Below the pieces are notes generated by a model, which was given only the letters and a program-made list of their open reading frames with translations, made no database searches and had not been told where the DNA came from. This document shows, one piece after another, positions 1 to 64,000 of a stretch of DNA of 64,000 bases; position 1 is the first letter of the stretch; each line of letters begins with the position of its first letter. Both the position numbers and the translations under genes were made by a program. The stretch is taken from NCBI RefSeq assembly GCF_000702305.1, contig NZ_JNLC01000012.1:310001-374000 (forward strand). Reading direction: 5' to 3'. The stretch is from Allobosea sp. 117. Its GTDB lineage: Bacteria; Pseudomonadota; Alphaproteobacteria; Rhizobiales; Xanthobacteraceae.

Positions 1-95
1 TGCCCCTCGCCGAACGCATCCGCGCGCTTCAGGCGCGGGCCGGAGCGGTCAGGAACGCGGCGCCGGAGCGCGAGGAAGCGCCGGCCGCCGAATAA
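1..95 (+). CDS. 3' end of an unidentified gene (partial)
   Basis: An open frame enters from the left edge and ends at TAA 93-95. The last 30 residues are Ala/Arg/Glu-rich and end in EEAPAAE, a low-complexity tail. No domain is visible, so the product cannot be named. Codon bias (GC at third positions) suits real coding sequence, and the next gene on the opposite strand stops just after it, giving a convergent arrangement. Confidence 0.5.
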   Translation, partial: PLAERIRALQARAGAVRNAAPEREEAPAAE

Positions 96-98
96 TCC

Positions 99-788
99 TC
101 ACAGCCCGGCGGGCTGCGCCGCGATCTCGATCGCCTCGAGCTGCCGGCGCAGCGTCGGCGGAAGGCGGCGATCCTCCCCCACATCGACGAAATCGCCGGC
201 GCTGTGCGGCAGCCGGCTGTCGCCGCGGAAGACGACGACGCCCTGCCCGGTCACCACGACATCGCCGGGGCGCAGGGTCGGGTCGTCCTTGACGTCGATG
301 CGTGTGAGGCCGACGCCGCCGGCCGCGTTGCAGCCGCAGTTGGGCCGCGTCTCGGTGCGGAACACATAGGCATTGGCGAGCGCCGCATAGGTCTCGCCGT
401 CCTTGGAGGTGGCGGCGTCGATGCCGGACCCGCCGTCATAGGAGGTGAAGACCTTCACCTTGGACGCCGGGCAGAAGGCGGCGCAGCGCGCTTCCGCCGT
501 CTCGCCCTCCTTCGCCGCGCCGGCCAGCGGGAAATAGCGCCCGTCGCAGGTGCGCACGCAATAGACGACGCCACTGCCGCCGCGCCTCGGCGTCACGACG
601 ATACGCGGGCGCCCGGCATCGGTGGGCGGGGTCATCTCCTCGCGGGGAACGGCGATACGCGGGCGCAGCCAGTCGCCGCGCAGGAAGCTGACGAAAGGAT
701 TCTCCGCCGCCGCCGGCGCGGCCCACAGAACGCCTCCGGCGCCGAGAGCGCCGGCGAGGACAAGCACACGCGATCCGGGCACCGACAT
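99..788 (-). CDS. DUF2865 domain secreted protein
   Basis: A 229-residue protein with an N-terminal signal peptide (hydrophobic to about residue 22, then APAAA). The mature part has the DUF2865 hallmark YCVRTCDGRYFPL near residue 76, followed by paired cysteines (RCAAFCP, NCGCN). DUF2865 proteins are common in Hyphomicrobiales and presumed periplasmic; their role is unknown. ATG at 788 is followed directly by the signal sequence. The six regularly placed cysteines suggest disulfides (inference). It converges with the gene fragment at the window start. Confidence 0.8.
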   Translation of the reverse strand: MSVPGSRVLVLAGALGAGGVLWAAPAAAENPFVSFLRGDWLRPRIAVPREEMTPPTDAGRPRIVVTPRRGGSGVVYCVRTCDGRYFPLAGAAKEGETAEARCAAFCPASKVKVFTSYDGGSGIDAATSKDGETYAALANAYVFRTETRPNCGCNAAGGVGLTRIDVKDDPTLRPGDVVVTGQGVVVFRGDSRLPHSAGDFVDVGEDRRLPPTLRRQLEAIEIAAQPAGL

Positions 789-976
789 GACGCTCTCCTC
801 GCCGATGCAATTTTGTTTGCGTACTTAGGAATGCTACCTAATTTGTGTACCTAGGAAACGGCGGCCTCGCTTTATGGTTTCCGCATCGGCACGCCGATAA
901 AGAAAATGCGCCGTTCCGCGGACGGAACGGCGCATCGAATGCGAGACAGAACGGTAGGGGCTGCTCGGCAGAAGGT

Positions 977-1285
977 TCAGCAGACCTGGACCCAGCGGCC
1001 GGCCGGACCGCGCGTCCAGTAGCAGCCGGGCCGACGCGGCGGCCCCCAGTAGCGCGCATAGCCCGGCACGACGTAGACGCCGCGATAGTTCGGACGCCAG
1101 GCGCAGCGATAGGGGCCGCAGATCCAGCGCACTTCCTCGGTGAGGGGCGCGGGCTGCACAGCCGAGCCGAGCGCCGGCATGGCCGCGCCGGCATGTGCCG
1201 GAGCCGAGCCGGCGCCGACGGAGAAGGCAGCGGCGAGCGCGAAGGCGCCAGCCGCCAGAGTGAGTTTCGATGAGACCCGTTTCAT
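977..1285 (-). CDS. Small secreted Cys/Trp/Tyr-rich protein
   Basis: A 102-residue product with a clear signal peptide (KR, then a hydrophobic stretch ending APAHA). The mature part contains WICGPYRCAWRPNYRGV and ends in a basic, aromatic RGPAGRW-type tail. Such Gly/Arg/Tyr-rich exported proteins are frequent in Rhizobiales and have no known function. ATG at 1285 is preferred over ATG 1300 because AGAGGA lies about six bases before it. The gene stands alone between non-coding stretches. Confidence 0.7.
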   Translation of the reverse strand: MKRVSSKLTLAAGAFALAAAFSVGAGSAPAHAGAAMPALGSAVQPAPLTEEVRWICGPYRCAWRPNYRGVYVVPGYARYWGPPRRPGCYWTRGPAGRWVQVC

Positions 1286-1487
1286 GACGATTCCTCTCAT
1301 TGACCGAACAACCGCGCGCCGGGAATAAGCTACGGTGCGACATTATGGCGGAGCGAAGGCAGACGAGCCCAGCGCCGCCGCGAAACCGGAGGCAAAGCCG
1401 CACCGCTGTACCTTGAAACGATTAACAAGCCGAAAAGTGCCGGTAAGACGCCCGCCAGAACAAGAATTTTCACGGAGGAAACGCCCC

Positions 1488-2855
1488 ATGAATCTCGCCC
1501 GCATGCTGAAGCAGCGTGCCGAGGCCGGCCGCCCGATCCGCGTCGGCCTGATCGGCGCCGGGAAGTTCGGCTCGATGTTCCTGTCGCAGGTCCGCACAAC
1601 GCCGGGCATGCACCTCATCGGCATCGCCGATTTGTCCGCCGCCCGTGCCCGCGACGCGCTCCGACGCACCGGCTGGGACGCCGCCACCGCCGAGGCGTCC
1701 TCCTTCGACGATGCCCTGCGCAGCGGCCGCACCATGATCACCGAGGATGCCTCCGCCCTGATCGCCGCCGACGGGCTCGACGTGGTCGTCGAGGCGACCG
1801 GCAGCCCCGCCGCCGGCGCACGCCATGCGCTGCGGGCAATCTCGCACGGCCGCCATGTCGTGATGGTGACAGTGGAGGCCGACGTGCTGGTCGGCCCGCT
1901 CCTCGCCCGGCGGGCAAAGCAGGCCGGCGTCGTCTATTCCATGGCCTATGGCGACCAGCCGGCGCTCGTCTGCGAGCTGGTCGACTGGGCGCGCACCTGC
2001 GGCTTCGAGGTGGTCGCCGCTGGCAAGGGCACCAAGTACCTGCCGCATTTTCACCGCTCCACGCCGGACACGATCTGGGACTTCTACGGCCTCACCGCCG
2101 AGGAAGCGGCGCAGGGCGGGATGAACGCCCAGATGTTCAACTCCTTCGCCGACGGCACCAAGTCGTCCATCGAGATGGCCGCCATCGCCAATGCGGCGGG
2201 CCTTTCGGCACCCTCGAACGGGCTGCTCTTCCCGCCCTGCGGCGTCGATGATCTCGCCACCGTGCTGCGCCCGAAGGCGGCCGGCGGCGTGCTGGAGCGC
2301 GCCGGGATGGTCGAGACGGTCTCCAGCCTCGAGCGCGACGGCCGGCCGGTGTTCCGCGACCTGCGCTGGGGCGTCTATGTGGTGTTCGAGGCGGACGAGA
2401 CGGCGCGCGGCGACTATGCCCGCCGCTGCTTCAAGGAATATGGCGTGCTCACCGATTCCTCGGGCCGTTACACCGCGCTCTACCGCCCCTACCACATGAT
2501 CGGGCTGGAGCTCGGCGTCAGCGTCGCCAGCGCGGCGCTGCGCGGCGAGCCGACCGGCGTGACCGAGGCCTTCAACGCCGACGTGGTCGCGGTCGCCAAG
2601 CGCCCGCTCAAAGCCGGCGGCACGCTCGACGGCGAAGGCGGCTTCACCGTGTGGGGGAAGCTGCTGCCCGCCGCCACCTCGCTCGCGCGCGGCGGCCTGC
2701 CGATCGGCCTCGCCCACAATGTCCGCCTCAACCGCGACATCGCCGAGGGCGAGATCGTCGGCTGGGCGGACGTCTCGGTGCCGGACAACGACACGGTGCG
2801 CCTTCGCCGCGAGATGGAGGCGATGTTCGGCGGCAGGGCAGAGGCGGCGGAGTAG
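1488..2855 (+). CDS. NAD(P)-binding oxidoreductase with C-terminal SAF domain
   Basis: A 455-residue protein. A Rossmann dinucleotide motif (GLIGAGKFGSMF) near residue 20 begins a homoserine-dehydrogenase/Gfo-Idh-like N-terminal domain containing VVVEATGSPAAG. The last third (HNVRLNRDIAEGEIVGWADV) resembles the SAF fold. This architecture recurs in proteobacteria, often mislabelled as FlgA because of the SAF part; members sit with sugar-acid or polyol catabolic genes. The start at 1488 is supported by GGAGGAAA upstream; the frame is open further up to 1335, but without an SD. No catabolic neighbours occur here, so the substrate is unknown. Confidence 0.8.
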   Translation: MNLARMLKQRAEAGRPIRVGLIGAGKFGSMFLSQVRTTPGMHLIGIADLSAARARDALRRTGWDAATAEASSFDDALRSGRTMITEDASALIAADGLDVVVEATGSPAAGARHALRAISHGRHVVMVTVEADVLVGPLLARRAKQAGVVYSMAYGDQPALVCELVDWARTCGFEVVAAGKGTKYLPHFHRSTPDTIWDFYGLTAEEAAQGGMNAQMFNSFADGTKSSIEMAAIANAAGLSAPSNGLLFPPCGVDDLATVLRPKAAGGVLERAGMVETVSSLERDGRPVFRDLRWGVYVVFEADETARGDYARRCFKEYGVLTDSSGRYTALYRPYHMIGLELGVSVASAALRGEPTGVTEAFNADVVAVAKRPLKAGGTLDGEGGFTVWGKLLPAATSLARGGLPIGLAHNVRLNRDIAEGEIVGWADVSVPDNDTVRLRREMEAMFGGRAEAAE

Positions 2856-3056
2856 CCGGCGCGGCGGGCGGCGCCTCTGGACTTCACCGTGCACCGCTTG
2901 TAGAGAGGCGGCACGGTCTGCAGTTCACCGAGGCGTCGCCGCCCCGAAAGGGGAGCTAAACCTGCATCTTCGTTTCGACACGCACTTGTCCTCGTGCGCA
3001 GTCGCAAGCCGGCGACCACGACACTCCTCACCGATCGCGCACGACGAGGATGAGTC

Positions 3057-3593
3057 ATGCCCCGATCCCATCTCGCCTATGAAGTGGCGGACATTTCCGC
3101 TTTGGCCCGCTCGCTGCGCGACGGCCTCGGGAAGCTGGAAGGCCCGCCCGGCCATGTCCAGCTCCTGAACCTGCTGGCCCGCGCCGCCGGCTTCCGGAAC
3201 TTCCAGCATTTCCGTGCCGACCACGCCGCCCGCCAGCCGCCGGAAGCCCCGGCGCCAGCGCCCGCGCCCGACCATGCCCGCGCCGCCAAGGCGGCGCGGC
3301 TGTTCGATGCGGGCGGCGGGCTCACGCGATGGCCGAAGAAACGGAACCAGCAGCTTCTCTGCCTCTGGGTGCTCTGGTCGCGCATCCCGGCCGGCGAGGT
3401 CTTCGCCGAGCGGCAGGTGAACGAGCTGCTGAACGGCTGGCACCATTTCGGCGATTACGCGCTGCTGCGGCGGGAGATGGTCGATCTCGGCCTGCTTCGC
3501 CGCACGCCGGACGGCCGCGAATACAGCCGCGTCGAGCAGCCGCCGCCGGCCGAACTCGGCGCGATGCTGGCGCTGACGCGCGCGGCCGCGTAG
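3057..3593 (+). CDS. DUF2087 domain protein
   Basis: A 178-residue soluble protein. The N-terminal 60 residues form a helical module (VQLLNLLARAAGFRNFQHFRA). After a Pro/Ala linker, residues about 95-165 match DUF2087: basic KKRNQQLL, then FAERQVNELL, a winged-helix-like segment and LGLLRRTPDGREYSR. DUF2087 is often found in metalloregulator-like or DNA-binding proteins, which suggests regulation but does not prove it. GAGGA lies about six bases before ATG 3057. A hairpin after the stop separates it from the convergent thi operon. Confidence 0.75.
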   Translation: MPRSHLAYEVADISALARSLRDGLGKLEGPPGHVQLLNLLARAAGFRNFQHFRADHAARQPPEAPAPAPAPDHARAAKAARLFDAGGGLTRWPKKRNQQLLCLWVLWSRIPAGEVFAERQVNELLNGWHHFGDYALLRREMVDLGLLRRTPDGREYSRVEQPPPAELGAMLALTRAAA

Positions 3594-3609
3594 CAACGCG
3601 AAGGCGATC

Positions 3610-3635
3610 ATTCCGCCGGTGCCGCCCGGCGGGAT
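3610..3635. terminator. Bidirectional hairpin between DUF2087 gene and thiE
   Basis: CCGCCGG at 3613-3619 pairs with CCGGCGG at 3626-3632, and the stem extends outward by A-T, T-A and T-G pairs, giving about 10 pairs and a six-base loop. It lies exactly between two converging genes. There is no long T tract, so it may only be a weak terminator or an RNA-stabilising stem. Confidence 0.5.
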
Positions 3636-3636
3636 G

Positions 3637-4242
3637 TCACACCGTCTCGCGCGTCGCCACCACCCATTCACGGGCGCGCTGCTCGGGGTCGGCGTTGAGC
3701 AGCACGTCGGTCACCACCGCGACGCTGTCGGCGCCGGCCTCGAAGGCGCCGACAGCGCGCTCGATGGTGAAGCCGCCAATGGCGACCAGCGGCAGCGCGC
3801 CGACCCGGTCCTTCCACAGCCGGATGCGCTCCAGCCCCTGCGGCGCGAAGCGCATCGCCTTCAATATGGTCGGGTAGATCGGCCCCAGCGCCACATAGTC
3901 GGGCTTGGCCAGCAGCGCGGATTCGAGCTCAGCCTCGTCATGGGTGCTGATGCCGAGCTTGATGCCGGCCGCGCGGATCGCCGGAATGTCGGCGTCGGCA
4001 AGGTCTTCCTGGCCGAGATGCACGAAATCGCAGCCTTCCTCGATGGCGAGCTGCCAATAGTCGTTGACCACGAGCTGCGCGCCGTAGCGCGCGCAGGCCT
4101 CGCGGGCGCGGCGGATTTCGTCGCGCAGCATCGGCGGCTCCATGTCCTTGGCACGGAGCTGCACCAGCTTCACGCCTTGCGGCAGCAGGCGCGGCAGCCA
4201 CGAGGCACGGTCGACGATGAGATAGAACGGATCGAGCAGCAT
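3637..4242 (-). CDS. thiE: Thiamine phosphate synthase
   Basis: Joins the thiazole and pyrimidine phosphates into thiamine phosphate in the cytoplasm. The 201-residue product has the ThiE TIM-barrel landmarks: YLIVD at the start, VQLRAKDM, VVNDYWQLA, VHLGQEDL, GPIYPT and VAIGGFT. ATG 4242 is chosen because a purine-rich AGGCGGA precedes it and the conserved family start follows. A GTG 18 bases upstream (4260) is possible. It is the last gene of thiO-thiS-thiG-thiE, with about 24 bases after thiG, and shares the TPP riboswitch. Confidence 0.93.
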   Translation of the reverse strand: MLLDPFYLIVDRASWLPRLLPQGVKLVQLRAKDMEPPMLRDEIRRAREACARYGAQLVVNDYWQLAIEEGCDFVHLGQEDLADADIPAIRAAGIKLGISTHDEAELESALLAKPDYVALGPIYPTILKAMRFAPQGLERIRLWKDRVGALPLVAIGGFTIERAVGAFEAGADSVAVVTDVLLNADPEQRAREWVVATRETV

Positions 4243-4266
4243 GCTTCCGCCTTCTGGCACGCAGGG

Positions 4267-5070
4267 TCAGTCGCCGAGCATGGCGCGGCCCATCACCGGG
4301 GTCGAGGGCGCGGCCATGTCGCGGGTCTCCATCGGGTCGGCCAGCAGCGCCTCGCGCCCGGCCTCGATGGCCTGCGCGAAGGCGCGCGCCATGCGCACCG
4401 GGTCTCCCGCCTTGGCTACCGCCGTGTTCAGCAGCACCGCGTCATAGCCCATCTCCATCGCCGCCGCCGCATGCGAAGGCAGGCCGATGCCGGCATCGAC
4501 GACGAGTGGGATGCCGGGGAAATGCGCCCGCAGCGAGCGCAGGCCGTAAGGGTTGTTGAGGCCGCGGCCGGAACCGATGGGCGCGCCCCACGGCATCAGC
4601 ACCTCGCAGCCGGCGGAGATCAGCTTCTCCGCCACCACGAGGTCCTCGGTGGTGTAGGGAAACACCTGGAAGCCGTCGCGCGAGAGAATGCGCGCCGCCT
4701 CGACGAGGCCGAACACGTCCGGCTGCAGCGTGTCGTCCTCGCCGATCACCTCGAGCTTCACCCAGGGTGTGCCGAACAGCTCGCGCGCCATCTCGGCGGT
4801 GGTCACCGCCTCCTTCACCGTCTTGCAGCCGGCGGTGTTGGGCAGCACCTTCACGCCGAGCTCGCGGATCAGCGACCAGAAGCTCTGCCCCGCCTTGCTC
4901 GCCCCGGATTCGCGGCGCAGCGAGACGGTGACGATCTCCGCCCCGGAGGCGCGGATCGCCTCGGAGAGGATCGCCGGCGAGGGGTATTGCGCGGTGCCGA
5001 GCAGCAGGCGCGAGCTCACGGCGGAGCCGTAGAACTCCACCCGGTCCGGCTTCACGTTCATCGCATCCAT
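4267..5070 (-). CDS. thiG: Thiazole synthase
   Basis: Forms the thiazole phosphate ring from deoxyxylulose phosphate, dehydroglycine and ThiS-thiocarboxylate. The 267-residue product is full length. WVKLEVIG carries the Schiff-base lysine at about K105; PNTAGCKT, the phosphate-binding GSGRGLNNP, and [20 protein letters not shown] are all present. It begins two bases after the thiS stop, so the two are tightly coupled, as expected for ThiG-ThiS partners. It is regulated by the upstream TPP riboswitch. Confidence 0.96.
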
Positions 5071-5072
5071 TC

Positions 5073-5270
5073 TCAGCCTCCCTGCATGGGTGCGAGGATC
5101 TCGACGCGGTCGCCGTCGGCGATCGCGGTCGCGGGGCGCCTCGGGGCGCGCACCATGGCGCCGTTCAGCGCGGTGGCGACGAGGGCGTCGGCAAGGCCGA
5201 GTTCGGCGAGAAGCTCGGCGAGGGTGTGGGCGCGGGTGTCCGCCGCCTCACCATTCACGACGATCTTCAT
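5073..5270 (-). CDS. thiS: Sulfur carrier protein ThiS
   Basis: A 65-residue ubiquitin-like sulfur carrier. The C-terminus is ILAPMQGG; the terminal Gly-Gly is the site that is adenylated and thiocarboxylated, here directly before the stop. The N-terminal MKIVVNGE is typical. Its first 23 bases overlap the end of thiO, which indicates translational coupling. No thiF-type adenylyltransferase or thiC lies in the window, so activation of ThiS must be provided from elsewhere. Confidence 0.94.
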
Positions 5271-6252
5271 CCATGACCTCCGGAAAATGCGCGCCGTCGA
5301 AGGCCACCGCGGCGGCGCGGCGGGCGAGCGCCGGGGCCAGCAGGAAACCGTGACGGTAGAAGCCGTTCACATAGATGGTCCGGCCGCGCTTGCGGATGCG
5401 CGGCAGGTTGTCGGGGAAGGCCGGGCGTACATCGGCGCCGATCTCCACCACCTCCGCCTCGCCGAAGGCCGGGTGCAGCGCATAGACGGCCGAGAGCAGT
5501 TCCAGCATGGAGCGCCCCGTCACCCGTCCACGCTCGTCATTCTCGATCGAGGTGGCGCCGATCATGAAATGCCCGTCGCCGCGCGGCACCACATAGACCG
5601 GGATGCGCGGATGCAGCATGCGCACCGGACGCTTGAGCGCGATCTCGCGGGTGAACAGCACCAGCATCTCGCCCTTCACGCCGCGCAGGTCGGCGAGCTG
5701 GTCGCGCGCCGCGAGGCCGCGGCAGTCGACCACGATGTCGGCCTGGCCGGCGACCTCGCCGTCCGCGTCGGTCTCGTAGCGGATGGTGACGTCGTGCTCG
5801 TTCACCAGCTTGGCGGTGAGCGCGGCAAGCGCCTTGCGCGGTTCGAGATGCGCTTCCGTCGGGAAGAACAGCCCCTGGTCGAAGCGGCCTTCGAGGTCCG
5901 GCTCCAGCGCCGCGATCTTCGCGCCGTCGACCCATTCGAAGCCTTCGGTGCGTCGCGCGAAACGCCGCAGATCCGGCAGGTCGCGCGGCGGCGCCAGCAC
6001 CAGGCTGCCTTCCTTGGGAACGTCCGGCACCTCGCGGCGCCAGTAGTCGAGCGATTCGAAGCCGAGCTCGGCAACCAGCGGCTCGGCGCTCTCGCGCTCG
6101 CACCACGGTGCCAGCATGCCGCCCGCATACCAGGAGCAGCCCTGCCCGGTGCCGGCCCTGCGCTCCAGGATGGTCACCCGGGCGCCGCGCTCGGCGAAGG
6201 CGTGGGCGCAGGTGAGCCCGGCGACGCCGGCCCCGACGATGGTCACGTTCAT
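5248..6252 (-). CDS. thiO: Glycine oxidase ThiO
   Basis: An FAD-dependent oxidase that makes dehydroglycine for thiazole synthesis. The 334-residue product has an N-terminal FAD motif VTIVGAGVAGLTCA, an ERRAGTGQG segment, and a C-terminal GFYRHGFLLAPALA segment typical of ThiO/DAO. ATG 6252 puts the FAD motif at the N-terminus; the frame stays open to 6339, but that part overlaps the riboswitch leader. It is the first gene of the thi operon and overlaps thiS by 23 bases. Confidence 0.93.
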   Translation of the reverse strand: MNVTIVGAGVAGLTCAHAFAERGARVTILERRAGTGQGCSWYAGGMLAPWCERESAEPLVAELGFESLDYWRREVPDVPKEGSLVLAPPRDLPDLRRFARRTEGFEWVDGAKIAALEPDLEGRFDQGLFFPTEAHLEPRKALAALTAKLVNEHDVTIRYETDADGEVAGQADIVVDCRGLAARDQLADLRGVKGEMLVLFTREIALKRPVRMLHPRIPVYVVPRGDGHFMIGATSIENDERGRVTGRSMLELLSAVYALHPAFGEAEVVEIGADVRPAFPDNLPRIRKRGRTIYVNGFYRHGFLLAPALARRAAAVAFDGAHFPEVMDEDRREW

Positions 6253-6321
6253 CGCATTCGCGGCGCCGTCGCGCGCGACGGCTGCGGTATCATTATCTAT
6301 GGTTGGAGACGACACGAACTC

Positions 6322-6430
6322 CTCCCTCCGCCAGTCCAAACTGGATCAGGTTCTAAGGGTCGCCATGCCGCAAAATGAGATGTCGTTTTGCGCCGATGGC
6401 CTCTCAGCCTCCTGACGAGGCTCCCCCGGA
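6322..6430 (-). promoter_or_regulatory. TPP riboswitch (thi box) upstream of thiO
   Basis: Read on the minus strand, the leader holds the thi-box signatures in order: GGGGGAGCC, AGGCTGAGAG, a variable stem-loop (CAAAACGACA/TCTCATTTTG), ACCCTTAGAACCTGATCC, then CAGTTTGGACTGGCGGAGGGAG. This matches the conserved P2-P5 core that binds thiamine pyrophosphate. About 70 bases separate it from the thiO ATG and no T-run terminator is evident, so translational control of thiO is the more likely mode (inference). Confidence 0.95.
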
Positions 6431-6519
6431 CGCATCTGATATAATCCCTCGCCGTGCCCCTGTCACGGTTCCGTCGACAATATTCCGTGCCGGCAACGGG
6501 GTGCGGGACTGGTGCTGTC

Positions 6520-8772
6520 TCAGCCGTGCCGCGAGGATAGTGACACGACGTTGCCGCGCGTCGGGCAGGCCTTGGCGATGGCCCGCTCCAGCGCCTCCCG
6601 GTCGAACGGCTTGCCGAGCCGCATCAGGCTCGGATCGGCCCCCTCGGGGAGCTCGGCATAGCCGGTGCCGAGGATCACCGGCAGATGCGGCCGGCGCACC
6701 TTTATGGTCGCGGCGAGCTGGACGCCGGACATGCCCGGCATGGCCTGATCGGTGAGCACGACGTCGATCGAGGCGTCGCCGTCGAGTATGTCCAGTGCCT
6801 GATGGCCGGAGGAGGCCTCCGTCACCGCATAGCCGAGGTCCTCCAGCATCGCGGCGGTCGACATCAGCACGAGCGGGTCGTCGTCGACGACGAGGATCGA
6901 GCGTGCGCCGCCCGAGATTTCAGGTTCGCCGGTCGCCTTTGCATCCTCAGGCATCGCCGTCCCCTCCGCGATCGGCAGGTAGATTTCCGCGACGGTGCCT
7001 TCGCCCACGCGGCTTTTCAGCACCAGCCGGCCGCCGGACTGCGCCGCAAGTCCGTGCACCATGGCGAGGCCGAGGCCGGTGCCCTTGCCGACGCCCTTGG
7101 TCGTGAAGAACGGCTCGGTCGCGCGGGCGAGCGTCTCCTCGTCCATGCCCGCGCCGGTGTCGGCCACGCTGAGGCAAAGATATTTCCCAACCGTCATGGC
7201 GCCTTCGGAATCGGAAGCTTCCTGAATCTCTTCCTCCCGGGCACCGATGACGATCGTGCCGCCATTCGGCATCGCGTCGCGCGCGTTCACCGCGAGGTTG
7301 AGCAAAGCGAGTTCGAGCTGGTTGGCGTCGACCCGCGCACGCGGCAGGCCGAGCGGGAAGCGCGTCTCGATGCGCACGGTCGGACCGATCGAGCGCCGCA
7401 GCAGTTCCGCCATGCCCAGCACGAGATCGGGCACGTCGACCGGCTCTGGCTTGAGGTCCTGCCGGCGCGCGAAGGCGAGCATGCGCTGCGTGAGCGAAGC
7501 GCCGCGCTGCGCGCCCTGGATGGTGTTGTCGATCAGCCGCAGCAGGCGCGGATCGTCCGGCGCGCGTTTGCGGGCGAGTTCGAGATTGCCGAGGATCACC
7601 GCGAGCAGATTGTTGAAGTCGTGCGCGATGCCGCCGGTGAGCTGACCGACCGCCTCGAGCTTCTGCGCCTGCCGCAGCGCTTCCTCGACGCGCCGGCGCG
7701 CAGTCACGTCGACGAGGCCGCACGAGGTCTTGGTGATGCGTCCCTCGGCATCCCGCTCGGCATTTGCCGAGAGCACGCAATGCAGCGTCTCTCCGTCCTT
7801 GGTGATGAACTGGTACTCGGCGTCGCGGACCTCACCGACCGAGCGCAGCATCGGCCAGTGCTCTTCCTGACGGCGCTGCGCCGATTCCGGCGTCATGAAA
7901 TCGGTCAGGGGGCGGCCCAGCACCTCGTCGCGCTGATAGCCGAGAAGCCCCAGCCAGCGGTCGCTGACCTGAAGGATCCGCCCTTCCGAATCGAGCGAAT
8001 GCAAAGGCAGCGGCGTCGTGCGGTAGAGCACGCGGTAGCGCTCTTCGCTCGCGCTGAGCGCGGCCGCCTCGCGCGCGGCGATGGCGACCAGCCGCATGTC
8101 GTGCAGCGCCGCCGTCACCGCCGCACACAAGGTGAGGAATGCGGCAGCGATCACCGCCATGGCGAGGTGGGCGTTGGCGCCCGCCTCCGGCGGCGTTCCG
8201 CGAAACAGCGCGAACGCGTTGCCGTCGAGCAGGAGCAGATGGGACGCGCCGATGCCGAGCCCCATCGCCACCGCCGCCGCCGGACGCGCCGCGCCGGACG
8301 AATGATCACCGAAGGCCAGCCACAATCCCGCGATGGCGCCGGCCGTCGCGGCCCCGGCCGCCATGGCGACGCGCACCATGTCGCCCGTCGCGCCCGACAG
8401 CGCCAGCGTGGCGAGATATTGCATGGCCACGACGCCGAGCCCGATCAGCACACCGCCGCCAAGCAGCCGGGCGAAGGTCACCTGCGCATGGCATGCGAGA
8501 TAAAAGCCGAAACCGGCGGCCACGAGGAGGACCAGGAAGGAGACGATGGCGAGAGGCAGATCGAACGCGGCGCCCGCAATCGCTGCGCCCGCGAACACCA
8601 TGGACCATGCGCCGCCCGCAATCACCACCGCGGCGGCGGAAAGCCATGCCCAGCGGGAGCCGCCGCGCGCTCGCGCGACATGGTCGGCGAGGTCGAAGGC
8701 CGTGTAGGCCGTCGACATCGCGATGACCATGGAAAGGGCGATCAGCACGACATCCTGGCTTTCGAAGCTCAT
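6520..8772 (-). CDS. Membrane hybrid sensor histidine kinase (PAS-HisKA-HATPase-REC)
   Basis: A 750-residue protein. Residues 1 to about 220 form six or seven membrane helices resembling a degenerate MHYT-type sensor. A PAS domain follows (YRVLYRTTPLPLHSLD). The HisKA box GGIAHDFNNLLAVILGN has the phospho-His near residue 386. HATPase N and G boxes are NARDAMP and DTGAGM/GKGTGLGLAMVHG. A C-terminal receiver domain has acidic DDD and phospho-Asp in VLTDQAMPGMSG near residue 671. ATG 8772 is preferred to the upstream TTG 8826. No cognate regulator is adjacent, so the signal is unknown. Confidence 0.9.
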   Translation of the reverse strand: MSFESQDVVLIALSMVIAMSTAYTAFDLADHVARARGGSRWAWLSAAAVVIAGGAWSMVFAGAAIAGAAFDLPLAIVSFLVLLVAAGFGFYLACHAQVTFARLLGGGVLIGLGVVAMQYLATLALSGATGDMVRVAMAAGAATAGAIAGLWLAFGDHSSGAARPAAAVAMGLGIGASHLLLLDGNAFALFRGTPPEAGANAHLAMAVIAAAFLTLCAAVTAALHDMRLVAIAAREAAALSASEERYRVLYRTTPLPLHSLDSEGRILQVSDRWLGLLGYQRDEVLGRPLTDFMTPESAQRRQEEHWPMLRSVGEVRDAEYQFITKDGETLHCVLSANAERDAEGRITKTSCGLVDVTARRRVEEALRQAQKLEAVGQLTGGIAHDFNNLLAVILGNLELARKRAPDDPRLLRLIDNTIQGAQRGASLTQRMLAFARRQDLKPEPVDVPDLVLGMAELLRRSIGPTVRIETRFPLGLPRARVDANQLELALLNLAVNARDAMPNGGTIVIGAREEEIQEASDSEGAMTVGKYLCLSVADTGAGMDEETLARATEPFFTTKGVGKGTGLGLAMVHGLAAQSGGRLVLKSRVGEGTVAEIYLPIAEGTAMPEDAKATGEPEISGGARSILVVDDDPLVLMSTAAMLEDLGYAVTEASSGHQALDILDGDASIDVVLTDQAMPGMSGVQLAATIKVRRPHLPVILGTGYAELPEGADPSLMRLGKPFDREALERAIAKACPTRGNVVSLSSRHG

Positions 8773-8887
8773 CTGCGTCGCCCTGCGCCCATCCCCGTGC
8801 GTAACTCGATACAAGGCACGTCTCAATCATCCCAACGCAGCGGCGTCGAGCGACTGTCCATCACTGGACCGATAGCTGCCGCCTGGA

Positions 8888-9085
8888 TCAATGGCGCTTG
8901 CCTTCGCCGACGTGCTCGGGCTTGCCCTTGCGCTTGGTCGAAGCGAACTCGTCGAGCTGCTTTTCGCTCATCGAGTCGTACATCGAGCGCGACGCGCCTT
9001 TGAGCTCGGACTTCTTCGTCTCGCCGCGCTTGGCCGCGAGTGCCGCACCCGCGGCCATCTGCTGTGCCTTCGATTTGGCTGGCAT
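8888..9085 (-). CDS. DUF3008 family small basic protein
   Basis: A 65-residue protein beginning MPAKSKAQQMAAGAALAAKRG with Lys/Arg-rich, helix-forming composition and a KRKGKPEHV tail. This is the DUF3008 family, frequent in alphaproteobacteria and often near general stress genes. A stress or nucleic-acid-associated role is inference only. ATG 9085 starts at the family's conserved MPAKS; a GTG-type extension to 9097 adds four residues. It is transcribed in the same direction as the tiny membrane-peptide gene behind it. Confidence 0.8.
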   Translation of the reverse strand: MPAKSKAQQMAAGAALAAKRGETKKSELKGASRSMYDSMSEKQLDEFASTKRKGKPEHVGEGKRH

Positions 9086-9130
9086 CGATGCCTCCATCCT
9101 TCGAACGCTAGGTCGGGAAGTCGACCACCC

Positions 9131-9214
9131 TCAATTGAGATAGCCGAGCAGCCACAGACCGAGGATGATCGGAAGAGGAATGCCCAGCAGCCAAAGCAAA
9201 CCACCTTTCAGCAT
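9131..9214 (-). CDS. 27-residue single-helix membrane peptide
   Basis: A short gene of 28 codons including TGA. It encodes MLKGGLLWLLGIPLPII followed by LGLWLLGYLN, one strongly hydrophobic transmembrane helix with a Gly-Ile-Pro-Leu-Pro kink and a single basic residue near the N-terminus. A strong Shine-Dalgarno (GGAGAG) lies about six bases before the ATG. It lies just upstream of the DUF3008 gene on the same strand. Similar tiny hydrophobic proteins exist in Rhizobiales near stress genes; no function is known. Confidence 0.65.
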   Translation of the reverse strand: MLKGGLLWLLGIPLPIILGLWLLGYLN

Positions 9215-9320
9215 GACACTCTCCATGTTGTGTGATGCTCAAACCCGGCGGGTGGACTTTGGTTCCAGCACCGCTACCAAATCGCCCTGCCCGCCGATGA
9301 GAGCCGGCAGGGCCGGGAAC

Positions 9321-10061
9321 ATGGAGATCGTGCCGGTGAAGATGAACTGGCTGCCGTGGCGAAGCGTCGCCGAATTCAGCACGCTCGCCACGCTGCTCGC
9401 CGCGGCGAGTGCCCTGCTCGGTTTCGCGCTGATCGCCGATGCGGTGACGGAAGGCGAGACCCATAGCTTCGACACCGCCCTCCTGCTCGCCTTCCGCAAT
9501 CCCGCCGATCTCGCCCAGCCGATCGGGCCGGCATGGCTTCACGTCGTCATCCGCGACATCACGGTGCTTGGCGACACGACGATACTCGCGCTGGTGACGC
9601 TGATCGTCGTCGGCTACCTGCTGATCGACGGCAAGCGCGGCGCGGCCGCCTTCGTCGCCATATCCATCGTCAGCGGCACGCTGCTCAGCTTCGGCCTGAA
9701 GTCCGGCTTCGAACGCCCCCGCCCCGATCTCGTCGCGCATCTCGTCAAGGTGCAGACCATGAGCTTCCCGAGCGGCCACGCCATGATGTCGGCGCTGACC
9801 TATCTGACGCTCGGCGCACTGCTCGCCCGCACCCAGAGCCGGCGGCGCATCAAGGCGTATATCCTCGGCGTCGCCATGGTGCTGACGCTGCTGATCGGCG
9901 CCAGCCGCGTCTATCTCGGCGTCCACTGGCCGACCGACGTGCTGGCCGGCTGGTGCGCCGGCAGCGCCTGGGCGCTGATGTGCTGGCTCATCGTGCTCTG
10001 GCTGCAGCGACGCGGGCGAATCGAGGACGACACACCCGAGCCCGCCTCGCCATCGGCCTAA
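9321..10061 (+). CDS. PAP2-superfamily membrane phosphatase
   Basis: A 246-residue integral membrane protein with about six helices. The three PAP2 motifs are present in order: KSGFERPRP (K-x6-RP), SFPSGHAMMS (PSGH) and SRVYLGVHWPTDV (SR-x5-H-x3-D). Such enzymes dephosphorylate phosphatidic acid, undecaprenyl pyrophosphate or related lipid phosphates at the outer face of the inner membrane. The exact substrate cannot be told. Start 9321 is tentative; ATG 9342 (MNWLPW) is nearly as good and neither has a strong SD. Confidence 0.9.
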   Translation: MEIVPVKMNWLPWRSVAEFSTLATLLAAASALLGFALIADAVTEGETHSFDTALLLAFRNPADLAQPIGPAWLHVVIRDITVLGDTTILALVTLIVVGYLLIDGKRGAAAFVAISIVSGTLLSFGLKSGFERPRPDLVAHLVKVQTMSFPSGHAMMSALTYLTLGALLARTQSRRRIKAYILGVAMVLTLLIGASRVYLGVHWPTDVLAGWCAGSAWALMCWLIVLWLQRRGRIEDDTPEPASPSA

Positions 10062-10141
10062 ATGCGGATCGTCAAACGCCCCGTTCTCCGTGCTAGGCTG
10101 CCGCTGGAACCGCCGCAGAGCGGCTCGCGAGGGAGGGCATT

Positions 10142-10354
10142 ATGCCGAACAAGACGAGCGAAGGATTGTTGATCCGCGAGATCGGCGTCATCGAGACCAC
10201 CGAGTCCGACAACGTCCTACGCTGGGACGGCACGAACCTCTATGTCGAGCAGGACATCTTCCACAACGGCCAGCTCGTGCACCGCAAATACAAGCGCCGC
10301 GTGACGAAGGACGTCGCGCGCACCATCGCGGCCATGCTGGCCGACACGCACTGA
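10142..10354 (+). CDS. Small hypothetical protein, 70 residues
   Basis: I do not recognise the family. The protein is soluble, mixed-charge and probably beta-rich in the first two thirds (LLIREIGVIETTESDNVLRW), ending with a helix VARTIAAMLADTH. A strong ribosome site (GAGGGAGGG) precedes ATG 10142. The next gene begins directly after its TGA, so the two are likely cotranscribed. Confidence 0.7.
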   Translation: MPNKTSEGLLIREIGVIETTESDNVLRWDGTNLYVEQDIFHNGQLVHRKYKRRVTKDVARTIAAMLADTH

Positions 10355-11008
10355 ATGGCCGGAATCCCGCTGCACATGCCCGTCTTCACCATGCCGATGC
10401 GCGTCGCCCTGCTGCTGGTGGCGCTCACGCTCGTCTTCGCCGGCCCGGCCAGCGCCGCCGACTGCGCGGCGGCCGCCACACCGGCCGATCGCCTGTCCTG
10501 CGCCGCTACCCAGCAGAAGGCCGCCGACACCGCGCTGAACGCCAGCTACAAGGCGCTGATGGGCGCGCTCGGCCCGGACGACCAGGGCCGGCTCCGCGAC
10601 GCGCAGCGCGCGTGGATCGCCTTCCGCGACAAGGAATGCCAGTTCCGCGCGGGCGTGCCGGCGGACCCGTTCCGGCAGACGCTCTGCGTTGCCGAGCTCA
10701 CCGGCCGGCGCAACGACCAACTCGCGGCGGCGGCGGGCTGCAAGGCGGGCGACCCGGCCTGCCTGCCGCGCTCCGGCGCCGCGACCGCTCCCAGCACGCC
10801 CATCGCTGCAGACGGCAACACCTCCTGCCGGCAGACGGCCGGACCGGCCAAAGCGCAGCAATATGTGGCGCAGTGCCTCGAGGTCTCGCCGGCCACCCAC
10901 CCGCCCTGCAATGCGGACAACGCGTGTAGCCTGATCATCGACGAGATCAAGCGCGGCTGCGGCATGATCGGCCAGGGCGCGCCGGCCTATTGCGCGACCT
11001 ATCGCTGA
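10355..11008 (+). CDS. LprI-type (DUF1311) secreted protein
   Basis: After a signal peptide (MRVALLLVALTLVFAGPASA, starting at Met15) the protein contains an LprI/DUF1311 lysozyme-inhibitor-like domain: CAAAATPADRLSCA, then QQKAADTALNASYKAL and RDAQRAWIAFRDKEC with paired cysteines. A second Cys-rich segment (CRQTAGPAKAQQYVAQCLEV) resembles repeats of secreted enzyme-associated proteins. It acts in the periplasm; lysozyme inhibition is family knowledge, not shown here. ATG 10355 abuts the previous stop; in-frame ATG 10397 gives a more typical signal peptide and may be the true start. Confidence 0.8.
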   Translation: MAGIPLHMPVFTMPMRVALLLVALTLVFAGPASAADCAAAATPADRLSCAATQQKAADTALNASYKALMGALGPDDQGRLRDAQRAWIAFRDKECQFRAGVPADPFRQTLCVAELTGRRNDQLAAAAGCKAGDPACLPRSGAATAPSTPIAADGNTSCRQTAGPAKAQQYVAQCLEVSPATHPPCNADNACSLIIDEIKRGCGMIGQGAPAYCATYR

Positions 11009-11028
11009 TCGGGCTCCCGGCTCTCGGC

Positions 11029-11595
11029 TCAGATTTTGGCCAGCAGGCCGCCGAGCAGCAAAAGGCCCGCCGGCCACAGGCCGAGGCGGGCGGCGCTGCC
11101 GATGTGACCGAGCTCGCCCACATCGGCGAAGTCGGCACCCCACACATCCGCGAACTGGCGTGCCTGCTGGAAGGTGACGCGCGGGTCGTCGCGGCTCGCC
11201 GCCACCAGCGCCGGGAACGGCAGGGCGCGCAGCGGCATCGGCGCGAAGCTGCGCACCAGCGCGAAGGAGGGATCGGGATCGTCGACATTGGTCGGCGCGG
11301 CCAGAAAGGCGGCGGCGACCTTGCGCGTCAGCTCCGGCGGCGCGCCGGCGCTCCAGCGCACGATGGTCGCCACCCCGACCGAATGGCCGACGAGCACGAC
11401 ACGCCGCGGCGCGCTCTCGACCGCAGCGCCGAGCCGGGCAATCCAGGCCTGCGCATCGGGGCGCGACCAGTTCGCCTGGATGAGGCGCGTCGAATTGGGA
11501 AAGGCGCCGAGCCAGTGCGACTGCCAATGGTCGGGCGGAGAGTTCTCCCGTCCCGGAACCACCAGGAAATCGAAGGAGGAGAGATCGACGGCCAT
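11029..11595 (-). CDS. RBBP9/YdeN-family serine hydrolase
   Basis: A 188-residue alpha/beta hydrolase. The N-terminal FLVVPGRENSPPDHWQSHW is the family signature of RBBP9/YdeN. The nucleophile elbow is GHSVG near residue 70, followed by AAPTNVDDP and a late ASRDDPRV acid loop; the catalytic His is probably in ELGHIGSA. The usual GHxN part of that last motif is partly changed. The cytoplasmic substrate is unknown. It converges with the LprI gene. Confidence 0.82.
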   Translation of the reverse strand: MAVDLSSFDFLVVPGRENSPPDHWQSHWLGAFPNSTRLIQANWSRPDAQAWIARLGAAVESAPRRVVLVGHSVGVATIVRWSAGAPPELTRKVAAAFLAAPTNVDDPDPSFALVRSFAPMPLRALPFPALVAASRDDPRVTFQQARQFADVWGADFADVGELGHIGSAARLGLWPAGLLLLGGLLAKI

Positions 11596-11610
11596 GGGGC
11601 GTGTCTCCGT

Positions 11611-12009
11611 TCACAGCGGCCGCAGCAGGGCGACCAGTATGAGCGCCAGCCCCGCCATCGAGACAAGCCAGGCGAGCGAGCGCAGATAGGCGATGCCGGC
11701 GGCGTAGAGCGGCACATAGACGATGCGGGCGGCAAGATAGAGCCAGCAGCCGAGCAGCGTCAGCGCGCCGAGACGGCCGGCGAGATGGGCGGCGAGCACC
11801 GCGGCCGCGAACAGCGGCAGGGTTTCCATCAGGTTCGCCTGCGCCCGCCGCAGGCGTCCGGTCAGGCGTCCTTCCGGCGGCCCCGGCTCGTCGCGCGGAC
11901 CGGTGTTGTAGGCGATGCCTGTCTCTCGGTTGCGAAACATGGCGGGTAGCAATATCTGCACGATCGCGAGCATGAGTGCCCAGGCGAGCAGGCTGAGTTC
12001 CGTCGTCAC
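11611..12009 (-). CDS. MAPEG-family membrane protein
   Basis: A 132-residue inner-membrane protein with four predicted helices. The pattern NRETGIAYNTGPRDEP followed by GRLRRAQANLMETLPLFAAA is characteristic of bacterial MAPEG proteins (membrane-associated eicosanoid/glutathione metabolism fold). Real substrates are unknown in bacteria. GTG 12009 is chosen because AGGGAAGAG sits five to six bases before it and the protein then begins TTELSLLAW as in relatives. ATG 12036 would add nine residues. Confidence 0.82.
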   Translation of the reverse strand: MTTELSLLAWALMLAIVQILLPAMFRNRETGIAYNTGPRDEPGPPEGRLTGRLRRAQANLMETLPLFAAAVLAAHLAGRLGALTLLGCWLYLAARIVYVPLYAAGIAYLRSLAWLVSMAGLALILVALLRPL

Positions 12010-12090
12010 GTTGCTCTTCCCTTGTGCATGGCTCATTTCCCACCAACCAATAGGCGTCGCGATCCGGCGCCGATGATCTAGATTGCCGTT

Positions 12091-12612
12091 ATGGCTAAGT
12101 CCAAGCTCAAGAAGAAGAAGCGCAACAGCGGACAGACGCTGCGACAGGTCGCCGCCCTGCCGTTCCGCGACGCGGCGGAAGGGGGCATCGAGTTCCTTGT
12201 GCTGAGCTCGCGGGAGACGCGGCGCTTCATCGTGCCCAAGGGCTGGCCGATCAAGGGCCGCAAGGACTGGAAGGCGGCGCAGATCGAGGCGCGCCAGGAA
12301 GCCGGCGTGGTCGGCGAGATCGGCCGCAAGCGCATCGGCGAGTACCGCTACTGGAAGCGGCTGGACACCCATTTCACCCTTATCAAGGTCAGCGTCTATC
12401 CGCTGAAGGTGACGCGCCAGCTCGACGACTGGCCGGAGCGCCACGAGCGCGACCAGCGCTGGCTTTCCCCGCAGGATGCGGCCCTGCTGATCGACGAGAG
12501 TGACCTCGCCGATCTCATGCTGGACTTCGCTCGGACGGACGCCGTTGGAAAACCCGGCAAATCCGCCAAAGGCGAAGACGCGGCCCCGCGCGAGGCCGAG
12601 CCGCAGGGCTGA
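12091..12612 (+). CDS. Nudix-fold hydrolase with altered Nudix box
   Basis: A 173-residue protein with a basic N-terminus (KSKLKKKKR) and a Nudix domain: AALPFRD, IVPKGWPIKG, then the helix AAQIEARQEAGVVG. In the consensus RE-U-x-EE-x-G-U, the first Arg is Ile and one metal-binding Glu is Gln, while two acidic positions remain. A family of alphaproteobacterial Nudix proteins with this W-P-x-KG pattern exists, so it is probably an active diphosphoinositol/dinucleotide-type hydrolase or a binding-only variant. It stands alone. Confidence 0.8.
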   Translation: MAKSKLKKKKRNSGQTLRQVAALPFRDAAEGGIEFLVLSSRETRRFIVPKGWPIKGRKDWKAAQIEARQEAGVVGEIGRKRIGEYRYWKRLDTHFTLIKVSVYPLKVTRQLDDWPERHERDQRWLSPQDAALLIDESDLADLMLDFARTDAVGKPGKSAKGEDAAPREAEPQG

Positions 12613-12628
12613 GCGTCAATGCGCGGGC

Positions 12629-12663
12629 GGCCGGGCTCCTCGACGATGTCGAAAGGCCCGGCC
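12629..12663. terminator. Hairpin between convergent genes
   Basis: GGCCGGGC at 12629-12636 pairs perfectly with GCCCGGCC at 12656-12663; an inner CGAC/GTCG pair narrows the loop. It lies in the 62-base gap between the converging Nudix and DUF1236 genes. No T tract follows, so termination efficiency is uncertain. Confidence 0.5.
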
Positions 12664-12674
12664 GGAGCGTGCGG

Positions 12675-13082
12675 TCACTCGATGATCTGCACCACGCGAT
12701 GGGTGCGCGGATCCACCAGCACGGTGCGGTTGTTCACGACCGTGTAGCGATACGGGGTATCGCCGAAGCGCTCGGGCACCTCGTAATAGCGCACGCCCGT
12801 GGTCGGCAACTCGGTGCCGACCACCACGTCGCGCTCATAGGCGTAGGACGGGACCTGCTCCTCGACGACATAGCTGCGGAAGCCGGCGCGACGCTCTTCC
12901 GCGATGCCGCCGACAAACGCGCCGGTCACGCCGCCGACCACCGCGCCGACCGGGCCGCCTACGATCGCACCGCCGACCGCGCCGGTGGCGGCGCCGGCCG
13001 CGACGCCGGCGCCCTGCTGGGCGCTGGCCGCGACGGGCAGGGCAAGAACGATGGCCGTCGCGAGAATTGCTTTCCTGATCAT
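12675..13082 (-). CDS. DUF1236 domain exported protein
   Basis: A 135-residue protein with a signal peptide (MIRKAILATAIVLALPVAASAQ), a glycine-rich Gly-zipper-like segment (GAATGAVGGAIVGGPVGAVVGG), and a C-terminal DUF1236 region (VGTELPTTGVRYYEVP ... VLVDPRTHRVVQIIE). The Gly-zipper suggests association with the outer membrane or periplasm (inference). ATG 13082 has GAGAGGAGA upstream. DUF1236 proteins are common in Rhizobiales; their function is unknown. Confidence 0.8.
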   Translation of the reverse strand: MIRKAILATAIVLALPVAASAQQGAGVAAGAATGAVGGAIVGGPVGAVVGGVTGAFVGGIAEERRAGFRSYVVEEQVPSYAYERDVVVGTELPTTGVRYYEVPERFGDTPYRYTVVNNRTVLVDPRTHRVVQIIE

Positions 13083-13218
13083 ATCAAGTCTCCTCTCGGG
13101 CCCCATACCCCGTGCGCTCCTTAACGTACGGGGCGGAGGAGCGTTCCCAAGAAGAGCTGATATGAACGAGACTGATTTATTTGATCACGAACGTCATATA
13201 CGTGACCGAATTGTGGAA

Positions 13219-14463
13219 TCAGTGAGGTGTAGATGAGCCTTGTGTTTGAAAAAGCTTTCCCCTCTCGGTCACCAGTACGATGACGAGAGCGGTAAATCCA
13301 AGAGTGGCGAAGCCGAATACCAGAGGCAGCGTGGTGCCGTCGAACTGCTGCCCGAGCGCGAAGCCCAGCAGCGCGCCGCCAACCGTGGTGACAAAACCGA
13401 GCAGCGACGACGCGGTTCCCGCGATATGGCCGACCGGCTCCATGGCCATGGCGTTGAAGTTCGACACCATCAGCCCGAAGAAGAACATCATCGAGGCCTG
13501 CAGGATCGAGAACACCCAGATCGACTCGTAGCCCGCCAGCGCGATGAGCGCGTGGCTGGCGGTCACCACGATGAAGCCGACCAGCGCCGCGTGCGAGACC
13601 CGGCGCATGCCGATCTTGCCGACGATGCGCGCATTCAAGAGCGATGAAAGCGCCATGAAGAGCGCGATGCCGGCGAACACCGAGGTGAACAGATGCTCCG
13701 CGTGGAAGGCGTCAGCGAACACCTGCTGGGCGGAATTGATGAAGCCGAACAGGCAGCCCATCACCGCAGTCATGGCCAGCGCATAGCCGACGGTCAGCCG
13801 GCTGTGGAAGAACAGCGATACGGCGTGGCTGACCCCCTGGAACGAGATCGGCGTGCGGTCCTCCGGATGCAGCGTCTCGGGAAGGCGCACGGCGGTCCAG
13901 ACCAGCGTCACCGCCCCGAACACCGTCAATATGCCGAAGATCCACCGCCACTCGGCGACCAGCAGGATCGCCTGTCCGATCGAGGGGGCGAGGATCGGCA
14001 CGGAGAGAAAGACGATGAAGGCGAGCGACATCACCCGGGCCATCTGCCGCCCGGAATAGCAGTCGCGCACCACCGAGATTGCCAGCACGCGGGTCGCCGC
14101 CGCGCCGATTCCCTGCGTCGCGCGCGCCGCCATCATCACCTCGAAGCTCGGCGCGAAGGCGGCGACGACCGAGGCGACGGCGTAGAGGCCGAGGCCGAAG
14201 ATCAGCACCGGGCGCCGGCCGTAACGGTCGGCGATCGTCCCGTAGAGAATCTGCGCGGCACCGAATCCGAGCAGATAGGCGGTGACGACGAGTTGCACAT
14301 GGTTGCCGGCCTCGATGCCGAGCGCGGCACCGATCTGCGGCAGCGCCGGCAGCATCGAATCGATGGCAATGGCATTGGTCGCCATCAGGGCGGCGATGTA
14401 GCCGACGAACTGGCGAAACCCCATGCCCGGATGCGGATTTTCCGGGACGGCAGGAGAGGACAT
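13219..14463 (-). CDS. Bcr/CflA-type MFS multidrug efflux transporter
   Basis: A 414-residue, 12-helix major facilitator. Motif A is IADRYGRRPVLIFG between helices 2 and 3; the N-terminal IDSMLPALPQIGAALG and MMAARATQGIGAAATRV are typical of the Bcr/CflA drug:H+ antiporter family. It acts in the inner membrane; the substrate is not predictable. ATG 14463 (MSSPAVPENP) is preferred to the upstream TTG 14484. Transcribed divergently from the SDR gene across a 360-base spacer. Confidence 0.88.
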   Translation of the reverse strand: MSSPAVPENPHPGMGFRQFVGYIAALMATNAIAIDSMLPALPQIGAALGIEAGNHVQLVVTAYLLGFGAAQILYGTIADRYGRRPVLIFGLGLYAVASVVAAFAPSFEVMMAARATQGIGAAATRVLAISVVRDCYSGRQMARVMSLAFIVFLSVPILAPSIGQAILLVAEWRWIFGILTVFGAVTLVWTAVRLPETLHPEDRTPISFQGVSHAVSLFFHSRLTVGYALAMTAVMGCLFGFINSAQQVFADAFHAEHLFTSVFAGIALFMALSSLLNARIVGKIGMRRVSHAALVGFIVVTASHALIALAGYESIWVFSILQASMMFFFGLMVSNFNAMAMEPVGHIAGTASSLLGFVTTVGGALLGFALGQQFDGTTLPLVFGFATLGFTALVIVLVTERGKLFQTQGSSTPH

Positions 14464-14823
14464 GACGGCTTTCTGAAAAGGCAAAATGGCGGAAGGGAAT
14501 GAAAACGACGCTCGGCCAATGGCGGCCCGCGCCCGCCTTATGCCTCAAAAAACGCGGTTCCCCTATCGACCACAGGTCACACCGGCGGCAGAAAAATACG
14601 GCGCATGCTCATAAGATTGTGATTTCGCGCCGGGCGACGTTGCGGCATGCGCGGCCGGATCGCGCCCCCCGCTTGCGCGCGGCCGCAAAGCGGAAGTTCT
14701 GGAAGACCCGGTGAGGAGGAGCGCATATTCTGCGGGCCGATCAAGCGGTCTGTCCGGAACCGCGCCAAGCCGCCCTGTCATGACGGACCGCAGGTCTGCG
14801 GACCGACGCCGAGGAGTTGCGCC
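14464..14823. other. Intergenic region between divergent MFS and SDR genes
   Basis: About 360 bases with no credible gene. The middle (14540-14625) is less GC-rich than its surroundings and includes AAAAAACGCG and AAAAATACGG, so promoters for both directions probably lie here. I could not identify a clear -35/-10 pair, operator or hairpin. Confidence 0.4.
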
Positions 14824-15726
14824 ATGCCCCACCCCGCTCTTAGCCCGTCCCATGTCGCCGTCGTCACCGGAGGCGCCTCCGGCATCGGCCTCGCCGCCGC
14901 CAAGCGCTTCGCCCGGCTCGGGCTGAACGTCGTGATCGCCGACATCCCCAGCGCCGCCCTGAGCGATGCGGTCGATGCGGTCGCCGCCGCGGCCGAGGGC
15001 AGCCCGGTGGACGTGCGCGCCATCCCGACCGACGTCAGCCGCGTGGAGGAGGTCGAGAAGCTGCGCGAGGCGGTGCGCGCCGCGTTCGGGCGCGTGCATG
15101 TGCTGATGAACAACGCCGGCGTGCAGCCCGGCAGCAACGTGTTCGGCCCGCCGGAGAACTGGGCGAAGGTGCTCGGCGTCAATCTGTGGGGCGTCATCAA
15201 CGGCACCCAGCTCTTCGTGCCGGACATGGTGGCGAGCGGCGAGCCGGGGCTGGTCATCAATACCGGCTCGAAGCAGGGCATCACCACGCCGCCGGGCGAT
15301 CCGGCCTACAACGTCTCGAAGGCGGGCGTGAAGGTGTTCACCGAGCAGCTCGCCCATGAATTGCGGGGCAGCACCAGCGGGCGCATCTCGGCGCATCTGC
15401 TGATCCCCGGCTTCGTCTTCACGCCGCTAGCCGCGCGCGGCCGTACCGAGAAGCCGGCTTCCGCCTGGACGCCGGAGCAGACGGCCGACTTTATGCTGCA
15501 GGGCATCGCCGCCGGCGATTTCTACATTCTCTGTCCCGACAACGAGGTGGACCGGGCTACCGACCAGCGCCGCATCCTGTGGGCCGCCGGCGACATCGTC
15601 GAGAACCGGCCCGCCCTCTCGCGCTGGCATCCCGATTACGCGGCCCGTTTCGCCGCCTTCGTCGAGGCCCCGCCGCCGTCCGACGGGATGCGGGTGGAGA
15701 CGCTGAACGCCTCCAACGACGACTGA
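14824..15726 (+). CDS. Short-chain dehydrogenase/reductase
   Basis: A 300-residue classical SDR. It has the cofactor motif TGGASGIG near residue 15, NNAGVQ, and the active-site Ser-Tyr-Lys as INTGSKQG followed by YNVSKAGVK. ADIP after the second strand suggests NAD(H) preference. The C-terminus (about 50 residues beyond the usual 250) is longer than average. GAGGAG precedes ATG 14824. The convergent TetR gene 16 bases after its stop may regulate it. The substrate is unknown. Confidence 0.88.
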   Translation: MPHPALSPSHVAVVTGGASGIGLAAAKRFARLGLNVVIADIPSAALSDAVDAVAAAAEGSPVDVRAIPTDVSRVEEVEKLREAVRAAFGRVHVLMNNAGVQPGSNVFGPPENWAKVLGVNLWGVINGTQLFVPDMVASGEPGLVINTGSKQGITTPPGDPAYNVSKAGVKVFTEQLAHELRGSTSGRISAHLLIPGFVFTPLAARGRTEKPASAWTPEQTADFMLQGIAAGDFYILCPDNEVDRATDQRRILWAAGDIVENRPALSRWHPDYAARFAAFVEAPPPSDGMRVETLNASNDD

Positions 15727-15742
15727 AGGCTGGGCCGGCGCG

Positions 15743-16327
15743 TCAATCGCCGCTCGCCGCCTTCCCGACGATCGCCGCGCGTGCCGCTTCGAGGAAGTCC
15801 TCGGAGAGCTTCTCGTCGCTGCTGAGGCGTGCCAGAACCAGCGCGCCGACGAGGGTCGAGAAGGTCGCCAGCGCGGCGGCATGGCGCTCCGCGGCCGTGG
15901 CGCCGGGGCTCAGCGCCTCGATCGCCGCGATGTTCTGCCTTAGCGACGAGGTCGCCGTGGCGCGGGTCTCCGGCGCCTGACGGGCGATCTCGGGGCCGAG
16001 GGCGGCGAACACGCATCCGCACTCCGGCGCGTCGCGATGCGCCTTCGAGAGATAGCTGGCGACGATCTCGGAAAGCGCGGTCTCCGGGGCCTCCCGCGCC
16101 AGCGTCTGCCACTGCGGCCGCACGACCTCGGCCGCCCGCGCGCTCGCCTGCGCGATCAGGTCGTCCTTCGAGGCGAAATGGCCATAGAAGCCGCCATGCG
16201 TCATCCCCGCCGCCTTCATGATGTCGGCGACGCCGATGCCGTCGAAGCCCTTCTCGCGGAACAGCCGCGCGGCCGCCTCAAGAATCCGTTCGCGGTTTTC
16301 CGCACATTTCTCGCGGCTGACCCTCAT
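15743..16327 (-). CDS. TetR-family transcriptional regulator
   Basis: A 194-residue repressor-type protein. The N-terminal HTH is textbook: RERILEAAARLFREKGFDG, VADIMKAAGMTHGGFYGHF, SKDDLI. The C-terminal ligand domain has an Ala-rich helix bundle with CGCVFAALGPEIAR, like the YxaF/LmrA and PA0432 groups. ATG 16327 follows a GTG that would add one residue. It is convergent with the SDR gene at 14824 and divergent from the membrane-protein gene at 16499, either of which may be its target. Confidence 0.88.
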   Translation of the reverse strand: MRVSREKCAENRERILEAAARLFREKGFDGIGVADIMKAAGMTHGGFYGHFASKDDLIAQASARAAEVVRPQWQTLAREAPETALSEIVASYLSKAHRDAPECGCVFAALGPEIARQAPETRATATSSLRQNIAAIEALSPGATAAERHAAALATFSTLVGALVLARLSSDEKLSEDFLEAARAAIVGKAASGD

Positions 16328-16498
16328 CACTCCGATCCGTCGTTATTCCCATCCGTATATAGGATGTCGCCCGGCAATCAGCAATTATGATAGTTATCAT
16401 GATTATGTGCCGGCCGTATCATCCTGCGTGATCGGTGCGTCCGATACGGGGTCGGGCGGCCGGGGGACCACAGCTCGTGCGCAATGGGGAGCGCTGCC

Positions 16499-16990
16499 AT
16501 GTTCGATCCGACCACCCTCACCGGCTTTCACACCTGGCTCAGCCTGATCGGCATCGCTGCCGGCTTCGTCGTCGTCCTTGACCTGATCGGCGGACGCAGC
16601 CGGCCGCTCTGGGCGGCGGTCTTCCTGATCACCGCCATCGGCACCAGCGTCACCGGCTTTCTGTTTCCGTTCAACGGCGTGCTGCCGTCGCATGTCGTCG
16701 GCGTGATCGCGCTGCTGGTGCTGGTGTTCCAGACGCTCGGGCTCTACGCCTTCGGCCTCGCCGGCGGCTGGCGGCGGATCTATGCCGCCAGCGCGGTGAT
16801 CAGCCTCTATCTGCTGGTGTTCGTCGGCGTGGCGCAGGCCTTCGCCAAGATCCCGGCCCTGCACGCCGCCGCGCCGACGCAGGCCGAGCCGCCCTTCGCC
16901 ATCGCGCAGGGCATCGTGCTGCTGATCTTCGTCGGCCTTGGCCTGCTCGCGGTCCGCGGCTTCAGGCCCGCGCTGCGGCCGGCGGTCTGA
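16499..16990 (+). CDS. Four-helix membrane protein of unknown function
   Basis: A 163-residue protein with about five hydrophobic segments: WLSLIGIAAGFVVVLDLI, AAVFLITAIGTSVTGFLF, VVGVIALLVLVFQTLGLYAF, a helix around ISLYLLVFVGVAQAF, and a C-terminal IVLLIFVGLGLLAV. No catalytic motif is seen and I do not recognise the family with certainty. It converges with the TRAP transporter genes, and its stop lies inside an inverted repeat. Confidence 0.7.
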   Translation: MFDPTTLTGFHTWLSLIGIAAGFVVVLDLIGGRSRPLWAAVFLITAIGTSVTGFLFPFNGVLPSHVVGVIALLVLVFQTLGLYAFGLAGGWRRIYAASAVISLYLLVFVGVAQAFAKIPALHAAAPTQAEPPFAIAQGIVLLIFVGLGLLAVRGFRPALRPAV

Positions 16991-17023
16991 CCCGCCGGCC
17001 CGAGGTCGGGACGCCGGGTCAGA
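16986..17023. terminator. Symmetric hairpin shared by two converging stops
   Basis: TCTGACCC at 16986-16993 is the exact reverse complement of GGGTCAGA at 17016-17023, and an inner CCCG-AGGT-CGGG hairpin fills the loop. Both stop codons (TGA 16988-16990 on plus, TCA 17019-17021 on minus) are inside the arms. This is the layout of a compact bidirectional terminator, though no T-run is present. Confidence 0.6.
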
Positions 17024-18431
17024 ACTTCGGCGGCTCCATGTCGAGCCCTGGCGGTTCCATCTGCGGCAGGTTCAGCTCGATCGTCGAGGGATCGACGGTC
17101 GGGCCGGAGCTGACCCAGTAGGTCACCGATTCTGGCCACATGATCACGATCACCACCAGGATGAGCTGCATCAGCAGCCATGGGATCGCGCCCCAGTAGA
17201 TCTGCGAGGTGCGGATCGAGGGCGGCGCGATGCCGCGCAGATAGAACAGCGCGAAGCCGAAGGGCGGATGCATGAAGGCGGTCTGCATGTTCACGCAGAG
17301 CAGCACGCCGAGCCAGATCAGGTTGATGTCGAGCTTGATCGCCACCGGCACGATCAGCGGGATGATGATGAAGGCGATCTCGAAGAAATCGAGGAAGAAC
17401 GCGATGAAGAAGACGAACACGTTCACGAAGATCAGGAAGCCGACACGCCCGCCGGGAAGCTGAGACAGCAGGTGCTCGATCCAGCGCGAGCCGTCCATGC
17501 CCTGGAACACCAGGCTGAACACGGTGGCGCCGATCAGGATGAACACCACCATCGAGGTGAGACGCATGGTGTTGGCCATGCCCTCGCGCACCAGCTTCCA
17601 GCTAAGGCGCCGGTGCAGGGCGGCGAGGATGATCGCGCCCACCGCCCCCATCGCGCCGGCTTCCGTCGGCGTGGCGAGGCCCATCGCCAGCGTGCCGAGC
17701 ACCAGCGCGATCAGCACGATGGAGGGGATCATGCCCCACATCACTTGCTTGATGAGCGGCCAGCCACCCTCCCCGATCGCCTCGGGCGGCAGCGGCGGCA
17801 TTGTGTGCGGGCGCACGATCGACAGGCCGAACACATAGAGCAGGAAGATCAGCACCTGCAGCAGCGACGGCCCGATGGCGCCGAGATACATGTCGCCGAC
17901 CGGCTTGCCGAGCTGCTCGGCGAGGATGATCAGCACCAGCGACGGCGGGATCAACTGGGTGATGGTGCCCGAGGCCGCGATCACGCCGGTGGCGAGCTTC
18001 TGGTCGTAGCCGTAGCGCATCATGACGGGCAGCGAGATCACGCCCATGGCGATCACCGAGGCCGCCACCGTGCCGGTGATCGCGCCGAGGATCGCGCCGA
18101 CGATGATCACCGCATAGGCGAGGCCGCCCGGTATCTTGCCGAACAGCTTGCCCGTTCCCTCCAAGAGGTCCTCGGCGAGGCCGCAGCGCTCGAGGATCGC
18201 CCCCATGAAGGTGAAGAAGGGAATGGCGAGCAGGAGGTCGTTGGAGATGATGCCGTAGAAGCGCAGCGGCAGCGCCTGCAGGAAGCTCGGATGGAAATGG
18301 TCGGTGAGGACGCCGAGCGTGCCGAAGAACAGGCCGACCGCGATCAGCGAGAAGGCGACCGGAAAGCCGGCCAGCATGAAGCAGATCATGCCGCCGAACA
18401 TCAGCGGAGGCATTACGCCATGAGAGAACAT
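17019..18431 (-). CDS. TRAP transporter large permease (DctM-like)
   Basis: A 470-residue, about 12-helix protein of the DctM family, the ion-coupled translocating subunit of TRAP carboxylate transporters. FTFMGAILERCGLAEDLLEG, GAILGAITGTVAASVIAMG and PPFGFALFYLRGIAPP are DctM signatures. It acts in the inner membrane with the small subunit encoded at 18483-19022, 51 bases upstream. The C-terminal tail is Pro-rich (EPPGLDMEPPKF). No DctP binding protein gene is adjacent. Confidence 0.92.
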   Translation of the reverse strand: MFSHGVMPPLMFGGMICFMLAGFPVAFSLIAVGLFFGTLGVLTDHFHPSFLQALPLRFYGIISNDLLLAIPFFTFMGAILERCGLAEDLLEGTGKLFGKIPGGLAYAVIIVGAILGAITGTVAASVIAMGVISLPVMMRYGYDQKLATGVIAASGTITQLIPPSLVLIILAEQLGKPVGDMYLGAIGPSLLQVLIFLLYVFGLSIVRPHTMPPLPPEAIGEGGWPLIKQVMWGMIPSIVLIALVLGTLAMGLATPTEAGAMGAVGAIILAALHRRLSWKLVREGMANTMRLTSMVVFILIGATVFSLVFQGMDGSRWIEHLLSQLPGGRVGFLIFVNVFVFFIAFFLDFFEIAFIIIPLIVPVAIKLDINLIWLGVLLCVNMQTAFMHPPFGFALFYLRGIAPPSIRTSQIYWGAIPWLLMQLILVVIVIMWPESVTYWVSSGPTVDPSTIELNLPQMEPPGLDMEPPKF

Positions 18432-18482
18432 GCGGATCCCACGAGCTGATCGGTTGAGGAGAGGGCGGCGCGGAAGGGCGGG

Positions 18483-19022
18483 CTACTGCAGCGGCTTCTC
18501 GTAGTCGGTCTCGATGCTGATGTCCCCGCGCAGCGCGGCGACCCGCTTGATCAGCTCCGACACGCCCTGCGCCACCAGCAGCGCGAAGCCGAGCGGCAGC
18601 AGCAGCTTGGCCGGCCAGAGGGTGAGGCCGCCGGCGTTCTGCGAGACCTCGTCGGAGACGAAGGCCTGCCAGAAGAACGGCCAGCACAGGGCGGTGAGAT
18701 AGATGCTCGTCGGGATGAGGATCAGCACCAGTCCGAAGGTGTCGAGCCAGAGCCGGCCGCGCGACGACAGCATCATGTAGAGGAGGTCGACGCGGACATG
18801 CTCGTTCTTCTGCAGCGTGTAGGAGGCGCCGAGCAGCACCACCGCCCCGAACAGGTACCACTGGATCTCCAGCAGGCCGTTGGTGCTGTAGCTGAACAGA
18901 TAGCGCACCGTGGCGTTTCCGGCGCTGATCAGACAGGCGGCAAGGACGCAATAGTCCGCCACGCGGCCGAAGCGCTCGTTCATCGCGTCTATGCCACGGC
19001 TGAAGGCGAGCAGAGCTCCCAT
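18483..19022 (-). CDS. TRAP transporter small permease (DctQ-like)
   Basis: A 179-residue, four-helix DctQ-type subunit. The segment SYSTNGLLEIQWYLFGAVVLLGASYTL with KNEHVRVDL is the hallmark of this family. It partners with DctM for substrate-binding-protein-dependent uptake. ATG 19022 has AGAGGGGAAA upstream and is preferred to the ORF start at 19103. The region upstream is non-coding, so a binding protein is missing from this operon. Confidence 0.9.
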   Translation of the reverse strand: MGALLAFSRGIDAMNERFGRVADYCVLAACLISAGNATVRYLFSYSTNGLLEIQWYLFGAVVLLGASYTLQKNEHVRVDLLYMMLSSRGRLWLDTFGLVLILIPTSIYLTALCWPFFWQAFVSDEVSQNAGGLTLWPAKLLLPLGFALLVAQGVSELIKRVAALRGDISIETDYEKPLQ

Positions 19023-19318
19023 GCCGGCGTTTCCCCTCTTGGTCTCGTTGCAGCCTGCATCGGCTGTCTTGCTGTCTGCCGGCAAGATAGACGATCGTCT
19101 CACGCAATTTAACCCTTATTGCGCAAGCGTTTTCCGTATTGAGCGTGACGCTGGGTCATGCATCATCCCCTGCGACACGCATGGATCCCCCGCTCGGCGA
19201 CGCCAACTTGCGTTTGGGTTGGGCGACTTCTATAGATTACAAACTGTCGGCGGGCGGAAGTTGTGAAGCATTTTTCGGCCAGTTGCGCCGTTTTTTCAAA
19301 AGTCTTGGCATAGTAAAT
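19023..19318. other. Divergent intergenic region before the glycosyltransferase operon
   Basis: This spacer is lower in GC than the flanks (for example TTTAACCCTTATTGCG, TTTTTTCAAAAG). TATAGATT near 19229 is a plausible -10 element for the plus-strand operon. An in-frame extension of the glycosyltransferase frame runs through it to 19139, but composition and lack of an SD argue that it is not translated. Confidence 0.4.
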
Positions 19319-21517
19319 ATGCCCTTTGAGGCGCTGCGGGTGACGGGTTCGCATGATCTCGATGATCTGGCCGTGCTGAAGCAGGTAGCTTCAGGCGCAC
19401 TTCGCCCGTTCATCAACGACGGCGACTTGGCAACTTCGCCGCCTGCCCTGCGTACCCATGTCGCTTTCCTTGTCTGGCTGTTCCATTGCCTTGATCCGCT
19501 AGTCGCGGCTGATGCGGCCGACGACGATGCGACCTCCGCTGTCTTAAAGAGAATCGCGGCCGCGGGCGGCAACCAGGTAAGGTGTGTCTCGCTCGCCTCG
19601 GCGGCGATGGAAACGCCGGTCGACCTGCTGCACCTCCCGGCGCAGGCATCCGCCGAACTGGCACGGCGGACGCTCGAAACCGCGCTGCCCCGGCTGTCGC
19701 GCCGTGGCGTCGTTGTGGTGTCCGGCCTGCGGCGGCCCGGCAATGGGGCGGTTGCGCTGTGGGACGAGCTGATCGCCCGCCATCCGTCCTTCGAGTTCCG
19801 TCACGGGGAGGGGCTCGGCGTCCTCTGCATCGGCGAGGACCCGCCGCCGGCCCTCCGCCTGCTGTGCGAGGCGACGGAAGATGCCGCCGCCGCGCAGAAT
19901 CTGCGCAGCTTCTTCGCGAGCCTCGATGGACCCGAGACGCCCGGCGATGAACTCGGCACGGCGATGGACGACGACCGCCCTCTCCCACGTGCCATGCCGC
20001 TCGTGCCGGCCTCCGGTACGGGCAGCGGGCTCTCGCAGACTCTCGACCGGATGCTGCAGCGCCATGCCCGCTCGCTCTGGCGCAAGCTCCATGCACGCGA
20101 TGTCCACAAGGCTCCCCTGCCCGGCACGCGACAAGGTCCGGCCCAGACGTCGACGACGCCGGCCGGCGCGGCCAGGCGCACACCGTCTCCCCCGTCCCCC
20201 ACGGCCCTCCACGTCCGGCGCATCGACGCGCCGCCGCGCACCGTCCCCGGCCGGGAAAAGCTGCTCGTCTGTGTCAGCCATGTCCCGCCCTTCCCGCCCC
20301 GCGCCGGCAACGAATACCGCATCGATCGCATGCTCGACTGGCTGGGGCAGCGGGGCTGGGACGTGCTGCTCGTCGTCTGCCCGCTGGGTGGCGAGAGCCT
20401 CACGGATGCGCAGGGCGCCGCGCTCGCCGGCCGCTATGAGAACGTCGCCGTGCTGTCGCGCAGCGGCGAGCTGAGCTGCGCCGCGGCCCGTCCGGCCATC
20501 GCCGCGGCTCTCGGTGCGCTCGACGGCCGGCCGATCCGCGACGCCGCGGCGCGGCTGAACGAGGGTGCCGACCGCAAAACCGCCCGTCTGCTGCCGGTCA
20601 CCCGCAACTTCTGCCCGGATGCCCTGGTCGAGACGCTGGCCGCCCTCGACGAAGAGCTGCGGCCCGACATGGTGCTCGCCAACTACGTCTTCATGACCCG
20701 CGCCCTGCCGCTGCTCCGGCGCGAGACCCTGAAGGTGGTCGACACCCACGACGTGTTCTCCACCAAGGCCGGCAAGGTGGCGACCTTCGGCGTCGCGGAC
20801 AGCCTGCAGATCACGCCCGCCGAGGAAGCGGCGCTGCTGTCGCGCGCCGACCTCGCCATCGCCATCCAGCCCGAGGAGGCGCAGGAGCTCCGGCAGATCG
20901 AGCCGGAGGTGCCGGTGGTGACGGCCGGCGTCGACATGCCGGACATCGCCGGCGAGACGGCCGGCATCCCGCCTTCCGAACCCGTGGTGCTCATCGTCGC
21001 CTCGGACAATGCGATGAACGCCAAGGGGCTGCGCGACTTCCTGCGCTTCGCATGGCCGCATGTGCGCGCCGCCGTTCCCGGCGCCGAGCTGCATGTCATC
21101 GGCTCCGTCGGCGCCATCCTTTCGGGCGACGAGCCGGGCGTGCGGGCGCTGGGACGCGTCGATGATCTGGCCGGTGCCTATCGGGCCGCGCGGCTCGCCG
21201 TCAATCCGGCGGTGGCCGGCACCGGGCTCAAGATCAAGACACTGGAGGCGCTCGCTCATCTGCGCCCCATCGTGTTGTGGCCGACCGGCGTCGAGGGCAT
21301 GGCGCCCGAGCTGCGGGGCCTGTGCGATCGCGTGACCGACTGGTTCGCCTTCGCCGAGGCGGTGGTGCGCCTGTTGACCGACGATGCGGCCGCCGGCCGC
21401 GTCGCCGCCGCCCGCGAGCGCATCGCCGCGCTGCTGTCGCCCGAGACGGTTTACGCCAGTCTGGAACAGGCGCTCGCCGAAGGCCTGTCGCGTTCCCGGC
21501 GGGCTGTCCCGGCATGA
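19319..21517 (+). CDS. Glycosyltransferase with N-terminal methyltransferase-like module
   Basis: A 732-residue two-part protein. Residues about 60-175 resemble the C-terminal half of a Methyltransf_24-type domain (VALWDELIARHPSFEFRHGE, GLGVLCIG), but no SAM-binding glycine loop is visible. Residues about 310-720 are a GT-B glycosyltransferase: CVSHVPPFPPRAGNEYR near 315, LKVVDTHDVFSTKAG, and the C-terminal nucleotide-sugar motif AGTGLKIKTLEAL. It probably adds sugars to a surface glycan in the cytoplasm. ATGA overlap couples it to the next gene. The start codon is uncertain. Confidence 0.8.
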   Translation: MPFEALRVTGSHDLDDLAVLKQVASGALRPFINDGDLATSPPALRTHVAFLVWLFHCLDPLVAADAADDDATSAVLKRIAAAGGNQVRCVSLASAAMETPVDLLHLPAQASAELARRTLETALPRLSRRGVVVVSGLRRPGNGAVALWDELIARHPSFEFRHGEGLGVLCIGEDPPPALRLLCEATEDAAAAQNLRSFFASLDGPETPGDELGTAMDDDRPLPRAMPLVPASGTGSGLSQTLDRMLQRHARSLWRKLHARDVHKAPLPGTRQGPAQTSTTPAGAARRTPSPPSPTALHVRRIDAPPRTVPGREKLLVCVSHVPPFPPRAGNEYRIDRMLDWLGQRGWDVLLVVCPLGGESLTDAQGAALAGRYENVAVLSRSGELSCAAARPAIAAALGALDGRPIRDAAARLNEGADRKTARLLPVTRNFCPDALVETLAALDEELRPDMVLANYVFMTRALPLLRRETLKVVDTHDVFSTKAGKVATFGVADSLQITPAEEAALLSRADLAIAIQPEEAQELRQIEPEVPVVTAGVDMPDIAGETAGIPPSEPVVLIVASDNAMNAKGLRDFLRFAWPHVRAAVPGAELHVIGSVGAILSGDEPGVRALGRVDDLAGAYRAARLAVNPAVAGTGLKIKTLEALAHLRPIVLWPTGVEGMAPELRGLCDRVTDWFAFAEAVVRLLTDDAAAGRVAAARERIAALLSPETVYASLEQALAEGLSRSRRAVPA

Positions 21518-23421
21518 CCGGCCAAAGCGACATGCTGGCCCCGGCGCCGCCATTCGACGTCGTCGTCGACCTCTCGGCCAGCGGGATGGACGCGCCCCGG
21601 CTCGCCGCCCATGCGAGGGAGCTTGCCGGGATCAGCGGCCTGCCATTCGCGGACGGCCGGGTGCTGATCGTGCCGCCCGCACCGCTCGCCGAAAACCCTC
21701 CTGCCGAACCGCTGCCGGCCGGCTTCGCATGGACCGGCACGGCGCGGGCGCTGCGACGTGCTCTGGCGGGCGCGGCGGCGCACCGACGCGGCCTTGTCGT
21801 CGTGAGTGGCGACTGGCTCCCCGGCATCGAGGCGATGGCGCAGATCGCGGCGCTGGGCGACGCCGATCCGATGATCGGCACGGTGCAGCCGCGCTTCGCC
21901 GACCCGGAGACCGACCGTGTCGCTGCTCTGCCCGGCATCAGCGACAAGGCGCCGCCGGACCTGCCGCGCGCCGCGCTCGCCCGCCTGCCGGCCCTCGCCG
22001 TCACCGCCGAGCTGCCGGCCGCGCTGGTCTTCGTGACGCCGCAGGCGGTGCGCGCGGCAGCCTCCATGGAAGAGGCGACGGAAGCCGGCTTCGCGGAGGC
22101 GCTGGAGGCGTTTCTGGTCGCCCTGCGCCGGCTTGGCTTCCGCAATCTCGTCTCCAACCGCACGGTGATGCCCTGCCCCGGCGGCGCGGCCGTCGCGTAT
22201 CCGGCGCCATCGAGCAGGGCATCGAAGCATCAGGCCGATGCGCTGCAGGGGCGCCAATGGCTCGCCGAGCAGCCCGAGCGGACGCTGGAGCGCACGCTCG
22301 CGGAAGGCTTCGATCGTTTCGGACGCCCGCGCCTGCTGCTGGACTGCCGCGGCCTCACCGCCCGCCACAACGGCACGGCACAGGCGATCCTCGGCTTTCT
22401 CGGCGGCATGGAAGCTCTGCGCACTCCGGGCTTCGCGATCACCGCGCTGGTGTCCGGCGCCGCCGCGCGCTTCCACGATCTGCGCCGGCGCTTCCCCGGC
22501 CTCGCCTTCGAGATCGACCGCCCGAAGGGCCGCTATTTCGCGACCGCCGTGCTCGACCAGCCCTGGTCGGTCCGCTCGGTCTTCGAGACGCACCGCATCT
22601 CGGCGGTCATCGCCTTCAACATCCTCGACACCATCGCCTGGGACATCGTCTACGCCGCGCCGGAACGGCTCGACGAGGCATGGCGGGTCGCCGCCAATCT
22701 GTCGGACGGGCTGCTGTTCAATTCGCACTTCACCCGCGAGCGCTTCGCCTTCCGCTTCAACCCCGATCCGGCGATACCGCTCGCCGTGACCCATCACAGC
22801 CTGGCGCGCGCGGAACTCGTCGCCGCGCCGCCCGCCTCGCCCTATGCCGAGCCCTTCCTGTTCGTCGTGGGCAACGATTACGACCACAAAGACGTAACGC
22901 CGACGCTGGCGCGGCTCGCGGACGCCTTCCCCTATACGCGGATCGTCGCGCTGGGCGGAGCGAGCGCCGGCAACCCGCGCGTCACCATCCTGCGCAGCGG
23001 CCACATCGCCGAGAGCGACATCCAGGCGCTGCTCGCCAATGCCGCCGCCGTCGTCTTCCCCTCCTTCTATGAAGGGTTCGGCCTGCCGGTGGCGCAGGGC
23101 GCCGCCTATGGCCGCACCGTCGTCGTGCGCCGCTCGCCGCTCTGGGAGGAGCTCGCCGCCCATTCGCGGCTGCCGGGCGCCATCGTGCCGTTCGACGACG
23201 AGGCGAGCCTCGTCGAAGGGGTGGGCCGCGCGCTTCACGGCCTCCCCCCATGCGCCCTGCCTTCCGGCGGCGCACTCGAGCCGGACCAGTCCGGTCCGAC
23301 ATGGGCGAACTGCGCGCAGCGCATCCTCGATCTCATGGAACGCGCCGCCGCCAACTTCGACGGCCGGCGCTGGCTGCTTCGCGAAGCGCTGTTCCGCACC
23401 TTGCGGCAGGCGAAGCCATGA
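21514..23421 (+). CDS. Family-4-like glycosyltransferase
   Basis: A 635-residue protein whose last third is a GT-B nucleotide-sugar domain: VGNDYDHKDVTPTLARLADA, GHIAESDIQALLANA, then FYEGFGLPVAQGAAYG. The catalytic E-x7-E motif has Gln instead of the second Glu. The first 250 residues have no recognisable domain; residues about 270-450 resemble the acceptor-side domain (LLDCRGLTARHNGTAQAILGFL). The start overlaps the previous stop (ATGA at 21514-21517) and its stop overlaps the next start. Probably part of surface polysaccharide assembly. Confidence 0.8.
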   Translation: MTGQSDMLAPAPPFDVVVDLSASGMDAPRLAAHARELAGISGLPFADGRVLIVPPAPLAENPPAEPLPAGFAWTGTARALRRALAGAAAHRRGLVVVSGDWLPGIEAMAQIAALGDADPMIGTVQPRFADPETDRVAALPGISDKAPPDLPRAALARLPALAVTAELPAALVFVTPQAVRAAASMEEATEAGFAEALEAFLVALRRLGFRNLVSNRTVMPCPGGAAVAYPAPSSRASKHQADALQGRQWLAEQPERTLERTLAEGFDRFGRPRLLLDCRGLTARHNGTAQAILGFLGGMEALRTPGFAITALVSGAAARFHDLRRRFPGLAFEIDRPKGRYFATAVLDQPWSVRSVFETHRISAVIAFNILDTIAWDIVYAAPERLDEAWRVAANLSDGLLFNSHFTRERFAFRFNPDPAIPLAVTHHSLARAELVAAPPASPYAEPFLFVVGNDYDHKDVTPTLARLADAFPYTRIVALGGASAGNPRVTILRSGHIAESDIQALLANAAAVVFPSFYEGFGLPVAQGAAYGRTVVVRRSPLWEELAAHSRLPGAIVPFDDEASLVEGVGRALHGLPPCALPSGGALEPDQSGPTWANCAQRILDLMERAAANFDGRRWLLREALFRTLRQAKP

Positions 23422-24296
23422 CGGCCGGCGCGCCGGCGCTGCGCATCGCGACGCTGTTCGTGCGCCACGGTACGGCGAAATACGCCTCCGCCCTCGACGC
23501 CCTCGATGCCTTCTATGCGCGCCGGCTGCCGGAGGTCGCGCGCGAGCTGGTGGTGATCGACAACGCCCTGCCGCCCGGCCATCGCGAACCGCTCGGCGGA
23601 GCACGCACGCTGATCGGCGGCTCCAACGAATACTGGGAGTTCTCGGCCTGGGACGACGGCCTCGCCTTCCTCGGCCCGCGCCTCGCCGGCTTCGATTTCG
23701 TGCATCTCGTCACCTCGGCCTTCGGCGAGCTCTACACCCGCTACATCGAGCGCATCGACACCCGCGTGTTGGAGGCGCTGCGTGGCCGGGCCGCCGCGCT
23801 CGGTCATATCGATTGCTACAATACGCCGGTGCGCCTGTTCGGGCGGCAATCGCAGAGCTGGCTGCGCTCCTCCTTCCTGTTCCTGCCGCCGGCGGAGCTC
23901 GCGCTGCTGGGCTCGCTGGTCTCCATGCGTGATCGGGCGACACTGTTTTCCGGCGAGCCGGAACGGCCGTTCCGTTCGGAAGCCGCCGTGGATGCCACGC
24001 TGCAGGCCAATATTCTCGGCTGGCTGACGGGTGCCGGCACCGGTCAGGGCACCTCCTGGCATTCCCGCTTCGATCTCGATGCCGGCACGCTTCCCTTCTT
24101 CGAGGCGAAGACGCTCGCTATCCTGAACGAGCAGGCGCTCGCCATGCGGCTGCGCGCGCAGGGCTGCGCGCCGGTCGACGCCACCTGGCTCGCCACCATG
24201 CTCGGCCGCCGCCGAAACCGCGACGTGCTCGGCGCCGTTCCGGACTGGCGCCGGCAGCTTTCCGACCGCGACGAAGCCCGGCTCGTGATTTCCTGA
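23418..24296 (+). CDS. Putative glycan-synthesis protein of unknown family
   Basis: A 292-residue soluble protein coupled to the preceding glycosyltransferase by an ATGA overlap. The N-terminus (RIATLFVRHGTAKYA, VVIDNALP) and GGSNEYWEFSAWDDGLAFL resemble the nucleotide-sugar strand-loop pattern of GT-A enzymes, but a DxD motif is not clear. Relatives annotated 'hypothetical' sit beside rhamnosyl/glycosyltransferases in rhizobia. I would call it a possible glycosyltransferase only from context. Confidence 0.65.
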   Translation: MTAGAPALRIATLFVRHGTAKYASALDALDAFYARRLPEVARELVVIDNALPPGHREPLGGARTLIGGSNEYWEFSAWDDGLAFLGPRLAGFDFVHLVTSAFGELYTRYIERIDTRVLEALRGRAAALGHIDCYNTPVRLFGRQSQSWLRSSFLFLPPAELALLGSLVSMRDRATLFSGEPERPFRSEAAVDATLQANILGWLTGAGTGQGTSWHSRFDLDAGTLPFFEAKTLAILNEQALAMRLRAQGCAPVDATWLATMLGRRRNRDVLGAVPDWRRQLSDRDEARLVIS

Positions 24297-24345
24297 GAGC
24301 CCGAGCGGACTCGCCCAAAACAACTCGCCCAAGAGAGAGGACACC

Positions 24346-25938
24346 ATGCGCGATTTCGAACGTCCCGGCCGCTCCCTCGCCGTCGGCCGCCACGGCATGG
24401 CCGCGACCTCGCACCCGACCGCGACGCTCGTCGCCCTCGACATATTGAAGGCCGGCGGCAACGCCATCGACGCGGCGGTGGCGGCCTGTGCCGTGCAATG
24501 CGTGGTCGAGGCGGGATCGACCGGCGTCGGCGGCGACTGCTTCGCCCTGCTCTCGCGCGCCGGCGCGACCGACATCGTCGCCTATAACGGCTCCGGCCGT
24601 GCTCCTGCCGCCGCCACCGGCGATTGGTACCGCGAGCGCGGCTTCACGGCCATCGACCGCAACTCGCCCCATGCCGTGACGGTACCGGGCGCGGTCGAGG
24701 CCTGGGCGCGCCTCGTCGCCGACCACGGCCGGCTGACGCTTGCGGAGCTGTTGCGCCCGGCCATCGAGATCGCCCGCGAGGGCTATCCCGTCACCCCCCG
24801 CGTCGCCCACGACCTCGCCACCCAGGCCGACCTCCTGCGCAAGGACCCGACCGCCGCCCAGACCTTCCTCGCCGAAGGCGCGTCTCCGGCCGTCGGAGCG
24901 CTGCAGCGGCAGCCCGCGCTCGCCGAGACCCTGCAGGCGATCGCCGACGGCGGCGTCGAGGCCTTCTACCGGGGGTCGGTCGCGCAGGACATGGTCGAGC
25001 GTCTGCGCGGATTGGGCGGCCTGCATACGCTCGAGGACTTCGCGGCGACGGCCGGCGAATACGTGACGCCGATCAGCACCAATTATCGCGACCACACCGT
25101 CTATGAATGCCCGCCCAACGGTCAGGGCATCATCGCGCTGCTGATCCTCAACATCCTCGCGCGCTTCGACATCGGCGGCGATCCGCTCGGTGCCGACAAC
25201 CTTCACCGCGAGATCGAGGCCACCCGCCTCGCCTATGCCGCGCGCGACCGCTTCCTCGGCGATCCGCGCATGGCCGGGATCGCCGCCGACCATCTGCTGT
25301 CCGACGCGCTGGCCGACGACTTCGCCGCGCGCATCGATCTCGGCCGGGTCATCGATCCCATCGCGGTTCCCGATGCGGCAGAGCACAAGGACACCGTCTA
25401 CATCACCGTCGTCGATGCCGAGCGCAACGCGGTCAGCTTCATCAACTCGATCTTCACGCCCTATGGCAGCGGGCTGATGAGCCCGCGCACCGGCGTGCTG
25501 TTCCACAATCGCGGGCAGAGCTTCTCGCTGAAGAAGGGGCATCCGAACGAGATCGCGCCCGGCAAGCGACCCATGCACACCATCATCCCCGGCATGGTGG
25601 CGCGCGAGGGCCGCGTGGTGATGCCGTTCGGCGTCATGGGCGGGCAGTATCAGGCGATGGGCCACGCCCATTTCCTCTCCAAGGTGCTGGATTTCGGCCT
25701 CGACCTGCAGAGTGCGATGGACCTGCCGCGGCTCTTCCCGCTGCCCGGTACGAAGACGGTCGAGATGGAGGCGCGCCTGCGCGAGACCGTCGGGCCGGAG
25801 CTGACGCGACGCGGCTTCACCGTCCAGCCGCCCAACTGGGCGATCGGTGGGGCGCAGGCGATCTGGATCGACTGGGAGCGCGGCGTGCTCCTCGGCGGAT
25901 CGGACCACCGCAAGGACGGCTGCGCGCTCGCGCTTTGA
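24346..25938 (+). CDS. Gamma-glutamyltransferase-family enzyme, cytoplasmic type
   Basis: A 530-residue Ntn-hydrolase. GGNAIDAAVAACAVQCVVE and STGVGGDCFALL are N-terminal GGT signatures. Self-cleavage would occur before the Thr of KDTVYITVVD (about T350), giving a large and a small subunit. FGVMGGQYQAMGH is also typical. No signal peptide is present, so it is of the YwrD/cephalosporin-acylase-like cytoplasmic group, not the periplasmic Ggt. An AAGAGAGAGG site precedes ATG 24346. The substrate (glutathione, gamma-glutamyl amides or another amide) is undetermined. Confidence 0.9.
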   Translation: MRDFERPGRSLAVGRHGMAATSHPTATLVALDILKAGGNAIDAAVAACAVQCVVEAGSTGVGGDCFALLSRAGATDIVAYNGSGRAPAAATGDWYRERGFTAIDRNSPHAVTVPGAVEAWARLVADHGRLTLAELLRPAIEIAREGYPVTPRVAHDLATQADLLRKDPTAAQTFLAEGASPAVGALQRQPALAETLQAIADGGVEAFYRGSVAQDMVERLRGLGGLHTLEDFAATAGEYVTPISTNYRDHTVYECPPNGQGIIALLILNILARFDIGGDPLGADNLHREIEATRLAYAARDRFLGDPRMAGIAADHLLSDALADDFAARIDLGRVIDPIAVPDAAEHKDTVYITVVDAERNAVSFINSIFTPYGSGLMSPRTGVLFHNRGQSFSLKKGHPNEIAPGKRPMHTIIPGMVAREGRVVMPFGVMGGQYQAMGHAHFLSKVLDFGLDLQSAMDLPRLFPLPGTKTVEMEARLRETVGPELTRRGFTVQPPNWAIGGAQAIWIDWERGVLLGGSDHRKDGCALAL

Positions 25939-26011
25939 TCTCTCTCGGCCGATGGTGGTGCTTGAATGCCGCCCTCCGGGGCCGCTATTTTGGCAGCGGA
26001 ATGGGGGCTTC

Positions 26012-26443
26012 ATGACACCGGATCAGATCGTGCTGCTACGTCGCAGCATCGATGGGCTGCGACCGCACTCCGAGCAGGCCGCCGCGCTCTTCTACGGGCG
26101 GCTGTTCGAGATGCTCCCGGAGGTGCGTCCGCTCTTCACGGAGGACATGGTCGAGCAGGGCCGCAAGCTGATGCGCACGCTGGTCGCCGTCATGAACGGC
26201 ATCGACGACATGCGCTCGCTGCGCCCCGCGGTCGAGCGGCTCGGCCAGCGCCACCTGCAATACGGCGTCCGGCAGGAGCATTACGAGCCGGTCGGCGTGG
26301 CGCTCATCTGGGCGCTGGAGCAGGGCCTCGGCGACGCCTTCACGCCCGACACGCGTAGCGCCTGGCTGAAGGCCTATGACGTGCTCACGCAGATCATGCT
26401 GGATGCGGCGGGGAATCCGGAAGCGGCGGAGCCGGCACCCTGA
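26012..26443 (+). CDS. Single-domain globin, copy 1
   Basis: A 143-residue haemoglobin of the flavohaemoglobin/VHb type without a reductase domain. The B10 Tyr (ALFYGRLFE), E7 Gln (EQGRKLM), proximal His in ERLGQRHLQYGV, and the later HYEPVG and ALIWALEQGLGDAF segments are all present. Such globins bind O2 and NO; with a partner reductase they detoxify NO. It is a close paralogue of the globin in the nitrate operon at 59894, with most positions identical by eye. No reductase gene is adjacent. Confidence 0.92.
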   Translation: MTPDQIVLLRRSIDGLRPHSEQAAALFYGRLFEMLPEVRPLFTEDMVEQGRKLMRTLVAVMNGIDDMRSLRPAVERLGQRHLQYGVRQEHYEPVGVALIWALEQGLGDAFTPDTRSAWLKAYDVLTQIMLDAAGNPEAAEPAP

Positions 26444-26494
26444 GCGGCCTCTGCCGGCCGCCTGGAAGCATTTCCGATCAGGTCGGGACGGACC

Positions 26495-26740
26495 TCAAGC
26501 GCCGGCGAAATGTTCCATGCCGACGCGTATGCCTTCCGACGTCAGGCGTACCCGCTCCTGCGAGCCGCTCAGCCAGCCCCGGTTCAGGCAGCTTTGCAGC
26601 GCGCCGCCCACATCGACCCAGTCGAGCAGGCGGATATCCGCCACCGCCTTCACATGCCGACCGGAATAGTCACGGGCCTCGCCGTTCAGCCGCCAGTCGC
26701 GGTAGAACATCTCCAGCACCGCGACTTCATCTTCCATCAT
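26495..26740 (-). CDS. Small hypothetical protein, about 81 residues
   Basis: Unrecognised family. It begins with acidic MMEDEVAVLEMFYRDW, contains VADIRLLDWVDVGGALQSC, and ends in a winged-helix-like stretch (RVRLTSEGIRVGMEHF). A small DNA-binding or regulatory role is possible from that tail but not demonstrated. Start ATG 26740 (or 26737) has GGAGG five to eight bases upstream; the frame opens at 26752. Confidence 0.65.
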   Translation of the reverse strand: MMEDEVAVLEMFYRDWRLNGEARDYSGRHVKAVADIRLLDWVDVGGALQSCLNRGWLSGSQERVRLTSEGIRVGMEHFAGA

Positions 26741-26866
26741 CCTCGCCTCCATCGACGTGGCAGGCGAATGGTAAGCCGAAGCGATATTACGAATTCGTTT
26801 CGAAAATCGAGATGGCCGGACACTGTGGCCGAAGCCCCACAGCGGGCGCGGCGGTGGGATGGCGCC

Positions 26867-27721
26867 TCAGCGCCGGCGGGTGAAGACGTCGGCCAGCAGC
26901 GCGCCGTCGGCGAGGCGCCGTAGCTGGCACCAATGCGACAGGCCGTCCCGCTCCGCGCGCTGCGCCTTCAGTTCAACGACGATGCGGTCGCCGATCTCGA
27001 CATTGCCGTGATAGACGATGTCGCGCGCGCTGGTCGAACGCGGCTGGAGAGGCGCCAGCAATTCCCATTCGGCGCGGTCGACGAAGGCCTGGAACGCCGC
27101 GAAATAGAGGAAGTCGGCGCCGTTGAAGTCCTGCGATGGGCACGGGTTGATGACCAGACGCGTCGCGTCCCCTGCCCCTGCCCGGTCGAAGCCGAAATGC
27201 TCGCTCCACGCCCCGCGCATCTTCGCCGCCATCGTCGCCGCTGCGCCGAAACCCTCCGGCGGATCGGCGGCGGGGAAGATGTCGAGCGCGATGCGGGCGA
27301 TCGACCGGTTGCGCCCCGGCTCGCTACGCCGCACGAAGACCGAGGAAAGCTCGACGGTCCCGACCGGGCGGCCGCGGCACGACAGGCGATGCCGGCTGGC
27401 GAACTGGGTGCGGGAGATGCGCGCCAGCTCCGAGGAGATGGCGAGTTCGTCATGCTCGCGCAGCGCGTCGAAGCGGGCATCGGCGATCGAGACCGCGCAG
27501 AAGGCGGCATAGACCGGCGTTCCGTCGGCGTCGCGGAAATCGGGAACGGCCCGGCCCGCCATGCCCGCCAGAAGCTGCCAGTGCCGATGCCCCAGCTCCT
27601 TCAGCAGCCACGTCTCCGACAGGCCGCCGAGGCTGAGATGCGGCATGCCGAGCACGAGACGATCCTGCATCGCGATCGTGGCGCGGGATTTCAGTTCGGC
27701 GGCGGTGATCGCGATGTTCAT
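26867..27721 (-). CDS. Pnap_2097-family LnmK-like protein
   Basis: A 284-residue protein resembling the Pnap_2097 / LnmK hot-dog group (HLSLGGLSETWLLKELGHRHW near residue 28, VYHGNVEIGDRIVVELKA near the end). LnmK is a bifunctional acyltransferase/decarboxylase acting on carrier-bound acyl groups. A thioester-type or acyl-transfer role is therefore inferred. It is the last gene of the Nit1C operon, nine bases after the flavin monooxygenase. ATG 27721. No acyl carrier protein gene lies nearby, so its acyl donor is unclear. Confidence 0.75.
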   Translation of the reverse strand: MNIAITAAELKSRATIAMQDRLVLGMPHLSLGGLSETWLLKELGHRHWQLLAGMAGRAVPDFRDADGTPVYAAFCAVSIADARFDALREHDELAISSELARISRTQFASRHRLSCRGRPVGTVELSSVFVRRSEPGRNRSIARIALDIFPAADPPEGFGAAATMAAKMRGAWSEHFGFDRAGAGDATRLVINPCPSQDFNGADFLYFAAFQAFVDRAEWELLAPLQPRSTSARDIVYHGNVEIGDRIVVELKAQRAERDGLSHWCQLRRLADGALLADVFTRRR

Positions 27722-27729
27722 CGGCGCCC

Positions 27730-28989
27730 TCAGCTCGCCTTCTGCATCGCCGGTTCGCCGGCGAGCCGTTCCGCGATGTGATTCACGATATGCTCGGCAT
27801 CGCGCCCGACGCTGCCGAAGCGGCCGGATCCCCAGGTGTGCAGCCATGGCAGGCCGATGAAATAGACGCCGTCCTGCGCGGTGATGCCGCGACGGTGCTT
27901 CGGATGGCCGCCGCCGTTGAAGACCGGCGCGTCGAGCCAGCGGAAATCCGGCCTGAAGCCGATGCACCAGACGATGGAACGGATGCCGGAGGCGCCGAGA
28001 TCGAGCCTGGCGCGCTCGCCGGACGGCTGCCACACCGGCGTGTAGACGGAGCCCGGCGGGGCGGAGATGCCGTTCTCGGCGATATGCTTGTCGATGGCGG
28101 CGTTGATGCCGTTATAGGTCTTGTCGGCCTCGTCGAGGGAGGAGGCGAGATTGCCGCTGAAATGCAGCTCCGTGCCGTCGAAGTCGCGCAGCGCGCCGTA
28201 GAGCTCCATGCCTTCCAGCGCGAATTTGCGCAGGTCGATGTCGCGCCCGCCGTCGCGGCCGGTGACATAGTGGTTGGTATTGTCGCGCACGCCTTCCCGC
28301 AGCGGATGCTGGTCGACCGACATGTCGTAATAGTTCATGTCGGCGAGCCAGCTCACCACGTCGCGGCCGCGATAGAAGCGGGCGCAGCGCGGGGCGTTGC
28401 CGATGGCGAGATGCACCTTGCGGCCGGCCAGGTGCAGATCCTCGGCGATCTGGGCCCCCGACTGGCCGGAGCCGACGACCAGCACGCCGCCGTCGGGGAG
28501 CTGGTTGGCGTTGCGATAGTCGGCCGACTGCACCTGGAGGATATCGGCCGGCAGGCGCTCTGCCATGCGCGGTACGATCGGCTCGTGATAGCCGCCCGAC
28601 GCCACCACCACCGCCTCGGCGGAGAGTTCGCCGGCCGAGGTCGAAACACCGAACCCACCGCTGGCGCGCGGCGACACCCGGGTCACCGCCACGCCCTCGC
28701 GGATCGGCGGATCGACCACCGCGCGGAAGCCCTTGAGATAGGCGATGATCTCGTCCTTCACCATGAAGCCGTCGGGATCGGCCCCCTGATAGGGATGCCC
28801 CGGCAGGGCGCACTGCCAGTTCGGGGTGACGAGGCAGAAATTGTCCCAGCGCTGGGTTTCCCAGACATGCATGGCGCGGTGCTTCTCGATCACCAGGTGA
28901 TCGATGCCGCGCGCTTTGAGGTGATAGCTCACCGAAAGGCCGGCCTGGCCGCCGCCGACGACGATGACGGGATAGTGCTGCGAGGTCAT
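27730..28989 (-). CDS. MSMEG_0569-family flavin-dependent oxidoreductase (Nit1C)
   Basis: A 419-residue flavoprotein monooxygenase. It has the FAD motif VIVVGGGQAGLSVSYHLK at the N-terminus and the second Rossmann motif VLVVGSGQSGAQIAEDL in the middle; WDNFCLVTPNW and YTPVWQPSGERA are typical of the Nit1C oxygenase. It probably hydroxylates or oxidises the cluster's small-molecule intermediate using NAD(P)H. ATG 28989 has GGAG upstream. A GTG at 29010 overlaps the stop of the preceding gene and is the alternative start. Confidence 0.88.
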   Translation of the reverse strand: MTSQHYPVIVVGGGQAGLSVSYHLKARGIDHLVIEKHRAMHVWETQRWDNFCLVTPNWQCALPGHPYQGADPDGFMVKDEIIAYLKGFRAVVDPPIREGVAVTRVSPRASGGFGVSTSAGELSAEAVVVASGGYHEPIVPRMAERLPADILQVQSADYRNANQLPDGGVLVVGSGQSGAQIAEDLHLAGRKVHLAIGNAPRCARFYRGRDVVSWLADMNYYDMSVDQHPLREGVRDNTNHYVTGRDGGRDIDLRKFALEGMELYGALRDFDGTELHFSGNLASSLDEADKTYNGINAAIDKHIAENGISAPPGSVYTPVWQPSGERARLDLGASGIRSIVWCIGFRPDFRWLDAPVFNGGGHPKHRRGITAQDGVYFIGLPWLHTWGSGRFGSVGRDAEHIVNHIAERLAGEPAMQKAS

Positions 28990-29006
28990 GGAGGAATCTC
29001 CGGCGT

Positions 29007-29294
29007 TCACTCGTCGAAGCCTTCGACGGCGACGTGAGGATCGGGAAAGGTGATGAAGCGCGCGGCGGCGCCCTCGATGCGGGCGAGTTGGCCGAGCGCG
29101 AGCGAACAGGGGTGCCCGTAGCGGGCCTCGACACGCGCGCTGGCGATGTTCAGCGCGGTCCGCGAGCGAGCGAGGAAGTCTTCCAGCGGGTAGCTGGCGC
29201 CCGGCTGGAAATAGTCCTTGATGACGAGGGAGGGCGAATAGCAGCTCTCCACGGCGCCGTCCGGCCAGCGGACGCGAAACTGCATCTCAGGCAT
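29007..29294 (-). CDS. MSMEG_0570-family nitrogen starvation response protein (Nit1C)
   Basis: A 95-residue small protein starting MPEMQFRVRWPDGAVESCYSP with LVIKDYFQPGASYPLEDFL, which matches the MSMEG_0570 family found only with Nit1 nitrilase clusters. The biochemical role is unknown. Its ATG overlaps the glycosyltransferase stop by eight bases, so translation is coupled. Confidence 0.88.
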   Translation of the reverse strand: MPEMQFRVRWPDGAVESCYSPSLVIKDYFQPGASYPLEDFLARSRTALNIASARVEARYGHPCSLALGQLARIEGAAARFITFPDPHVAVEGFDE

Positions 29295-30438
29295 GAGCCC
29301 GTTCCCTCTGTCGCTGATAGACCGGAAGGTGCGCGGCGGCGGTCGTGTCCCAGTCGTGCCGCGCGGCCGCCTCGGGACCGCGACGGGCAAGACGCCGCCG
29401 CAGCTCCGGAGCCAGCGCGACGGCGAGCGCGTTGGCGATCGAGGCGGCGTCATGCGGATGGCACCACACCACCTCGTCCTCGCGCAGATGCTCGGTGAAG
29501 GGCGCGATGCGCGAGACGACGCACGGCACGCCGCTCGCCAGCGCCTCCAGCACGACGAGGCCGAAGCCCTCCTTCACGGAGGGAAAGGCCAGCACATCCG
29601 CCAGCCGGTAGAGTGCCGGCATGTCGTCGTGCGCGACCGGTCCGGTCATGACGACCGCATGCGGCGGCAGGCCGCTCGCCGCGAGTGCGGCGGCGAATGT
29701 CTCCTGATAGGCGCGATGATCGAGCACCGAGGCGCCGCCGGCGATGACCAGTTGGGCGTGCGGATGCAGCGCCCGGAGCTGCGCGAAGGCATCGAGCAGC
29801 CGCACCGTGTTCTTGCGCGGTTCGACGCCGCCGACGCTGAGCACGATCGGGCCGGCGCCGAGCCGCAGCCGGTCGCGCAGCACCTCCTCGCGCCCGTCAG
29901 GCACGCGCGTGTAGCGGGCGAGGTCCACCCCGTTGCCGACGATCGAGGCGCCGATGCCGAACTGGTCCGCGAGCAGACCCTGCCACAGCCGGCTGACCAC
30001 GACATGCCGGTCTGCCGCGACGATGGCGCGCCGCTGCAGGGCGGCGAGGCGCGGATCGCGGAAATCATCGATGTGATGGACGGTGCGGGTGAAGCCGCCG
30101 ATCAGCCCTCGCGCCTTCAGCGTCGCCAGCGCGTTGCCGGAAATGCCGTCCTGCGCGTGGAAGACGTCGAAGCGCCGCGCGGCACCCTCGAAATGGCGGA
30201 CATAGTCGGCGGCGCGGATCTCCACCATCTCGGCCACGTCGAAGCCGACCGGCGAGGCGGGAACGGACACCGTCTCGCAGAGCGTCGGCCGGAAGAAGCC
30301 GCGTCCCTTGGGGTCCGGCGCATGGACCACCGGCTCGTGCCCGAGCCGCGTCAGCGCGTCGGCGAGTTCGAGCGCGTGCACCACCCCGCCGCGCGGATTG
30401 GTGGAATGCGCGAGGATGGCGATGCGCAATCCGCTCAT
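29287..30438 (-). CDS. MSMEG_0565-family glycosyltransferase (Nit1C)
   Basis: A 383-residue GT-B glycosyltransferase. It has RIAILAHSTNPRGGVVHALEL at the N-terminus, VHHIDDF, VNGVEP-like VLSVGGVEPRKNTVRLLDAF, and the intact E-x7-E motif EGFGLVVLEALASG. In Nit1C clusters it is thought to glycosylate the product or an intermediate (inference). The start ATG overlaps the AIR-synthase-like gene stop by four bases. Confidence 0.9.
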   Translation of the reverse strand: MSGLRIAILAHSTNPRGGVVHALELADALTRLGHEPVVHAPDPKGRGFFRPTLCETVSVPASPVGFDVAEMVEIRAADYVRHFEGAARRFDVFHAQDGISGNALATLKARGLIGGFTRTVHHIDDFRDPRLAALQRRAIVAADRHVVVSRLWQGLLADQFGIGASIVGNGVDLARYTRVPDGREEVLRDRLRLGAGPIVLSVGGVEPRKNTVRLLDAFAQLRALHPHAQLVIAGGASVLDHRAYQETFAAALAASGLPPHAVVMTGPVAHDDMPALYRLADVLAFPSVKEGFGLVVLEALASGVPCVVSRIAPFTEHLREDEVVWCHPHDAASIANALAVALAPELRRRLARRGPEAAARHDWDTTAAAHLPVYQRQRERAHA

Positions 30439-31427
30439 GCCGCGCTCTCCCCGGCGAAGCGCGAAGGCCCGCAGCCGAGCAGCGGCGCCCGCGCGAAATC
30501 CCAGACGGTCTCGACCGCGGACCCGCTGCCGATGGTGACGCGCCGCTCGGCGGTGATCGCTCCGATGTCGGCGCAGGCGATGCCGCGACCGGCGAAAAGC
30601 GCGCTCACCACCGGCACCTCGTCAGGGCGGACCGAGAGCAGGAAACCGAAGCTCGGAAAGGTCAGCAGCCAGCGGGCGAGTTCCACGCCCGGCGGCGTGG
30701 GGATGGCTGCGGGGTCGATGGCGATGCCGACACCCGAGCATTCGGCGAGCATGGCGGCGGTGCCGACGATGCCGCCCTGGCTGATGTCCTTGGCGGCACG
30801 CGCGAGGCCCGCCTCGGCGATCGTCGGCAGCAGCGCCAGATCGCCCTGCAGGCGGGATGCCGGCGCATCGGTCGCCGCCTCCCAGTTGGAGAACGGCACG
30901 CGGTAGCCGCCCCGCAGATCGACGGCGGCGATGAGCCGTTCGCCGGGCCGAGCGTCGAAGCTGGTGAGCAGCCGGTTGGCGCGGCCGAGAATGGCGACCG
31001 AGAGCTGCCCGCGATCGGTGCGGATGTTGGTGTGGCCGCCGACCAGCGGCACGCCGAAGCGCTCGGATGCCGCCCTGAGACCGTCGAGCACCGGTGCTGC
31101 GTTGGCCTCGCCATCAGCCCATACGGCATCGACGATGGCCAGCGGCCGTCCGCCCATGGCGGCAATGTCGGAGACGTTGACCATCACCCCGCACCAGCCG
31201 GCGAACCACGGGTCGCCGGCAACGAACTCGTTCATGAAGCCCTCGATGGCGAACAGCAGATAGCCGTCGCCATCGGGTATGGCCGCGCAGTCGTCGCCGA
31301 CCGGCACCGCCCCCGCCCCGCCGAGCCCGAGCCGTGCCGTGGCAGTGCCGATATCGGCCTTGGCGGCGAGCCCGTGGCTTCGGCGCAGGGTCTCGGCAAG
31401 CGCGGAAATGGCGGCGGAGCCCAGCAT
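30435..31427 (-). CDS. AIR synthase-like protein (sll0787 family, Nit1C)
   Basis: A 330-residue PurM/AIR-synthase-fold protein. PVGDDCAAIPDGDGYLL is the ATP/metal loop, GWCGVMVNVSDIAAMGGRP the central signature, and LVGGHTNI and AKDISQGGIVGTAAML follow. Proteins of this fold activate carbonyl or amide oxygen with ATP; in Nit1C it is thought to act on an amide-like substrate (inference). ATG 31427 overlaps the upstream TGA by one base, and the frame overlaps the glycosyltransferase by four. Confidence 0.9.
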   Translation of the reverse strand: MLGSAAISALAETLRRSHGLAAKADIGTATARLGLGGAGAVPVGDDCAAIPDGDGYLLFAIEGFMNEFVAGDPWFAGWCGVMVNVSDIAAMGGRPLAIVDAVWADGEANAAPVLDGLRAASERFGVPLVGGHTNIRTDRGQLSVAILGRANRLLTSFDARPGERLIAAVDLRGGYRVPFSNWEAATDAPASRLQGDLALLPTIAEAGLARAAKDISQGGIVGTAAMLAECSGVGIAIDPAAIPTPPGVELARWLLTFPSFGFLLSVRPDEVPVVSALFAGRGIACADIGAITAERRVTIGSGSAVETVWDFARAPLLGCGPSRFAGESAA

Positions 31428-31969
31428 CACGCGGCCTTTCGCGGCAGGGTCTGGAAGCCCGCCTCGGCATCGACGAAGGGCGGGTAATAGGAAAGGTCCG
31501 CCTCCATCTTCAGATGCGGGCGGCCGAGCAGTTCGATCTCGTCGACGACGCGCCAGCGCATGCGGCGGAACAGCAGCCCGTTCTGGCTCTGCACATGGGC
31601 AAGGAAGCGGGTGCAGCCGCGCGCATGCGCCGAGGAGACGGCGAGCCGTATCAGCGCCGGGCCGAGCGAGCCGACGCTGCGGTGGTCGGCCGCGACCGCG
31701 AGGCGCGAGCCCCACCACAGGCCGGGCGCCTCCTCATGGATGCGCACCGTGCCGACCACGTCGCCGGCCGCGACGCCGAGCAGGGAGAGGGCGACGATGG
31801 GGGTCGCGATGTCGTCTATGCCATCGCGGTCGTCGCCCTCGAACAGGCCCTGCTCGGCGCAGAACACCTGCCGCCGCAGCCGCGCCGCGCCGCGCTTCTC
31901 CCACGCCTCGGTGGCGTATTTCACGCGGAACTCGGCGGCGGTGAAGGGCCTGAACGGCTCGAACATCAT
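31427..31969 (-). CDS. MSMEG_0567/Sll0786-family GNAT acetyltransferase (Nit1C)
   Basis: A 180-residue GNAT-fold acyltransferase: RRQVFCAEQGLFEGDDRDGID, VVGTVRIHE, LAVAADHRSVGSLGPALIR (acetyl-CoA loop region, an imperfect Q/R-x-x-G-x-G/A) and GCTRFLAHVQSQNGLLFRR. In Nit1C it is the N-acetyltransferase partner of the radical SAM enzyme. ATG 31969 has GGGGAG eight bases upstream and overlaps the radical SAM stop by four bases. ATG 31966 and GTG 31975 are less likely. Confidence 0.9.
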   Translation of the reverse strand: MMFEPFRPFTAAEFRVKYATEAWEKRGAARLRRQVFCAEQGLFEGDDRDGIDDIATPIVALSLLGVAAGDVVGTVRIHEEAPGLWWGSRLAVAADHRSVGSLGPALIRLAVSSAHARGCTRFLAHVQSQNGLLFRRMRWRVVDEIELLGRPHLKMEADLSYYPPFVDAEAGFQTLPRKAA

Positions 31970-33117
31970 GAGCACGCTCCCCGTCCACTGATTTGCCGCT
32001 CATAGGTGGAGAGCGCCGAGCAGGCGCCGCATTTGGCGCAGCCGGCCTTCACGTCGATCGCCTTGAGTCCGCTGGCGATCAGCATGCCCGACAGCGGGCC
32101 GAGGATCGCGTGCATGAAGGCCGGCGACGGGGTGGGGTGACTTTCCAGCGGCGTGCCGGAGATCGGCACGAAGGGCACGACGAAGGGATAGACGCCGATG
32201 GCGGTGAGCCGGCGGCAGATGTCGAGGATCTCCTCGCGGGTGTCGCCGAGCCCGGCGAGGATATAGGTCGAGACCTGCCCGCGCCCGAACACCTTCACCG
32301 ACGCCTCGAAGGCCGAGAAATAGCGCTCCAGCGATACCTGCGCCTTGCCAGGCATGATGCGCCGGCGCACCGCGTCGGTGACGGCCTCCAGATGCATGCC
32401 GAGCGCGTCGACGCCGGCCTCCCGCATGCGCTCGAACCAGGCGTCGTCGTCCGGCGGCTCGCACTGCGCCTGGATCGGCAGGTCAACGGCGGCTTTGATC
32501 GCCGCCGCGCTCTCGGCGAGGATCGCTGCGCCACGGTCCTTGCCGGGCGGCGTGCCGGTGGTCATCACCATGTGCTTCACGCCGTCGAGCTCGACCGCCG
32601 CCTTCGCCACCTCGGCGAGCTGCGCCGGCGTCTTGCGCTCGATGGTGCGTCCGGCGGCGAGCGACTGGCCGATGGCGCAGAACTGGCAGGTCTTGGTCCG
32701 GCTCTGATAGCGGATGCAGCTCTGCAGCACCGTGGTCGCCAGCACGTCGCGCCCGTGCAGCACGGCGATTTTCGAATAGGGAATGCCGTCCGCCGTCTTC
32801 AGCCCGTAGAACTTCGGCTGGAGCGGAAACGACACCTCCCCGAGCGTCAGCCCGTCGCGGCTGATGCGGCTGCGGCCATAAGCATCCGGCTTCTCGACCA
32901 GATAAGGGCTCTCGAAGGCCGGCGCCGTGTGTACCGGCACCATGACGGTCATGCCGTCGAGGGTCATCGCCTTGTGGTCGGACGGCCCCGCCCCGCCGCG
33001 CCGGGAATCGACGCCGGCCTTCGGATCAACGAGCCGCACCCCGTAGGACTGCAACTCGTTGATCAGTTGCTCCGTCGGCAGAGGCTGCAGGTCGCTCGTC
33101 GGCACCATCGGTTTCAT
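31966..33117 (-). CDS. MSMEG_0568/Sll0785-family radical SAM protein (Nit1C)
   Basis: A 383-residue iron-sulfur enzyme. Its cluster cysteines are C134, C144 and C147 (C-x9-C-x2-C in [15 protein letters not shown]), the unusual spacing of the MSMEG_0568 group rather than the standard C-x3-C-x2-C. A C-terminal GCAKCGAC (C360, C363, C366) may hold a second cluster. GEEILDI-like [11 protein letters not shown] and [12 protein letters not shown] are also seen. The start overlaps the nitrilase frame by 92 bases. In Nit1C it is expected to perform the radical step that makes the nitrilase substrate. Confidence 0.88.
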
Positions 33118-34078
33118 CGGTGAGGCTCCCGAAGGTCTGGAAGGAGGCCGCCATGTGCATCGGCGCGGCCGGGCGGTTGTCGAGGGTGAGGCTCAGCAGT
33201 TCCGGACGGGCGTAGTGGCCGACCGAATCCATCATCCGCTTGCGCTTGGTGATGAGGGCGAGATCGAGATCGGCGAGGAGGATGCCCTCGCCGGATGTGA
33301 GCGGCGGCACTACATGGCTGCCTTCCGGCGAGATGATCGCCGTCATGCAGCCGCCGGTGAGCGCCTTGCGCAGCTTCTCGTCGGGCGAGATGCGGGCGAT
33401 CTGCTCCTCGGTGAGCCAGCCGGTGGAGTTGATGACGAAGCAGCCGGATTCCAGCGCGTGGTGGCGGATCGTCACCTCGATCTGCTCGGCGAAGATCGGC
33501 CCCACCAGCGAGCCCGGGAACTGCGCGATGTGGATTTCCTCGTGCTGCGCCATCAGGGCGTAGCGGGCGAGCGGGTTGTAATGCTCCCAGCAGGCGAGCG
33601 CGCCGACGCGCCCGACCGCGGTGTCGACCACCTTCAGCCCCGCCCCGTCGCCCTGGCCCCAGATCATCCGCTCATGGAAGGTCGGGGTGATCTTGCGGCG
33701 CTTGAGCTTGAGCGCGCCGTCGGCGTCGAAGACGAGCTGGGTGTTGTAGAGCGAGCCGTGGTCGCGTTCGTTCACGCCGAGCACCACCACGACCCCGAGC
33801 CGGCGGGCGGCGGAGGCGACCGCCTCCGTCGCCGGTCCCGGCACCACCACCGCATTCTCATAGAGGCGCAGATGCTCGCCCCCCGTCAGCACCGGCGGGT
33901 AGACGAAGGAGAAATAGGGATACCAGGGCACGAAGGTCTCGGGGAACACCACGAGCTTCGCGCCCTTCTCCGCCGCCTCGCCGAGCGCTGCGAGCACGCG
34001 ATCGAGCGTGCCCTGCAGGCTGTCGAGATCCGGCGCGATCTGCACCGCGGCGACGCGGACCACTCTTTTCTCGGCCAT
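33026..34078 (-). CDS. Nit1/Nit6803-family nitrilase (Nit1C)
   Basis: A 350-residue nitrilase-superfamily enzyme that hydrolyses nitriles to acid and ammonia. The catalytic triad is visible: E47 in [11 protein letters not shown]129 in [10 protein letters not shown] and C163 in [14 protein letters not shown] 34078 gives the conserved start [13 protein letters not shown]. The last 30 or so residues are Ala/Asp-rich and overlap the radical SAM start. It is the catalytic centre of the Nit1C cluster, which in other bacteria is required for cyanide assimilation. The true substrate here is not known. Confidence 0.92.
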
Positions 34079-34112
34079 TGCGGCCTCCTCGCGAATGCGG
34101 ACGGCCGGCCCT

Positions 34113-34595
34113 TTAGAGGGTCCAGGTGTGGAGCATGAAGGCATCATCCTTGCGGTGGAGCAGGATGAGATCGAGCACGTCGAGCGGGCTGATCGGGATG
34201 ATGCCGGGGATCAGCGAGGGCTCGCCATGGCCGTAGAGCGCCTGCAGGGCGAAGCGGCAGGCATAGACCTTGCCGCCCTCCTCCATGAACTTCACGATCT
34301 GGTTGTTGAAGTTGAGGTGGCCGGGGAACGCCTCGTCGCCGAGCTTCGGGAAGCCGCGCTGCACGCCGAGCGTGACGCCGGGACCATAGAGCAGCACCGA
34401 GGTCTCGAAGCCCTTGCGCTGGAGACGCAGCGCCTGCAGCAGGTTCACGAGGCCGATCGAGCCCTCGAAGGCCACGGTGTGGAAGGTGACGAGCGCCTTT
34501 TCGCCGGGCGCGGCTTTGACGTCCTCGAACTTCTTGTCCTCGTAGTCAACGAGATAGTCGCCCTTCTGGTGAAAAGGCATGGTGACGGCGGGCAT
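34113..34595 (-). CDS. MSMEG_0572/Sll0783-family nitrogen starvation response protein (Nit1C)
   Basis: A 160-residue protein. [40 protein letters not shown] and INDELDL-like [15 protein letters not shown] match the MSMEG_0572 family, the first gene of most Nit1C operons. The fold recalls DsrE-like proteins, but its chemistry is not established. ATG 34595 has AGGGGAG upstream. It is the first gene of the operon, 34 bases ahead of the nitrilase, so the operon promoter lies in the AT-rich spacer to its right. Confidence 0.9.
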
Positions 34596-34978
34596 TGCGC
34601 GCTCCCCTGGTGAGACGTCCGGAACGGATCGGCACGCACGAAATGATGCATGCAGTCAATTCATACATTGACCGCTAATATGAGGCTTCAAATTGCTATC
34701 AATGTACAGTCAATAATATAGTCAATAAACCACTCGAAACTGCACAAGCGCTAAGCAGAATCACGTAGGTTTACGCAGCCACATGCGGTGAAAGCCCAGT
34801 TTCTGGGCATATGCCGGGCGAATGCCCGCGGCACGCGCGACGCCTATGATCGTCGCAAAAGTCACGCCAAGCGTGACACGGCGGGAATGCAACATTATAC
34901 ATACAATTCCGGATTCAGGTCTGCGGATACCGCCGCAGGCTCGACCGCCGACCGTTTTGGTGGCAAACGAAAGCGATC
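34596..34978. promoter_or_regulatory. AT-rich control region with repeated GTCAAT boxes
   Basis: A 383-base spacer between the divergent Nit1C operon and the MocR gene; AT content is clearly higher at 34640-34740. GTCAAT occurs at 34655, 34709 and 34721 and as its inverse ATTGAC at 34667, so 34655-34672 is an inverted repeat and 34709-34726 two direct repeats 12 bases apart. A related ATCAAT is at 34698. On the minus strand these read TTGACT, which could also be -35 elements for Nit1C. Such repeats fit binding by the adjacent MocR regulator (inference). Confidence 0.6.
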
Positions 34979-36367
34979 ATGGCCGACTGGACTCCCGACC
35001 TCTCCCGCAGCGACAAGCCGCGCTATCTCGCCATCGCCGACCTTCTCGCCGAGGACATCCGCGCGGGCCGTCTGGCCATCGGCGATCGCCTGCCGCCGCA
35101 GCGCAAGCTCGCCGGCCGGCTGGACATCGACTTCACCACGGTGGCGCGCGGCTATGTCGAGGCACAGAAGCGCGGGCTGGTGGAAAGCCGCGTCGGCCAG
35201 GGCACCTTCGTCGTCGGCGCGCCGAGGCCGGCGGTCCGCCTGCCCTCGGTGGCGGCGAGCCACAGCGTCGCCGACCTCTCGATGAACCTGCCGCCCGAGC
35301 CGGACGACCCGGCGCTGATCGAGCGCATGCGGGAGGGTCTCGCCGAGGTCGGAAGCGACATCGTCGCGCTGCTGCGCTATCAGGGCTTCGGCGGCTCGTC
35401 CGCCGACAAGGATGCCGCTTCCGCCTGGCTCGGGCGCCGCGCGCTGGTGCCCTCGCAGGAGCGCATCTTCGTCACGCCGGGCGCACACCCCGCGCTCTTG
35501 GGCATATTCACGCTTCTGGCGAAGCCCGGCGACGTGATTCTGTCGGAGGCCATCACCTATCCCGGCGCGCGCTCCATCGCGGCGCAGCTCGGCCTGCGCC
35601 TCGTCGGGCTGCCGATGGACGCCGACGGCATCGATCCCGATGCGTTTGCCGATGCCTGCAAGCGGCTCGCGCCGAAGGCGCTCTACATCAACCCGACCCT
35701 GCAGAACCCGACCACCCTGACCGTGCCCAAGGCTCGGCGTGACGCCATCATCGCCGTCGCCCGCCGCTTCCGCGTGCCGATCGTCGAAGACGACGCCTAT
35801 GGCTTCATTCCCGCGCACGGTGTGCCGCCGCTCGCCGCCATCGCGCCGGACCTGACCTGGCACGTCGCCGGCCTTGCCAAATGCATCGGCGCCGGCCTGC
35901 GCGTCGCCTATGTGGTGGCGCCCGAGGCGCGGGCGGGCTGGCCCTTCGCGGCGGCGCTGCGCGCATCCACCGTCATGGCCTCGCCGCTCACCGTCGCACT
36001 CGCCACCCGCTGGATCGAGGACGGCACGGCGGACACGCTGCTGCGCTTCATCCGCACCGAGACCGCCGCGCGCCAGCAGCTCGCGGCGGAGATCCTGCCC
36101 GCCGGCAGTTTCCGCGCCGATCCGATGAGCTTCAACATCTGGCTCGAACTGCCCCAGCCCTGGACCCGCTCTGCCTTCGTGGGACACATGATGTCCACCG
36201 GTATCGGCGTGGTGGCGAGCGACGCCTTCACTGTCGAGGGTCCGCCGCCGGAAGCCGCCCGCGTCTGCCTTGGCGGCCCGGCCTCGCGGCAGAAGGTGCG
36301 CGGCGCGCTCGAATTCATGGCGCACGCGCTGAACCACTCGCCGGCGGTGTCCTCCACGTTCCTGTAG
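34979..36367 (+). CDS. MocR/PdxR-type GntR regulator with aminotransferase domain
   Basis: A 462-residue regulator. An N-terminal winged helix (DIRAGRLAIGDRLPPQRKLAG, TVARGYVEAQKRGLVE) is fused to a PLP-dependent aminotransferase-like domain; the PLP lysine lies in GLAKCIGAGLRVAYVV near residue 301, and INPTLQNPTTL, VEDDAYGFIP are present. Such proteins sense PLP or an amino-acid-like effector. It is divergent from Nit1C and faces the GTCAAT repeats, so it is the best candidate for Nit1C control; control of the dapB-like gene further on is less likely. Confidence 0.9.
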   Translation: MADWTPDLSRSDKPRYLAIADLLAEDIRAGRLAIGDRLPPQRKLAGRLDIDFTTVARGYVEAQKRGLVESRVGQGTFVVGAPRPAVRLPSVAASHSVADLSMNLPPEPDDPALIERMREGLAEVGSDIVALLRYQGFGGSSADKDAASAWLGRRALVPSQERIFVTPGAHPALLGIFTLLAKPGDVILSEAITYPGARSIAAQLGLRLVGLPMDADGIDPDAFADACKRLAPKALYINPTLQNPTTLTVPKARRDAIIAVARRFRVPIVEDDAYGFIPAHGVPPLAAIAPDLTWHVAGLAKCIGAGLRVAYVVAPEARAGWPFAAALRASTVMASPLTVALATRWIEDGTADTLLRFIRTETAARQQLAAEILPAGSFRADPMSFNIWLELPQPWTRSAFVGHMMSTGIGVVASDAFTVEGPPPEAARVCLGGPASRQKVRGALEFMAHALNHSPAVSSTFL

Positions 36368-36497
36368 GACACAGGCGCCGGCCACTGATGCGGCCGATAT
36401 CCGCGACCTTCTTCCGGTTCACATCACGGGTACATTCGCGTCGTTCGATTGCGGGCTCCCTTGGGCTCCCGACAATTTTGGATGACCTCGGCGCTTC

Positions 36498-36535
36498 ATT
36501 GTCTACAAAAGATCGACTTGAAGTCGTCAACAGTG
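36498..36535. promoter_or_regulatory. Operator-like boxes A, upstream of dapB-like gene
   Basis: Three related boxes, ATTGTCTACAA (36498-36508), ATCGAC (36512-36517) and GTCGTC in AAGTCGTCAACAGTG (36521-36535). The centres are 11 bases apart (about 36503.5, 36514.5, 36525.5), so they lie on one face of the helix. They match the GTCGAC-core boxes of the other promoters in this island. Confidence 0.55.
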
Positions 36536-36551
36536 AATCGGAGCGTTCGCC

Positions 36552-37361
36552 ATGGCCTTCCGCATCATTCTCGCAGGCGCCACCGGCCGGGTCGGCCGCG
36601 CGCTCACCGCCGCTATCGAGGAAGCACCTGACATGGATCTCGTCGCCGCCGTGTCCCGCAGCGGCGCCGGCAGGGATCTCGGCGAGGTGCTCGGCGGCGC
36701 GCCCAGCGGCGTGCCGGTGTTCTCCAGCGTCGCCGAGGCGCTCGCCGTCCCGGCCGACGTACTGATCGACTACACCGACCGCGAGGTGATCAAGGCGGCG
36801 ACGCTCGCCGCCATCGACGCCGGCATACACGTCGTCATCGGCACATCGGGTCTCACCGCGAAGGATTTCGACGAGATCGACGCGCTCGCACGCGCGAAGG
36901 GCGTCGGCGTGCTCGCCGGCGGCAATTTCGCGATCACCGCGGTCCTGCTCCGCCGCTTCGCGATCGAGGCGGCCAAATACATCGCCGATGTCGAGCTGAT
37001 CGAATATTGCCCGGCCGAGCGGCGGGACGCGCCTTCCGGCACTGCGCGCGAGCTGGCCGAGGAGCTCGCCGAGGTGCGCCAGCCGGCGACGAGCTGGCCG
37101 GTCGAGGAGATGGTCGGCGCCGTCGAGACGCGCGGCGGCGCCTTCGGCGAAGGGCGGACCGAGGTCCGCCTGCATGCGCTCCGGCTGCCGTCCTATCTGC
37201 TGGCGGTGGAAGCCGTGTTCGCCACGCATGACGAACGCCTGACCATCCGCCACGATGCCGGCTTTTCGCCCATGCCCTATGTCTCGGGCACGATGCTCGC
37301 CGCCCGCAAGGTGTCGGGCTGGACCGGCGTCAGGCGCGGCCTCGACTCGGTGATGGACTGA
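36552..37361 (+). CDS. DapB-like reductase lacking the catalytic His/Lys
   Basis: A 269-residue protein with the dihydrodipicolinate reductase fold: ILAGATGRVGRALTAAI (NAD(P) binding), LIDYTDREVI, VIGTSGLT and DAPSGTARELAEEL. In true DapB the active site reads E-x-HH-x-x-K-x-DAPSGTA. Here it is IEYCPAERRDAPSGTA, so both His (E. coli 159/160) are Cys/Pro and the Lys (163) is Arg. It therefore probably reduces a different substrate. The context is a GntR-controlled catabolic island, not lysine synthesis. Confidence 0.82.
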   Translation: MAFRIILAGATGRVGRALTAAIEEAPDMDLVAAVSRSGAGRDLGEVLGGAPSGVPVFSSVAEALAVPADVLIDYTDREVIKAATLAAIDAGIHVVIGTSGLTAKDFDEIDALARAKGVGVLAGGNFAITAVLLRRFAIEAAKYIADVELIEYCPAERRDAPSGTARELAEELAEVRQPATSWPVEEMVGAVETRGGAFGEGRTEVRLHALRLPSYLLAVEAVFATHDERLTIRHDAGFSPMPYVSGTMLAARKVSGWTGVRRGLDSVMD

Positions 37362-37365
37362 CGCC

Positions 37366-38604
37366 TCAGAACCGTTCGGGGCGGAACGGCGCGAGGTCGA
37401 CGGAGGGCTCGCGACCGGCGACCAGCTCGGCGACCAGCCGGCCGGTCGTCGCGCCGAGCGTCACGCCGATCTGCCCGTGGCCATAGGCCAGGAAGACATT
37501 GGCGTGGCGCGGCGCTCGCCCGATCGCCGGCAGGCCGTCCGGCAGGAACGGGCGCGGCCCCATCCAGAGCGTGCCGCCCGACAGGTCGAGCCCCGGCAGG
37601 ATGCCGGCCGCCTTCCGGGCCAGCATGTGGGCGCGCGAGAAATTGGGCGCCGGATCCGGCCCCGCCACCTCTATGGTGCCGGCGATGCGCAGGCCGGTCT
37701 CCATCGGCGTCAGCACGAAGCCGCCATTGGCGTAGAGCACGGGGCGGCCCAGCGCGACGCCCGGCGCGGGCACGTGATAATGGTAGCCCTGCAGCGCGGC
37801 GAGCGGCGCCTTCAGCCCGAGCTCGCCGAGCAGCGGCCGGCTCCAGGCACCCGCCGCGACGACGAGGCGGCGGACATCAATCCGTTCGCCCCCGGCGAGG
37901 TGCAGCGCCGCGACACGGTCGCCCGCGCTCTCGATGTGCCGTACCTCGGCGATACGGATGATGCCGCCGCGAGCCTGAAAGAAGGCCGCCAGCCGCCGTG
38001 CCATCAGGTGGGGATCGCTGAACTGGTGCCATCCCTTCAGCCGGGCACCGCAGGAGACCGGTCCGCCGAGCGCCGGCTCCAGCTCGCGCACCTCCTCGCC
38101 GGAGAGGAAGCTGTGCCGGAAGCCGAGCGCCTCGCGCAGCTCCCAGGTGAAGCGGTCCTTCTCGTAATCGGCACGGTCGTGGAAGACGATGAGGTTCTCG
38201 GCCGGAACGAGGTTGCCGGCGATCCCGGCGCGGTCGAGCAGCGCGCGGTAGTCGGCCTCGGCGTGGCGTGTCAGCGTGGCGAGGAAACCGGCCGCCTCGG
38301 TGACGCGTCGCCGGCTTCCCGTCGACAGGAAGCGCAGCAGCCACGGCAGTTCGCGCAGCAGCGCCCGCGGACGCACAAAGAGCGGCCCCTCGGGGTCGAG
38401 AAGCCAGCCCGGTATCTTGCGCGCCGTGCCCGGCTTGGCGAGCGGCACCACCTCGCCGACCGCCAGCAGGCCGCAATTGCCGAAGGTCGCCCCGCCACCC
38501 GGCTGGTCGCGCTCGATGATCTCGACCGAATGGCCGTCGTCCTGCAGGGCGAGCGCCGTGCACAGGCCGACGATGCCGCCGCCGATGATGGTGACGTCGC
38601 TCAT
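37366..38604 (-). CDS. DadA-like FAD-dependent amino-acid dehydrogenase/oxidase
   Basis: A 412-residue flavoenzyme of the DAO/DadA group. It starts with the FAD motif VTIIGGGIVGLCTALAL and EIIERDQPGGGATFGNCGLL, and ends with GPRPFLPDGLPAIGRAP and AYGHGQIGVTLG, typical of D-amino-acid or secondary-amine dehydrogenases. It oxidises an amine to an imine, passing electrons to O2 or the respiratory chain. It is cotranscribed with the tautomerase 25 bases upstream and converges with the dapB-like gene. Confidence 0.88.
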   Translation of the reverse strand: MSDVTIIGGGIVGLCTALALQDDGHSVEIIERDQPGGGATFGNCGLLAVGEVVPLAKPGTARKIPGWLLDPEGPLFVRPRALLRELPWLLRFLSTGSRRRVTEAAGFLATLTRHAEADYRALLDRAGIAGNLVPAENLIVFHDRADYEKDRFTWELREALGFRHSFLSGEEVRELEPALGGPVSCGARLKGWHQFSDPHLMARRLAAFFQARGGIIRIAEVRHIESAGDRVAALHLAGGERIDVRRLVVAAGAWSRPLLGELGLKAPLAALQGYHYHVPAPGVALGRPVLYANGGFVLTPMETGLRIAGTIEVAGPDPAPNFSRAHMLARKAAGILPGLDLSGGTLWMGPRPFLPDGLPAIGRAPRHANVFLAYGHGQIGVTLGATTGRLVAELVAGREPSVDLAPFRPERF

Positions 38605-38629
38605 CTGGGTTCTGCCGCTGGCAGCCTCG

Positions 38630-38833
38630 TCAGGAGGCCGGCGCCGCCGGCTTGGCGTCGGTCAGCACACCGCCGATCGCCCAGTCCTCGCGCTCGACCT
38701 CGGTGAAGACGATCTGCACGCTCGCGGGGGTGCACTTGGCGATGCGGGCCATTTCGCTGGTCAGGGACTCGGCGAGCTCCTGCTTCTGCTCGCGGGTGCG
38801 GCCTGTCAGCATTTCGACGCGGATGATGGGCAT
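38630..38833 (-). CDS. 4-oxalocrotonate tautomerase-family protein
   Basis: A 67-residue tautomerase. After Met removal the catalytic base Pro1 is exposed (MPIIRVEMLTGRT) and Arg11 lies in TGRT, both as in 4-OT; the later part contains EREDWAIGGVLTDAK. It interconverts keto and enol forms of a 2-oxoacid. ATG 38833 fixes Pro at position 1. It is transcribed with the DadA-like gene and starts opposite boxes B. Confidence 0.88.
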   Translation of the reverse strand: MPIIRVEMLTGRTREQKQELAESLTSEMARIAKCTPASVQIVFTEVEREDWAIGGVLTDAKPAAPAS

Positions 38834-38900
38834 ATCGGCTCCGGACCAGGGGCGGCGAGGAGGGACGGCACCGCTCATCGCCTTCTTCATTGTATAACCA

Positions 38901-38935
38901 ATGTCGACATGTGTAGATTGACCGTCGACATTGTC
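38901..38935. promoter_or_regulatory. Operator-like boxes B, divergent tautomerase/aroE-like promoters
   Basis: A perfect palindrome ATGTCGACAT at 38901-38910 and CGTCGACATTGTC at 38923-38935. The GTCGAC cores are 21 bases apart (two turns). The spacer serves both divergent genes. This matches the TGTnnACA pattern bound by FadR-type GntR regulators (inference). Confidence 0.6.
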
Positions 38936-38988
38936 AACGCGTGTTTCGCGTCCGTTCGGCGGAAGACCCGGCGCAGAGGTTGCTCCTG

Positions 38989-39798
38989 ATGCACACTCCC
39001 TCCCCTACCATCATCACCGGCACCACGCGCATTTTCTTCATGCTGGCGCATCCGATCGAGCATGTGCGCTCGCCCGAGGTGTTCAATCCGGAGTTCGAGC
39101 GCCGCGGCATCGATGCGGTGATGATCCCCATGCATTTCGCGCCCGAGGATTTCGCCGAGGGCTGGGCGGGGATGAAGCGCATGCGCAATCTCGGCGGCAT
39201 CGTGATCAGCGTGCCGCTCAAGGAGCAGGCGCTCACGCTCGCCGACGCGGCGGACGAGACCGCGCTGTCGGTCGGTGCCGCCAACACCGTTCGCCGTGAA
39301 CCGGACGGGCGGATGGTCGCCGCCAATTTCGACGGTCCGGGATTCATGCAGGGCCTGCTCGGCGGCGGCCGGGACGCCGTCGGCCGCCACGCCCTCCTCG
39401 TCGGCGCGGGCGGCGCCGGGCGCTCGATCGCCTTCAGCCTCGCGGCGGCGGGCGTCGCCTCGGTGCATATCAACGACGTCGACGACGGCCGGGCGGTTGC
39501 TCTGGCGGCCGAGGTGCGCCGCCGCTATCCGGCACTCGCGGTGACCAGCGGCACCGCCGACCTCGCGGGGCGCGACCTCGTCATCAACGCGACGCCCTGC
39601 GGGCTGCATCCCGAGACCGACCCGGTGCCGGTCGACATCGCCGCGCTGAAGCCGGGCATGATCGTCGCCGACATCGTGATGAAGCCGCGCGAGACGCCGC
39701 TTCTGCTCGCCGCCCAGCGCGCCGGCTGCGATGTGCGCTTCGGCAACGGCATGCTGGACGAGCAGCTCGGTCTGATGATGCGCTTCTTCGGCTATTGA
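38989..39798 (+). CDS. Shikimate/quinate dehydrogenase-like enzyme
   Basis: A 269-residue AroE-family oxidoreductase. The catalytic pair is present as K78 (VISVPLKEQA) and D115 (NFDGPGF); GAANT and the NAD(P) motif VGAGGAGRSIAFSL are clear. The substrate loop differs from AroE: the usual H-S-x-S-P reads HVRSP, losing the first Ser. It is likely a dehydrogenase of a hydroxylated ring or related acid rather than aromatic-pathway AroE. It stands alone on the plus strand and converges with the SDR gene. Confidence 0.85.
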   Translation: MHTPSPTIITGTTRIFFMLAHPIEHVRSPEVFNPEFERRGIDAVMIPMHFAPEDFAEGWAGMKRMRNLGGIVISVPLKEQALTLADAADETALSVGAANTVRREPDGRMVAANFDGPGFMQGLLGGGRDAVGRHALLVGAGGAGRSIAFSLAAAGVASVHINDVDDGRAVALAAEVRRRYPALAVTSGTADLAGRDLVINATPCGLHPETDPVPVDIAALKPGMIVADIVMKPRETPLLLAAQRAGCDVRFGNGMLDEQLGLMMRFFGY

Positions 39799-39800
39799 GC

Positions 39801-39816
39801 GCCGGCTCAGGCCGGC
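39801..39816. terminator. Small hairpin between converging genes
   Basis: GCCGGC-TCAG-GCCGGC lies between the aroE-like stop (39798) and the SDR stop region (39807). Six pairs with a four-base loop; no T-run. It is a plausible short shared terminator, but weak evidence. Confidence 0.35.
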
Positions 39817-40592
39817 TGCGCGGCGGCCGCGCTGTAGCTCGTATAGACCAGCCAGCCGCAATCGATCGGCAGCGTCGCGCCGGTGATGGCGCCGGCCAGC
39901 GGCGAGGACAGGAAATAGATCGCCTCGGCGACTTCGTGGGGCTCGACGAAACGGCGCAGCGCCGAGCGTGCGATCACCGTGCTCGGGTCGCGCTCGCCGC
40001 GATCGATGCGCGCCTTCATCGCCGGCGTCAGCGTGTAGCCAGGCGCCACCGCATTGACCCGCACACCCTGCGGACCGAGTTCGGCGGCCATGATCTCGGT
40101 CAGCATCTTCACGCCGGCCTTGCTGACGCCATAGGCCGGCTGCGGCCAGGGGTGGAAGGTGGTGAGCGAGCAGAGGTTCACGATCGAGCCGCGCCCCGCC
40201 TCGACCATGCGGGTCGCGAAGGCGCGGCCGACCAGCAGCGTGCCGCGCACATTGATGTCGAGTATCCGGTCGAATTCCTCGATCGGCATCTTGGTCACCC
40301 GCACCGCGTTCTGCAGCACCCCGCCGGAATTCACCAGCGCCGCCACCGGGCCGTGATCGGTGCTCACCGTCGTGGCGAAGCGCTCGACCTCCTCCTCCGA
40401 GGACACGTCGAGGCGATGGAAATCGCAGCGCGTGCCGCCGGCCGCGATTTCCGCCGCCACCGCGCGGCCGCGCGTCTCGTCGATGTCGCCGATGACGACC
40501 GTCCAGCCGGCGGCGGCGAAGCGCTTTGCGGTGGCCTCGCCGATGCCGCTCGCCCCGCCGGTGATCACGACGACATTGCCGGAGGAGTTCAT
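39807..40592 (-). CDS. Short-chain dehydrogenase/reductase
   Basis: A 261-residue classical SDR: TGGASGIG near residue 11, GDID after the second strand (NAD preference), and active-site Ser/Tyr/Lys in NLCSLTTFH and YGVSKAGVK. The usual NNAG is NSGG here. It overlaps the upstream TIM-barrel gene stop by four bases (ATGA at 40589-40592), so it probably acts on the product of that enzyme. It belongs to the hydantoinase operon running leftward from 45289. Confidence 0.88.
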   Translation of the reverse strand: MNSSGNVVVITGGASGIGEATAKRFAAAGWTVVIGDIDETRGRAVAAEIAAGGTRCDFHRLDVSSEEEVERFATTVSTDHGPVAALVNSGGVLQNAVRVTKMPIEEFDRILDINVRGTLLVGRAFATRMVEAGRGSIVNLCSLTTFHPWPQPAYGVSKAGVKMLTEIMAAELGPQGVRVNAVAPGYTLTPAMKARIDRGERDPSTVIARSALRRFVEPHEVAEAIYFLSSPLAGAITGATLPIDCGWLVYTSYSAAAAQPA

Positions 40593-41443
40593 GCCTGATC
40601 CTTTGCTGTGTCGCCGAGCGCGCCGACATAGGGGGTGCAGCGCTCGATGCCGATCCGCACGGTCTCGTCGCCGGGGCGCGTCCACCAGTCGAGCTCGGAG
40701 AAGATTTCGAGCTCGAACACGCCGGAATAGCCGATCTCGTCGAGCCAACCGCGGATGCGAGCGATATCGGCAACGCCGTCGCCGACCATGCCGCGGTCGC
40801 GCAGGTTCCGGGTCGGCACCAGCCAGTCGCAATAGTGGAAGGTCAGTATGCGCTCGGGGCCGGCGCGGCGCAGCTCGCTCTCGAAGGCCGGGTCCCACCA
40901 GCAGTGATAGACGTCCGGCACCAGCCCGGCGGCATCGCCGAGCTCGTCGCACAAATCGTTGGCGACGGTTATCGAGTTCAGCACGCTGCGGTCGCCGGCA
41001 TACATCGGATGCAGCGGCTCGAGGCCGAGCTTCACGCCGACGCTGCGGGCATGTGGCGCCAGCGTGTGGAGGGCGTCGCGCACCCGCGCGCGCTGGCCGG
41101 CGATGTCCTTGGAGCCGGGCGGCAGTCCGCCGACCACCATGACCACGCAGGGCGCGCCAATGGCGGCGGCATTGTCGAGGATGCGCCGGTTCTGCTCGAT
41201 GGCGGCGTCGAAATCGGCTTCCGTCGCCGCGTTCAGCCAGGCGCTGGTGCAGAGCGAGGCGACCCACAGGCCGGCGTCGCGCAGATGCCGGGCGGTGCGC
41301 TCAACGCCATATTCGTCGAGGTAGCTGCGCCAGCAGGCGATGCCCCCGACGCCCTGCGCCGCATAGCCCTCGATCGCCTGCGCCATCGTCCAGTTCGGCG
41401 TGGTGATCTGGTTGATGGCGAAGCGGGCAAGATCCGGGCGCAT
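40589..41443 (-). CDS. TIM-barrel sugar isomerase/epimerase-family protein
   Basis: A 284-residue AP-endonuclease-2-like TIM barrel. The metal site pattern is seen: Glu in LGLEPLHP, then Asp/His in DVYHCWWDP and HYCDW, and Glu in FELEIFSE. The family includes hydroxypyruvate isomerase, IolE and dehydroshikimate dehydratase, so it acts on a hydroxylated keto or sugar-like compound. The start lies five bases before the hydantoinase B stop region; coupling with the following SDR is by ATGA overlap. Confidence 0.85.
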   Translation of the reverse strand: MRPDLARFAINQITTPNWTMAQAIEGYAAQGVGGIACWRSYLDEYGVERTARHLRDAGLWVASLCTSAWLNAATEADFDAAIEQNRRILDNAAAIGAPCVVMVVGGLPPGSKDIAGQRARVRDALHTLAPHARSVGVKLGLEPLHPMYAGDRSVLNSITVANDLCDELGDAAGLVPDVYHCWWDPAFESELRRAGPERILTFHYCDWLVPTRNLRDRGMVGDGVADIARIRGWLDEIGYSGVFELEIFSELDWWTRPGDETVRIGIERCTPYVGALGDTAKDQA

Positions 41444-41447
41444 GGGA

Positions 41448-43220
41448 TCACGCGCCCCCTGCGGCCGCGCGCCGGGCCTCGGTGGCTGCCTCGTCGATCA
41501 TCTCGCCGGCGAACACCACGCCGTAGTGCCGCTCGGCATAGGCGCGGGAGATCTTGCCCTCGTCGAGATCGGCGCGGATGCGCGAGATCGGCCGCAGCCT
41601 GGGATCGCCATAGCCGCCGCCGCCCGCCTGCTCGTGGCGGATCACGGTGCCGGCCCGGATGTTGCGCGTGATCTTGCTGTCGAGCTCTTCCGCGACGCCG
41701 TCCGCCGTCATCAGCACATTGCGCGACAGCGCCGCCGGCCCGCCGCCGAACAGACCGTAGGGCGGGTTCACATAGCGGTCGGAGCGAACCTGCAGCACCG
41801 CCTCGTCGGCGAGCAGCCGATATTGCCGCACCAGCCCGAGACCGCCGCGATATTCGCCCGGCCCGCAGGAATCCTCGCGCAGCGCATATTCCTCCATCAG
41901 CACCGGATAGCGGGCTTCCAGCGTCTCGATCGGCAGGTTCGACATGTTTTGCGAGGGGTTGGTCACGCCCTCTATGCCGTCCTGGTTGAAGCGCCCGCCC
42001 CAGGCGCCGTTGATCATGTCGACCAGCACGAAGGGCTCGCGCGAGCCCTTATGATAGCCGCCGAGCACCACCACGGTGTTGCCGCCTTCGCCCGCCGCCA
42101 TCACCTTGCGCGGCGCGATCTGGGCGAGCGCGCCCATCACCGTGTCGACGACGCGGTAGCCGGTGAGCGCGCGCGCGGCGACGGGGGCCGGCATCAGCGG
42201 GTTGAGGATCGAGCCTTCCGGCGCCGTCACGGTGATGCAGCGATAGACGCCGGCATTGTTCGGCACCTCGCTGTCGAGTGCACAGCGCACGGTCAGATAG
42301 GTCGAGGATTTGGTGAAGGAGAGCGTCGAGTTGATGGCGCCCCGCACCTGCGGCGAGGAGCCTTCGAAATCGACGTACAGATGGTTCCCGCGCACGCTGA
42401 CGCGGCATTTGATCGGGATCGGCTCGGGCGAGAAGCCGTCGCCGTCGATATAGTCGGTGAAATCGTAATCGCCGTCCGGCCAGGCGGCGATGGCGGCGCG
42501 GGTAAGCGCCTCGCCATAGTCGATCAGCTCGTCGAAATAGCGGTTCAGCTCCTCGGCGCCGTAGCGCTCCACCAGCTTGACGAACTCGCGCTCGCCGATG
42601 TTGCAGGTGGCGTATTGCGCCTCGATGTCGCCGATGACCAGCTCCGGCAGGCGCACATTCTTCTCGATGATCGTGAACAGCGTCTCGTTCGGCGCGCCGC
42701 GATCATAGAGCTTCATCGGCGCGATGCGGATGCCTTCCTGGAAGATCTCGGTCGAGTCGCTGGCATTCGAGCCCGGCACGCGGCCGCCGACATCGCAATG
42801 ATGCGCCACCACGACGGAGAAGCCCTGCAGCTCGCCGCCATGGAAGATCGGCTTGAACATGAAGATGTCCGGCAGGTGCATGCCGCCGTCATAGGGGTCG
42901 TTCAGCACCACCACGTCGCCGGGATGCAAATTGCCGGCGAAGCGCTTGATAACGACCTCCATCGCGTCCGGCACCGCGCCGAGATGGAGCGCCACGGTCT
43001 TCGCCTGCGAGAGGATGCGCCCCTGCCGGTCGCACATGGTGACCGAATAGTCGAGCACGTCGCGCACGATGGGCGAGCGGGCGGTGCGCATCACCGCATA
43101 GGCCATGTCGTCGACGATGGTGTCGAGGCCGCTCTTGATCACCGCGAAGGTGATGGGATCGATCCTGCGCTCCACCATGGTTGGCTCCCTGCCTGTCGCC
43201 TGCGCCGCGCCCGCATTCAT
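41448..43220 (-). CDS. hyuB: Hydantoinase B/oxoprolinase subunit
   Basis: A 590-residue HyuB-family protein: RIDPITFAVIKSGLDTIVDDM, DPYDGGMHLPD, VVVAHHCDVGGRVPG and the C-terminal GGGGYGDP. With HyuA it forms an ATP-dependent amidohydrolase that opens cyclic amides (hydantoin, 5-oxoproline) or, in relatives, carboxylates ketones. ATG 43220 overlaps the hyuA stop (ATGA). ATG 43178, with AGGGAG upstream and the common family start, is an alternative. Confidence 0.92.
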   Translation of the reverse strand: MNAGAAQATGREPTMVERRIDPITFAVIKSGLDTIVDDMAYAVMRTARSPIVRDVLDYSVTMCDRQGRILSQAKTVALHLGAVPDAMEVVIKRFAGNLHPGDVVVLNDPYDGGMHLPDIFMFKPIFHGGELQGFSVVVAHHCDVGGRVPGSNASDSTEIFQEGIRIAPMKLYDRGAPNETLFTIIEKNVRLPELVIGDIEAQYATCNIGEREFVKLVERYGAEELNRYFDELIDYGEALTRAAIAAWPDGDYDFTDYIDGDGFSPEPIPIKCRVSVRGNHLYVDFEGSSPQVRGAINSTLSFTKSSTYLTVRCALDSEVPNNAGVYRCITVTAPEGSILNPLMPAPVAARALTGYRVVDTVMGALAQIAPRKVMAAGEGGNTVVVLGGYHKGSREPFVLVDMINGAWGGRFNQDGIEGVTNPSQNMSNLPIETLEARYPVLMEEYALREDSCGPGEYRGGLGLVRQYRLLADEAVLQVRSDRYVNPPYGLFGGGPAALSRNVLMTADGVAEELDSKITRNIRAGTVIRHEQAGGGGYGDPRLRPISRIRADLDEGKISRAYAERHYGVVFAGEMIDEAATEARRAAAGGA

Positions 43221-45289
43221 AGCGTCACCACCACATTGCCGACGGGGTCGAGGCCGGCGCGCGCGCCGGGCGGCACGATGATGGTGGTGTCGGCGCTCTG
43301 CAGCACCACCGGCCCCTCAACCTCGCCACTCAGCGCCGCCCGCTCGATCACCGGCGTGTCGACCCAGCCGGTGTCGCGGCTGAAATAGATCGGTCGACGG
43401 CCGACGACCGCCTCGCCCGGCGCGAGCTGGCCCGCCTCGATATGCGCGAAGTCGAGATTCTGCGCGCTGATGCCGCGTGCGCGCAACCGCACATTGACGA
43501 TCTCGACATCGTCGCGCGAGGCATAGCCATAGATGCCGCGATAGCTCTCCAGGAACGCCTCGCGCAGCGCGCCGGCATCGAAGCCATCGGCCCCCAGCGG
43601 CACGGCGAGCTCGGAATCCTGGCCGCGGAAGCGCAGGTCGAGCTCGAATTCGAAGGCGATGCGGTCTTCCGGATAGCCCTCGCGGGCGAGAGCCGCGACT
43701 GCGTCGGTGCGCAGGTCGGCGACGACCTTCCCGATTTCCGGGGCCTCGACCTTGCGCAGCAGCGTCGGGAAGGCGCGCAGGAAATAGTGCTCCACGCTGC
43801 CGGCCAGCATGCCCATCGCGGTGAACACGCCCGGCGCGCGCGGGAACAGCACGCGGCCGATGCCGAGCGAACGGGCGAGGTCGCAGGCATGCACCGGGCC
43901 GGAGCCGCCGAAGGCGAGCAACGTGAAGTCGCGCGGATCGACGCCGCGCTCGACCGTCACCGCGCGGATGGCGCGGGCCATGTTGACGTTGACGATCTCG
44001 CGTATGCCGGTCGCCGCCGCCTCAACGGTGAGGCCGAGCGGGCCGGCAACGTCGCGCTCCACCGCGTCGCGCGCCTTGGCGACGTCGAGCGTGAGCGTGC
44101 CGCCGGCAAGCTCGGCGGGCAGGAAGCCGAGCACGACATTGGCGTCGGTCACCGTCGGGCTGGTGCCGCCGGCTCCGTAGCAGGCCGGCCCCGGCTTGGC
44201 GCCGGCGGAGACCGGGCCGACATTCAAAAGCTTGCCGGGATCGAGCCAGGCGATGGAGCCGGCGCCGCTGCCGACCTCGGCGACGTCGATGGTCGGCACC
44301 CGCATCAGATAGCCGCCGGCCTTGATGAAGCGGCTCGGCGTCGAGATGCCGGCGCGGAACTCGTATTCGTTGGTGCGGGTCAGCTTGCCGTCATGGATCA
44401 GCGAGGCGGAGGCGGTGGTGCCGCCCATGTCGAAGACGATGAGGTTGCGCTCGTCGATCGCGGTGCCGAGCCGCCCCGCGCCAACGACCCCGGCCGCGCG
44501 GCCGGACGAGATGAAGAAGACCGGTTTCTCCTGGGCGATGGCGGCGGCGGAGAGACCGCCATTGGAATTGCTCACCAGCAGCGGCGCGGCAACCCCGATG
44601 TCTCGCAGGCCTGTTTCCAGCCGCTCGATATAGCTGCGCAGCGCCGGCAGCACATAGGCGTTCACCGCCGTGGTGGAGGTGCGCTCATATTCGCGGATCT
44701 CCGGCAGCACGGCGACCGAGGCGGTCACCCACAGCTCGGGGAACGCCTCGCTCAGCGCCCGCGCCGCCTCGGCCTCGTTTTCACCGTTGCTGTAGGAGTT
44801 GAGGAAGCAGATGGCGACCGACTCTATGCCCTCGCGCACGAAGTCGCGGCCGATCTCCAGCACCTGATCAATGTCGACCGTCTTCAGGATTTCACCGCCG
44901 GCGGTGGTGCGCTCGTCGACCTCGCGACGGTAGCGCCGGGCCACCAGCGGCTCGGGCTTGGTCCAGGACAGGTCGAACATGGTGGGGGTGCGCACGCGAC
45001 CGATCTCCAGCACGTCGCGGAAGCCGCGCGTGGTGATCAGGCCGGTCCTGGCGCCAGCCTTCTGCAGCAGAGTGTTCGAGCCGACGGTGGTGCCATGCAG
45101 CACCTCGACCACCTGCCCGACACCGAGCCCGGCGGTCTCCAGGATCTGGGCCACACCGGTCAGCACGGCCTGTTCCGGATGGTCCGGCGTGGACGCGACC
45201 TTGGCGAAGAACGCCCGGCCCTCGCTGTCGAGCAGGACGAGGTCGGTGAAGGTGCCGCCGATGTCCACGCCAATCCGCGCTTGCCTCAT
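43217..45289 (-). CDS. hyuA: Hydantoinase A/oxoprolinase subunit
   Basis: A 690-residue HyuA-family ATPase: GVDIGGTFTDLVLLDSEGR at the start, LHGTTVGSNTLLQ, MFDLSWTKPEPLV, FDMGGTTASASLI (second phosphate loop) and ERGVDPRDFTLLAFGGSGP. It couples ATP hydrolysis to ring opening or carboxylation. First gene of a five-gene leftward operon (hyuA-hyuB-TIM barrel-SDR), with boxes C just upstream. The substrate is likely a cyclic amide or lactam, but acetophenone-carboxylase-like chemistry cannot be excluded. Confidence 0.92.
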   Translation of the reverse strand: MRQARIGVDIGGTFTDLVLLDSEGRAFFAKVASTPDHPEQAVLTGVAQILETAGLGVGQVVEVLHGTTVGSNTLLQKAGARTGLITTRGFRDVLEIGRVRTPTMFDLSWTKPEPLVARRYRREVDERTTAGGEILKTVDIDQVLEIGRDFVREGIESVAICFLNSYSNGENEAEAARALSEAFPELWVTASVAVLPEIREYERTSTTAVNAYVLPALRSYIERLETGLRDIGVAAPLLVSNSNGGLSAAAIAQEKPVFFISSGRAAGVVGAGRLGTAIDERNLIVFDMGGTTASASLIHDGKLTRTNEYEFRAGISTPSRFIKAGGYLMRVPTIDVAEVGSGAGSIAWLDPGKLLNVGPVSAGAKPGPACYGAGGTSPTVTDANVVLGFLPAELAGGTLTLDVAKARDAVERDVAGPLGLTVEAAATGIREIVNVNMARAIRAVTVERGVDPRDFTLLAFGGSGPVHACDLARSLGIGRVLFPRAPGVFTAMGMLAGSVEHYFLRAFPTLLRKVEAPEIGKVVADLRTDAVAALAREGYPEDRIAFEFELDLRFRGQDSELAVPLGADGFDAGALREAFLESYRGIYGYASRDDVEIVNVRLRARGISAQNLDFAHIEAGQLAPGEAVVGRRPIYFSRDTGWVDTPVIERAALSGEVEGPVVLQSADTTIIVPPGARAGLDPVGNVVVTL

Positions 45290-45338
45290 CCGTCTCTCCG
45301 CAGGCCGGCTCCCCTACGGGAGAGCCTTGAAAAATCTC

Positions 45339-45361
45339 AGTCGACTTTCTGTCGACAATGT
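45339..45361. promoter_or_regulatory. Operator-like boxes C, upstream of hyuA
   Basis: AGTCGACT at 45339-45346 and TGTCGACAATGT at 45350-45361. The two GTCGAC cores are exactly 11 bases apart. It lies 50 to 70 bases before the hyuA start. Same sequence family as boxes A, B, D and E. Confidence 0.6.
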
Positions 45362-45454
45362 TTAGGAGCCGCCGGAAACCCTGTCAAGCAGCGGCATTGC
45401 GCGATGCCGATGCCTGTTGCCGGAAGCGAATGTGAAGTCTTGCCGGGTGCCGGC

Positions 45455-47182
45455 TCAGAACGGCCGGCGCAGGGGGGTCGAGGTGTCGCTGCCGCCGACC
45501 AGGAAGTCGAAGTCGAGCCCCTGGTCCGCCTGCAGCACATGCTCGATGAACAGCCGCTCATAGCCGCGCCGCGCCGCGGCCGGAATCGGTCCCGGCTCGC
45601 CCTTCCGGCGTTCCAGCTCCTCGGGCGCGACGTTGAGATCGAGCGTTCCGGCGTCCACATCCAGCGTGATCAGATCGCCGTCGCGTACCAGAGCGAGCGG
45701 CCCGCCGATGGAGGATTCGGGCGTGACGTGCAGCACGACCGTGCCATAGGCGGTGCCGCTCATACGGCCGTCGGAGATGCGCACCATGTCGGTGATGCCC
45801 CGCTCCAGCAGCTTCGCCGGCAGGCGGATATTGCCGAGCTCCGGCATGCCGGGATAGCCGCGCGGCCCGATGCCCTTCAGCACGAGGACGCTGTTCTCGT
45901 CGACGGGAAGGTTAGGATCGTCGATCCGCGCGTCGAGATCCTCGACCGTCTCGAAAACCACGGCCGGCCCGGTGTGCTTCATCAGATGCGGGCTGGCCGC
46001 CGAGGGCTTGATGATGGCGCCGCGCGGGGCGAGGTTGCCGCGCAGGATCTTCAGCGCGTTCTGCGGCTTCACCGGCGCGTCGAAGGAGGCGATCACCTCG
46101 GGATTGCCGTTGCGCGCGCTGGCGATGTCCTCGCCGAGCGTCCGTCCGGTGACGGTCAGCGCATCGAGATGCAGCCGGTCGCCCATCTCCGCCATCAGCG
46201 CCGGCAGGCCGCCGGCGGCGAAGAACTCCTCGACGAGATAGGCGCCGTTCGGCGCGATGTTCGCCAGCAGTGGGATGCCGGCAGAATTGGCCTCGAAATC
46301 CGCCAGCGACAAGTCGATGCCGAGCCGGCCGGCAAGCGCGGTGATGTGGAGGATGGCGTTGGTGCTGCCGCCGAGCGCGGCGTTGACGCGGATGGCGTTC
46401 TCGATGGCGCGCCGGTCGACCACCTTCGTGATGGTGAGGTCCTCGCGCACCATCTCGACGATGCGCCGGCCGGCGAGCTGCGAACTCGACAGGCGTCGGC
46501 TGTCGACGGCAGGGATCGCTGCGGTGCCCGGCAGGCTGAGGCCCAGCGCCTCGGCGAGGCATCCCATGGTGGTGGCGGTGCCCATGGTGTTGCAGTGGCC
46601 GTTGGAGCGCGACATGCCGTACTCGGCGTCGAGGAAATCGTCCTTCGACATCCGCCCGGCCCGGTAGTCGGCGTGCATCTTGAAGATATCGGTGCCCGAG
46701 CCGACCGTGCGGTTGCCGAAGCGACCGCTGATCATCGCCCCGCCATGGACGACCACGGTCGGCAGCATCACGCTGGCGGCGCCCATCATATAGGCGGGAG
46801 CGGTGTTGTCGCAGCCGGTGAGCAGCACCACGCCGTCGAGCGGATTGGCCCGCAGCGTCGCCTCGAGCTCCATGCTCATGAGGTTGCGGAACAGCATGCC
46901 GCTCGGCCGCACGATGGAATCGCCGATCGACATGGTGGGGAAGATCAGCGGATAGCCGCCCGCCTCGAGCACCCCTTTCGCCACCCATTCGGCGATGCCG
47001 GACAGATGCGCGTTGCAGGGCACGAGGTCGGAGCCGGAATTGGCGATGCCGATCACCGGCCGCCCCTCGAACATCTCCGGCAGGGCGCCGCGCGCCTTCA
47101 GATGGGTACGGTGCTCAAATCCGGCATTGTTGATCAGCCGGAACCAGGCTTCGCTTCGCAGCGGACGCTTCTCGGATGGCAT
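45455..47182 (-). CDS. IlvD/Edd-family dehydratase
   Basis: A 575-residue iron-sulfur dehydratase of the dihydroxyacid/sugar-acid type. The cluster cysteines are C56 (SDLVPCNAHL), C124 (LTGCDNTAPA) and C197 (SNGHCNTMGTA). GHCNTMGTA and GCDN, not GCDK, fit sugar-acid dehydratases (arabinonate/xylonate group) better than valine-pathway IlvD. It removes water from a vicinal diol acid to give a 2-keto-3-deoxy product. ATG 47182. It follows the ABC genes on the same strand, 70 bases downstream. Confidence 0.9.
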   Translation of the reverse strand: MPSEKRPLRSEAWFRLINNAGFEHRTHLKARGALPEMFEGRPVIGIANSGSDLVPCNAHLSGIAEWVAKGVLEAGGYPLIFPTMSIGDSIVRPSGMLFRNLMSMELEATLRANPLDGVVLLTGCDNTAPAYMMGAASVMLPTVVVHGGAMISGRFGNRTVGSGTDIFKMHADYRAGRMSKDDFLDAEYGMSRSNGHCNTMGTATTMGCLAEALGLSLPGTAAIPAVDSRRLSSSQLAGRRIVEMVREDLTITKVVDRRAIENAIRVNAALGGSTNAILHITALAGRLGIDLSLADFEANSAGIPLLANIAPNGAYLVEEFFAAGGLPALMAEMGDRLHLDALTVTGRTLGEDIASARNGNPEVIASFDAPVKPQNALKILRGNLAPRGAIIKPSAASPHLMKHTGPAVVFETVEDLDARIDDPNLPVDENSVLVLKGIGPRGYPGMPELGNIRLPAKLLERGITDMVRISDGRMSGTAYGTVVLHVTPESSIGGPLALVRDGDLITLDVDAGTLDLNVAPEELERRKGEPGPIPAAARRGYERLFIEHVLQADQGLDFDFLVGGSDTSTPLRRPF

Positions 47183-47252
47183 GCGCGGGCTCCCAATGCT
47201 CCGGCAGGCGTTCCCGTCCGCCGCCGGATCTCGCACGAAACGGATCGTCGGC

Positions 47253-47921
47253 TCAGCTCTGGACCCGAGCGCGGATGCGCAGCTCGACGCTGGAAACCAC
47301 CCAACTGAAGCCATAGCCGATGACGAAATAGATCAGCGCCACCGCGGTCAGGATCTCGATCGGCCGGGCGGTGATGTTGGAGATCGACTGCGCCGTGTAC
47401 ATCAGCTCGACCATGCCGACCGCGGAGACCAGCGTGCTCTCCTTGAACAGGCTGATGACGTTCGAGAGGATGTTCGGAATGGCGCGGATGAGCGCCTGCG
47501 GAGCGATGACGTAGAAGGTGCGCGTCGCCGGCGCGAGGCCGAGGGCGTTGCAGGCGTCGTACTGGTCCTGCCCGATCGACTTCAGCGACGAGCGGAAGGA
47601 CTCGCTGGTGATGGCGCCCATATAGAGCGTCAGCGCGATGATCGACGACCAGAACGCGTTGATCTCCACGCCGAGGATGATCGGCAGGCAGAAGAACACC
47701 CAGAACAGCGTGATGAGGGTGGGCGCGCCGCGCAGCACCTCGACATAGAGCGCCGCCGCCCAGCGCACCGCCCGGAACCGGGACTGCTGGCACAGCGCGA
47801 TGAAGAAGCCCAGCACCGTGCCCGCCAGCGAGCAGATGCCGCTGAGCAGGAGGCTCATCATCAGCCCCCAGGCGAGCGCGTCGCGGAACTTCCAGACCAC
47901 GGAGAAATCGAGATTGTCCAT
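47253..47921 (-). CDS. Polar amino-acid ABC transporter permease 1
   Basis: A 222-residue permease with five or six helices and the HisM/GlnP-type EAA loop DACNALGLAPATRTFYVIAPQ. It spans the inner membrane and pairs with the second permease, the ATPase and the family-3 binding protein upstream. Starts three bases after the stop of the previous permease. The paired permease arrangement is typical of polar amino acid uptake. Confidence 0.92.
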   Translation of the reverse strand: MDNLDFSVVWKFRDALAWGLMMSLLLSGICSLAGTVLGFFIALCQQSRFRAVRWAAALYVEVLRGAPTLITLFWVFFCLPIILGVEINAFWSSIIALTLYMGAITSESFRSSLKSIGQDQYDACNALGLAPATRTFYVIAPQALIRAIPNILSNVISLFKESTLVSAVGMVELMYTAQSISNITARPIEILTAVALIYFVIGYGFSWVVSSVELRIRARVQS

Positions 47922-47924
47922 CGC

Positions 47925-48593
47925 TCACGCCTTCAGCGCACGATCGCTTCTCGCCTCGATGAAGGCGGCGAGGCGCCCGATCGGTATCGAGACGGCGAGA
48001 TAGAACAGCACGAGGAAGGTGTAGGTCTCGATCGGCCGATAGGTCGATGTCGAGATCAGGCGGCCGTTGTACATGAGCTCATCGACGCCGACCAACGCGA
48101 CCAGCGAGGTCTGCTGGAACAGGCCGATGCCGTTGGTGATCAGCACCGGGATCGCGTAGCGCAGCGCCTGGGGCATGATGACATAGGCGGTCCGCTCGAA
48201 CGGCGTCAGGCCGAGCGCCACCGCCGCGTCGACATGGGCGCGCGGAATGGTCTGGATCGCGGCGCGGAAGGCCTCGGCGTTGAAGGCGCTGAGATTCATG
48301 CCGAGGATGACGACGCCCATGAAGATCGGCGACCAGAACACGTCGAACAGGATCGGCACGCAGAAGAAGAACCACACGATCTGCACGAGCGCCGGCGTGC
48401 AGCGGAAGAACTCGATATAGAGCTTCGCCGGCGCGCTGAGCAGGCGGTAGGGACCGGTGGTGCATAGCGCCAACAGCGCGCCGCCGATCAGCCCCGCCAC
48501 ATTGGCCCAGAAGGTGAGGTAGAGCGTGACCCACAACCCTTTGAGGAACAGCGGCCACGCCTGGATGATGAAGAAGTAGTCGAGATTCTGCAT
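47925..48593 (-). CDS. Polar amino-acid ABC transporter permease 2
   Basis: A 222-residue HisQ/GlnP-type permease with EAA loop DAAVALGLTPFERTAYVIMPQ and helices around GLWVTLYLTFWANVAGLIGG. ATG 48593 overlaps the ATPase stop by one base, giving tight coupling. The frame is open further upstream, but the chosen start gives a normal length. Together with permease 1 it forms the transmembrane channel. Confidence 0.92.
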   Translation of the reverse strand: MQNLDYFFIIQAWPLFLKGLWVTLYLTFWANVAGLIGGALLALCTTGPYRLLSAPAKLYIEFFRCTPALVQIVWFFFCVPILFDVFWSPIFMGVVILGMNLSAFNAEAFRAAIQTIPRAHVDAAVALGLTPFERTAYVIMPQALRYAIPVLITNGIGLFQQTSLVALVGVDELMYNGRLISTSTYRPIETYTFLVLFYLAVSIPIGRLAAFIEARSDRALKA

Positions 48594-49366
48594 CACGCCG
48601 GCTCGGCATTGGCGTGCAGGACGTTGTTGATGAAGTCGCGCGCCCGCTGGCTGGTGGGCCGGGCGAAGAACTCCTCCGGCGGGGCGTCCTCGGCGATGGT
48701 GCCGCCGGCGCAAAACACCACGCGCGTGGCGATGCGCCGGGCGAACCACATGTCGTGGGTGACGATCATCATCGGCATGCCACCATCGGCGAGCTCGATG
48801 ATCATCGCGATGACCTCCGAGACGAGCTCGGGATCGAGCGCCGAGGTCACCTCGTCGAACAGCATCAGCTTGGGATCGAGCATCAAAGCGCGGGCAATGG
48901 CGACGCGCTGCTTCTGGCCGCCCGACAGCTCGGAGGGATAGGCGGTGAGCTTCTGGTCGAGCCCGAACCGCCGCATGATCTCGCGCGCGCGGTCCTCGGC
49001 GACGCTGCGCGGCACGCCGCGCGAGCGCACCGGTGCCAGCGTCAGGTTCTTCAGCACGTTCAGGTGCGGGAAGAGCGTGTAGCTCTGGAACACCATCCCG
49101 ATCTGCTTCTGGATGCGGCGGTCGATGCGGGTGGCGCCATTGTCGGCGCCGATATAGGGCTCGCCATTGATGTCGATGGCGCCGGCCGCGATGTTCTCCA
49201 GCCCCATGATGCAGCGCAGGAGCGTGCTCTTGCCGCCGCCGCTCGGACCGATGACGACCAGGCGGTCCTTCGAGGTCATGGTGAGATCAAGCCCGTTCAG
49301 GACCTTGATCACCCCCATCGCGTAGCTTTTCTCGAGACCTCGAATCTTCAGGAAGTGGTCTGCCAT
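48593..49366 (-). CDS. Polar amino-acid ABC transporter ATPase
   Basis: A 257-residue HisP/GlnQ-type ATPase. Walker A is GPSGGGKSTLLR, Q-loop MVFQSYTLFPH, signature LSGGQKQRVAIARAL, Walker B LMLFDEVTSALDPE, and H-loop MIIVTHD-like MMIVTHDMWFAR. It energises uptake through the two permeases. ATG 49366. Stops one base into the permease start. Confidence 0.93.
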   Translation of the reverse strand: MADHFLKIRGLEKSYAMGVIKVLNGLDLTMTSKDRLVVIGPSGGGKSTLLRCIMGLENIAAGAIDINGEPYIGADNGATRIDRRIQKQIGMVFQSYTLFPHLNVLKNLTLAPVRSRGVPRSVAEDRAREIMRRFGLDQKLTAYPSELSGGQKQRVAIARALMLDPKLMLFDEVTSALDPELVSEVIAMIIELADGGMPMMIVTHDMWFARRIATRVVFCAGGTIAEDAPPEEFFARPTSQRARDFINNVLHANAEPA

Positions 49367-49443
49367 TGAGCGTCCCCAAACGAACGGCTGGAGCACCGTC
49401 ATGCCGCTCCAGCCGTCGCATCGTTGCAAGATCGAGGACCAGC

Positions 49444-50265
49444 CTACTTCGACGCGCCGATGATCTTGGCAACATATGCGTTGAAGAGATCCGCCGTCTG
49501 GCCGGTGGCCGCCTTCTCCTCGATGAAGATGTTGAGGGCGTCGATGTCGGCGGCGCTGGCGGTGCGGCGCAGGCCGAAGGCGATGCCCTGCTTGGCGACG
49601 GCCGGCGTCGGGAACAAGGCCACCCAGCGGTTCGGCGCGGTAGCGACGAACAGCGCGTTGGCATCGCTGTCCTCGACCACGATGTCGGCGCGGCGGGAGG
49701 TGACCGCCAGGCGGTTCGCGTCGACGTCGGCGAGACGCATGATGGTGGCGTTCTTGAGGTTCGCGGTCATCGCCGCGTCCTCCGCGCTGCCGGTCTTCAC
49801 CACGAAGGTGGTGCCGGAAACGTCGAGATCGGCCAGCGACTTCGGATCCTTGATCTTCGGATTGGCCTTATCGTAGACGAGCGAGATCTGGTACGCCCAC
49901 ACCGGCGCGCTGAAGGCGATCGCCAGCGCGCGCTTGGGCGTGCGGTTCAGGGCCAGCGAGAGGTCCCAGCGGCCGGCCTGCAGGCCCGCCACCATCTGGT
50001 CCCAGGTGGTGTCGACCATCTCGGCCTTCACGCCGAGCACCTTCTCGGCAAACTCGTTGCAGAAGTCGACGAACAGCCCGCTATAGGTGCCGGTCGAGGG
50101 ATCGCGCATCACATGCGGCGGTGCGAGGGCGACGCCGCAACGCAGCGCGCCGCGCTTCTGCACCTCCTGCCAATAGCCCTCGGCGGTCTGCGCGCGGGCC
50201 GCGGGCGCCGTCATCGCGACGCCGACCACGCCCAGCGCGGCAAGGATAAGCCTGCTCCAGTTCAT
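49444..50265 (-). CDS. Family-3 extracellular solute-binding protein
   Basis: A 273-residue periplasmic binding protein with a signal peptide (ending APAARAQ). GALRCGVALAPPHVMRDPSTG and YSGLFVDFCNEFAEKVLG, then VWAYQISLVYDKANPKIK and VVKTGSAEDAAM fit family 3 (polar amino acids, opines and related compounds). AGGGGAA precedes ATG 50265. It is the first gene of the ABC-dehydratase operon; boxes D lie 44 to 70 bases upstream. Confidence 0.9.
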   Translation of the reverse strand: MNWSRLILAALGVVGVAMTAPAARAQTAEGYWQEVQKRGALRCGVALAPPHVMRDPSTGTYSGLFVDFCNEFAEKVLGVKAEMVDTTWDQMVAGLQAGRWDLSLALNRTPKRALAIAFSAPVWAYQISLVYDKANPKIKDPKSLADLDVSGTTFVVKTGSAEDAAMTANLKNATIMRLADVDANRLAVTSRRADIVVEDSDANALFVATAPNRWVALFPTPAVAKQGIAFGLRRTASAADIDALNIFIEEKAATGQTADLFNAYVAKIIGASK

Positions 50266-50308
50266 GAAATTCCCCTGCTCTCTGGTTTTGGAATTTGTTT
50301 CAGACAGA

Positions 50309-50333
50309 ATGTCGACCAAATGGCGACAATGTC
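50309..50333. promoter_or_regulatory. Operator-like boxes D, upstream of the ABC operon
   Basis: ATGTCGACC at 50309-50317 and TGGCGACAATGTC at 50321-50333. The GTCGAC/GGCGAC cores are 11 bases apart. Lies before the binding-protein gene and after the GMC gene stop. It belongs to the same box family as A-C and E. Confidence 0.55.
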
Positions 50334-50434
50334 AAGCGAAGGTCGGACCGGGTTGCTTCCATTTTGAGCACGCCAACTGCGATGGCAGACCTGCCTACGC
50401 GTTGAGCACCGTGGCGGCGGAGGTCCACCGGTAC

Positions 50435-52060
50435 TCAGGAGGGCAGAGGGACGTCCGCCGGAGTCAGCAACGGCCTGCCCCGGACGATGTCCGAGGCCAT
50501 CTCCGCGATCATGATCGTGGTGGCATTGGTGTTGGCGTTGGTGATGAACGGCATCACCGAGGCGTCGATCACGCGCAGGCCCTCGATCCCGTGCACCTTG
50601 AGCGTCGGATCGACGACACTGTCCGCGCCCTGCCCCATCCGGCACGTGCTGGTGGGATGGAAGTCGTTCACCCCGGCGCGCGTGATGTAGGCGTCGAGTT
50701 CCGCCTTCGAGGCGAACGAATGCGGCGGGTCGGCCGGTCCGTCGAGCAGCCCGGCGAAGGCGCGCTGGCGTGCCACCTCATGGCCGATGCGGATGCTCTC
50801 GCGCATGCGGCGCCGGTCGCCGTCCGTATTCATGAAGTTGCTGAGGATGCGCGGCGGGTCCGCCGGATTGGCCGAGCGGAGCTTCACCCACCCGGTGCTC
50901 TCGACCCGCGTCGGGCCGATGCAGAAGGTCAGCCCGTGGTTCTTCATGTCGATGCCGTTGTCGTGGTCGAAGATCAGCGGCAGCGCCTGGACCTCGATGT
51001 CGGGATAGCCGGGATCGATCTCGCTGCGCAGCAGCGCCATGGCTTCGAGATTGCTGGTGGCGAGCGGACCGGAGCGGCGCAGCGCCCAGTCGACACCGGC
51101 CAGCGCCGCCCGGTGCCAGGCCACATATTTGATGGCGGAGACGGGCTGGCTGGAGACGAACTTCATGTAGACGCAGGCATGGTCCTGCAGGTTCTGTCCC
51201 ACCGCCGGCAGGTCCATCGCGACGTCGATGCCGATCTCCTCCAGATGCGCCGCTGGCCCGAGGCCGGAGAGCATCATCAACTGCGGCGAGCCGAAGCTGC
51301 CGGCGCAGAGCAGCACCTCCCGCGCGGCGCGGACCTGCTCGCGCTGGCTCCCGCGGCTGTAGGACAGGCCGACCGCCCGGCCCTTCTCGAGCACAATGCG
51401 CTCCACCATCGCGCCGGTCAGCACCGCGAGATTGCGGCGGCTGGCCGCCGGCTTCAGATAGGCGCGCGCCGTCGAGGAGCGGATGCCGCCGGCGCAGTTC
51501 GACTGGAAGCCGCCGAAGCCCTCGGGCTGCGCGCCGTTGAGGTCGTCCGAGAACGCGTAGCCCGCCTGCTTTCCGGCCTCGAAGAAGGCCTCGTGCAACG
51601 GGCTGAAGCTGTAGGTGCCGCCCTTGACGAGGATCGGCCCGCTGCCGCCGCGATAGGCGTCCTCGCCGCCTTCCCACGTCTCCATGCGCTTGAAATAGGG
51701 CAGCACCTGCCGGTACGACCAGCCGGCCGCGCCGGCCGCCACCCAGCGCTCGAAGTCGTGCGCGTTGCCACGGATGAAGCCGAGACCGTTGATCGAGGAC
51801 GAGCCGCCGAGCACCTTGCCGCGCGGCTGGTACATGCGCCGGCCGCCGAGCCCGGGCTCCGGCTCGCCGGTGAAGCACCAGTTGTATTTCGGATGCTTGA
51901 AGGTGAAGTCGTAGCCGGCGGGCATGCGTATGCCCCAGTAATTGTCCTTCGGCCCGGCCTCGACCAGCAGGACGCGGGTGTCGGGATCCTCGGACAACCG
52001 CGCGGCCAGCACGCAGCCCGCCGAGCCGGCGCCGACGATCACATAGTCATACGCGCGCAT
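50435..52060 (-). CDS. GMC-family (choline dehydrogenase-like) oxidoreductase
   Basis: A 541-residue FAD enzyme. The N-terminus DYVIVGAGSAGCVLAARLSE binds FAD; GKVLGGSSSINGLGFIRGN and the catalytic region NDFHPTSTCRMG with NANTNATTIMIAE are GMC hallmarks. It oxidises an alcohol to an aldehyde or ketone. ATG 52060, 61 bases after the SDR stop, with which it probably forms an operon from the box E promoter. The exact alcohol is unknown. Confidence 0.92.
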   Translation of the reverse strand: MRAYDYVIVGAGSAGCVLAARLSEDPDTRVLLVEAGPKDNYWGIRMPAGYDFTFKHPKYNWCFTGEPEPGLGGRRMYQPRGKVLGGSSSINGLGFIRGNAHDFERWVAAGAAGWSYRQVLPYFKRMETWEGGEDAYRGGSGPILVKGGTYSFSPLHEAFFEAGKQAGYAFSDDLNGAQPEGFGGFQSNCAGGIRSSTARAYLKPAASRRNLAVLTGAMVERIVLEKGRAVGLSYSRGSQREQVRAAREVLLCAGSFGSPQLMMLSGLGPAAHLEEIGIDVAMDLPAVGQNLQDHACVYMKFVSSQPVSAIKYVAWHRAALAGVDWALRRSGPLATSNLEAMALLRSEIDPGYPDIEVQALPLIFDHDNGIDMKNHGLTFCIGPTRVESTGWVKLRSANPADPPRILSNFMNTDGDRRRMRESIRIGHEVARQRAFAGLLDGPADPPHSFASKAELDAYITRAGVNDFHPTSTCRMGQGADSVVDPTLKVHGIEGLRVIDASVMPFITNANTNATTIMIAEMASDIVRGRPLLTPADVPLPS

Positions 52061-52121
52061 GCCGACCCCTCCCGTCGCGAGACCGGGCGGCGCCTTTCAA
52101 AACGGCGCCGCGAGGCCCGCT

Positions 52122-52892
52122 TCACACCGTGGCGGTGATCCCGCCGTCCACGTAGATGATCTGCCCGTTGACGAAGCTCGACGCTTCCGAGGCGAGGAAG
52201 ATGCTGGCGCCGACGAGCTCGTCGGGCCGCCCCCAGCGCCGCGCCGGCGTGCGCGCACCGACCCAGGCCGAGAAAGCGGCGTCCTCCATCAGCGGCCGGT
52301 TGAGGTCGGTCTGCATATAGCCGGGGCCGATGGCGTTGATCTGCAGCCCGTGCTGCGCCCATTCCGCCGCCATGGCCCGCGTCAGCATGGCGATGCCCGC
52401 CTTGGTCACCGCATAGGGACCGACGGTCGGGCGCGCGAGGCCGCTGGTGAGCGAGCCCATATTGATGATCTTGCCGCCCTTGCCGCGCGCCATCATCCGT
52501 TCGGCGGCAAGCCGCCCGATGAGGAACGGCGCGGTGAGGTTGACGTCAATGATCCAGGACCACTCCTCCGGCGTCACATCGACCATCGGCGCGCGGCGGA
52601 CCACGCCGGCATTGTTCACCAGGATGTCGATGTCGATCCCTTGCGCGTCGAAGCGCGCGAAGGCGTCGGCCACGGCCTCGCGATCGGTCACGTCGAAGGG
52701 CGCGGGGATCACCTCGACACCGGCGGCCGAAAGCGTCTGCACCGCCGCGTCCACATTGCCGGTATCGACGCCGTTGACGATGACGCGGGCGCCTGCCGCC
52801 CCGAGGCCGCGCGCGATGGCGAGGCCGAGCCCGCGAGACGAGCCCGTCACCAGTGCGGTCTTGCCGGACAGATCGAACAGCGCCAGTGACAC
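52122..52892 (-). CDS. Short-chain dehydrogenase/reductase
   Basis: A 256-residue classical SDR: TGSSRGLG near residue 17, NNAGVV, and active site Ser/Tyr/Lys in NMGSLTSGLA and YAVTKAGIA. GTG 52892 gives the normal family start (SLALFDLSGKTALVTG); the frame upstream is open but extends into the promoter boxes. First gene of the SDR-GMC operon, divergent from gntR. The similar SDR at 39807 suggests two alcohol/ketone steps in the pathway. Confidence 0.85.
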   Translation of the reverse strand: MSLALFDLSGKTALVTGSSRGLGLAIARGLGAAGARVIVNGVDTGNVDAAVQTLSAAGVEVIPAPFDVTDREAVADAFARFDAQGIDIDILVNNAGVVRRAPMVDVTPEEWSWIIDVNLTAPFLIGRLAAERMMARGKGGKIINMGSLTSGLARPTVGPYAVTKAGIAMLTRAMAAEWAQHGLQINAIGPGYMQTDLNRPLMEDAAFSAWVGARTPARRWGRPDELVGASIFLASEASSFVNGQIIYVDGGITATV

Positions 52893-52965
52893 GAACGCGA
52901 ACCCCGCTTCCCCGGACCAGCCGTCACGACGCGCAGGCGCGTCGGCGAATGGCCGACAGACTGTC

Positions 52966-53013
52966 ATGTCGACATTTAGACGACAAGACGTTAGTTTGAC
53001 CGTCGTCAATGTC
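52966..53013. promoter_or_regulatory. Operator-like boxes E, between SDR and gntR
   Basis: The palindrome ATGTCGACAT (52966-52975), a related GACGAC at 52979-52984 (centre 11 bases on), and CGTCGTCAATGTC at 53001-53013. The region 52893-53307 contains no gene; it is the divergent control region of the SDR-GMC operon and gntR. Confidence 0.6.
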
Positions 53014-53112
53014 GGATGGCGGGCGCCGGACCAGCTTCGCGGAGCACTCGACCCGCCGCACGCAACCATTTGGGGAGACACGACCTTCGCGCGAGGCACG
53101 AGCGTATACGGA

Positions 53113-53154
53113 CGATACGGCAGCCTATATGGTGCCCGTATCGAGTCGACATTG
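53113..53154. promoter_or_regulatory. Inverted repeat and single box F before gntR
   Basis: CGATACGG (53113-53120) is an exact inverse of CCGTATCG (53136-53143), 15 bases apart. Directly after it is GTCGACATTG (53145-53154), like the second half of boxes B. They lie 150 to 200 bases before the gntR start and could be an operator or an RNA hairpin in its leader. Confidence 0.5.
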
Positions 53155-53307
53155 GCCGGACACGATCGGCGTTATGGGTCGGCTGTCACGGCCGGCGTGG
53201 CGGACGGCGACAGGTTGGCTTGATGTGCGCGCGCGAACGGGTGTTTTGACTTTTCTCTGAACTTCGTTTGAACAGCGCCGAATTACGCAACACCGCCGGA
53301 ATAGAAT

Positions 53308-54057
53308 ATGTCGATGCTCCTCGATTCCGATCATCCGAGCCCCGCGAAGGAGACCGGCAGCGCCCGCGTCTACGCCCAGCTCCGGCAGGACATATTGCGT
53401 GTGGCCATCGCGCCCGGCGCGCCGCTCGACGAGGTGGGGCTGAGCGAGCGCTTCGGCCTTTCACGCTCGCCGATCCGCGAGGCGCTGGTACGGCTCTCCA
53501 GCGAGGGGCTGGTGGTGATCCTGCCCAACCGCAGCACCATCGTCACGCCGATCGACGTGCAGAGCATTCCCGAATTTCTCGACGCGCTCGACCTGCTGCA
53601 GCGCGCGACCACGCGGCTCGCCGCCCTTCACCGCACCGAGGCGGACCTCAAGGCCATCGTCGCGGCGCAGCTCGGCTACGAGGAGGGCGTGCGCGAGACG
53701 CTGGCGACCGGCAATTCCCTGCCGCTCATCGAAAGCAACCACGCCTTCCACATGGCGATCGCCCATGCCGGGCGGAACCGCTACTTCACGCAGTTCTACA
53801 AGCGCCTTCTGGACGAGGGGCGCCGGATGCTGCACTTCCATTTCGAGTTCCTCGCGCGGGATACCCAGATCTCGGTCGAGATGATGGCGTCCGGGCACAC
53901 CGAGATGGTGGACGCCATCCGCGCCCGCGATGCCGACCGGGCCGAGGAGATCGCGCATATCCACGCCACCCAGTTCCGGGGCCGCTTCGTCCAGTATCTG
54001 GACCGCAACATCACCTCCGAGATGCGCATCAGCCTGCGGAACGGCGACGAGACGTGA
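53308..54057 (+). CDS. GntR-family regulator, FCD (FadR) type
   Basis: A 249-residue regulator. Its N-terminal winged helix (VYAQLRQDILRVAIAPGAPL, LSERFGLSRSPIREALVRL, GLVVILPNRSTIV) precedes an all-helical FCD ligand domain with the metal-binding acid/His pattern (SNHAFHMAIAHAG, SGHTEMVDAI, AHIHATQF). FCD regulators bind TGTnnACA-like palindromes and respond to carboxylates. It is the only GntR gene of the island, and the GTCGAC boxes at all surrounding promoters fit its DNA-binding class (inference). Confidence 0.9.
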   Translation: MSMLLDSDHPSPAKETGSARVYAQLRQDILRVAIAPGAPLDEVGLSERFGLSRSPIREALVRLSSEGLVVILPNRSTIVTPIDVQSIPEFLDALDLLQRATTRLAALHRTEADLKAIVAAQLGYEEGVRETLATGNSLPLIESNHAFHMAIAHAGRNRYFTQFYKRLLDEGRRMLHFHFEFLARDTQISVEMMASGHTEMVDAIRARDADRAEEIAHIHATQFRGRFVQYLDRNITSEMRISLRNGDET

Positions 54058-54164
54058 GGCCGCAGGCACCGCCCGGCGTCCCGCATTCTCATCGCACCGA
54101 ACAGCGTCTATGCTTGATGCGCGCGGCGCCGAACGCGGCAAGCCGCGAGCAAGCGGGTCCGCCT

Positions 54165-54512
54165 ATGCCTGAACTGGTGCGCTTCCTCGTCCGTCATGCC
54201 CTGATCGGCATCGCCGTCGCCGCGGCCTCCGTCGCCGCGCTGCTGGCGTTCGACGTGGCGCGGCTCGGCACCTTGGTCTGGCAGTCGCCTTCCGGCATCG
54301 TGGCGGTCATCGCGCTGACCTGCGGCCTCGCCATCACCTTCGGCAGTGTGCAGATGGGCTTCGCCGTCATGCTGCTGCGGGCTAGCGAGGACGATGCGCG
54401 GGGCGGCAAGCCGCGGCACACGGACGCGCCCGAGGGCGCAAGGCCGGCGCTCGCGACCCTCCCCGGAAGGCGCGCCACGGGCCGCGATCGCCGGCTTTTC
54501 GAGGCTTTCTGA
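54165..54512 (+). CDS. Two-helix membrane protein of unknown function
   Basis: A 115-residue protein with two hydrophobic helices (ALIGIAVAAASVAALLAFDVA and IVAVIALTCGLAITFGSV), then a hydrophilic basic tail. Unrecognised family. ATG 54165 follows a non-ideal leader; an ATG at 54117 in the same frame would add 16 residues. Its stop lies about 120 bases before nasT. Confidence 0.65.
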   Translation: MPELVRFLVRHALIGIAVAAASVAALLAFDVARLGTLVWQSPSGIVAVIALTCGLAITFGSVQMGFAVMLLRASEDDARGGKPRHTDAPEGARPALATLPGRRATGRDRRLFEAF

Positions 54513-54633
54513 GCCCGCTCGCCCGCGCCCATAGCGCCGATTCAAGGGCCCGCGCATGGGGGAAGGATGGCCTTCTCCTTGCTTGCGAGTCGCGACCGAT
54601 GCGTATCAACCGACCATCCCAGCTTCCGCCGCC

Positions 54634-55224
54634 ATGACGGTCGACACCAGTCTCAAGATCGTCATCGTCGACGAGAGTCCGCTGCGCGCCGCCATTCTGG
54701 AGGACGGGCTGCGCGAGGCCGGCTATGTCAACGTGCTGCGCCTGCCCGAGCGGCACAATCTGCTGGCGCGGCTGCACGCCATCGACCCCGACGTCATCGT
54801 GATCGACCTGGAAGACCCCTCGCGCGACGTCGTCGAGCAGATGTTCCAGGTCAGCCGCGAGGTGAAGCGTCCGATCGCCATGTTCGTCGACCAGTCCGAC
54901 ACCTCCACCATCGAGGCGGCGATCGAGGCCGGCGTCTCCGCCTACATCGTCGACGGGCTGAAGAAGGAGCGCGTGAAGCCGATCGTCGACATGACGATCA
55001 GCCGCTTCCGCGCCTTCGCGCGGCTGAAGGACGAGCTGGAGCAGACCAGGACGCAGCTCGAGGAGCGCAAGACGGTCGACCGCGCCAAGGGCATCCTCAT
55101 GAAGCTGAAGGGCCTCGACGAGGAGCGGGCCTATGCGCTGATGCGCCGGACCGCGATGAACGAGAAGAAGCGCATCGTCGATATCGCCCAGTCCATCATC
55201 ACGGCGGCGGAGCTGTTCAAATGA
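54634..55224 (+). CDS. nasT: ANTAR-domain nitrate response regulator NasT
   Basis: A 196-residue RNA-binding antiterminator. A receiver-like domain (IVIVDESPLRAAILEDGL; acceptor-region DPDVIVIDLEDP) is followed by a coiled linker and an ANTAR domain (TVDRAKGILMKLKGLDEERAY, ALMRRTAMNEKKRIVDIAQ). NasT binds twin hexaloop hairpins in nas leaders to prevent termination; NasS releases it when nitrate or nitrite is present. Both predicted hairpins lie at 56650-56714. ATG 54634. Confidence 0.93.
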   Translation: MTVDTSLKIVIVDESPLRAAILEDGLREAGYVNVLRLPERHNLLARLHAIDPDVIVIDLEDPSRDVVEQMFQVSREVKRPIAMFVDQSDTSTIEAAIEAGVSAYIVDGLKKERVKPIVDMTISRFRAFARLKDELEQTRTQLEERKTVDRAKGILMKLKGLDEERAYALMRRTAMNEKKRIVDIAQSIITAAELFK

Positions 55225-55261
55225 GGCCGCGAACTGAAGCCTCCTCCATGAGGAGCGCGTC

Positions 55262-56413
55262 ATGAGACGCCTGTCGATCGGCTTCATCCCACTCACCGAC
55301 GCCGCGGTGCTGATCGCCTGCGCCGAGCGTGGCTTCGCGCGCGCCGAGGGGCTGGAGATCGAGCTGCACCGCGAGGTCTCCTGGGCCAATATCCGCGACA
55401 AGGTGAATGTCGGCCTGCTCGACGGCGCGCATATGCTGGCGCCGCTCGCCATCGCCTCCTCGCTCGGCCTCGGCCATGTGCGGGTGCCGCTGGTGGCGCC
55501 CTTCGCGCTGAACCTCAACGGCAACGCCGTCACCGTCTCGACCGCGCTCCACGCCGCTATGATCGAAACCGGCGAGGATCTGGCGGTCGGCGAAGGCACG
55601 GCGCGGGCGCTCGGCCGCGTGGTGAAGACCCGGCAGGCGGCGGGAGAGGAACCACTCGTCTTCTCCTCGGTCTACGCCTTCTCCACCCACAGCTTCATGC
55701 TGCGCCACCTGTTCGCGGCCGGCGGCCTCGACCCCGAGCGCGACGTGCGCCTCGTCGTGGTGCCGCCGCCCTACACGGCGGAGAGCCTGCGCAACGGCCT
55801 GATCAACGGCTTCTGCGTCGGTTCGCCGTGGAACAGCGTCGCGGTGGAAGCCGGCGTCGGGCGCATCGCCCTGCTCGGCTCGGAGATCTTCGCCCGCGCG
55901 CCGGAGAAGGTGCTCGGCGTGCATGCCCGCTTCGCCAATGCCGAGCCCGAGGTGCTGCACCGGCTGGTGCGCGCGCTCGACGCCGCCGCCCGCTGGTGCG
56001 AGACGCCGGAGGCGCTCGACGATCTCGCCCGCCTGCTCGCCGAGCCGCGCCATCTGGACCTTCCGGTCGAGATGCTGCGCCGCGCGCTGCAGGGGCGGCC
56101 GGTCGGCGGCAGCGGCGAGGCCGAGCGCTCCGATGCCGACTTCCTCGTCATGCATCGCGACGGCGCCAACCGGCCGGAGCCGGCGCATGCGCTCTGGATC
56201 TACGCGCAGATGGTCGCCGCCGGACAGGCCGAATACAGCCGGGAAGCCGCGCAGGCGGCGATGGAGGTCTATCTGCCGGGCTTCTACGACGCCGCGACCG
56301 GCAATTCCGACAGCCACCTGCCGCCCGGCGCCGATCCGGTCGGCACCCGCTTCGGCGAGCCCTTCACCCCCGACGACGTCGACGGCTATCTGGCGCGGCT
56401 GCGCGGCGCGTGA
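55262..56413 (+). CDS. nasS: Nitrate/nitrite sensor NasS
   Basis: A 383-residue CmpA/NrtA-like binding protein without a signal peptide, so cytoplasmic. GFIPLTDAAVLIACAERGF, EVSWANIRDKVNVGLLDGAH, and NGFCVGSPWNSVAVE match NrtA/NasS. In the family it holds NasT inactive until nitrate or nitrite binds. It follows nasT by 37 bases and is likely cotranscribed. Overall length is shorter than NrtA at 56829, consistent with the missing signal and tail. Confidence 0.93.
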   Translation: MRRLSIGFIPLTDAAVLIACAERGFARAEGLEIELHREVSWANIRDKVNVGLLDGAHMLAPLAIASSLGLGHVRVPLVAPFALNLNGNAVTVSTALHAAMIETGEDLAVGEGTARALGRVVKTRQAAGEEPLVFSSVYAFSTHSFMLRHLFAAGGLDPERDVRLVVVPPPYTAESLRNGLINGFCVGSPWNSVAVEAGVGRIALLGSEIFARAPEKVLGVHARFANAEPEVLHRLVRALDAAARWCETPEALDDLARLLAEPRHLDLPVEMLRRALQGRPVGGSGEAERSDADFLVMHRDGANRPEPAHALWIYAQMVAAGQAEYSREAAQAAMEVYLPGFYDAATGNSDSHLPPGADPVGTRFGEPFTPDDVDGYLARLRGA

Positions 56414-56427
56414 TCGCGGCACAAACC

Positions 56428-56460
56428 GTGGATGGCCGGCTCAAGCCCCGCCATGGGCAC
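56428..56460. repeat. Intergenic palindrome of the Rhizobiales 'GLEPAIH' type
   Basis: GTGGATGGCCGGCTCAAG followed by CCCCGCCATGGGCAC is an imperfect inverted repeat (ATGGC...GCCAT, central CTCAAG). It resembles the abundant 'GTGGATGGCCGGGTCAAGCCCGGCCAT' palindromes of Bradyrhizobium and relatives; a false ORF read across it encodes the well-known spurious peptide MAGLEPAIHGL. It lies directly after nasS and may act as a terminator. Confidence 0.6.
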
Positions 56461-56649
56461 GCGATGCGCTGCACAATTTCGCGCCAGATGACGCGTCGCC
56501 CTGCGCATCGATGTGGCATACCAGAGCGGCGCGGCCGATCTAGGCGCGCTCGCCCCTCTGCCGGGCAAGTTTCTGAATCTTCTTTGGATTAATTCTCGGA
56601 AGCGATGCCGCGCGCGAGTTGGCATGCTTCGTGAATATAAGTCTGCGCC

Positions 56650-56714
56650 GCCGATCAACGATGATCTCGGCATTCCCGATTTCGCCCAGCGATGGGCCTC
56701 AGCAAAGCCGCTGA
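56650..56714 (+). promoter_or_regulatory. Twin ANTAR hexaloop hairpins (NasT antiterminator target)
   Basis: Hairpin P1 has arms GATC (56653-56656) and GATC (56663-56666) with loop AACGAT, and an outer GCC/GGC pair (56650-56652, 56669-56671) across a two-base bulge. Hairpin P2 has arms TCAGC (56699-56703) and GCTGA (56710-56714) with loop AAAGCC. Both loops are six bases with A at position 1 and G at position 4, the ANTAR signature. A TATAAG at 56636-56641 could be the -10 element. The remainder of 56414-56828 holds no gene. Confidence 0.75.
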
Positions 56715-56753
56715 CTCCGTGACGGGTTCACCCGTCCGGGTCCGTGGCTTTTT
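56706..56753 (+). terminator. Leader terminator overlapping hairpin P2
   Basis: GACGGG-TTCA-CCCGTC (56721-56736) is the apex; outward, GACTCC (56713-56718) pairs with GGGTC (56738-56742) and AGCC (56706-56709) with GGCT (56746-56749), followed by TTTTT at 56749-56753. Its 5' arm uses bases needed for the 3' arm and loop of P2, so the two structures exclude each other. This is the expected NasT-controlled attenuator in front of nrtA. Confidence 0.75.
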
Positions 56754-56828
56754 GTGTTTTCATCGCTGCGCTCGGGTTCGATCAGGACGGGCGCGGCTTC
56801 TCGAAACAAGATTCCGAGGGCAACCCAT

Positions 56829-58148
56829 ATGACCGAAACCCCGCCGTCCCGTTCGCGTCTGTCCCGCCGCTCCTTCCTGAAGTCGTCCGCCGCCACGCTG
56901 GGCGCCGCCGCGCTGTTCGACAGCGTGCGGATGGCCTTCCCCGGTGGCGTGCCGCAGGCCTACGCCGCGACGCCGGAGACCACCAAGGCGACGCTCGGCT
57001 ACATCGCGCTGATGGACGCCAGCCCGCTGGTGATCGCCAAGGAGAAGGGGCTGTTCGCGAAATATGGCGTGCCGGATGTCGAGGTCGCCAAGCAGGCCTC
57101 GTGGGGCGCGACGCGCGACAACCTCGTGCTGGGCGGCGGCGCGAACGGTATCGACGGCGCCCACATCCTCTCGCCGATGCCCTATCTCATCTCGGCCGGC
57201 AAGGTGACGCAGAACAACGTCCCGACCCCGATGTACATCCTCGCGCGGCTGAACCTCGACGCGCAGGCGATCTCGGTCTCCAACGAGTACAAGGACCTGA
57301 AGGTCACCGCCGACGCGGCGGCGCTGAAGGCGGCCTTCGCCGCCAAGAAGGCGGCCGGCAAGGAGGTGAAGGTCGCCATGACCTTCCCGGGCGGCACCCA
57401 CGACCTGTGGATCCGCTACTGGCTCGCCGCCGCCGGCATCGACCCCGACAAGGACGTCTCGACCATCGTCGTGCCGCCCCCGCAGATGGTGGCGAACATG
57501 AAGGTCGGCAACATGGACGCCTTCTGCGTCGGCGAACCGTGGAACGAGCAGCTCGTCAACCAGGGCATCGGCTTCACCGCCTGCACAACCGGCGAGATCT
57601 GGAAGCACCACCCCGAGAAGGCGCTCGGCATGCGCGCCGAGTTCGTGGACAAGAATCCCAACACCACCGCGGCGATCCTGATGGCGGTGATGGAAGCCCA
57701 GCAATGGTGCGACCAGATGGCCAACAAGGAGGAGATGTCGGCCATCGTCGGCAAGCGGCAGTGGTTCAACGTGCCGGTCGCCGACATCGTCGGCCGCGCC
57801 AAGGGCGACATCAACTACGGCAACGGCCGCGTCGAGAAGGGCACCTCCCAGTACATGAAGTTCTGGCAGGACCACGCCTCCTACCCCTTCAAGAGCCATG
57901 ACGCCTGGTTCGTCACCGAGGACATACGCTGGGGCAAGTTCGAGCCTTCGACCGACGTAAAGGCGCTGGTCGACAAGGTGAACCGCGAGGACCTCTGGCG
58001 CGCCGCCGCCAAGCAGATGGGCGTCGCGGCGGCCGACATCCCGGCCTCGGCCTCGCGCGGCAAGGAGACCTTCTTCGACGGCAAGGTCTTCGACCCCGAG
58101 AACCCCACCGCCTACCTCGCCAGCCTCGACATCAAGCGCGTCGCCTGA
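56829..58148 (+). CDS. nrtA: Nitrate/nitrite ABC transporter binding protein
   Basis: A 439-residue CmpA/NrtA-family binding protein. A twin-arginine signal (SRRSFLKSS, then a hydrophobic stretch to AYAA) sends it folded to the periplasm. KATLGYIALMDASPLVIAKEKG, KQASWGATRDNLVLGGGANG and VGEPWNEQLVNQGIG are typical. ATG 56829 puts the Tat signal at the N-terminus. First gene of the operon behind the attenuator. Confidence 0.94.
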   Translation: MTETPPSRSRLSRRSFLKSSAATLGAAALFDSVRMAFPGGVPQAYAATPETTKATLGYIALMDASPLVIAKEKGLFAKYGVPDVEVAKQASWGATRDNLVLGGGANGIDGAHILSPMPYLISAGKVTQNNVPTPMYILARLNLDAQAISVSNEYKDLKVTADAAALKAAFAAKKAAGKEVKVAMTFPGGTHDLWIRYWLAAAGIDPDKDVSTIVVPPPQMVANMKVGNMDAFCVGEPWNEQLVNQGIGFTACTTGEIWKHHPEKALGMRAEFVDKNPNTTAAILMAVMEAQQWCDQMANKEEMSAIVGKRQWFNVPVADIVGRAKGDINYGNGRVEKGTSQYMKFWQDHASYPFKSHDAWFVTEDIRWGKFEPSTDVKALVDKVNREDLWRAAAKQMGVAAADIPASASRGKETFFDGKVFDPENPTAYLASLDIKRVA

Positions 58149-58180
58149 GGCGCTGCCTTCCTCACCACCGGGAGCCGATC

Positions 58181-59077
58181 ATGTCCGTGACCGCACTCAA
58201 GGGCGAAGCCCCGCCCACGCCGGCGAAGAAGAGCGCCGATATCGTCCAGCTCGCCGTGCCGGCTCGCCCGGCGAAGCCGAGCCGCCTCGCCGGCCTCGCG
58301 CGCGGCGTCGCCGTCGCGGTGGTGCCGCCGGCGATCGTCCTCGCGCTGCTGCTTGGGTTGTGGGAGCTGCTGTGCTCCAGCCCCGGCGCGACGCTGCCGC
58401 CGCCCTCGACCATCTGGAGCGAGGCGCGCGATCTCATCGTCGATCCGTTCTTCGTCAACGGACCGCAGGACATCGGCCTCGGCTGGCGGGTGCTGACCTC
58501 GCTGCAGCGGGTCGCCATCGGCTTCGGCCTCGCGGCGGTGGTCGGCGTGGTGCTCGGCGTCATCGTCGGCCAGTCGGTCTGGGCGATGCGCGGGCTCGAT
58601 CCGATCTTCCAGGTGCTGCGCACCGTGCCGCCGCTGGCCTGGCTGCCGATCGCGCTCGCCGCCTTCCGGGATTCCAGTCCCTCGGCGGTGTTCGTGATCT
58701 TCATCACCGCGATCTGGCCGATCATCATCAACACCGCGGTGGGCGTGCGGAACATCCCGCAGGACTACCGCAACGTCGCCGCCGTGCTGCGGCTGAACCC
58801 GCTGGAATTCTTCCTGAAGATCATGCTGCCGGCGGCGGCGCCCTACATCTTTACCGGCCTGCGCATCGGCATCGGCCTGTCCTGGCTCGCCATCGTGGCG
58901 GCCGAGATGCTGACCGGCGGGGTGGGCATCGGCTTCTTCATCTGGGACGCGTGGAACTCCTCGCGCCTGTCCGACATCATCGTGGCGCTGGTCTATATCG
59001 GCGTGGTCGGCTTCGTGCTCGACCGCATCGTCGCCGGCATCGGCGCCTTCATCACCCGCGGCACTGCCGCTGCCTGA
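58181..59077 (+). CDS. nrtB: Nitrate ABC transporter permease
   Basis: A 298-residue permease with about six helices; EAA-type loop NVAAVLRLNPLEFFLKIMLPAA and VLRTVPPLAWLPIALAAFRD typical of NrtB/TauC/SsuC. The first 40 residues are cytoplasmic and Lys/Pro-rich. It lies 32 bases after nrtA and ten before nrtD. Confidence 0.93.
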   Translation: MSVTALKGEAPPTPAKKSADIVQLAVPARPAKPSRLAGLARGVAVAVVPPAIVLALLLGLWELLCSSPGATLPPPSTIWSEARDLIVDPFFVNGPQDIGLGWRVLTSLQRVAIGFGLAAVVGVVLGVIVGQSVWAMRGLDPIFQVLRTVPPLAWLPIALAAFRDSSPSAVFVIFITAIWPIIINTAVGVRNIPQDYRNVAAVLRLNPLEFFLKIMLPAAAPYIFTGLRIGIGLSWLAIVAAEMLTGGVGIGFFIWDAWNSSRLSDIIVALVYIGVVGFVLDRIVAGIGAFITRGTAAA

Positions 59078-59087
59078 GGAGGAACCG

Positions 59088-59882
59088 ATGAGCGCCTATC
59101 TCCAGCTCGACCATATCGACAAGTCCTTCACCCGCGGCGGTGCCACCTCCGAGGTGCTGCGGCAGGTTTCGCTCGGCATCGCCAAGGGCGAGTACGTCTC
59201 GATCATCGGCCATTCGGGGTGCGGGAAGTCGACCCTGCTCAATATCGTCGCCGGCCTCACCCCGGTGAGCGGCGGCGGCGTGATCCTCGAGGGCCGCGAG
59301 GTGAACAGCCCCGGCCCCGACCGTGCGGTGGTCTTTCAGAACCACTCGCTGCTGCCGTGGCTCTCGGTCTACGACAATGTCCGCCTCGCCGTGGACAAGG
59401 TGTTCTCCGGGCTGAAGAGCCGCGCCGAGCGCCACGACTGGACGCTGCACAATCTCGACCTCGTGCAGATGGGTCACGCCAGGGACAAGCGTCCCTCGGA
59501 AATCTCCGGCGGCATGAAGCAGCGCGTCGGCATCGCCCGCGCGCTCGCCATGCAGCCCAAGGTGCTGCTGCTCGACGAGCCGTTCGGCGCGCTCGACGCG
59601 CTGACCCGCGCGCATCTGCAGGACTCGGTCATGCAGATCCATGCCAATCTCGGCAACACCATCATCATGATCACCCACGACGTCGACGAGGCGGTGCTGC
59701 TCTCCGACCGCATCGTGATGATGACCAACGGCCCCGCCGCCCATATCGGCGAGGTGCTGGAGGTGCCGCTGCCGCGCCCGCGCCGGCGGCTCGAGCTTGT
59801 CACCGATCCGACCTACCTCAAATGCCGCGAGGCGGTGCTCAAGTTCCTCTACGAGCGCCACCGCTTCGTCGAGGCGGCGTGA
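59088..59882 (+). CDS. nrtD: Nitrate ABC transporter ATPase
   Basis: A 264-residue ATPase. Walker A GHSGCGKSTLLN, Q-loop VFQNHSLLPWLSV, signature ISGGMKQRVGIARAL, Walker B VLLLDEPFGALD, H-loop ITHDVDEAV. The C-terminal extension of NrtC (a binding-protein-like domain) is absent, so NrtD-type. It energises NrtB. Start lies ten bases after nrtB. Confidence 0.93.
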   Translation: MSAYLQLDHIDKSFTRGGATSEVLRQVSLGIAKGEYVSIIGHSGCGKSTLLNIVAGLTPVSGGGVILEGREVNSPGPDRAVVFQNHSLLPWLSVYDNVRLAVDKVFSGLKSRAERHDWTLHNLDLVQMGHARDKRPSEISGGMKQRVGIARALAMQPKVLLLDEPFGALDALTRAHLQDSVMQIHANLGNTIIMITHDVDEAVLLSDRIVMMTNGPAAHIGEVLEVPLPRPRRRLELVTDPTYLKCREAVLKFLYERHRFVEAA

Positions 59883-59893
59883 GGGAGGACGGC

Positions 59894-60331
59894 ATGACAC
59901 CCGACCAGATCACCCTCATCCGCGCGAGCTTCGACAAGGTGCGCCCGATCTCGGAGAATGCCGCCGCGCTGTTCTACGGCCGGCTGTTCGAGATCGCGCC
60001 CGAGGTGCGCCCGCTGTTCAAGGCCGCCGACATGCCCGAGCAGGGGCGCAAGCTGATGGCGACGCTCGCCGTCGTCGTCAACGGCATCGACGACCTGCCG
60101 GCGCTGCTGCCGGCGGTGGAGCGCCTCGGCGCCCGCCACGCCGGCTACGGCGTCACCGACGAGCACTTCGCCCCGGTCGGCGCGGCGCTCATCTGGACGC
60201 TGGAGCAGGGCCTCGGCGACGGTTTCACCCCCGATACGCGCGAGGCCTGGGTCACCGCCTATGGCGCCCTCGCCGGGGTGATGAAGGACGCCATGAAGGC
60301 GGCACCGGCCGGCACCGAGGCGACAGCGTGA
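59894..60331 (+). CDS. Single-domain globin, copy 2 (nitrate operon)
   Basis: A 145-residue haemoglobin without reductase domain. B10 Tyr in ALFYGRLFE, E7 Gln in EQGRKLM, proximal His in ERLGARHAGYGV. In Bradyrhizobium and relatives a globin in the nas operon protects against NO made during nitrate or nitrite use. It lies 11 bases after nrtD, and its TGA overlaps the next ATG by one base. It resembles the globin at 26012 along its whole length. Confidence 0.93.
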   Translation: MTPDQITLIRASFDKVRPISENAAALFYGRLFEIAPEVRPLFKAADMPEQGRKLMATLAVVVNGIDDLPALLPAVERLGARHAGYGVTDEHFAPVGAALIWTLEQGLGDGFTPDTREAWVTAYGALAGVMKDAMKAAPAGTEATA

Positions 60332-61593
60332 TGAGCGAGCCCCACATCATGGGCGAACGCCTCGTCATCGTCGGAAACGGCATGGCGGCCGCGAAGCTCT
60401 GCGCCGAGCTCGTGGACGCCTGCCCCGGCCGCTACGCGCTCACCGTCATCGGCGCCGAGCCGCACCTCGCCTATAACCGCGTGCTGCTCTCCTCGCTGCT
60501 CGCCGGCGAGGTGGGCGCGGACGAACTCACCCTGCACTCGCGCGGCTGGTGGGAGGCGCACGGCATTCGCCTCGTCTGCGGCAACCCGGCGATCGCCATC
60601 GACACCGGGGCGCGCACGGTGCGGCTCGCCGACGACACCGTGCTGCCCTTCGGCAAGCTGGTGCTGGCGACCGGCTCGCACCCGATCCGCCTGCCCATAC
60701 CCGGCATGGACCTGCCCGGCGTGATGACCTTCCGCGACCGCGCGGATGTCGAGGCGCTGCTCGCCGCCGGCGCTGCCGGCGCGCGTGCGGTCGTCATCGG
60801 CGGCGGCCTGCTCGGGCTGGAGGCCGCGACCGGCCTCGCCGGCGCCGGCGTCGAGACCACGATCGTGCATCTCGCCGACCGGCTGATGGAGCGCCAGCTT
60901 GACGCCCGCGCCGGCGCCATGCTTCGGGGCGCGGTCGAGGCGCGCGGCATCGCCGTCGCGCTCAACGCCTCGACCGTCGCCATCGAGGGCGAAGGGCGCG
61001 TCACCGGCCTGCGCCTCGCCGACGGAACCGTGCTGCCGGCCGATCTCGTCGTCGTCGCCTGCGGCGTGCGGCCCAACGCCGATCTCGCCCGCGCCGCCGG
61101 CCTCGCCTGCAATCGCGGCGTGCTCGTCGACGACGGGCTCGCCACCGACCATGCCGGCATCTTCGCCATTGGCGAATGCGCCGAGCATCGCGGGCTGGTC
61201 TACGGCCTCGTCGAGCCGGCCTATGAGCAGGCCCGCGTGCTGGCGCGGCGCCTTTCCGGCCGTGCGGGCGCCTATGAGGGCAGCGTCACCGCCACCAACC
61301 TCAAGGTCTCCGGCGTGCATGTCTTCTCCGCCGGCGACTTCCTCGGCGCCGAGGGCACGCAGGACCTCGTGCTGTCGGACCCCGGCATCGGGCTCTACCG
61401 CCGGCTGGTGGTGCGCGAGGATGCGCGCGGCACCCGCCTCGTCGGCGCGGTGCTCTATGGCGACACCGCCGACGGGCTGTTCTACCGCGACCTGATCCGC
61501 TCCGGCCGCGACATTTCCGGGCGTCGCGCCGACATCGCCTTCGGCCGCTGCGATTTCCCTGAAGACACGAACCTCACCGCGGAGGCCGCGTGA
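60331..61593 (+). CDS. NirB-like FAD/NAD(P)H oxidoreductase
   Basis: A 420-residue pyridine-nucleotide-disulfide-type flavoprotein matching the N-terminal half of NirB/NasB. FAD motif VIVGNGMAAAKLCAEL, AYNRVLLSSLLAGEV, NAD motif VVIGGGLLGLEAATGLAGAG, and VVACGVRPNADLARAAG. No BFD [2Fe-2S] or siroheme domain follows, so it passes electrons from NAD(P)H, probably to the nitrite or nitrate reductase or the adjacent globin (inference). One-base overlaps at both ends show tight coupling. Confidence 0.9.
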   Translation: MSEPHIMGERLVIVGNGMAAAKLCAELVDACPGRYALTVIGAEPHLAYNRVLLSSLLAGEVGADELTLHSRGWWEAHGIRLVCGNPAIAIDTGARTVRLADDTVLPFGKLVLATGSHPIRLPIPGMDLPGVMTFRDRADVEALLAAGAAGARAVVIGGGLLGLEAATGLAGAGVETTIVHLADRLMERQLDARAGAMLRGAVEARGIAVALNASTVAIEGEGRVTGLRLADGTVLPADLVVVACGVRPNADLARAAGLACNRGVLVDDGLATDHAGIFAIGECAEHRGLVYGLVEPAYEQARVLARRLSGRAGAYEGSVTATNLKVSGVHVFSAGDFLGAEGTQDLVLSDPGIGLYRRLVVREDARGTRLVGAVLYGDTADGLFYRDLIRSGRDISGRRADIAFGRCDFPEDTNLTAEAA

Positions 61594-63377
61594 TGGGCAC
61601 CGAATTCTCCCCCGAGCAGAAGCGCTATCTCGAAGGCTTCGTCGCCGGCCTCGCCGCCACCAAGGTGGCCGGCGGCCTCGGCAGCGCCGCTCCCGCCGCT
61701 TCCCCGACCAAGGCCGAGCCGACCGGCCCGGACGCGGCCGCCCACCGCGCCATGGCCCGCACCGAGGCCGAGGGCCGCAAGCTGGTCAATGAGGAGAAGG
61801 CGAAGCGCGAGGAACTCGGCCTCGATTCCTACGCCCGCATGAAGCAGCACGCCCGCGAGGGGGTGTTCCCGAAGGGGATCGACGTCTTCCGCTGGAAGTT
61901 CCACGGCCTGTTCTATGTCGCCCCGACGCAGGACAGCTTCATGTGCCGGCTGCGCATTCCCAACGGGGTGCTGAAATACTGGCAGTTCGACGGCATCGCC
62001 GACCTCGCGGCGAAGCATGGCGGCGGCTATTCGCACGTCACCACCCGCGCCAATCTGCAGATCCGCGAGATTCCGGCGACAGACGGCCCTGCCCTGCTCG
62101 AAGGGCTGATCGGCCTCGGCCTCACCGCGCGCGGCTCGGGCGCCGACAACATCCGCAATGTCACCGGCTCACCCACCGCCGGCATCGACCCGCAGGAACT
62201 CCTCGATACGCGGCCCTATGCGCTGGAGTGGCATCACCACATCCTCGCCGACCGCTCGCTTTACGGCCTGCCGCGGAAGTTCAATGTCGCCTTCGATGGC
62301 GGCGGACGGATCGGCGCGCTGGAGGACACCAACGATATCGGCTTCCAGGCGGTGGAGATGGCCGACGGCTTCGGCGTCGAGCCGGGCGTGTGGTTTCGCC
62401 TCGTGCTCGGCGGCATCACCGGCCACCTTGATCTCGCCCGCGACACCGGCGTGATCGTGAAGCCGGAGGACGCGACCCGCGTCGCCGACGCCATCGTGCG
62501 CGTCTTCATCGACCACGGCGACCGCACCGACCGCAAGAAGGCGCGGCTGAAATATGTGCTCGACGCCTGGGGCTTCGAGAAGTTCCTCGCCGCCACCGAG
62601 GAGAAGCTGGGCGAGACGCTCGTGCGCGTGGCCCCGGAGGCGGTGGCGCCGCGTCCCGAGCCGGACCGGCTCGGCCATGTCGGCGTGCATGCGCAGAAGC
62701 AGCAAGGCCTGAACTGGGTCGGCGTGGTGCTGCCGGTGGGCAAGATGACGGTCGAGCAGATGCATGGGCTCGCCCGCATCGCCCGCGACCTCGGCGACGG
62801 CGAGCTGCGCCTCACCGTGTGGCAGAACCTGATCCTGTCCGGGGTTTCCGACGCCAATGTGCCCCTCGTCGAAGCGGCGCTCGAGGCGATGGGCCTGACC
62901 TCCCGCGCCACCGCGCTGCGCGCCGGCCTCGTCGCCTGCACCGGGGCGGCGGGGTGCAAGTTCGGCAATGCCGACACCAAGGCCACCGCAGAGGCCATCG
63001 CCCAGCATTGCGAGGGCCGCGTCGCGGTGGACCTGCCGGTGAACATCCACGTCACCGGCTGCCACCATTCCTGCGCGCAGCACTATATCGGCGACATCGG
63101 CCTGGTCGGCGCCCGCGTGCCGGTGAGCGACGACGGCGACACGGTCGCCGGCTATCACGTCGTGGTCGGCGGCGGCTTCGGCTCGGATGCCGCCATCGCC
63201 CGCGAGCTGTGGCGCGACGTGAAGGCCGAGGACGCGCCCGCCCGTGTCGAAGGCCTGCTGAAGGCCTGGCTCGCCCACCGCGCCGACGCCGGCGAGACGC
63301 TCGCCCGCTTCACCCGCCGCCATGAGCCCGAGGTGCTGCGCGCACTGGTCAGCGAAGCGCTGGAGGCCGCCGAATGA
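61593..63377 (+). CDS. nirA: NirA-type ferredoxin nitrite reductase
   Basis: A 594-residue siroheme/[4Fe-4S] nitrite or sulfite reductase. The cluster cysteines are C449 and C455 (ACTGAAGCKFG) and C490 and C494 (TGCHHSCAQHYIGD), with VTTRANLQIREI and GSGADNIRNVTGSPTAG as siroheme-domain signatures. The N-terminal 60 residues are an Ala-rich extension. It reduces nitrite to ammonium in the cytoplasm. ATG 61593; the stop overlaps the next start by four bases. Confidence 0.93.
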   Translation: MGTEFSPEQKRYLEGFVAGLAATKVAGGLGSAAPAASPTKAEPTGPDAAAHRAMARTEAEGRKLVNEEKAKREELGLDSYARMKQHAREGVFPKGIDVFRWKFHGLFYVAPTQDSFMCRLRIPNGVLKYWQFDGIADLAAKHGGGYSHVTTRANLQIREIPATDGPALLEGLIGLGLTARGSGADNIRNVTGSPTAGIDPQELLDTRPYALEWHHHILADRSLYGLPRKFNVAFDGGGRIGALEDTNDIGFQAVEMADGFGVEPGVWFRLVLGGITGHLDLARDTGVIVKPEDATRVADAIVRVFIDHGDRTDRKKARLKYVLDAWGFEKFLAATEEKLGETLVRVAPEAVAPRPEPDRLGHVGVHAQKQQGLNWVGVVLPVGKMTVEQMHGLARIARDLGDGELRLTVWQNLILSGVSDANVPLVEAALEAMGLTSRATALRAGLVACTGAAGCKFGNADTKATAEAIAQHCEGRVAVDLPVNIHVTGCHHSCAQHYIGDIGLVGARVPVSDDGDTVAGYHVVVGGGFGSDAAIARELWRDVKAEDAPARVEGLLKAWLAHRADAGETLARFTRRHEPEVLRALVSEALEAAE

Positions 63378-64000
63378 ACGCCGCGACCCCGACCCCGGTG
63401 CCGCCCGCTGTCGCCTTCTTCCCGGAGACCGCGCCCTTCAGCGAGGAGCAGCGCGCCTGGCTGAACGGCTTCTTCGCCGGCATCCTGACTCCGCAGGGCC
63501 TGCCCGGCGGCCCGACCGCACTCTCGCCGGCCGAGAACGCCGCGCTGATGCCGGGCGGCGCGGCGGATGCCGACGACGGCGCACCCTGGCACGACCCGGC
63601 CATGCCGCTCGACGAGCGCATGAAGCTCGCCGAAGGGCGTCCGCTGGCCCGCCGCATGATGGCGGCGATGGCGCAGCAGGATTGCGGCCAGTGTGGCTAT
63701 CTCTGCGAGACCTATTCCGCCGCCATCGCCTCCGGCGCGGAGAGCAAGCTCAACCTGTGCTCGCCGGGCGGCAAGGAGACGGCGCGCATGCTGAAAAGCC
63801 TTGCCGCCGAGCTCGGCGACGCGCCAGCGGCGGCTCCCGCGGCTGCCCCCCCGGAACCGGCTCCGGTGGGCGCGCCCGGCACCTCGCGCGACAACCCGGC
63901 GACGGTGACGCTCCTTGCCCGCCACCGGCTCAACAAAGGCGCCTCCGAGAAGGAGACGTGGCACGTCGAGTTCGACCTCTCGTCGGCCGGGCTCGACTAT
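63374..64000 (+). CDS. CysJ-like sulfite/nitrite reductase flavoprotein (5' part)
   Basis: The first 209 residues of a protein running beyond the window. The N-terminal EEQRAWLNGFFAGIL and an Fe-S module with cysteines in QQDCGQCGYLCETYS and NLCSPGGKET are followed by an Ala/Pro linker and NPATVTLLARHRLN, which begins the FAD-binding part of sulfite-reductase alpha-like enzymes. It likely supplies electrons to NirA or to a nitrate reductase downstream. ATGA overlap with nirA. Confidence 0.85.
   Translation, partial: MNAATPTPVPPAVAFFPETAPFSEEQRAWLNGFFAGILTPQGLPGGPTALSPAENAALMPGGAADADDGAPWHDPAMPLDERMKLAEGRPLARRMMAAMAQQDCGQCGYLCETYSAAIASGAESKLNLCSPGGKETARMLKSLAAELGDAPAAAPAAAPPEPAPVGAPGTSRDNPATVTLLARHRLNKGASEKETWHVEFDLSSAGLDY

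Follow-up and report, generated by a model that had tools for sequence, protein, structure and literature searches.

GTCGAC boxes in the promoters of a catabolic cluster

Which regulator acts on the catabolic genes around the GntR-family gene at position 53308 of the window analysed here, a 64,000-nucleotide stretch of DNA, and through which operators? The original prediction was of a new GntR regulon, with GTCGAC-core boxes spaced about one helical turn apart in front of these genes. When positions were rechecked in the window, its box coordinates proved correct within 1–2 bases. The boxes and genes are as follows.

36499..36530: box A, TTGTCTACAA (36499, without GTCGAC), AGATCGACTT (36510) and AAGTCGTCAA (36521) in 11-bp steps; precedes the dapB-like gene
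36552..37361, + strand: DapB-like reductase gene
37366..38604, − strand: FAD-dependent D-amino-acid dehydrogenase-like gene (38% identity to the FAD oxidoreductase of locus L083)
38630..38833, − strand: tautomerase-family gene (56–60% identity to annotated tautomerases in L079 and L081)
38890..38931: box B, half-box TTGTA (38890), full ATGTCGACAT (38901) and CCGTCGACAT (38922); lies between the tautomerase/FAD dehydrogenase genes (−) and the AroE-like gene (+)
38989..39798, + strand: AroE-like dehydrogenase gene
40589..41443, − strand: xylose-isomerase-like TIM-barrel gene
41448..43220, − strand: hyuB, hydantoinase B/oxoprolinase family (relatives annotated likewise)
43217..45289, − strand: hyuA, hydantoinase A/oxoprolinase family (relatives annotated likewise)
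45338..45358: box C, CAGTCGACTT (45338) and CTGTCGACAA (45349), 11 bp apart; precedes hyuA (−)
45455..47182, − strand: IlvD-type dehydratase gene (start chosen by hand)
47253..50265, − strand: ABC importer, comprising two permeases, an ATPase and a substrate-binding protein (53–62% identity to the L083 importer)
50309..50329: box D, ATGTCGACCA (50309) and ATGGCGACAA (50320), 11 bp apart; precedes the substrate-binding protein gene (−)
50330..50335, − strand: predicted −35-like TTGACA, abutting box D, which supplies the next 17 bp
50435..52060, − strand: GMC oxidoreductase gene
52122..52889, − strand: SDR oxidoreductase gene
52966..52986: box E, ATGTCGACAT (52966) and TAGACGACAA (52977), 11 bp apart; precedes the SDR gene (−)
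53143..53152: box F, GAGTCGACAT, weak and single; precedes gntR
53308..54057, + strand: GntR/FCD regulator, the proposed repressor (from Pfam GntR and FCD domains and clade)

The TTGTA half-box, 11 bp ahead of ATGTCGACAT in box B, had been missed. Of the spacings originally claimed, the 11-bp register recurs, but 21 bp does not, the box B pair being an exception. Box E is the sole exact match to WTGTCGACAWNNNNNCGACAW in its own assembly. Box F, originally described as a single box before gntR, is weak and adds little to the set, and its role, including autoregulation of gntR, is doubtful.

Architecture of the proposed operators and promoter overlap

The unit of the boxes is an even-spaced palindrome, WTGTCGACAW. 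Boxes were collected from 44 regulatory regions chosen by hand, partly after hits were visible, and the 55 found were reduced to 43 by removing 12 near-copies or boxes from the same genome. Their arrangement follows a rule: a full WTGTCGACAW is accompanied, at exactly 11 bp, by the distal half of another copy. This partner half was present for 34 of the 43 boxes (19 exactly), compared with a shuffle mean of 1.4, and nine had no 11-bp partner within one mismatch. No exact partner half lay at 10 or 12 bp among the 43, and control decamers from the same loci obeyed the rule in 1 of 131 cases. Promoters fetched later obey it in eight of nine cases, at a decamer threshold of 8/10 that is looser than the 9/10 of the main count; they come from nine plasmid records chosen among those listed (60 of 110), their loci are relatives of loci used already, and the sequences of two (L104 and L105) had been displayed before the rule was formulated.

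Merging mutual pairs turned the 34 partnered boxes into 31 operators. Within the full unit, the inner half is kept in 29, 31, 31 and 28 of the 31 and so matches the outer half in conservation; within the partner unit, the inner half is kept in 8, 16, 12 and 29. The usual operator is thus one full palindrome with a second unit that retains mainly its outer half, and the composite consensus is TTGTCGACATtnnRnCGACAA. The 11-bp register most likely reflects two in-phase dimers that would bind cooperatively. The operator could instead be one long palindrome, TGTCG-N9-CGACA, bound by a single dimer or tetramer, and both outer halves are present in nearly all 31 merged operators, where they were demanded within one mismatch by construction. 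Such a palindrome needs no conserved inner half, yet the full unit keeps its own and the partner does not; we disfavour a simple split palindrome because of this conservation and consider it unlikely.

In 10 of the 43 boxes the pair abuts TTGACA or TTGACT and fills exactly the following 17 bp, an arrangement that points to a repressor occluding the promoter. As the outer half here enters the −10 region, the register might also be dictated by the promoter, through its 17-bp spacer and −10 region, rather than by a second dimer. We think this quite improbable: 24 of the 34 partnered boxes (box D units counted apart) have no abutting TTGACA-like element, and a −10 element would not account for the CG in the half-box.

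The sequences themselves show the boxes, their conservation together with the regulator, the 11-bp register and the overlap with a −35-like element; we infer repressor binding, repression, cooperativity and a ligand. Most likely, a first dimer would grip the full palindrome. A second would sit one turn further along on the same side of the helix, anchored by its outer half and by touching the first dimer. At the transporter promoters the pair would occupy the 17 bp after the TTGACA-like element, so that bound repressor would deny access to RNA polymerase until released by a substrate or intermediate resembling an imino acid.

The proposed regulator and the distribution of the boxes

The protein encoded at 53308 was rightly called a GntR/FCD regulator, scoring 61.5 bits for Pfam GntR and 63.4 bits for FCD, both over the cut-off. 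There are 2,820 homologous proteins; among the 120 listed, the best are 90% and 79% identical. The genes hyuA, hyuB and TIM are retained at all ten loci whose regulator is 53–68% identical, and each of these loci has at least one near-perfect box in hand-picked regions. In nine loci outside the window, orthologues at 56–68% identity adjoin these three genes, and the boxes there are of a similar type. Upstream of gntR, the 11-bp rule is obeyed in 15 of 23 homologues with at least 45% identity versus 1 of 54 below 45%; the match of one of the 15 (L085) lies outside the annotated intergenic stretch, and the eight close homologues in which the rule fails include the closest two, the pair of copies in L037. 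No clear box was seen in the betaproteobacterial loci L085 and L105. Boxes and regulator go together from genome to genome, and this comparison lends good support to a local GntR/FCD regulon. The predicted novelty of the regulon holds only in part, since the decamer is a known FadR-type site.

Boxes A–E are thus very probably operators of the 53308 protein, an FCD-type GntR regulator related to HypR that would control the surrounding catabolic cluster. The controlled set would comprise the ABC importer, FAD dehydrogenase, tautomerase, AroE-like, hyuA-hyuB-TIM, local SDR, GMC, IlvD and DapB-like genes. A second GntR-family protein, the MocR-type regulator encoded at 34979, adjacent to box A, might own the boxes instead. 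MocR sites are, however, described as direct repeats (PMC4494728), and MocR relatives are missing from nine of the ten box-keeping loci, with one weak 30% match in L038; because of this absence MocR is disfavoured as the box binder, and a MocR-type regulon seems very unlikely.

The predicted enrichment of GTCGAC was confirmed, with seven perfect cores in five promoter regions of 1,092 bp (boxes E and F share one region). On a split of the window into coding and non-coding DNA that rests on a rough gene call with starts set by hand, density is 6.4 per kb in cluster promoters versus 0.94 in coding and 0.48 in other non-coding DNA, making the promoters ~7 and ~13 times richer, respectively. Dinucleotide shuffles of the promoter regions held 0.68 copies on average, and none of 2,000 held seven or more. 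The window as a whole contains 62 copies against 29.8 expected from shuffling, 51 of them within coding DNA, so the original yardstick of one per 3 kb was too low. A window count twice the shuffle mean would fit a hexamer that is merely common in a GC-rich genome, but promoter density, the 11-bp register and conservation alongside the regulator speak against this, and on density and register we rejected chance as very improbable.

Across the 4.64-Mb assembly, boxes A, B, D and E account for 4 of the 14 best-matching places; the remaining ten lie outside the cluster, and a brief look at two of them (L092 and L093) revealed no link to it. In foreign genomes the composite pattern was matched exactly at five places. 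Because only one of the five lies near a gntR homologue, we set exact-pattern scanning aside as a weak regulon finder; the 3-kb loci of the other four held no match to any cluster protein.

Relation to known GntR regulons

White et al. in 2012 reportedly described a HypR regulon for the breakdown of hydroxyproline in Sinorhizobium. There, too, an FCD-type GntR repressor is encoded next to an ABC importer for amino acids and an FAD oxidoreductase (PMC5343134), and GTCGAC-type boxes with an 11-bp partner stand ahead of importer genes in L083, L084, L086, L087 and L090. In our regulator tree, where hyp-type regulators were taken by cluster context and none is an experimentally named HypR, the 53308 regulator (48% identical) falls in its own clade (98/92), apart from the sampled regulators of hydroxyproline-type clusters, of which the alphaproteobacterial ones group elsewhere in the tree, and a wider clade (98/94) joins them. 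The separate clade makes the protein HypR-like, not HypR. Gene content differs too: hyuA, hyuB and the TIM gene occur in none of six hyp-type loci tested, and no DapA-like deaminase/dihydrodipicolinate-synthase-like, aldehyde dehydrogenase, epimerase or proline racemase gene is among the identified cluster genes of the window. On clade and gene content we rejected filing the regulator as HypR. In one locus, L082, hyp-like genes and hyuAB-TIM surround a single regulator.

The switch type is known; the gene group and exact box layout look undescribed, and a literature search found no paper describing this gene combination. We tentatively raise the possibility of an undescribed mobile regulon, in the window and on Rhizobium and Sinorhizobium plasmids, for a hydroxyproline-related cyclic imino acid or lactam, which would be handled by the importer, the FAD dehydrogenase and ATP-dependent ring opening by HyuAB. 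It may have split from the HypR regulon and kept the composite operator, in which a half-site in phase with a full palindrome suits the 17-bp promoter spacer; this operator would recruit two dimers asymmetrically. The boxes give the cluster a testable predicted regulon with base-level putative operators, and the likeness of importer and regulator to hydroxyproline-type clusters narrows the substrate search.

The predicted FadR-type core also holds: GT-CG-AC, with its 2-nt gap, fits the definition of FadR-subfamily sites as palindromes with GT and AC 2–3 nt apart, and HypR and PrpR are listed with the even-spaced GT-N2-AC form (PMC4494728). PrpR is likewise an FCD-type GntR repressor with a palindrome, ATTGTCGACAAT, tested using the purified Pseudomonas aeruginosa protein (PMC9765439). 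It differs in governing the 2-methylcitrate operon, with a single palindrome upstream of prpR mentioned in the excerpt of PMC9765439; no prp (2-methylcitrate) genes are among the identified window cluster genes, and a PrpR assignment does not hold. Streptomyces coelicolor HypR is also an FCD repressor of hydroxyproline genes, but its motif as excerpted from PMC6608401, CTNTGC(A/C)ATGTCAC, has no GTCGAC palindrome. For GntR-family operators, additional half-sites have been published before, as a weaker half-box 7–12 nt from the palindrome centre in 13 FadR-subfamily groups (PMC4494728). The half-box near a palindrome is common to those operators and the present ones; that source shows neither the groups nor their registers, whereas here the half-site has a distance of 11 bp, an outer half and a promoter place within one clade. 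The published 'additional half-sites' thus acquire a single register, defined by the 11-bp distance, the outer half and the promoter spacer and testable by shifting a few bases.

Box density in the cluster promoters

The catabolic cluster spans 36.4–54.1 kb of the window, which has a GC content of 69%. Its components are as follows; operons were assigned from gene order, and boxes A to E each lie upstream of a cluster gene or putative operon.

36499, 38890, 45338, 50309 and 52966: strong boxes A, B, C, D and E
53143: box F, weak and single
53308–54057 (+): gntR, predicted GntR/FCD regulator, the proposed repressor
Cluster genes, part 1: DapB-like, FAD dehydrogenase (DadA-like), tautomerase, AroE-like dehydrogenase, TIM-barrel gene, hyuB, hyuA
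Cluster genes, part 2: IlvD-type dehydratase, four ABC-transporter genes, GMC oxidoreductase, SDR oxidoreductase, GntR/FCD regulator

The places given to these boxes by the original prediction were confirmed, as were its seven perfect GTCGAC cores in about 1 kb of promoter DNA: seven lie within the 1,092 bp of the five promoter regions, against a null mean of 0.68, along with six decamers matching WTGTCGACAW at 9/10 or better, against a null mean of 0.16. Neither number was attained in any of 2,000 shuffles. The accompanying estimate of one GTCGAC per 3 kb by chance proved too low, because the window contains 62, about twice the dinucleotide-shuffle mean of 29.8. Using a coding/non-coding split from a rough gene call, GTCGAC occurs at 6.41 per kb in the five promoters, 0.48 in other non-coding DNA and 0.94 in coding DNA.

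On the minus strand, 29287–34147 carries adjoining genes for a glycosyltransferase, an AIR-synthase-like protein, a radical-SAM protein and a carbon-nitrogen hydrolase, an arrangement resembling the conserved nitrilase (Nit1) gene cluster. On the 3′ side of gntR (54556–63377) lie genes for an ANTAR response regulator, two NMT1-like binding proteins and a nitrite/sulphite reductase-like protein, probably a nitrate/nitrite assimilation set with no relation to the boxes.

A full unit with a half-unit partner at 11 bp

We hand-picked 44 regulatory regions, from the window and from loci with regulator homologues elsewhere (L-numbers), yielding 55 decamers at 9/10 or better; 43 were kept after removal of near-copies and one twice-counted genome. 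In 34 of the 43, a second unit was represented at exactly 11 bp by its far half, CGACA if downstream or TGTCG if upstream, with at most one mismatch; the shuffle mean was 1.4 (SD 1.2). Exact halves occurred at 11 bp in 19/43 and at 10 or 12 bp in none, with smaller exact peaks at 27 bp (n = 5) and 29 bp (n = 6) that reflect tandem operators. Control decamers from the same loci, outside the hand-picked regions, had an 11-bp partner in 1/131 cases and an exact one in 0/131. Box B, whose partner half lies upstream at 38890 with more mismatches, is outside the 34.

Merging gave 31 operators, in which the full unit hardly varies. The partner retains its outer GACA in 30, 31, 31 and 20 of 31, at most one mismatch in this half being required by construction, and its inner TGTC in 8, 16, 12 and 29. 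Three-unit boxes with 11-bp steps occur at L081:15567-15598 and L088:15594-15625, where sequence resembling the outer half borders a full palindrome to the left and right, giving a near-symmetric 32-bp element. At two hyp-type (putative hydroxyproline-cluster) promoters, L083:9847-9896 and L107:1348-1397, the full-plus-half operator occurs twice, with a spacing of 29 bp.

A unit is adjoined by TTGACA (six) or TTGACT (four) in 10/43 boxes, among them box D and transporter promoters of hyu-type (hyuA, hyuB and TIM-barrel gene beside the regulator) and hyp-type loci. Two units occupy the 17 bases that follow, after which come ACATTA, ACAATA, ACATAA, ACTAAT, ACATAT or, in box D, ACATTC. The simplest reading of this overlap is that the regulator would repress by blocking RNA polymerase.

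Upstream of gntR in the earlier loci, the rule held for 15/23 homologues of at least 45% identity versus 1/54 below 45%. The successes include L085, whose box is outside the annotated intergenic stretch; among the loci where the rule failed is L037, for both of its regulator copies, the boxes there preceding other genes. These adjacent copies (L037:10001-11478) share 68% and 62% identity with the regulator of the window. Nine further regions 5′ of gntR were scored at a decamer threshold of 8/10. All eight alphaproteobacterial ones (L104, L106–L112) obeyed the rule, with shuffle probabilities of 0.007–0.021 each, and the betaproteobacterial L105 did not. Being relatives of loci already used, scored at 8/10, these regions support the rule but are no independent proof. 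Most box-bearing homologues have SRSP in the recognition-helix stretch, but so do L050 and L058, which have no box, and L055 and L056 have SRTP and a decamer; the association is a tendency only.

In the host's 4.64-Mb assembly, WTGTCGACAWNNNNNCGACAW, a pattern derived partly from boxes D and E, matched 14 places (17 rows) with at most two mismatches, compared with one row for its reversed control. Four of the 14 are boxes A, B, D and E, which together fall in about 0.4% of the assembly; box C was recovered by a related pattern. Exact matches elsewhere were found in 4/384 other genomes of the class and 1/120 other relatives. One of these five is 113 bp from a gntR homologue, and the other four have no relative of the cluster nearby.

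Relatives of the regulator and their gene content

Searches for regulator homologues gave matches in 33 of 121 related genomes (E ≤ 1e-20) and 22 of 385 genomes of the class (E ≤ 1e-38), the host's own counted in both, together with 11 loci in named genomes and 110 plasmid records (E ≤ 1e-40; 60 of the 110 listed). The cluster may have been acquired, since no close orthologue was seen in 29 other genomes of the genus (best listed identity 35%).

All ten loci with a 53–68% identical regulator carry hyuA, hyuB and the TIM gene. They also have the AroE-like gene in 9/10, the tautomerase in 8/10, a relative of MocR (the GntR-family gene at 34979) in 1/10, at 30% identity, and DapB and IlvD relatives in 0/10. 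Nine are hyu-type (L037, L038, L039, L048, L079, L080, L081, L088 and L089; regulators 56–68% identical), L088 and L089 having been labelled first and confirmed afterwards by gene content. The tenth is L082, on a Paracoccus plasmid. Here (L082:13818-14000, Paracoccus ferrooxidans) a single regulator of the hyp-type clade separates hyp-like genes from a group including AroE-like and hyuAB-TIM genes, hinting at a link between the two pathways.

Regulators of L083–L087, L090 and L091 are about 48–50% identical to the window's. Annotations nearby mostly include a dihydrodipicolinate-synthase-like protein, aldehyde dehydrogenase, proline racemase and amino-acid ABC transporter, L091 having just part of this set. 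We take these to be hydroxyproline clusters, relying, apart from one gene of L085 annotated as 4-hydroxyproline epimerase, on the accessible portion of PMC5343134 and on general knowledge. In a tree of 72 regulators, 11 hyu-type rows including the window's form one clade (98/92) and six alphaproteobacterial hyp-type rows, joined by L082, a second (98/94), both nested in a wider clade that comprises 31 rows (98/94).

Relation to known HypR systems

Comparison of sequences supports the local GntR regulon of the original prediction, as a conserved regulon of a HypR-like regulator with the boxes as predicted operators. The kind of system is known. The available text of PMC4494728 defines the FadR-type site, places HypR and PrpR among members with 2-nt spacing, and mentions, as data not shown, that 13 FadR-subfamily groups (170 TFs, 450 sites) have weaker half-boxes at a distance of 7–12 nt from the site centre. 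HypR regulons were reconstructed in PMC5343134, whose accessible part describes motifs that differ by taxon and, citing White et al. 2012, hydroxyproline as inducer in S. meliloti; that organism's HypR motif may already be in RegPrecise. What is available of PMC9765439 gives the PrpR site ATTGTCGACAAT with EMSA, and of PMC6608401 another motif for Streptomyces HypR. In the literature covered, which did not extend to White et al. 2012, no paper came up that combines these genes or deals with phased GntR pairs; within that scope the gene cluster, the regulator clade and the precise register of the operators appear undescribed.

Both permeases, the ATPase and the binding protein of the window match their counterparts in the L083 cluster at 53–62% identity, and the FAD dehydrogenase matches the FAD oxidoreductase there at 38%; the substrate taken up may therefore be similar to hydroxyproline. 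In the FCD domain of the regulator (53308–54057), N144 and H148 align with a D and an H in the solved structure of a Thermotoga protein (3fms), making a metal-bound ligand possible.
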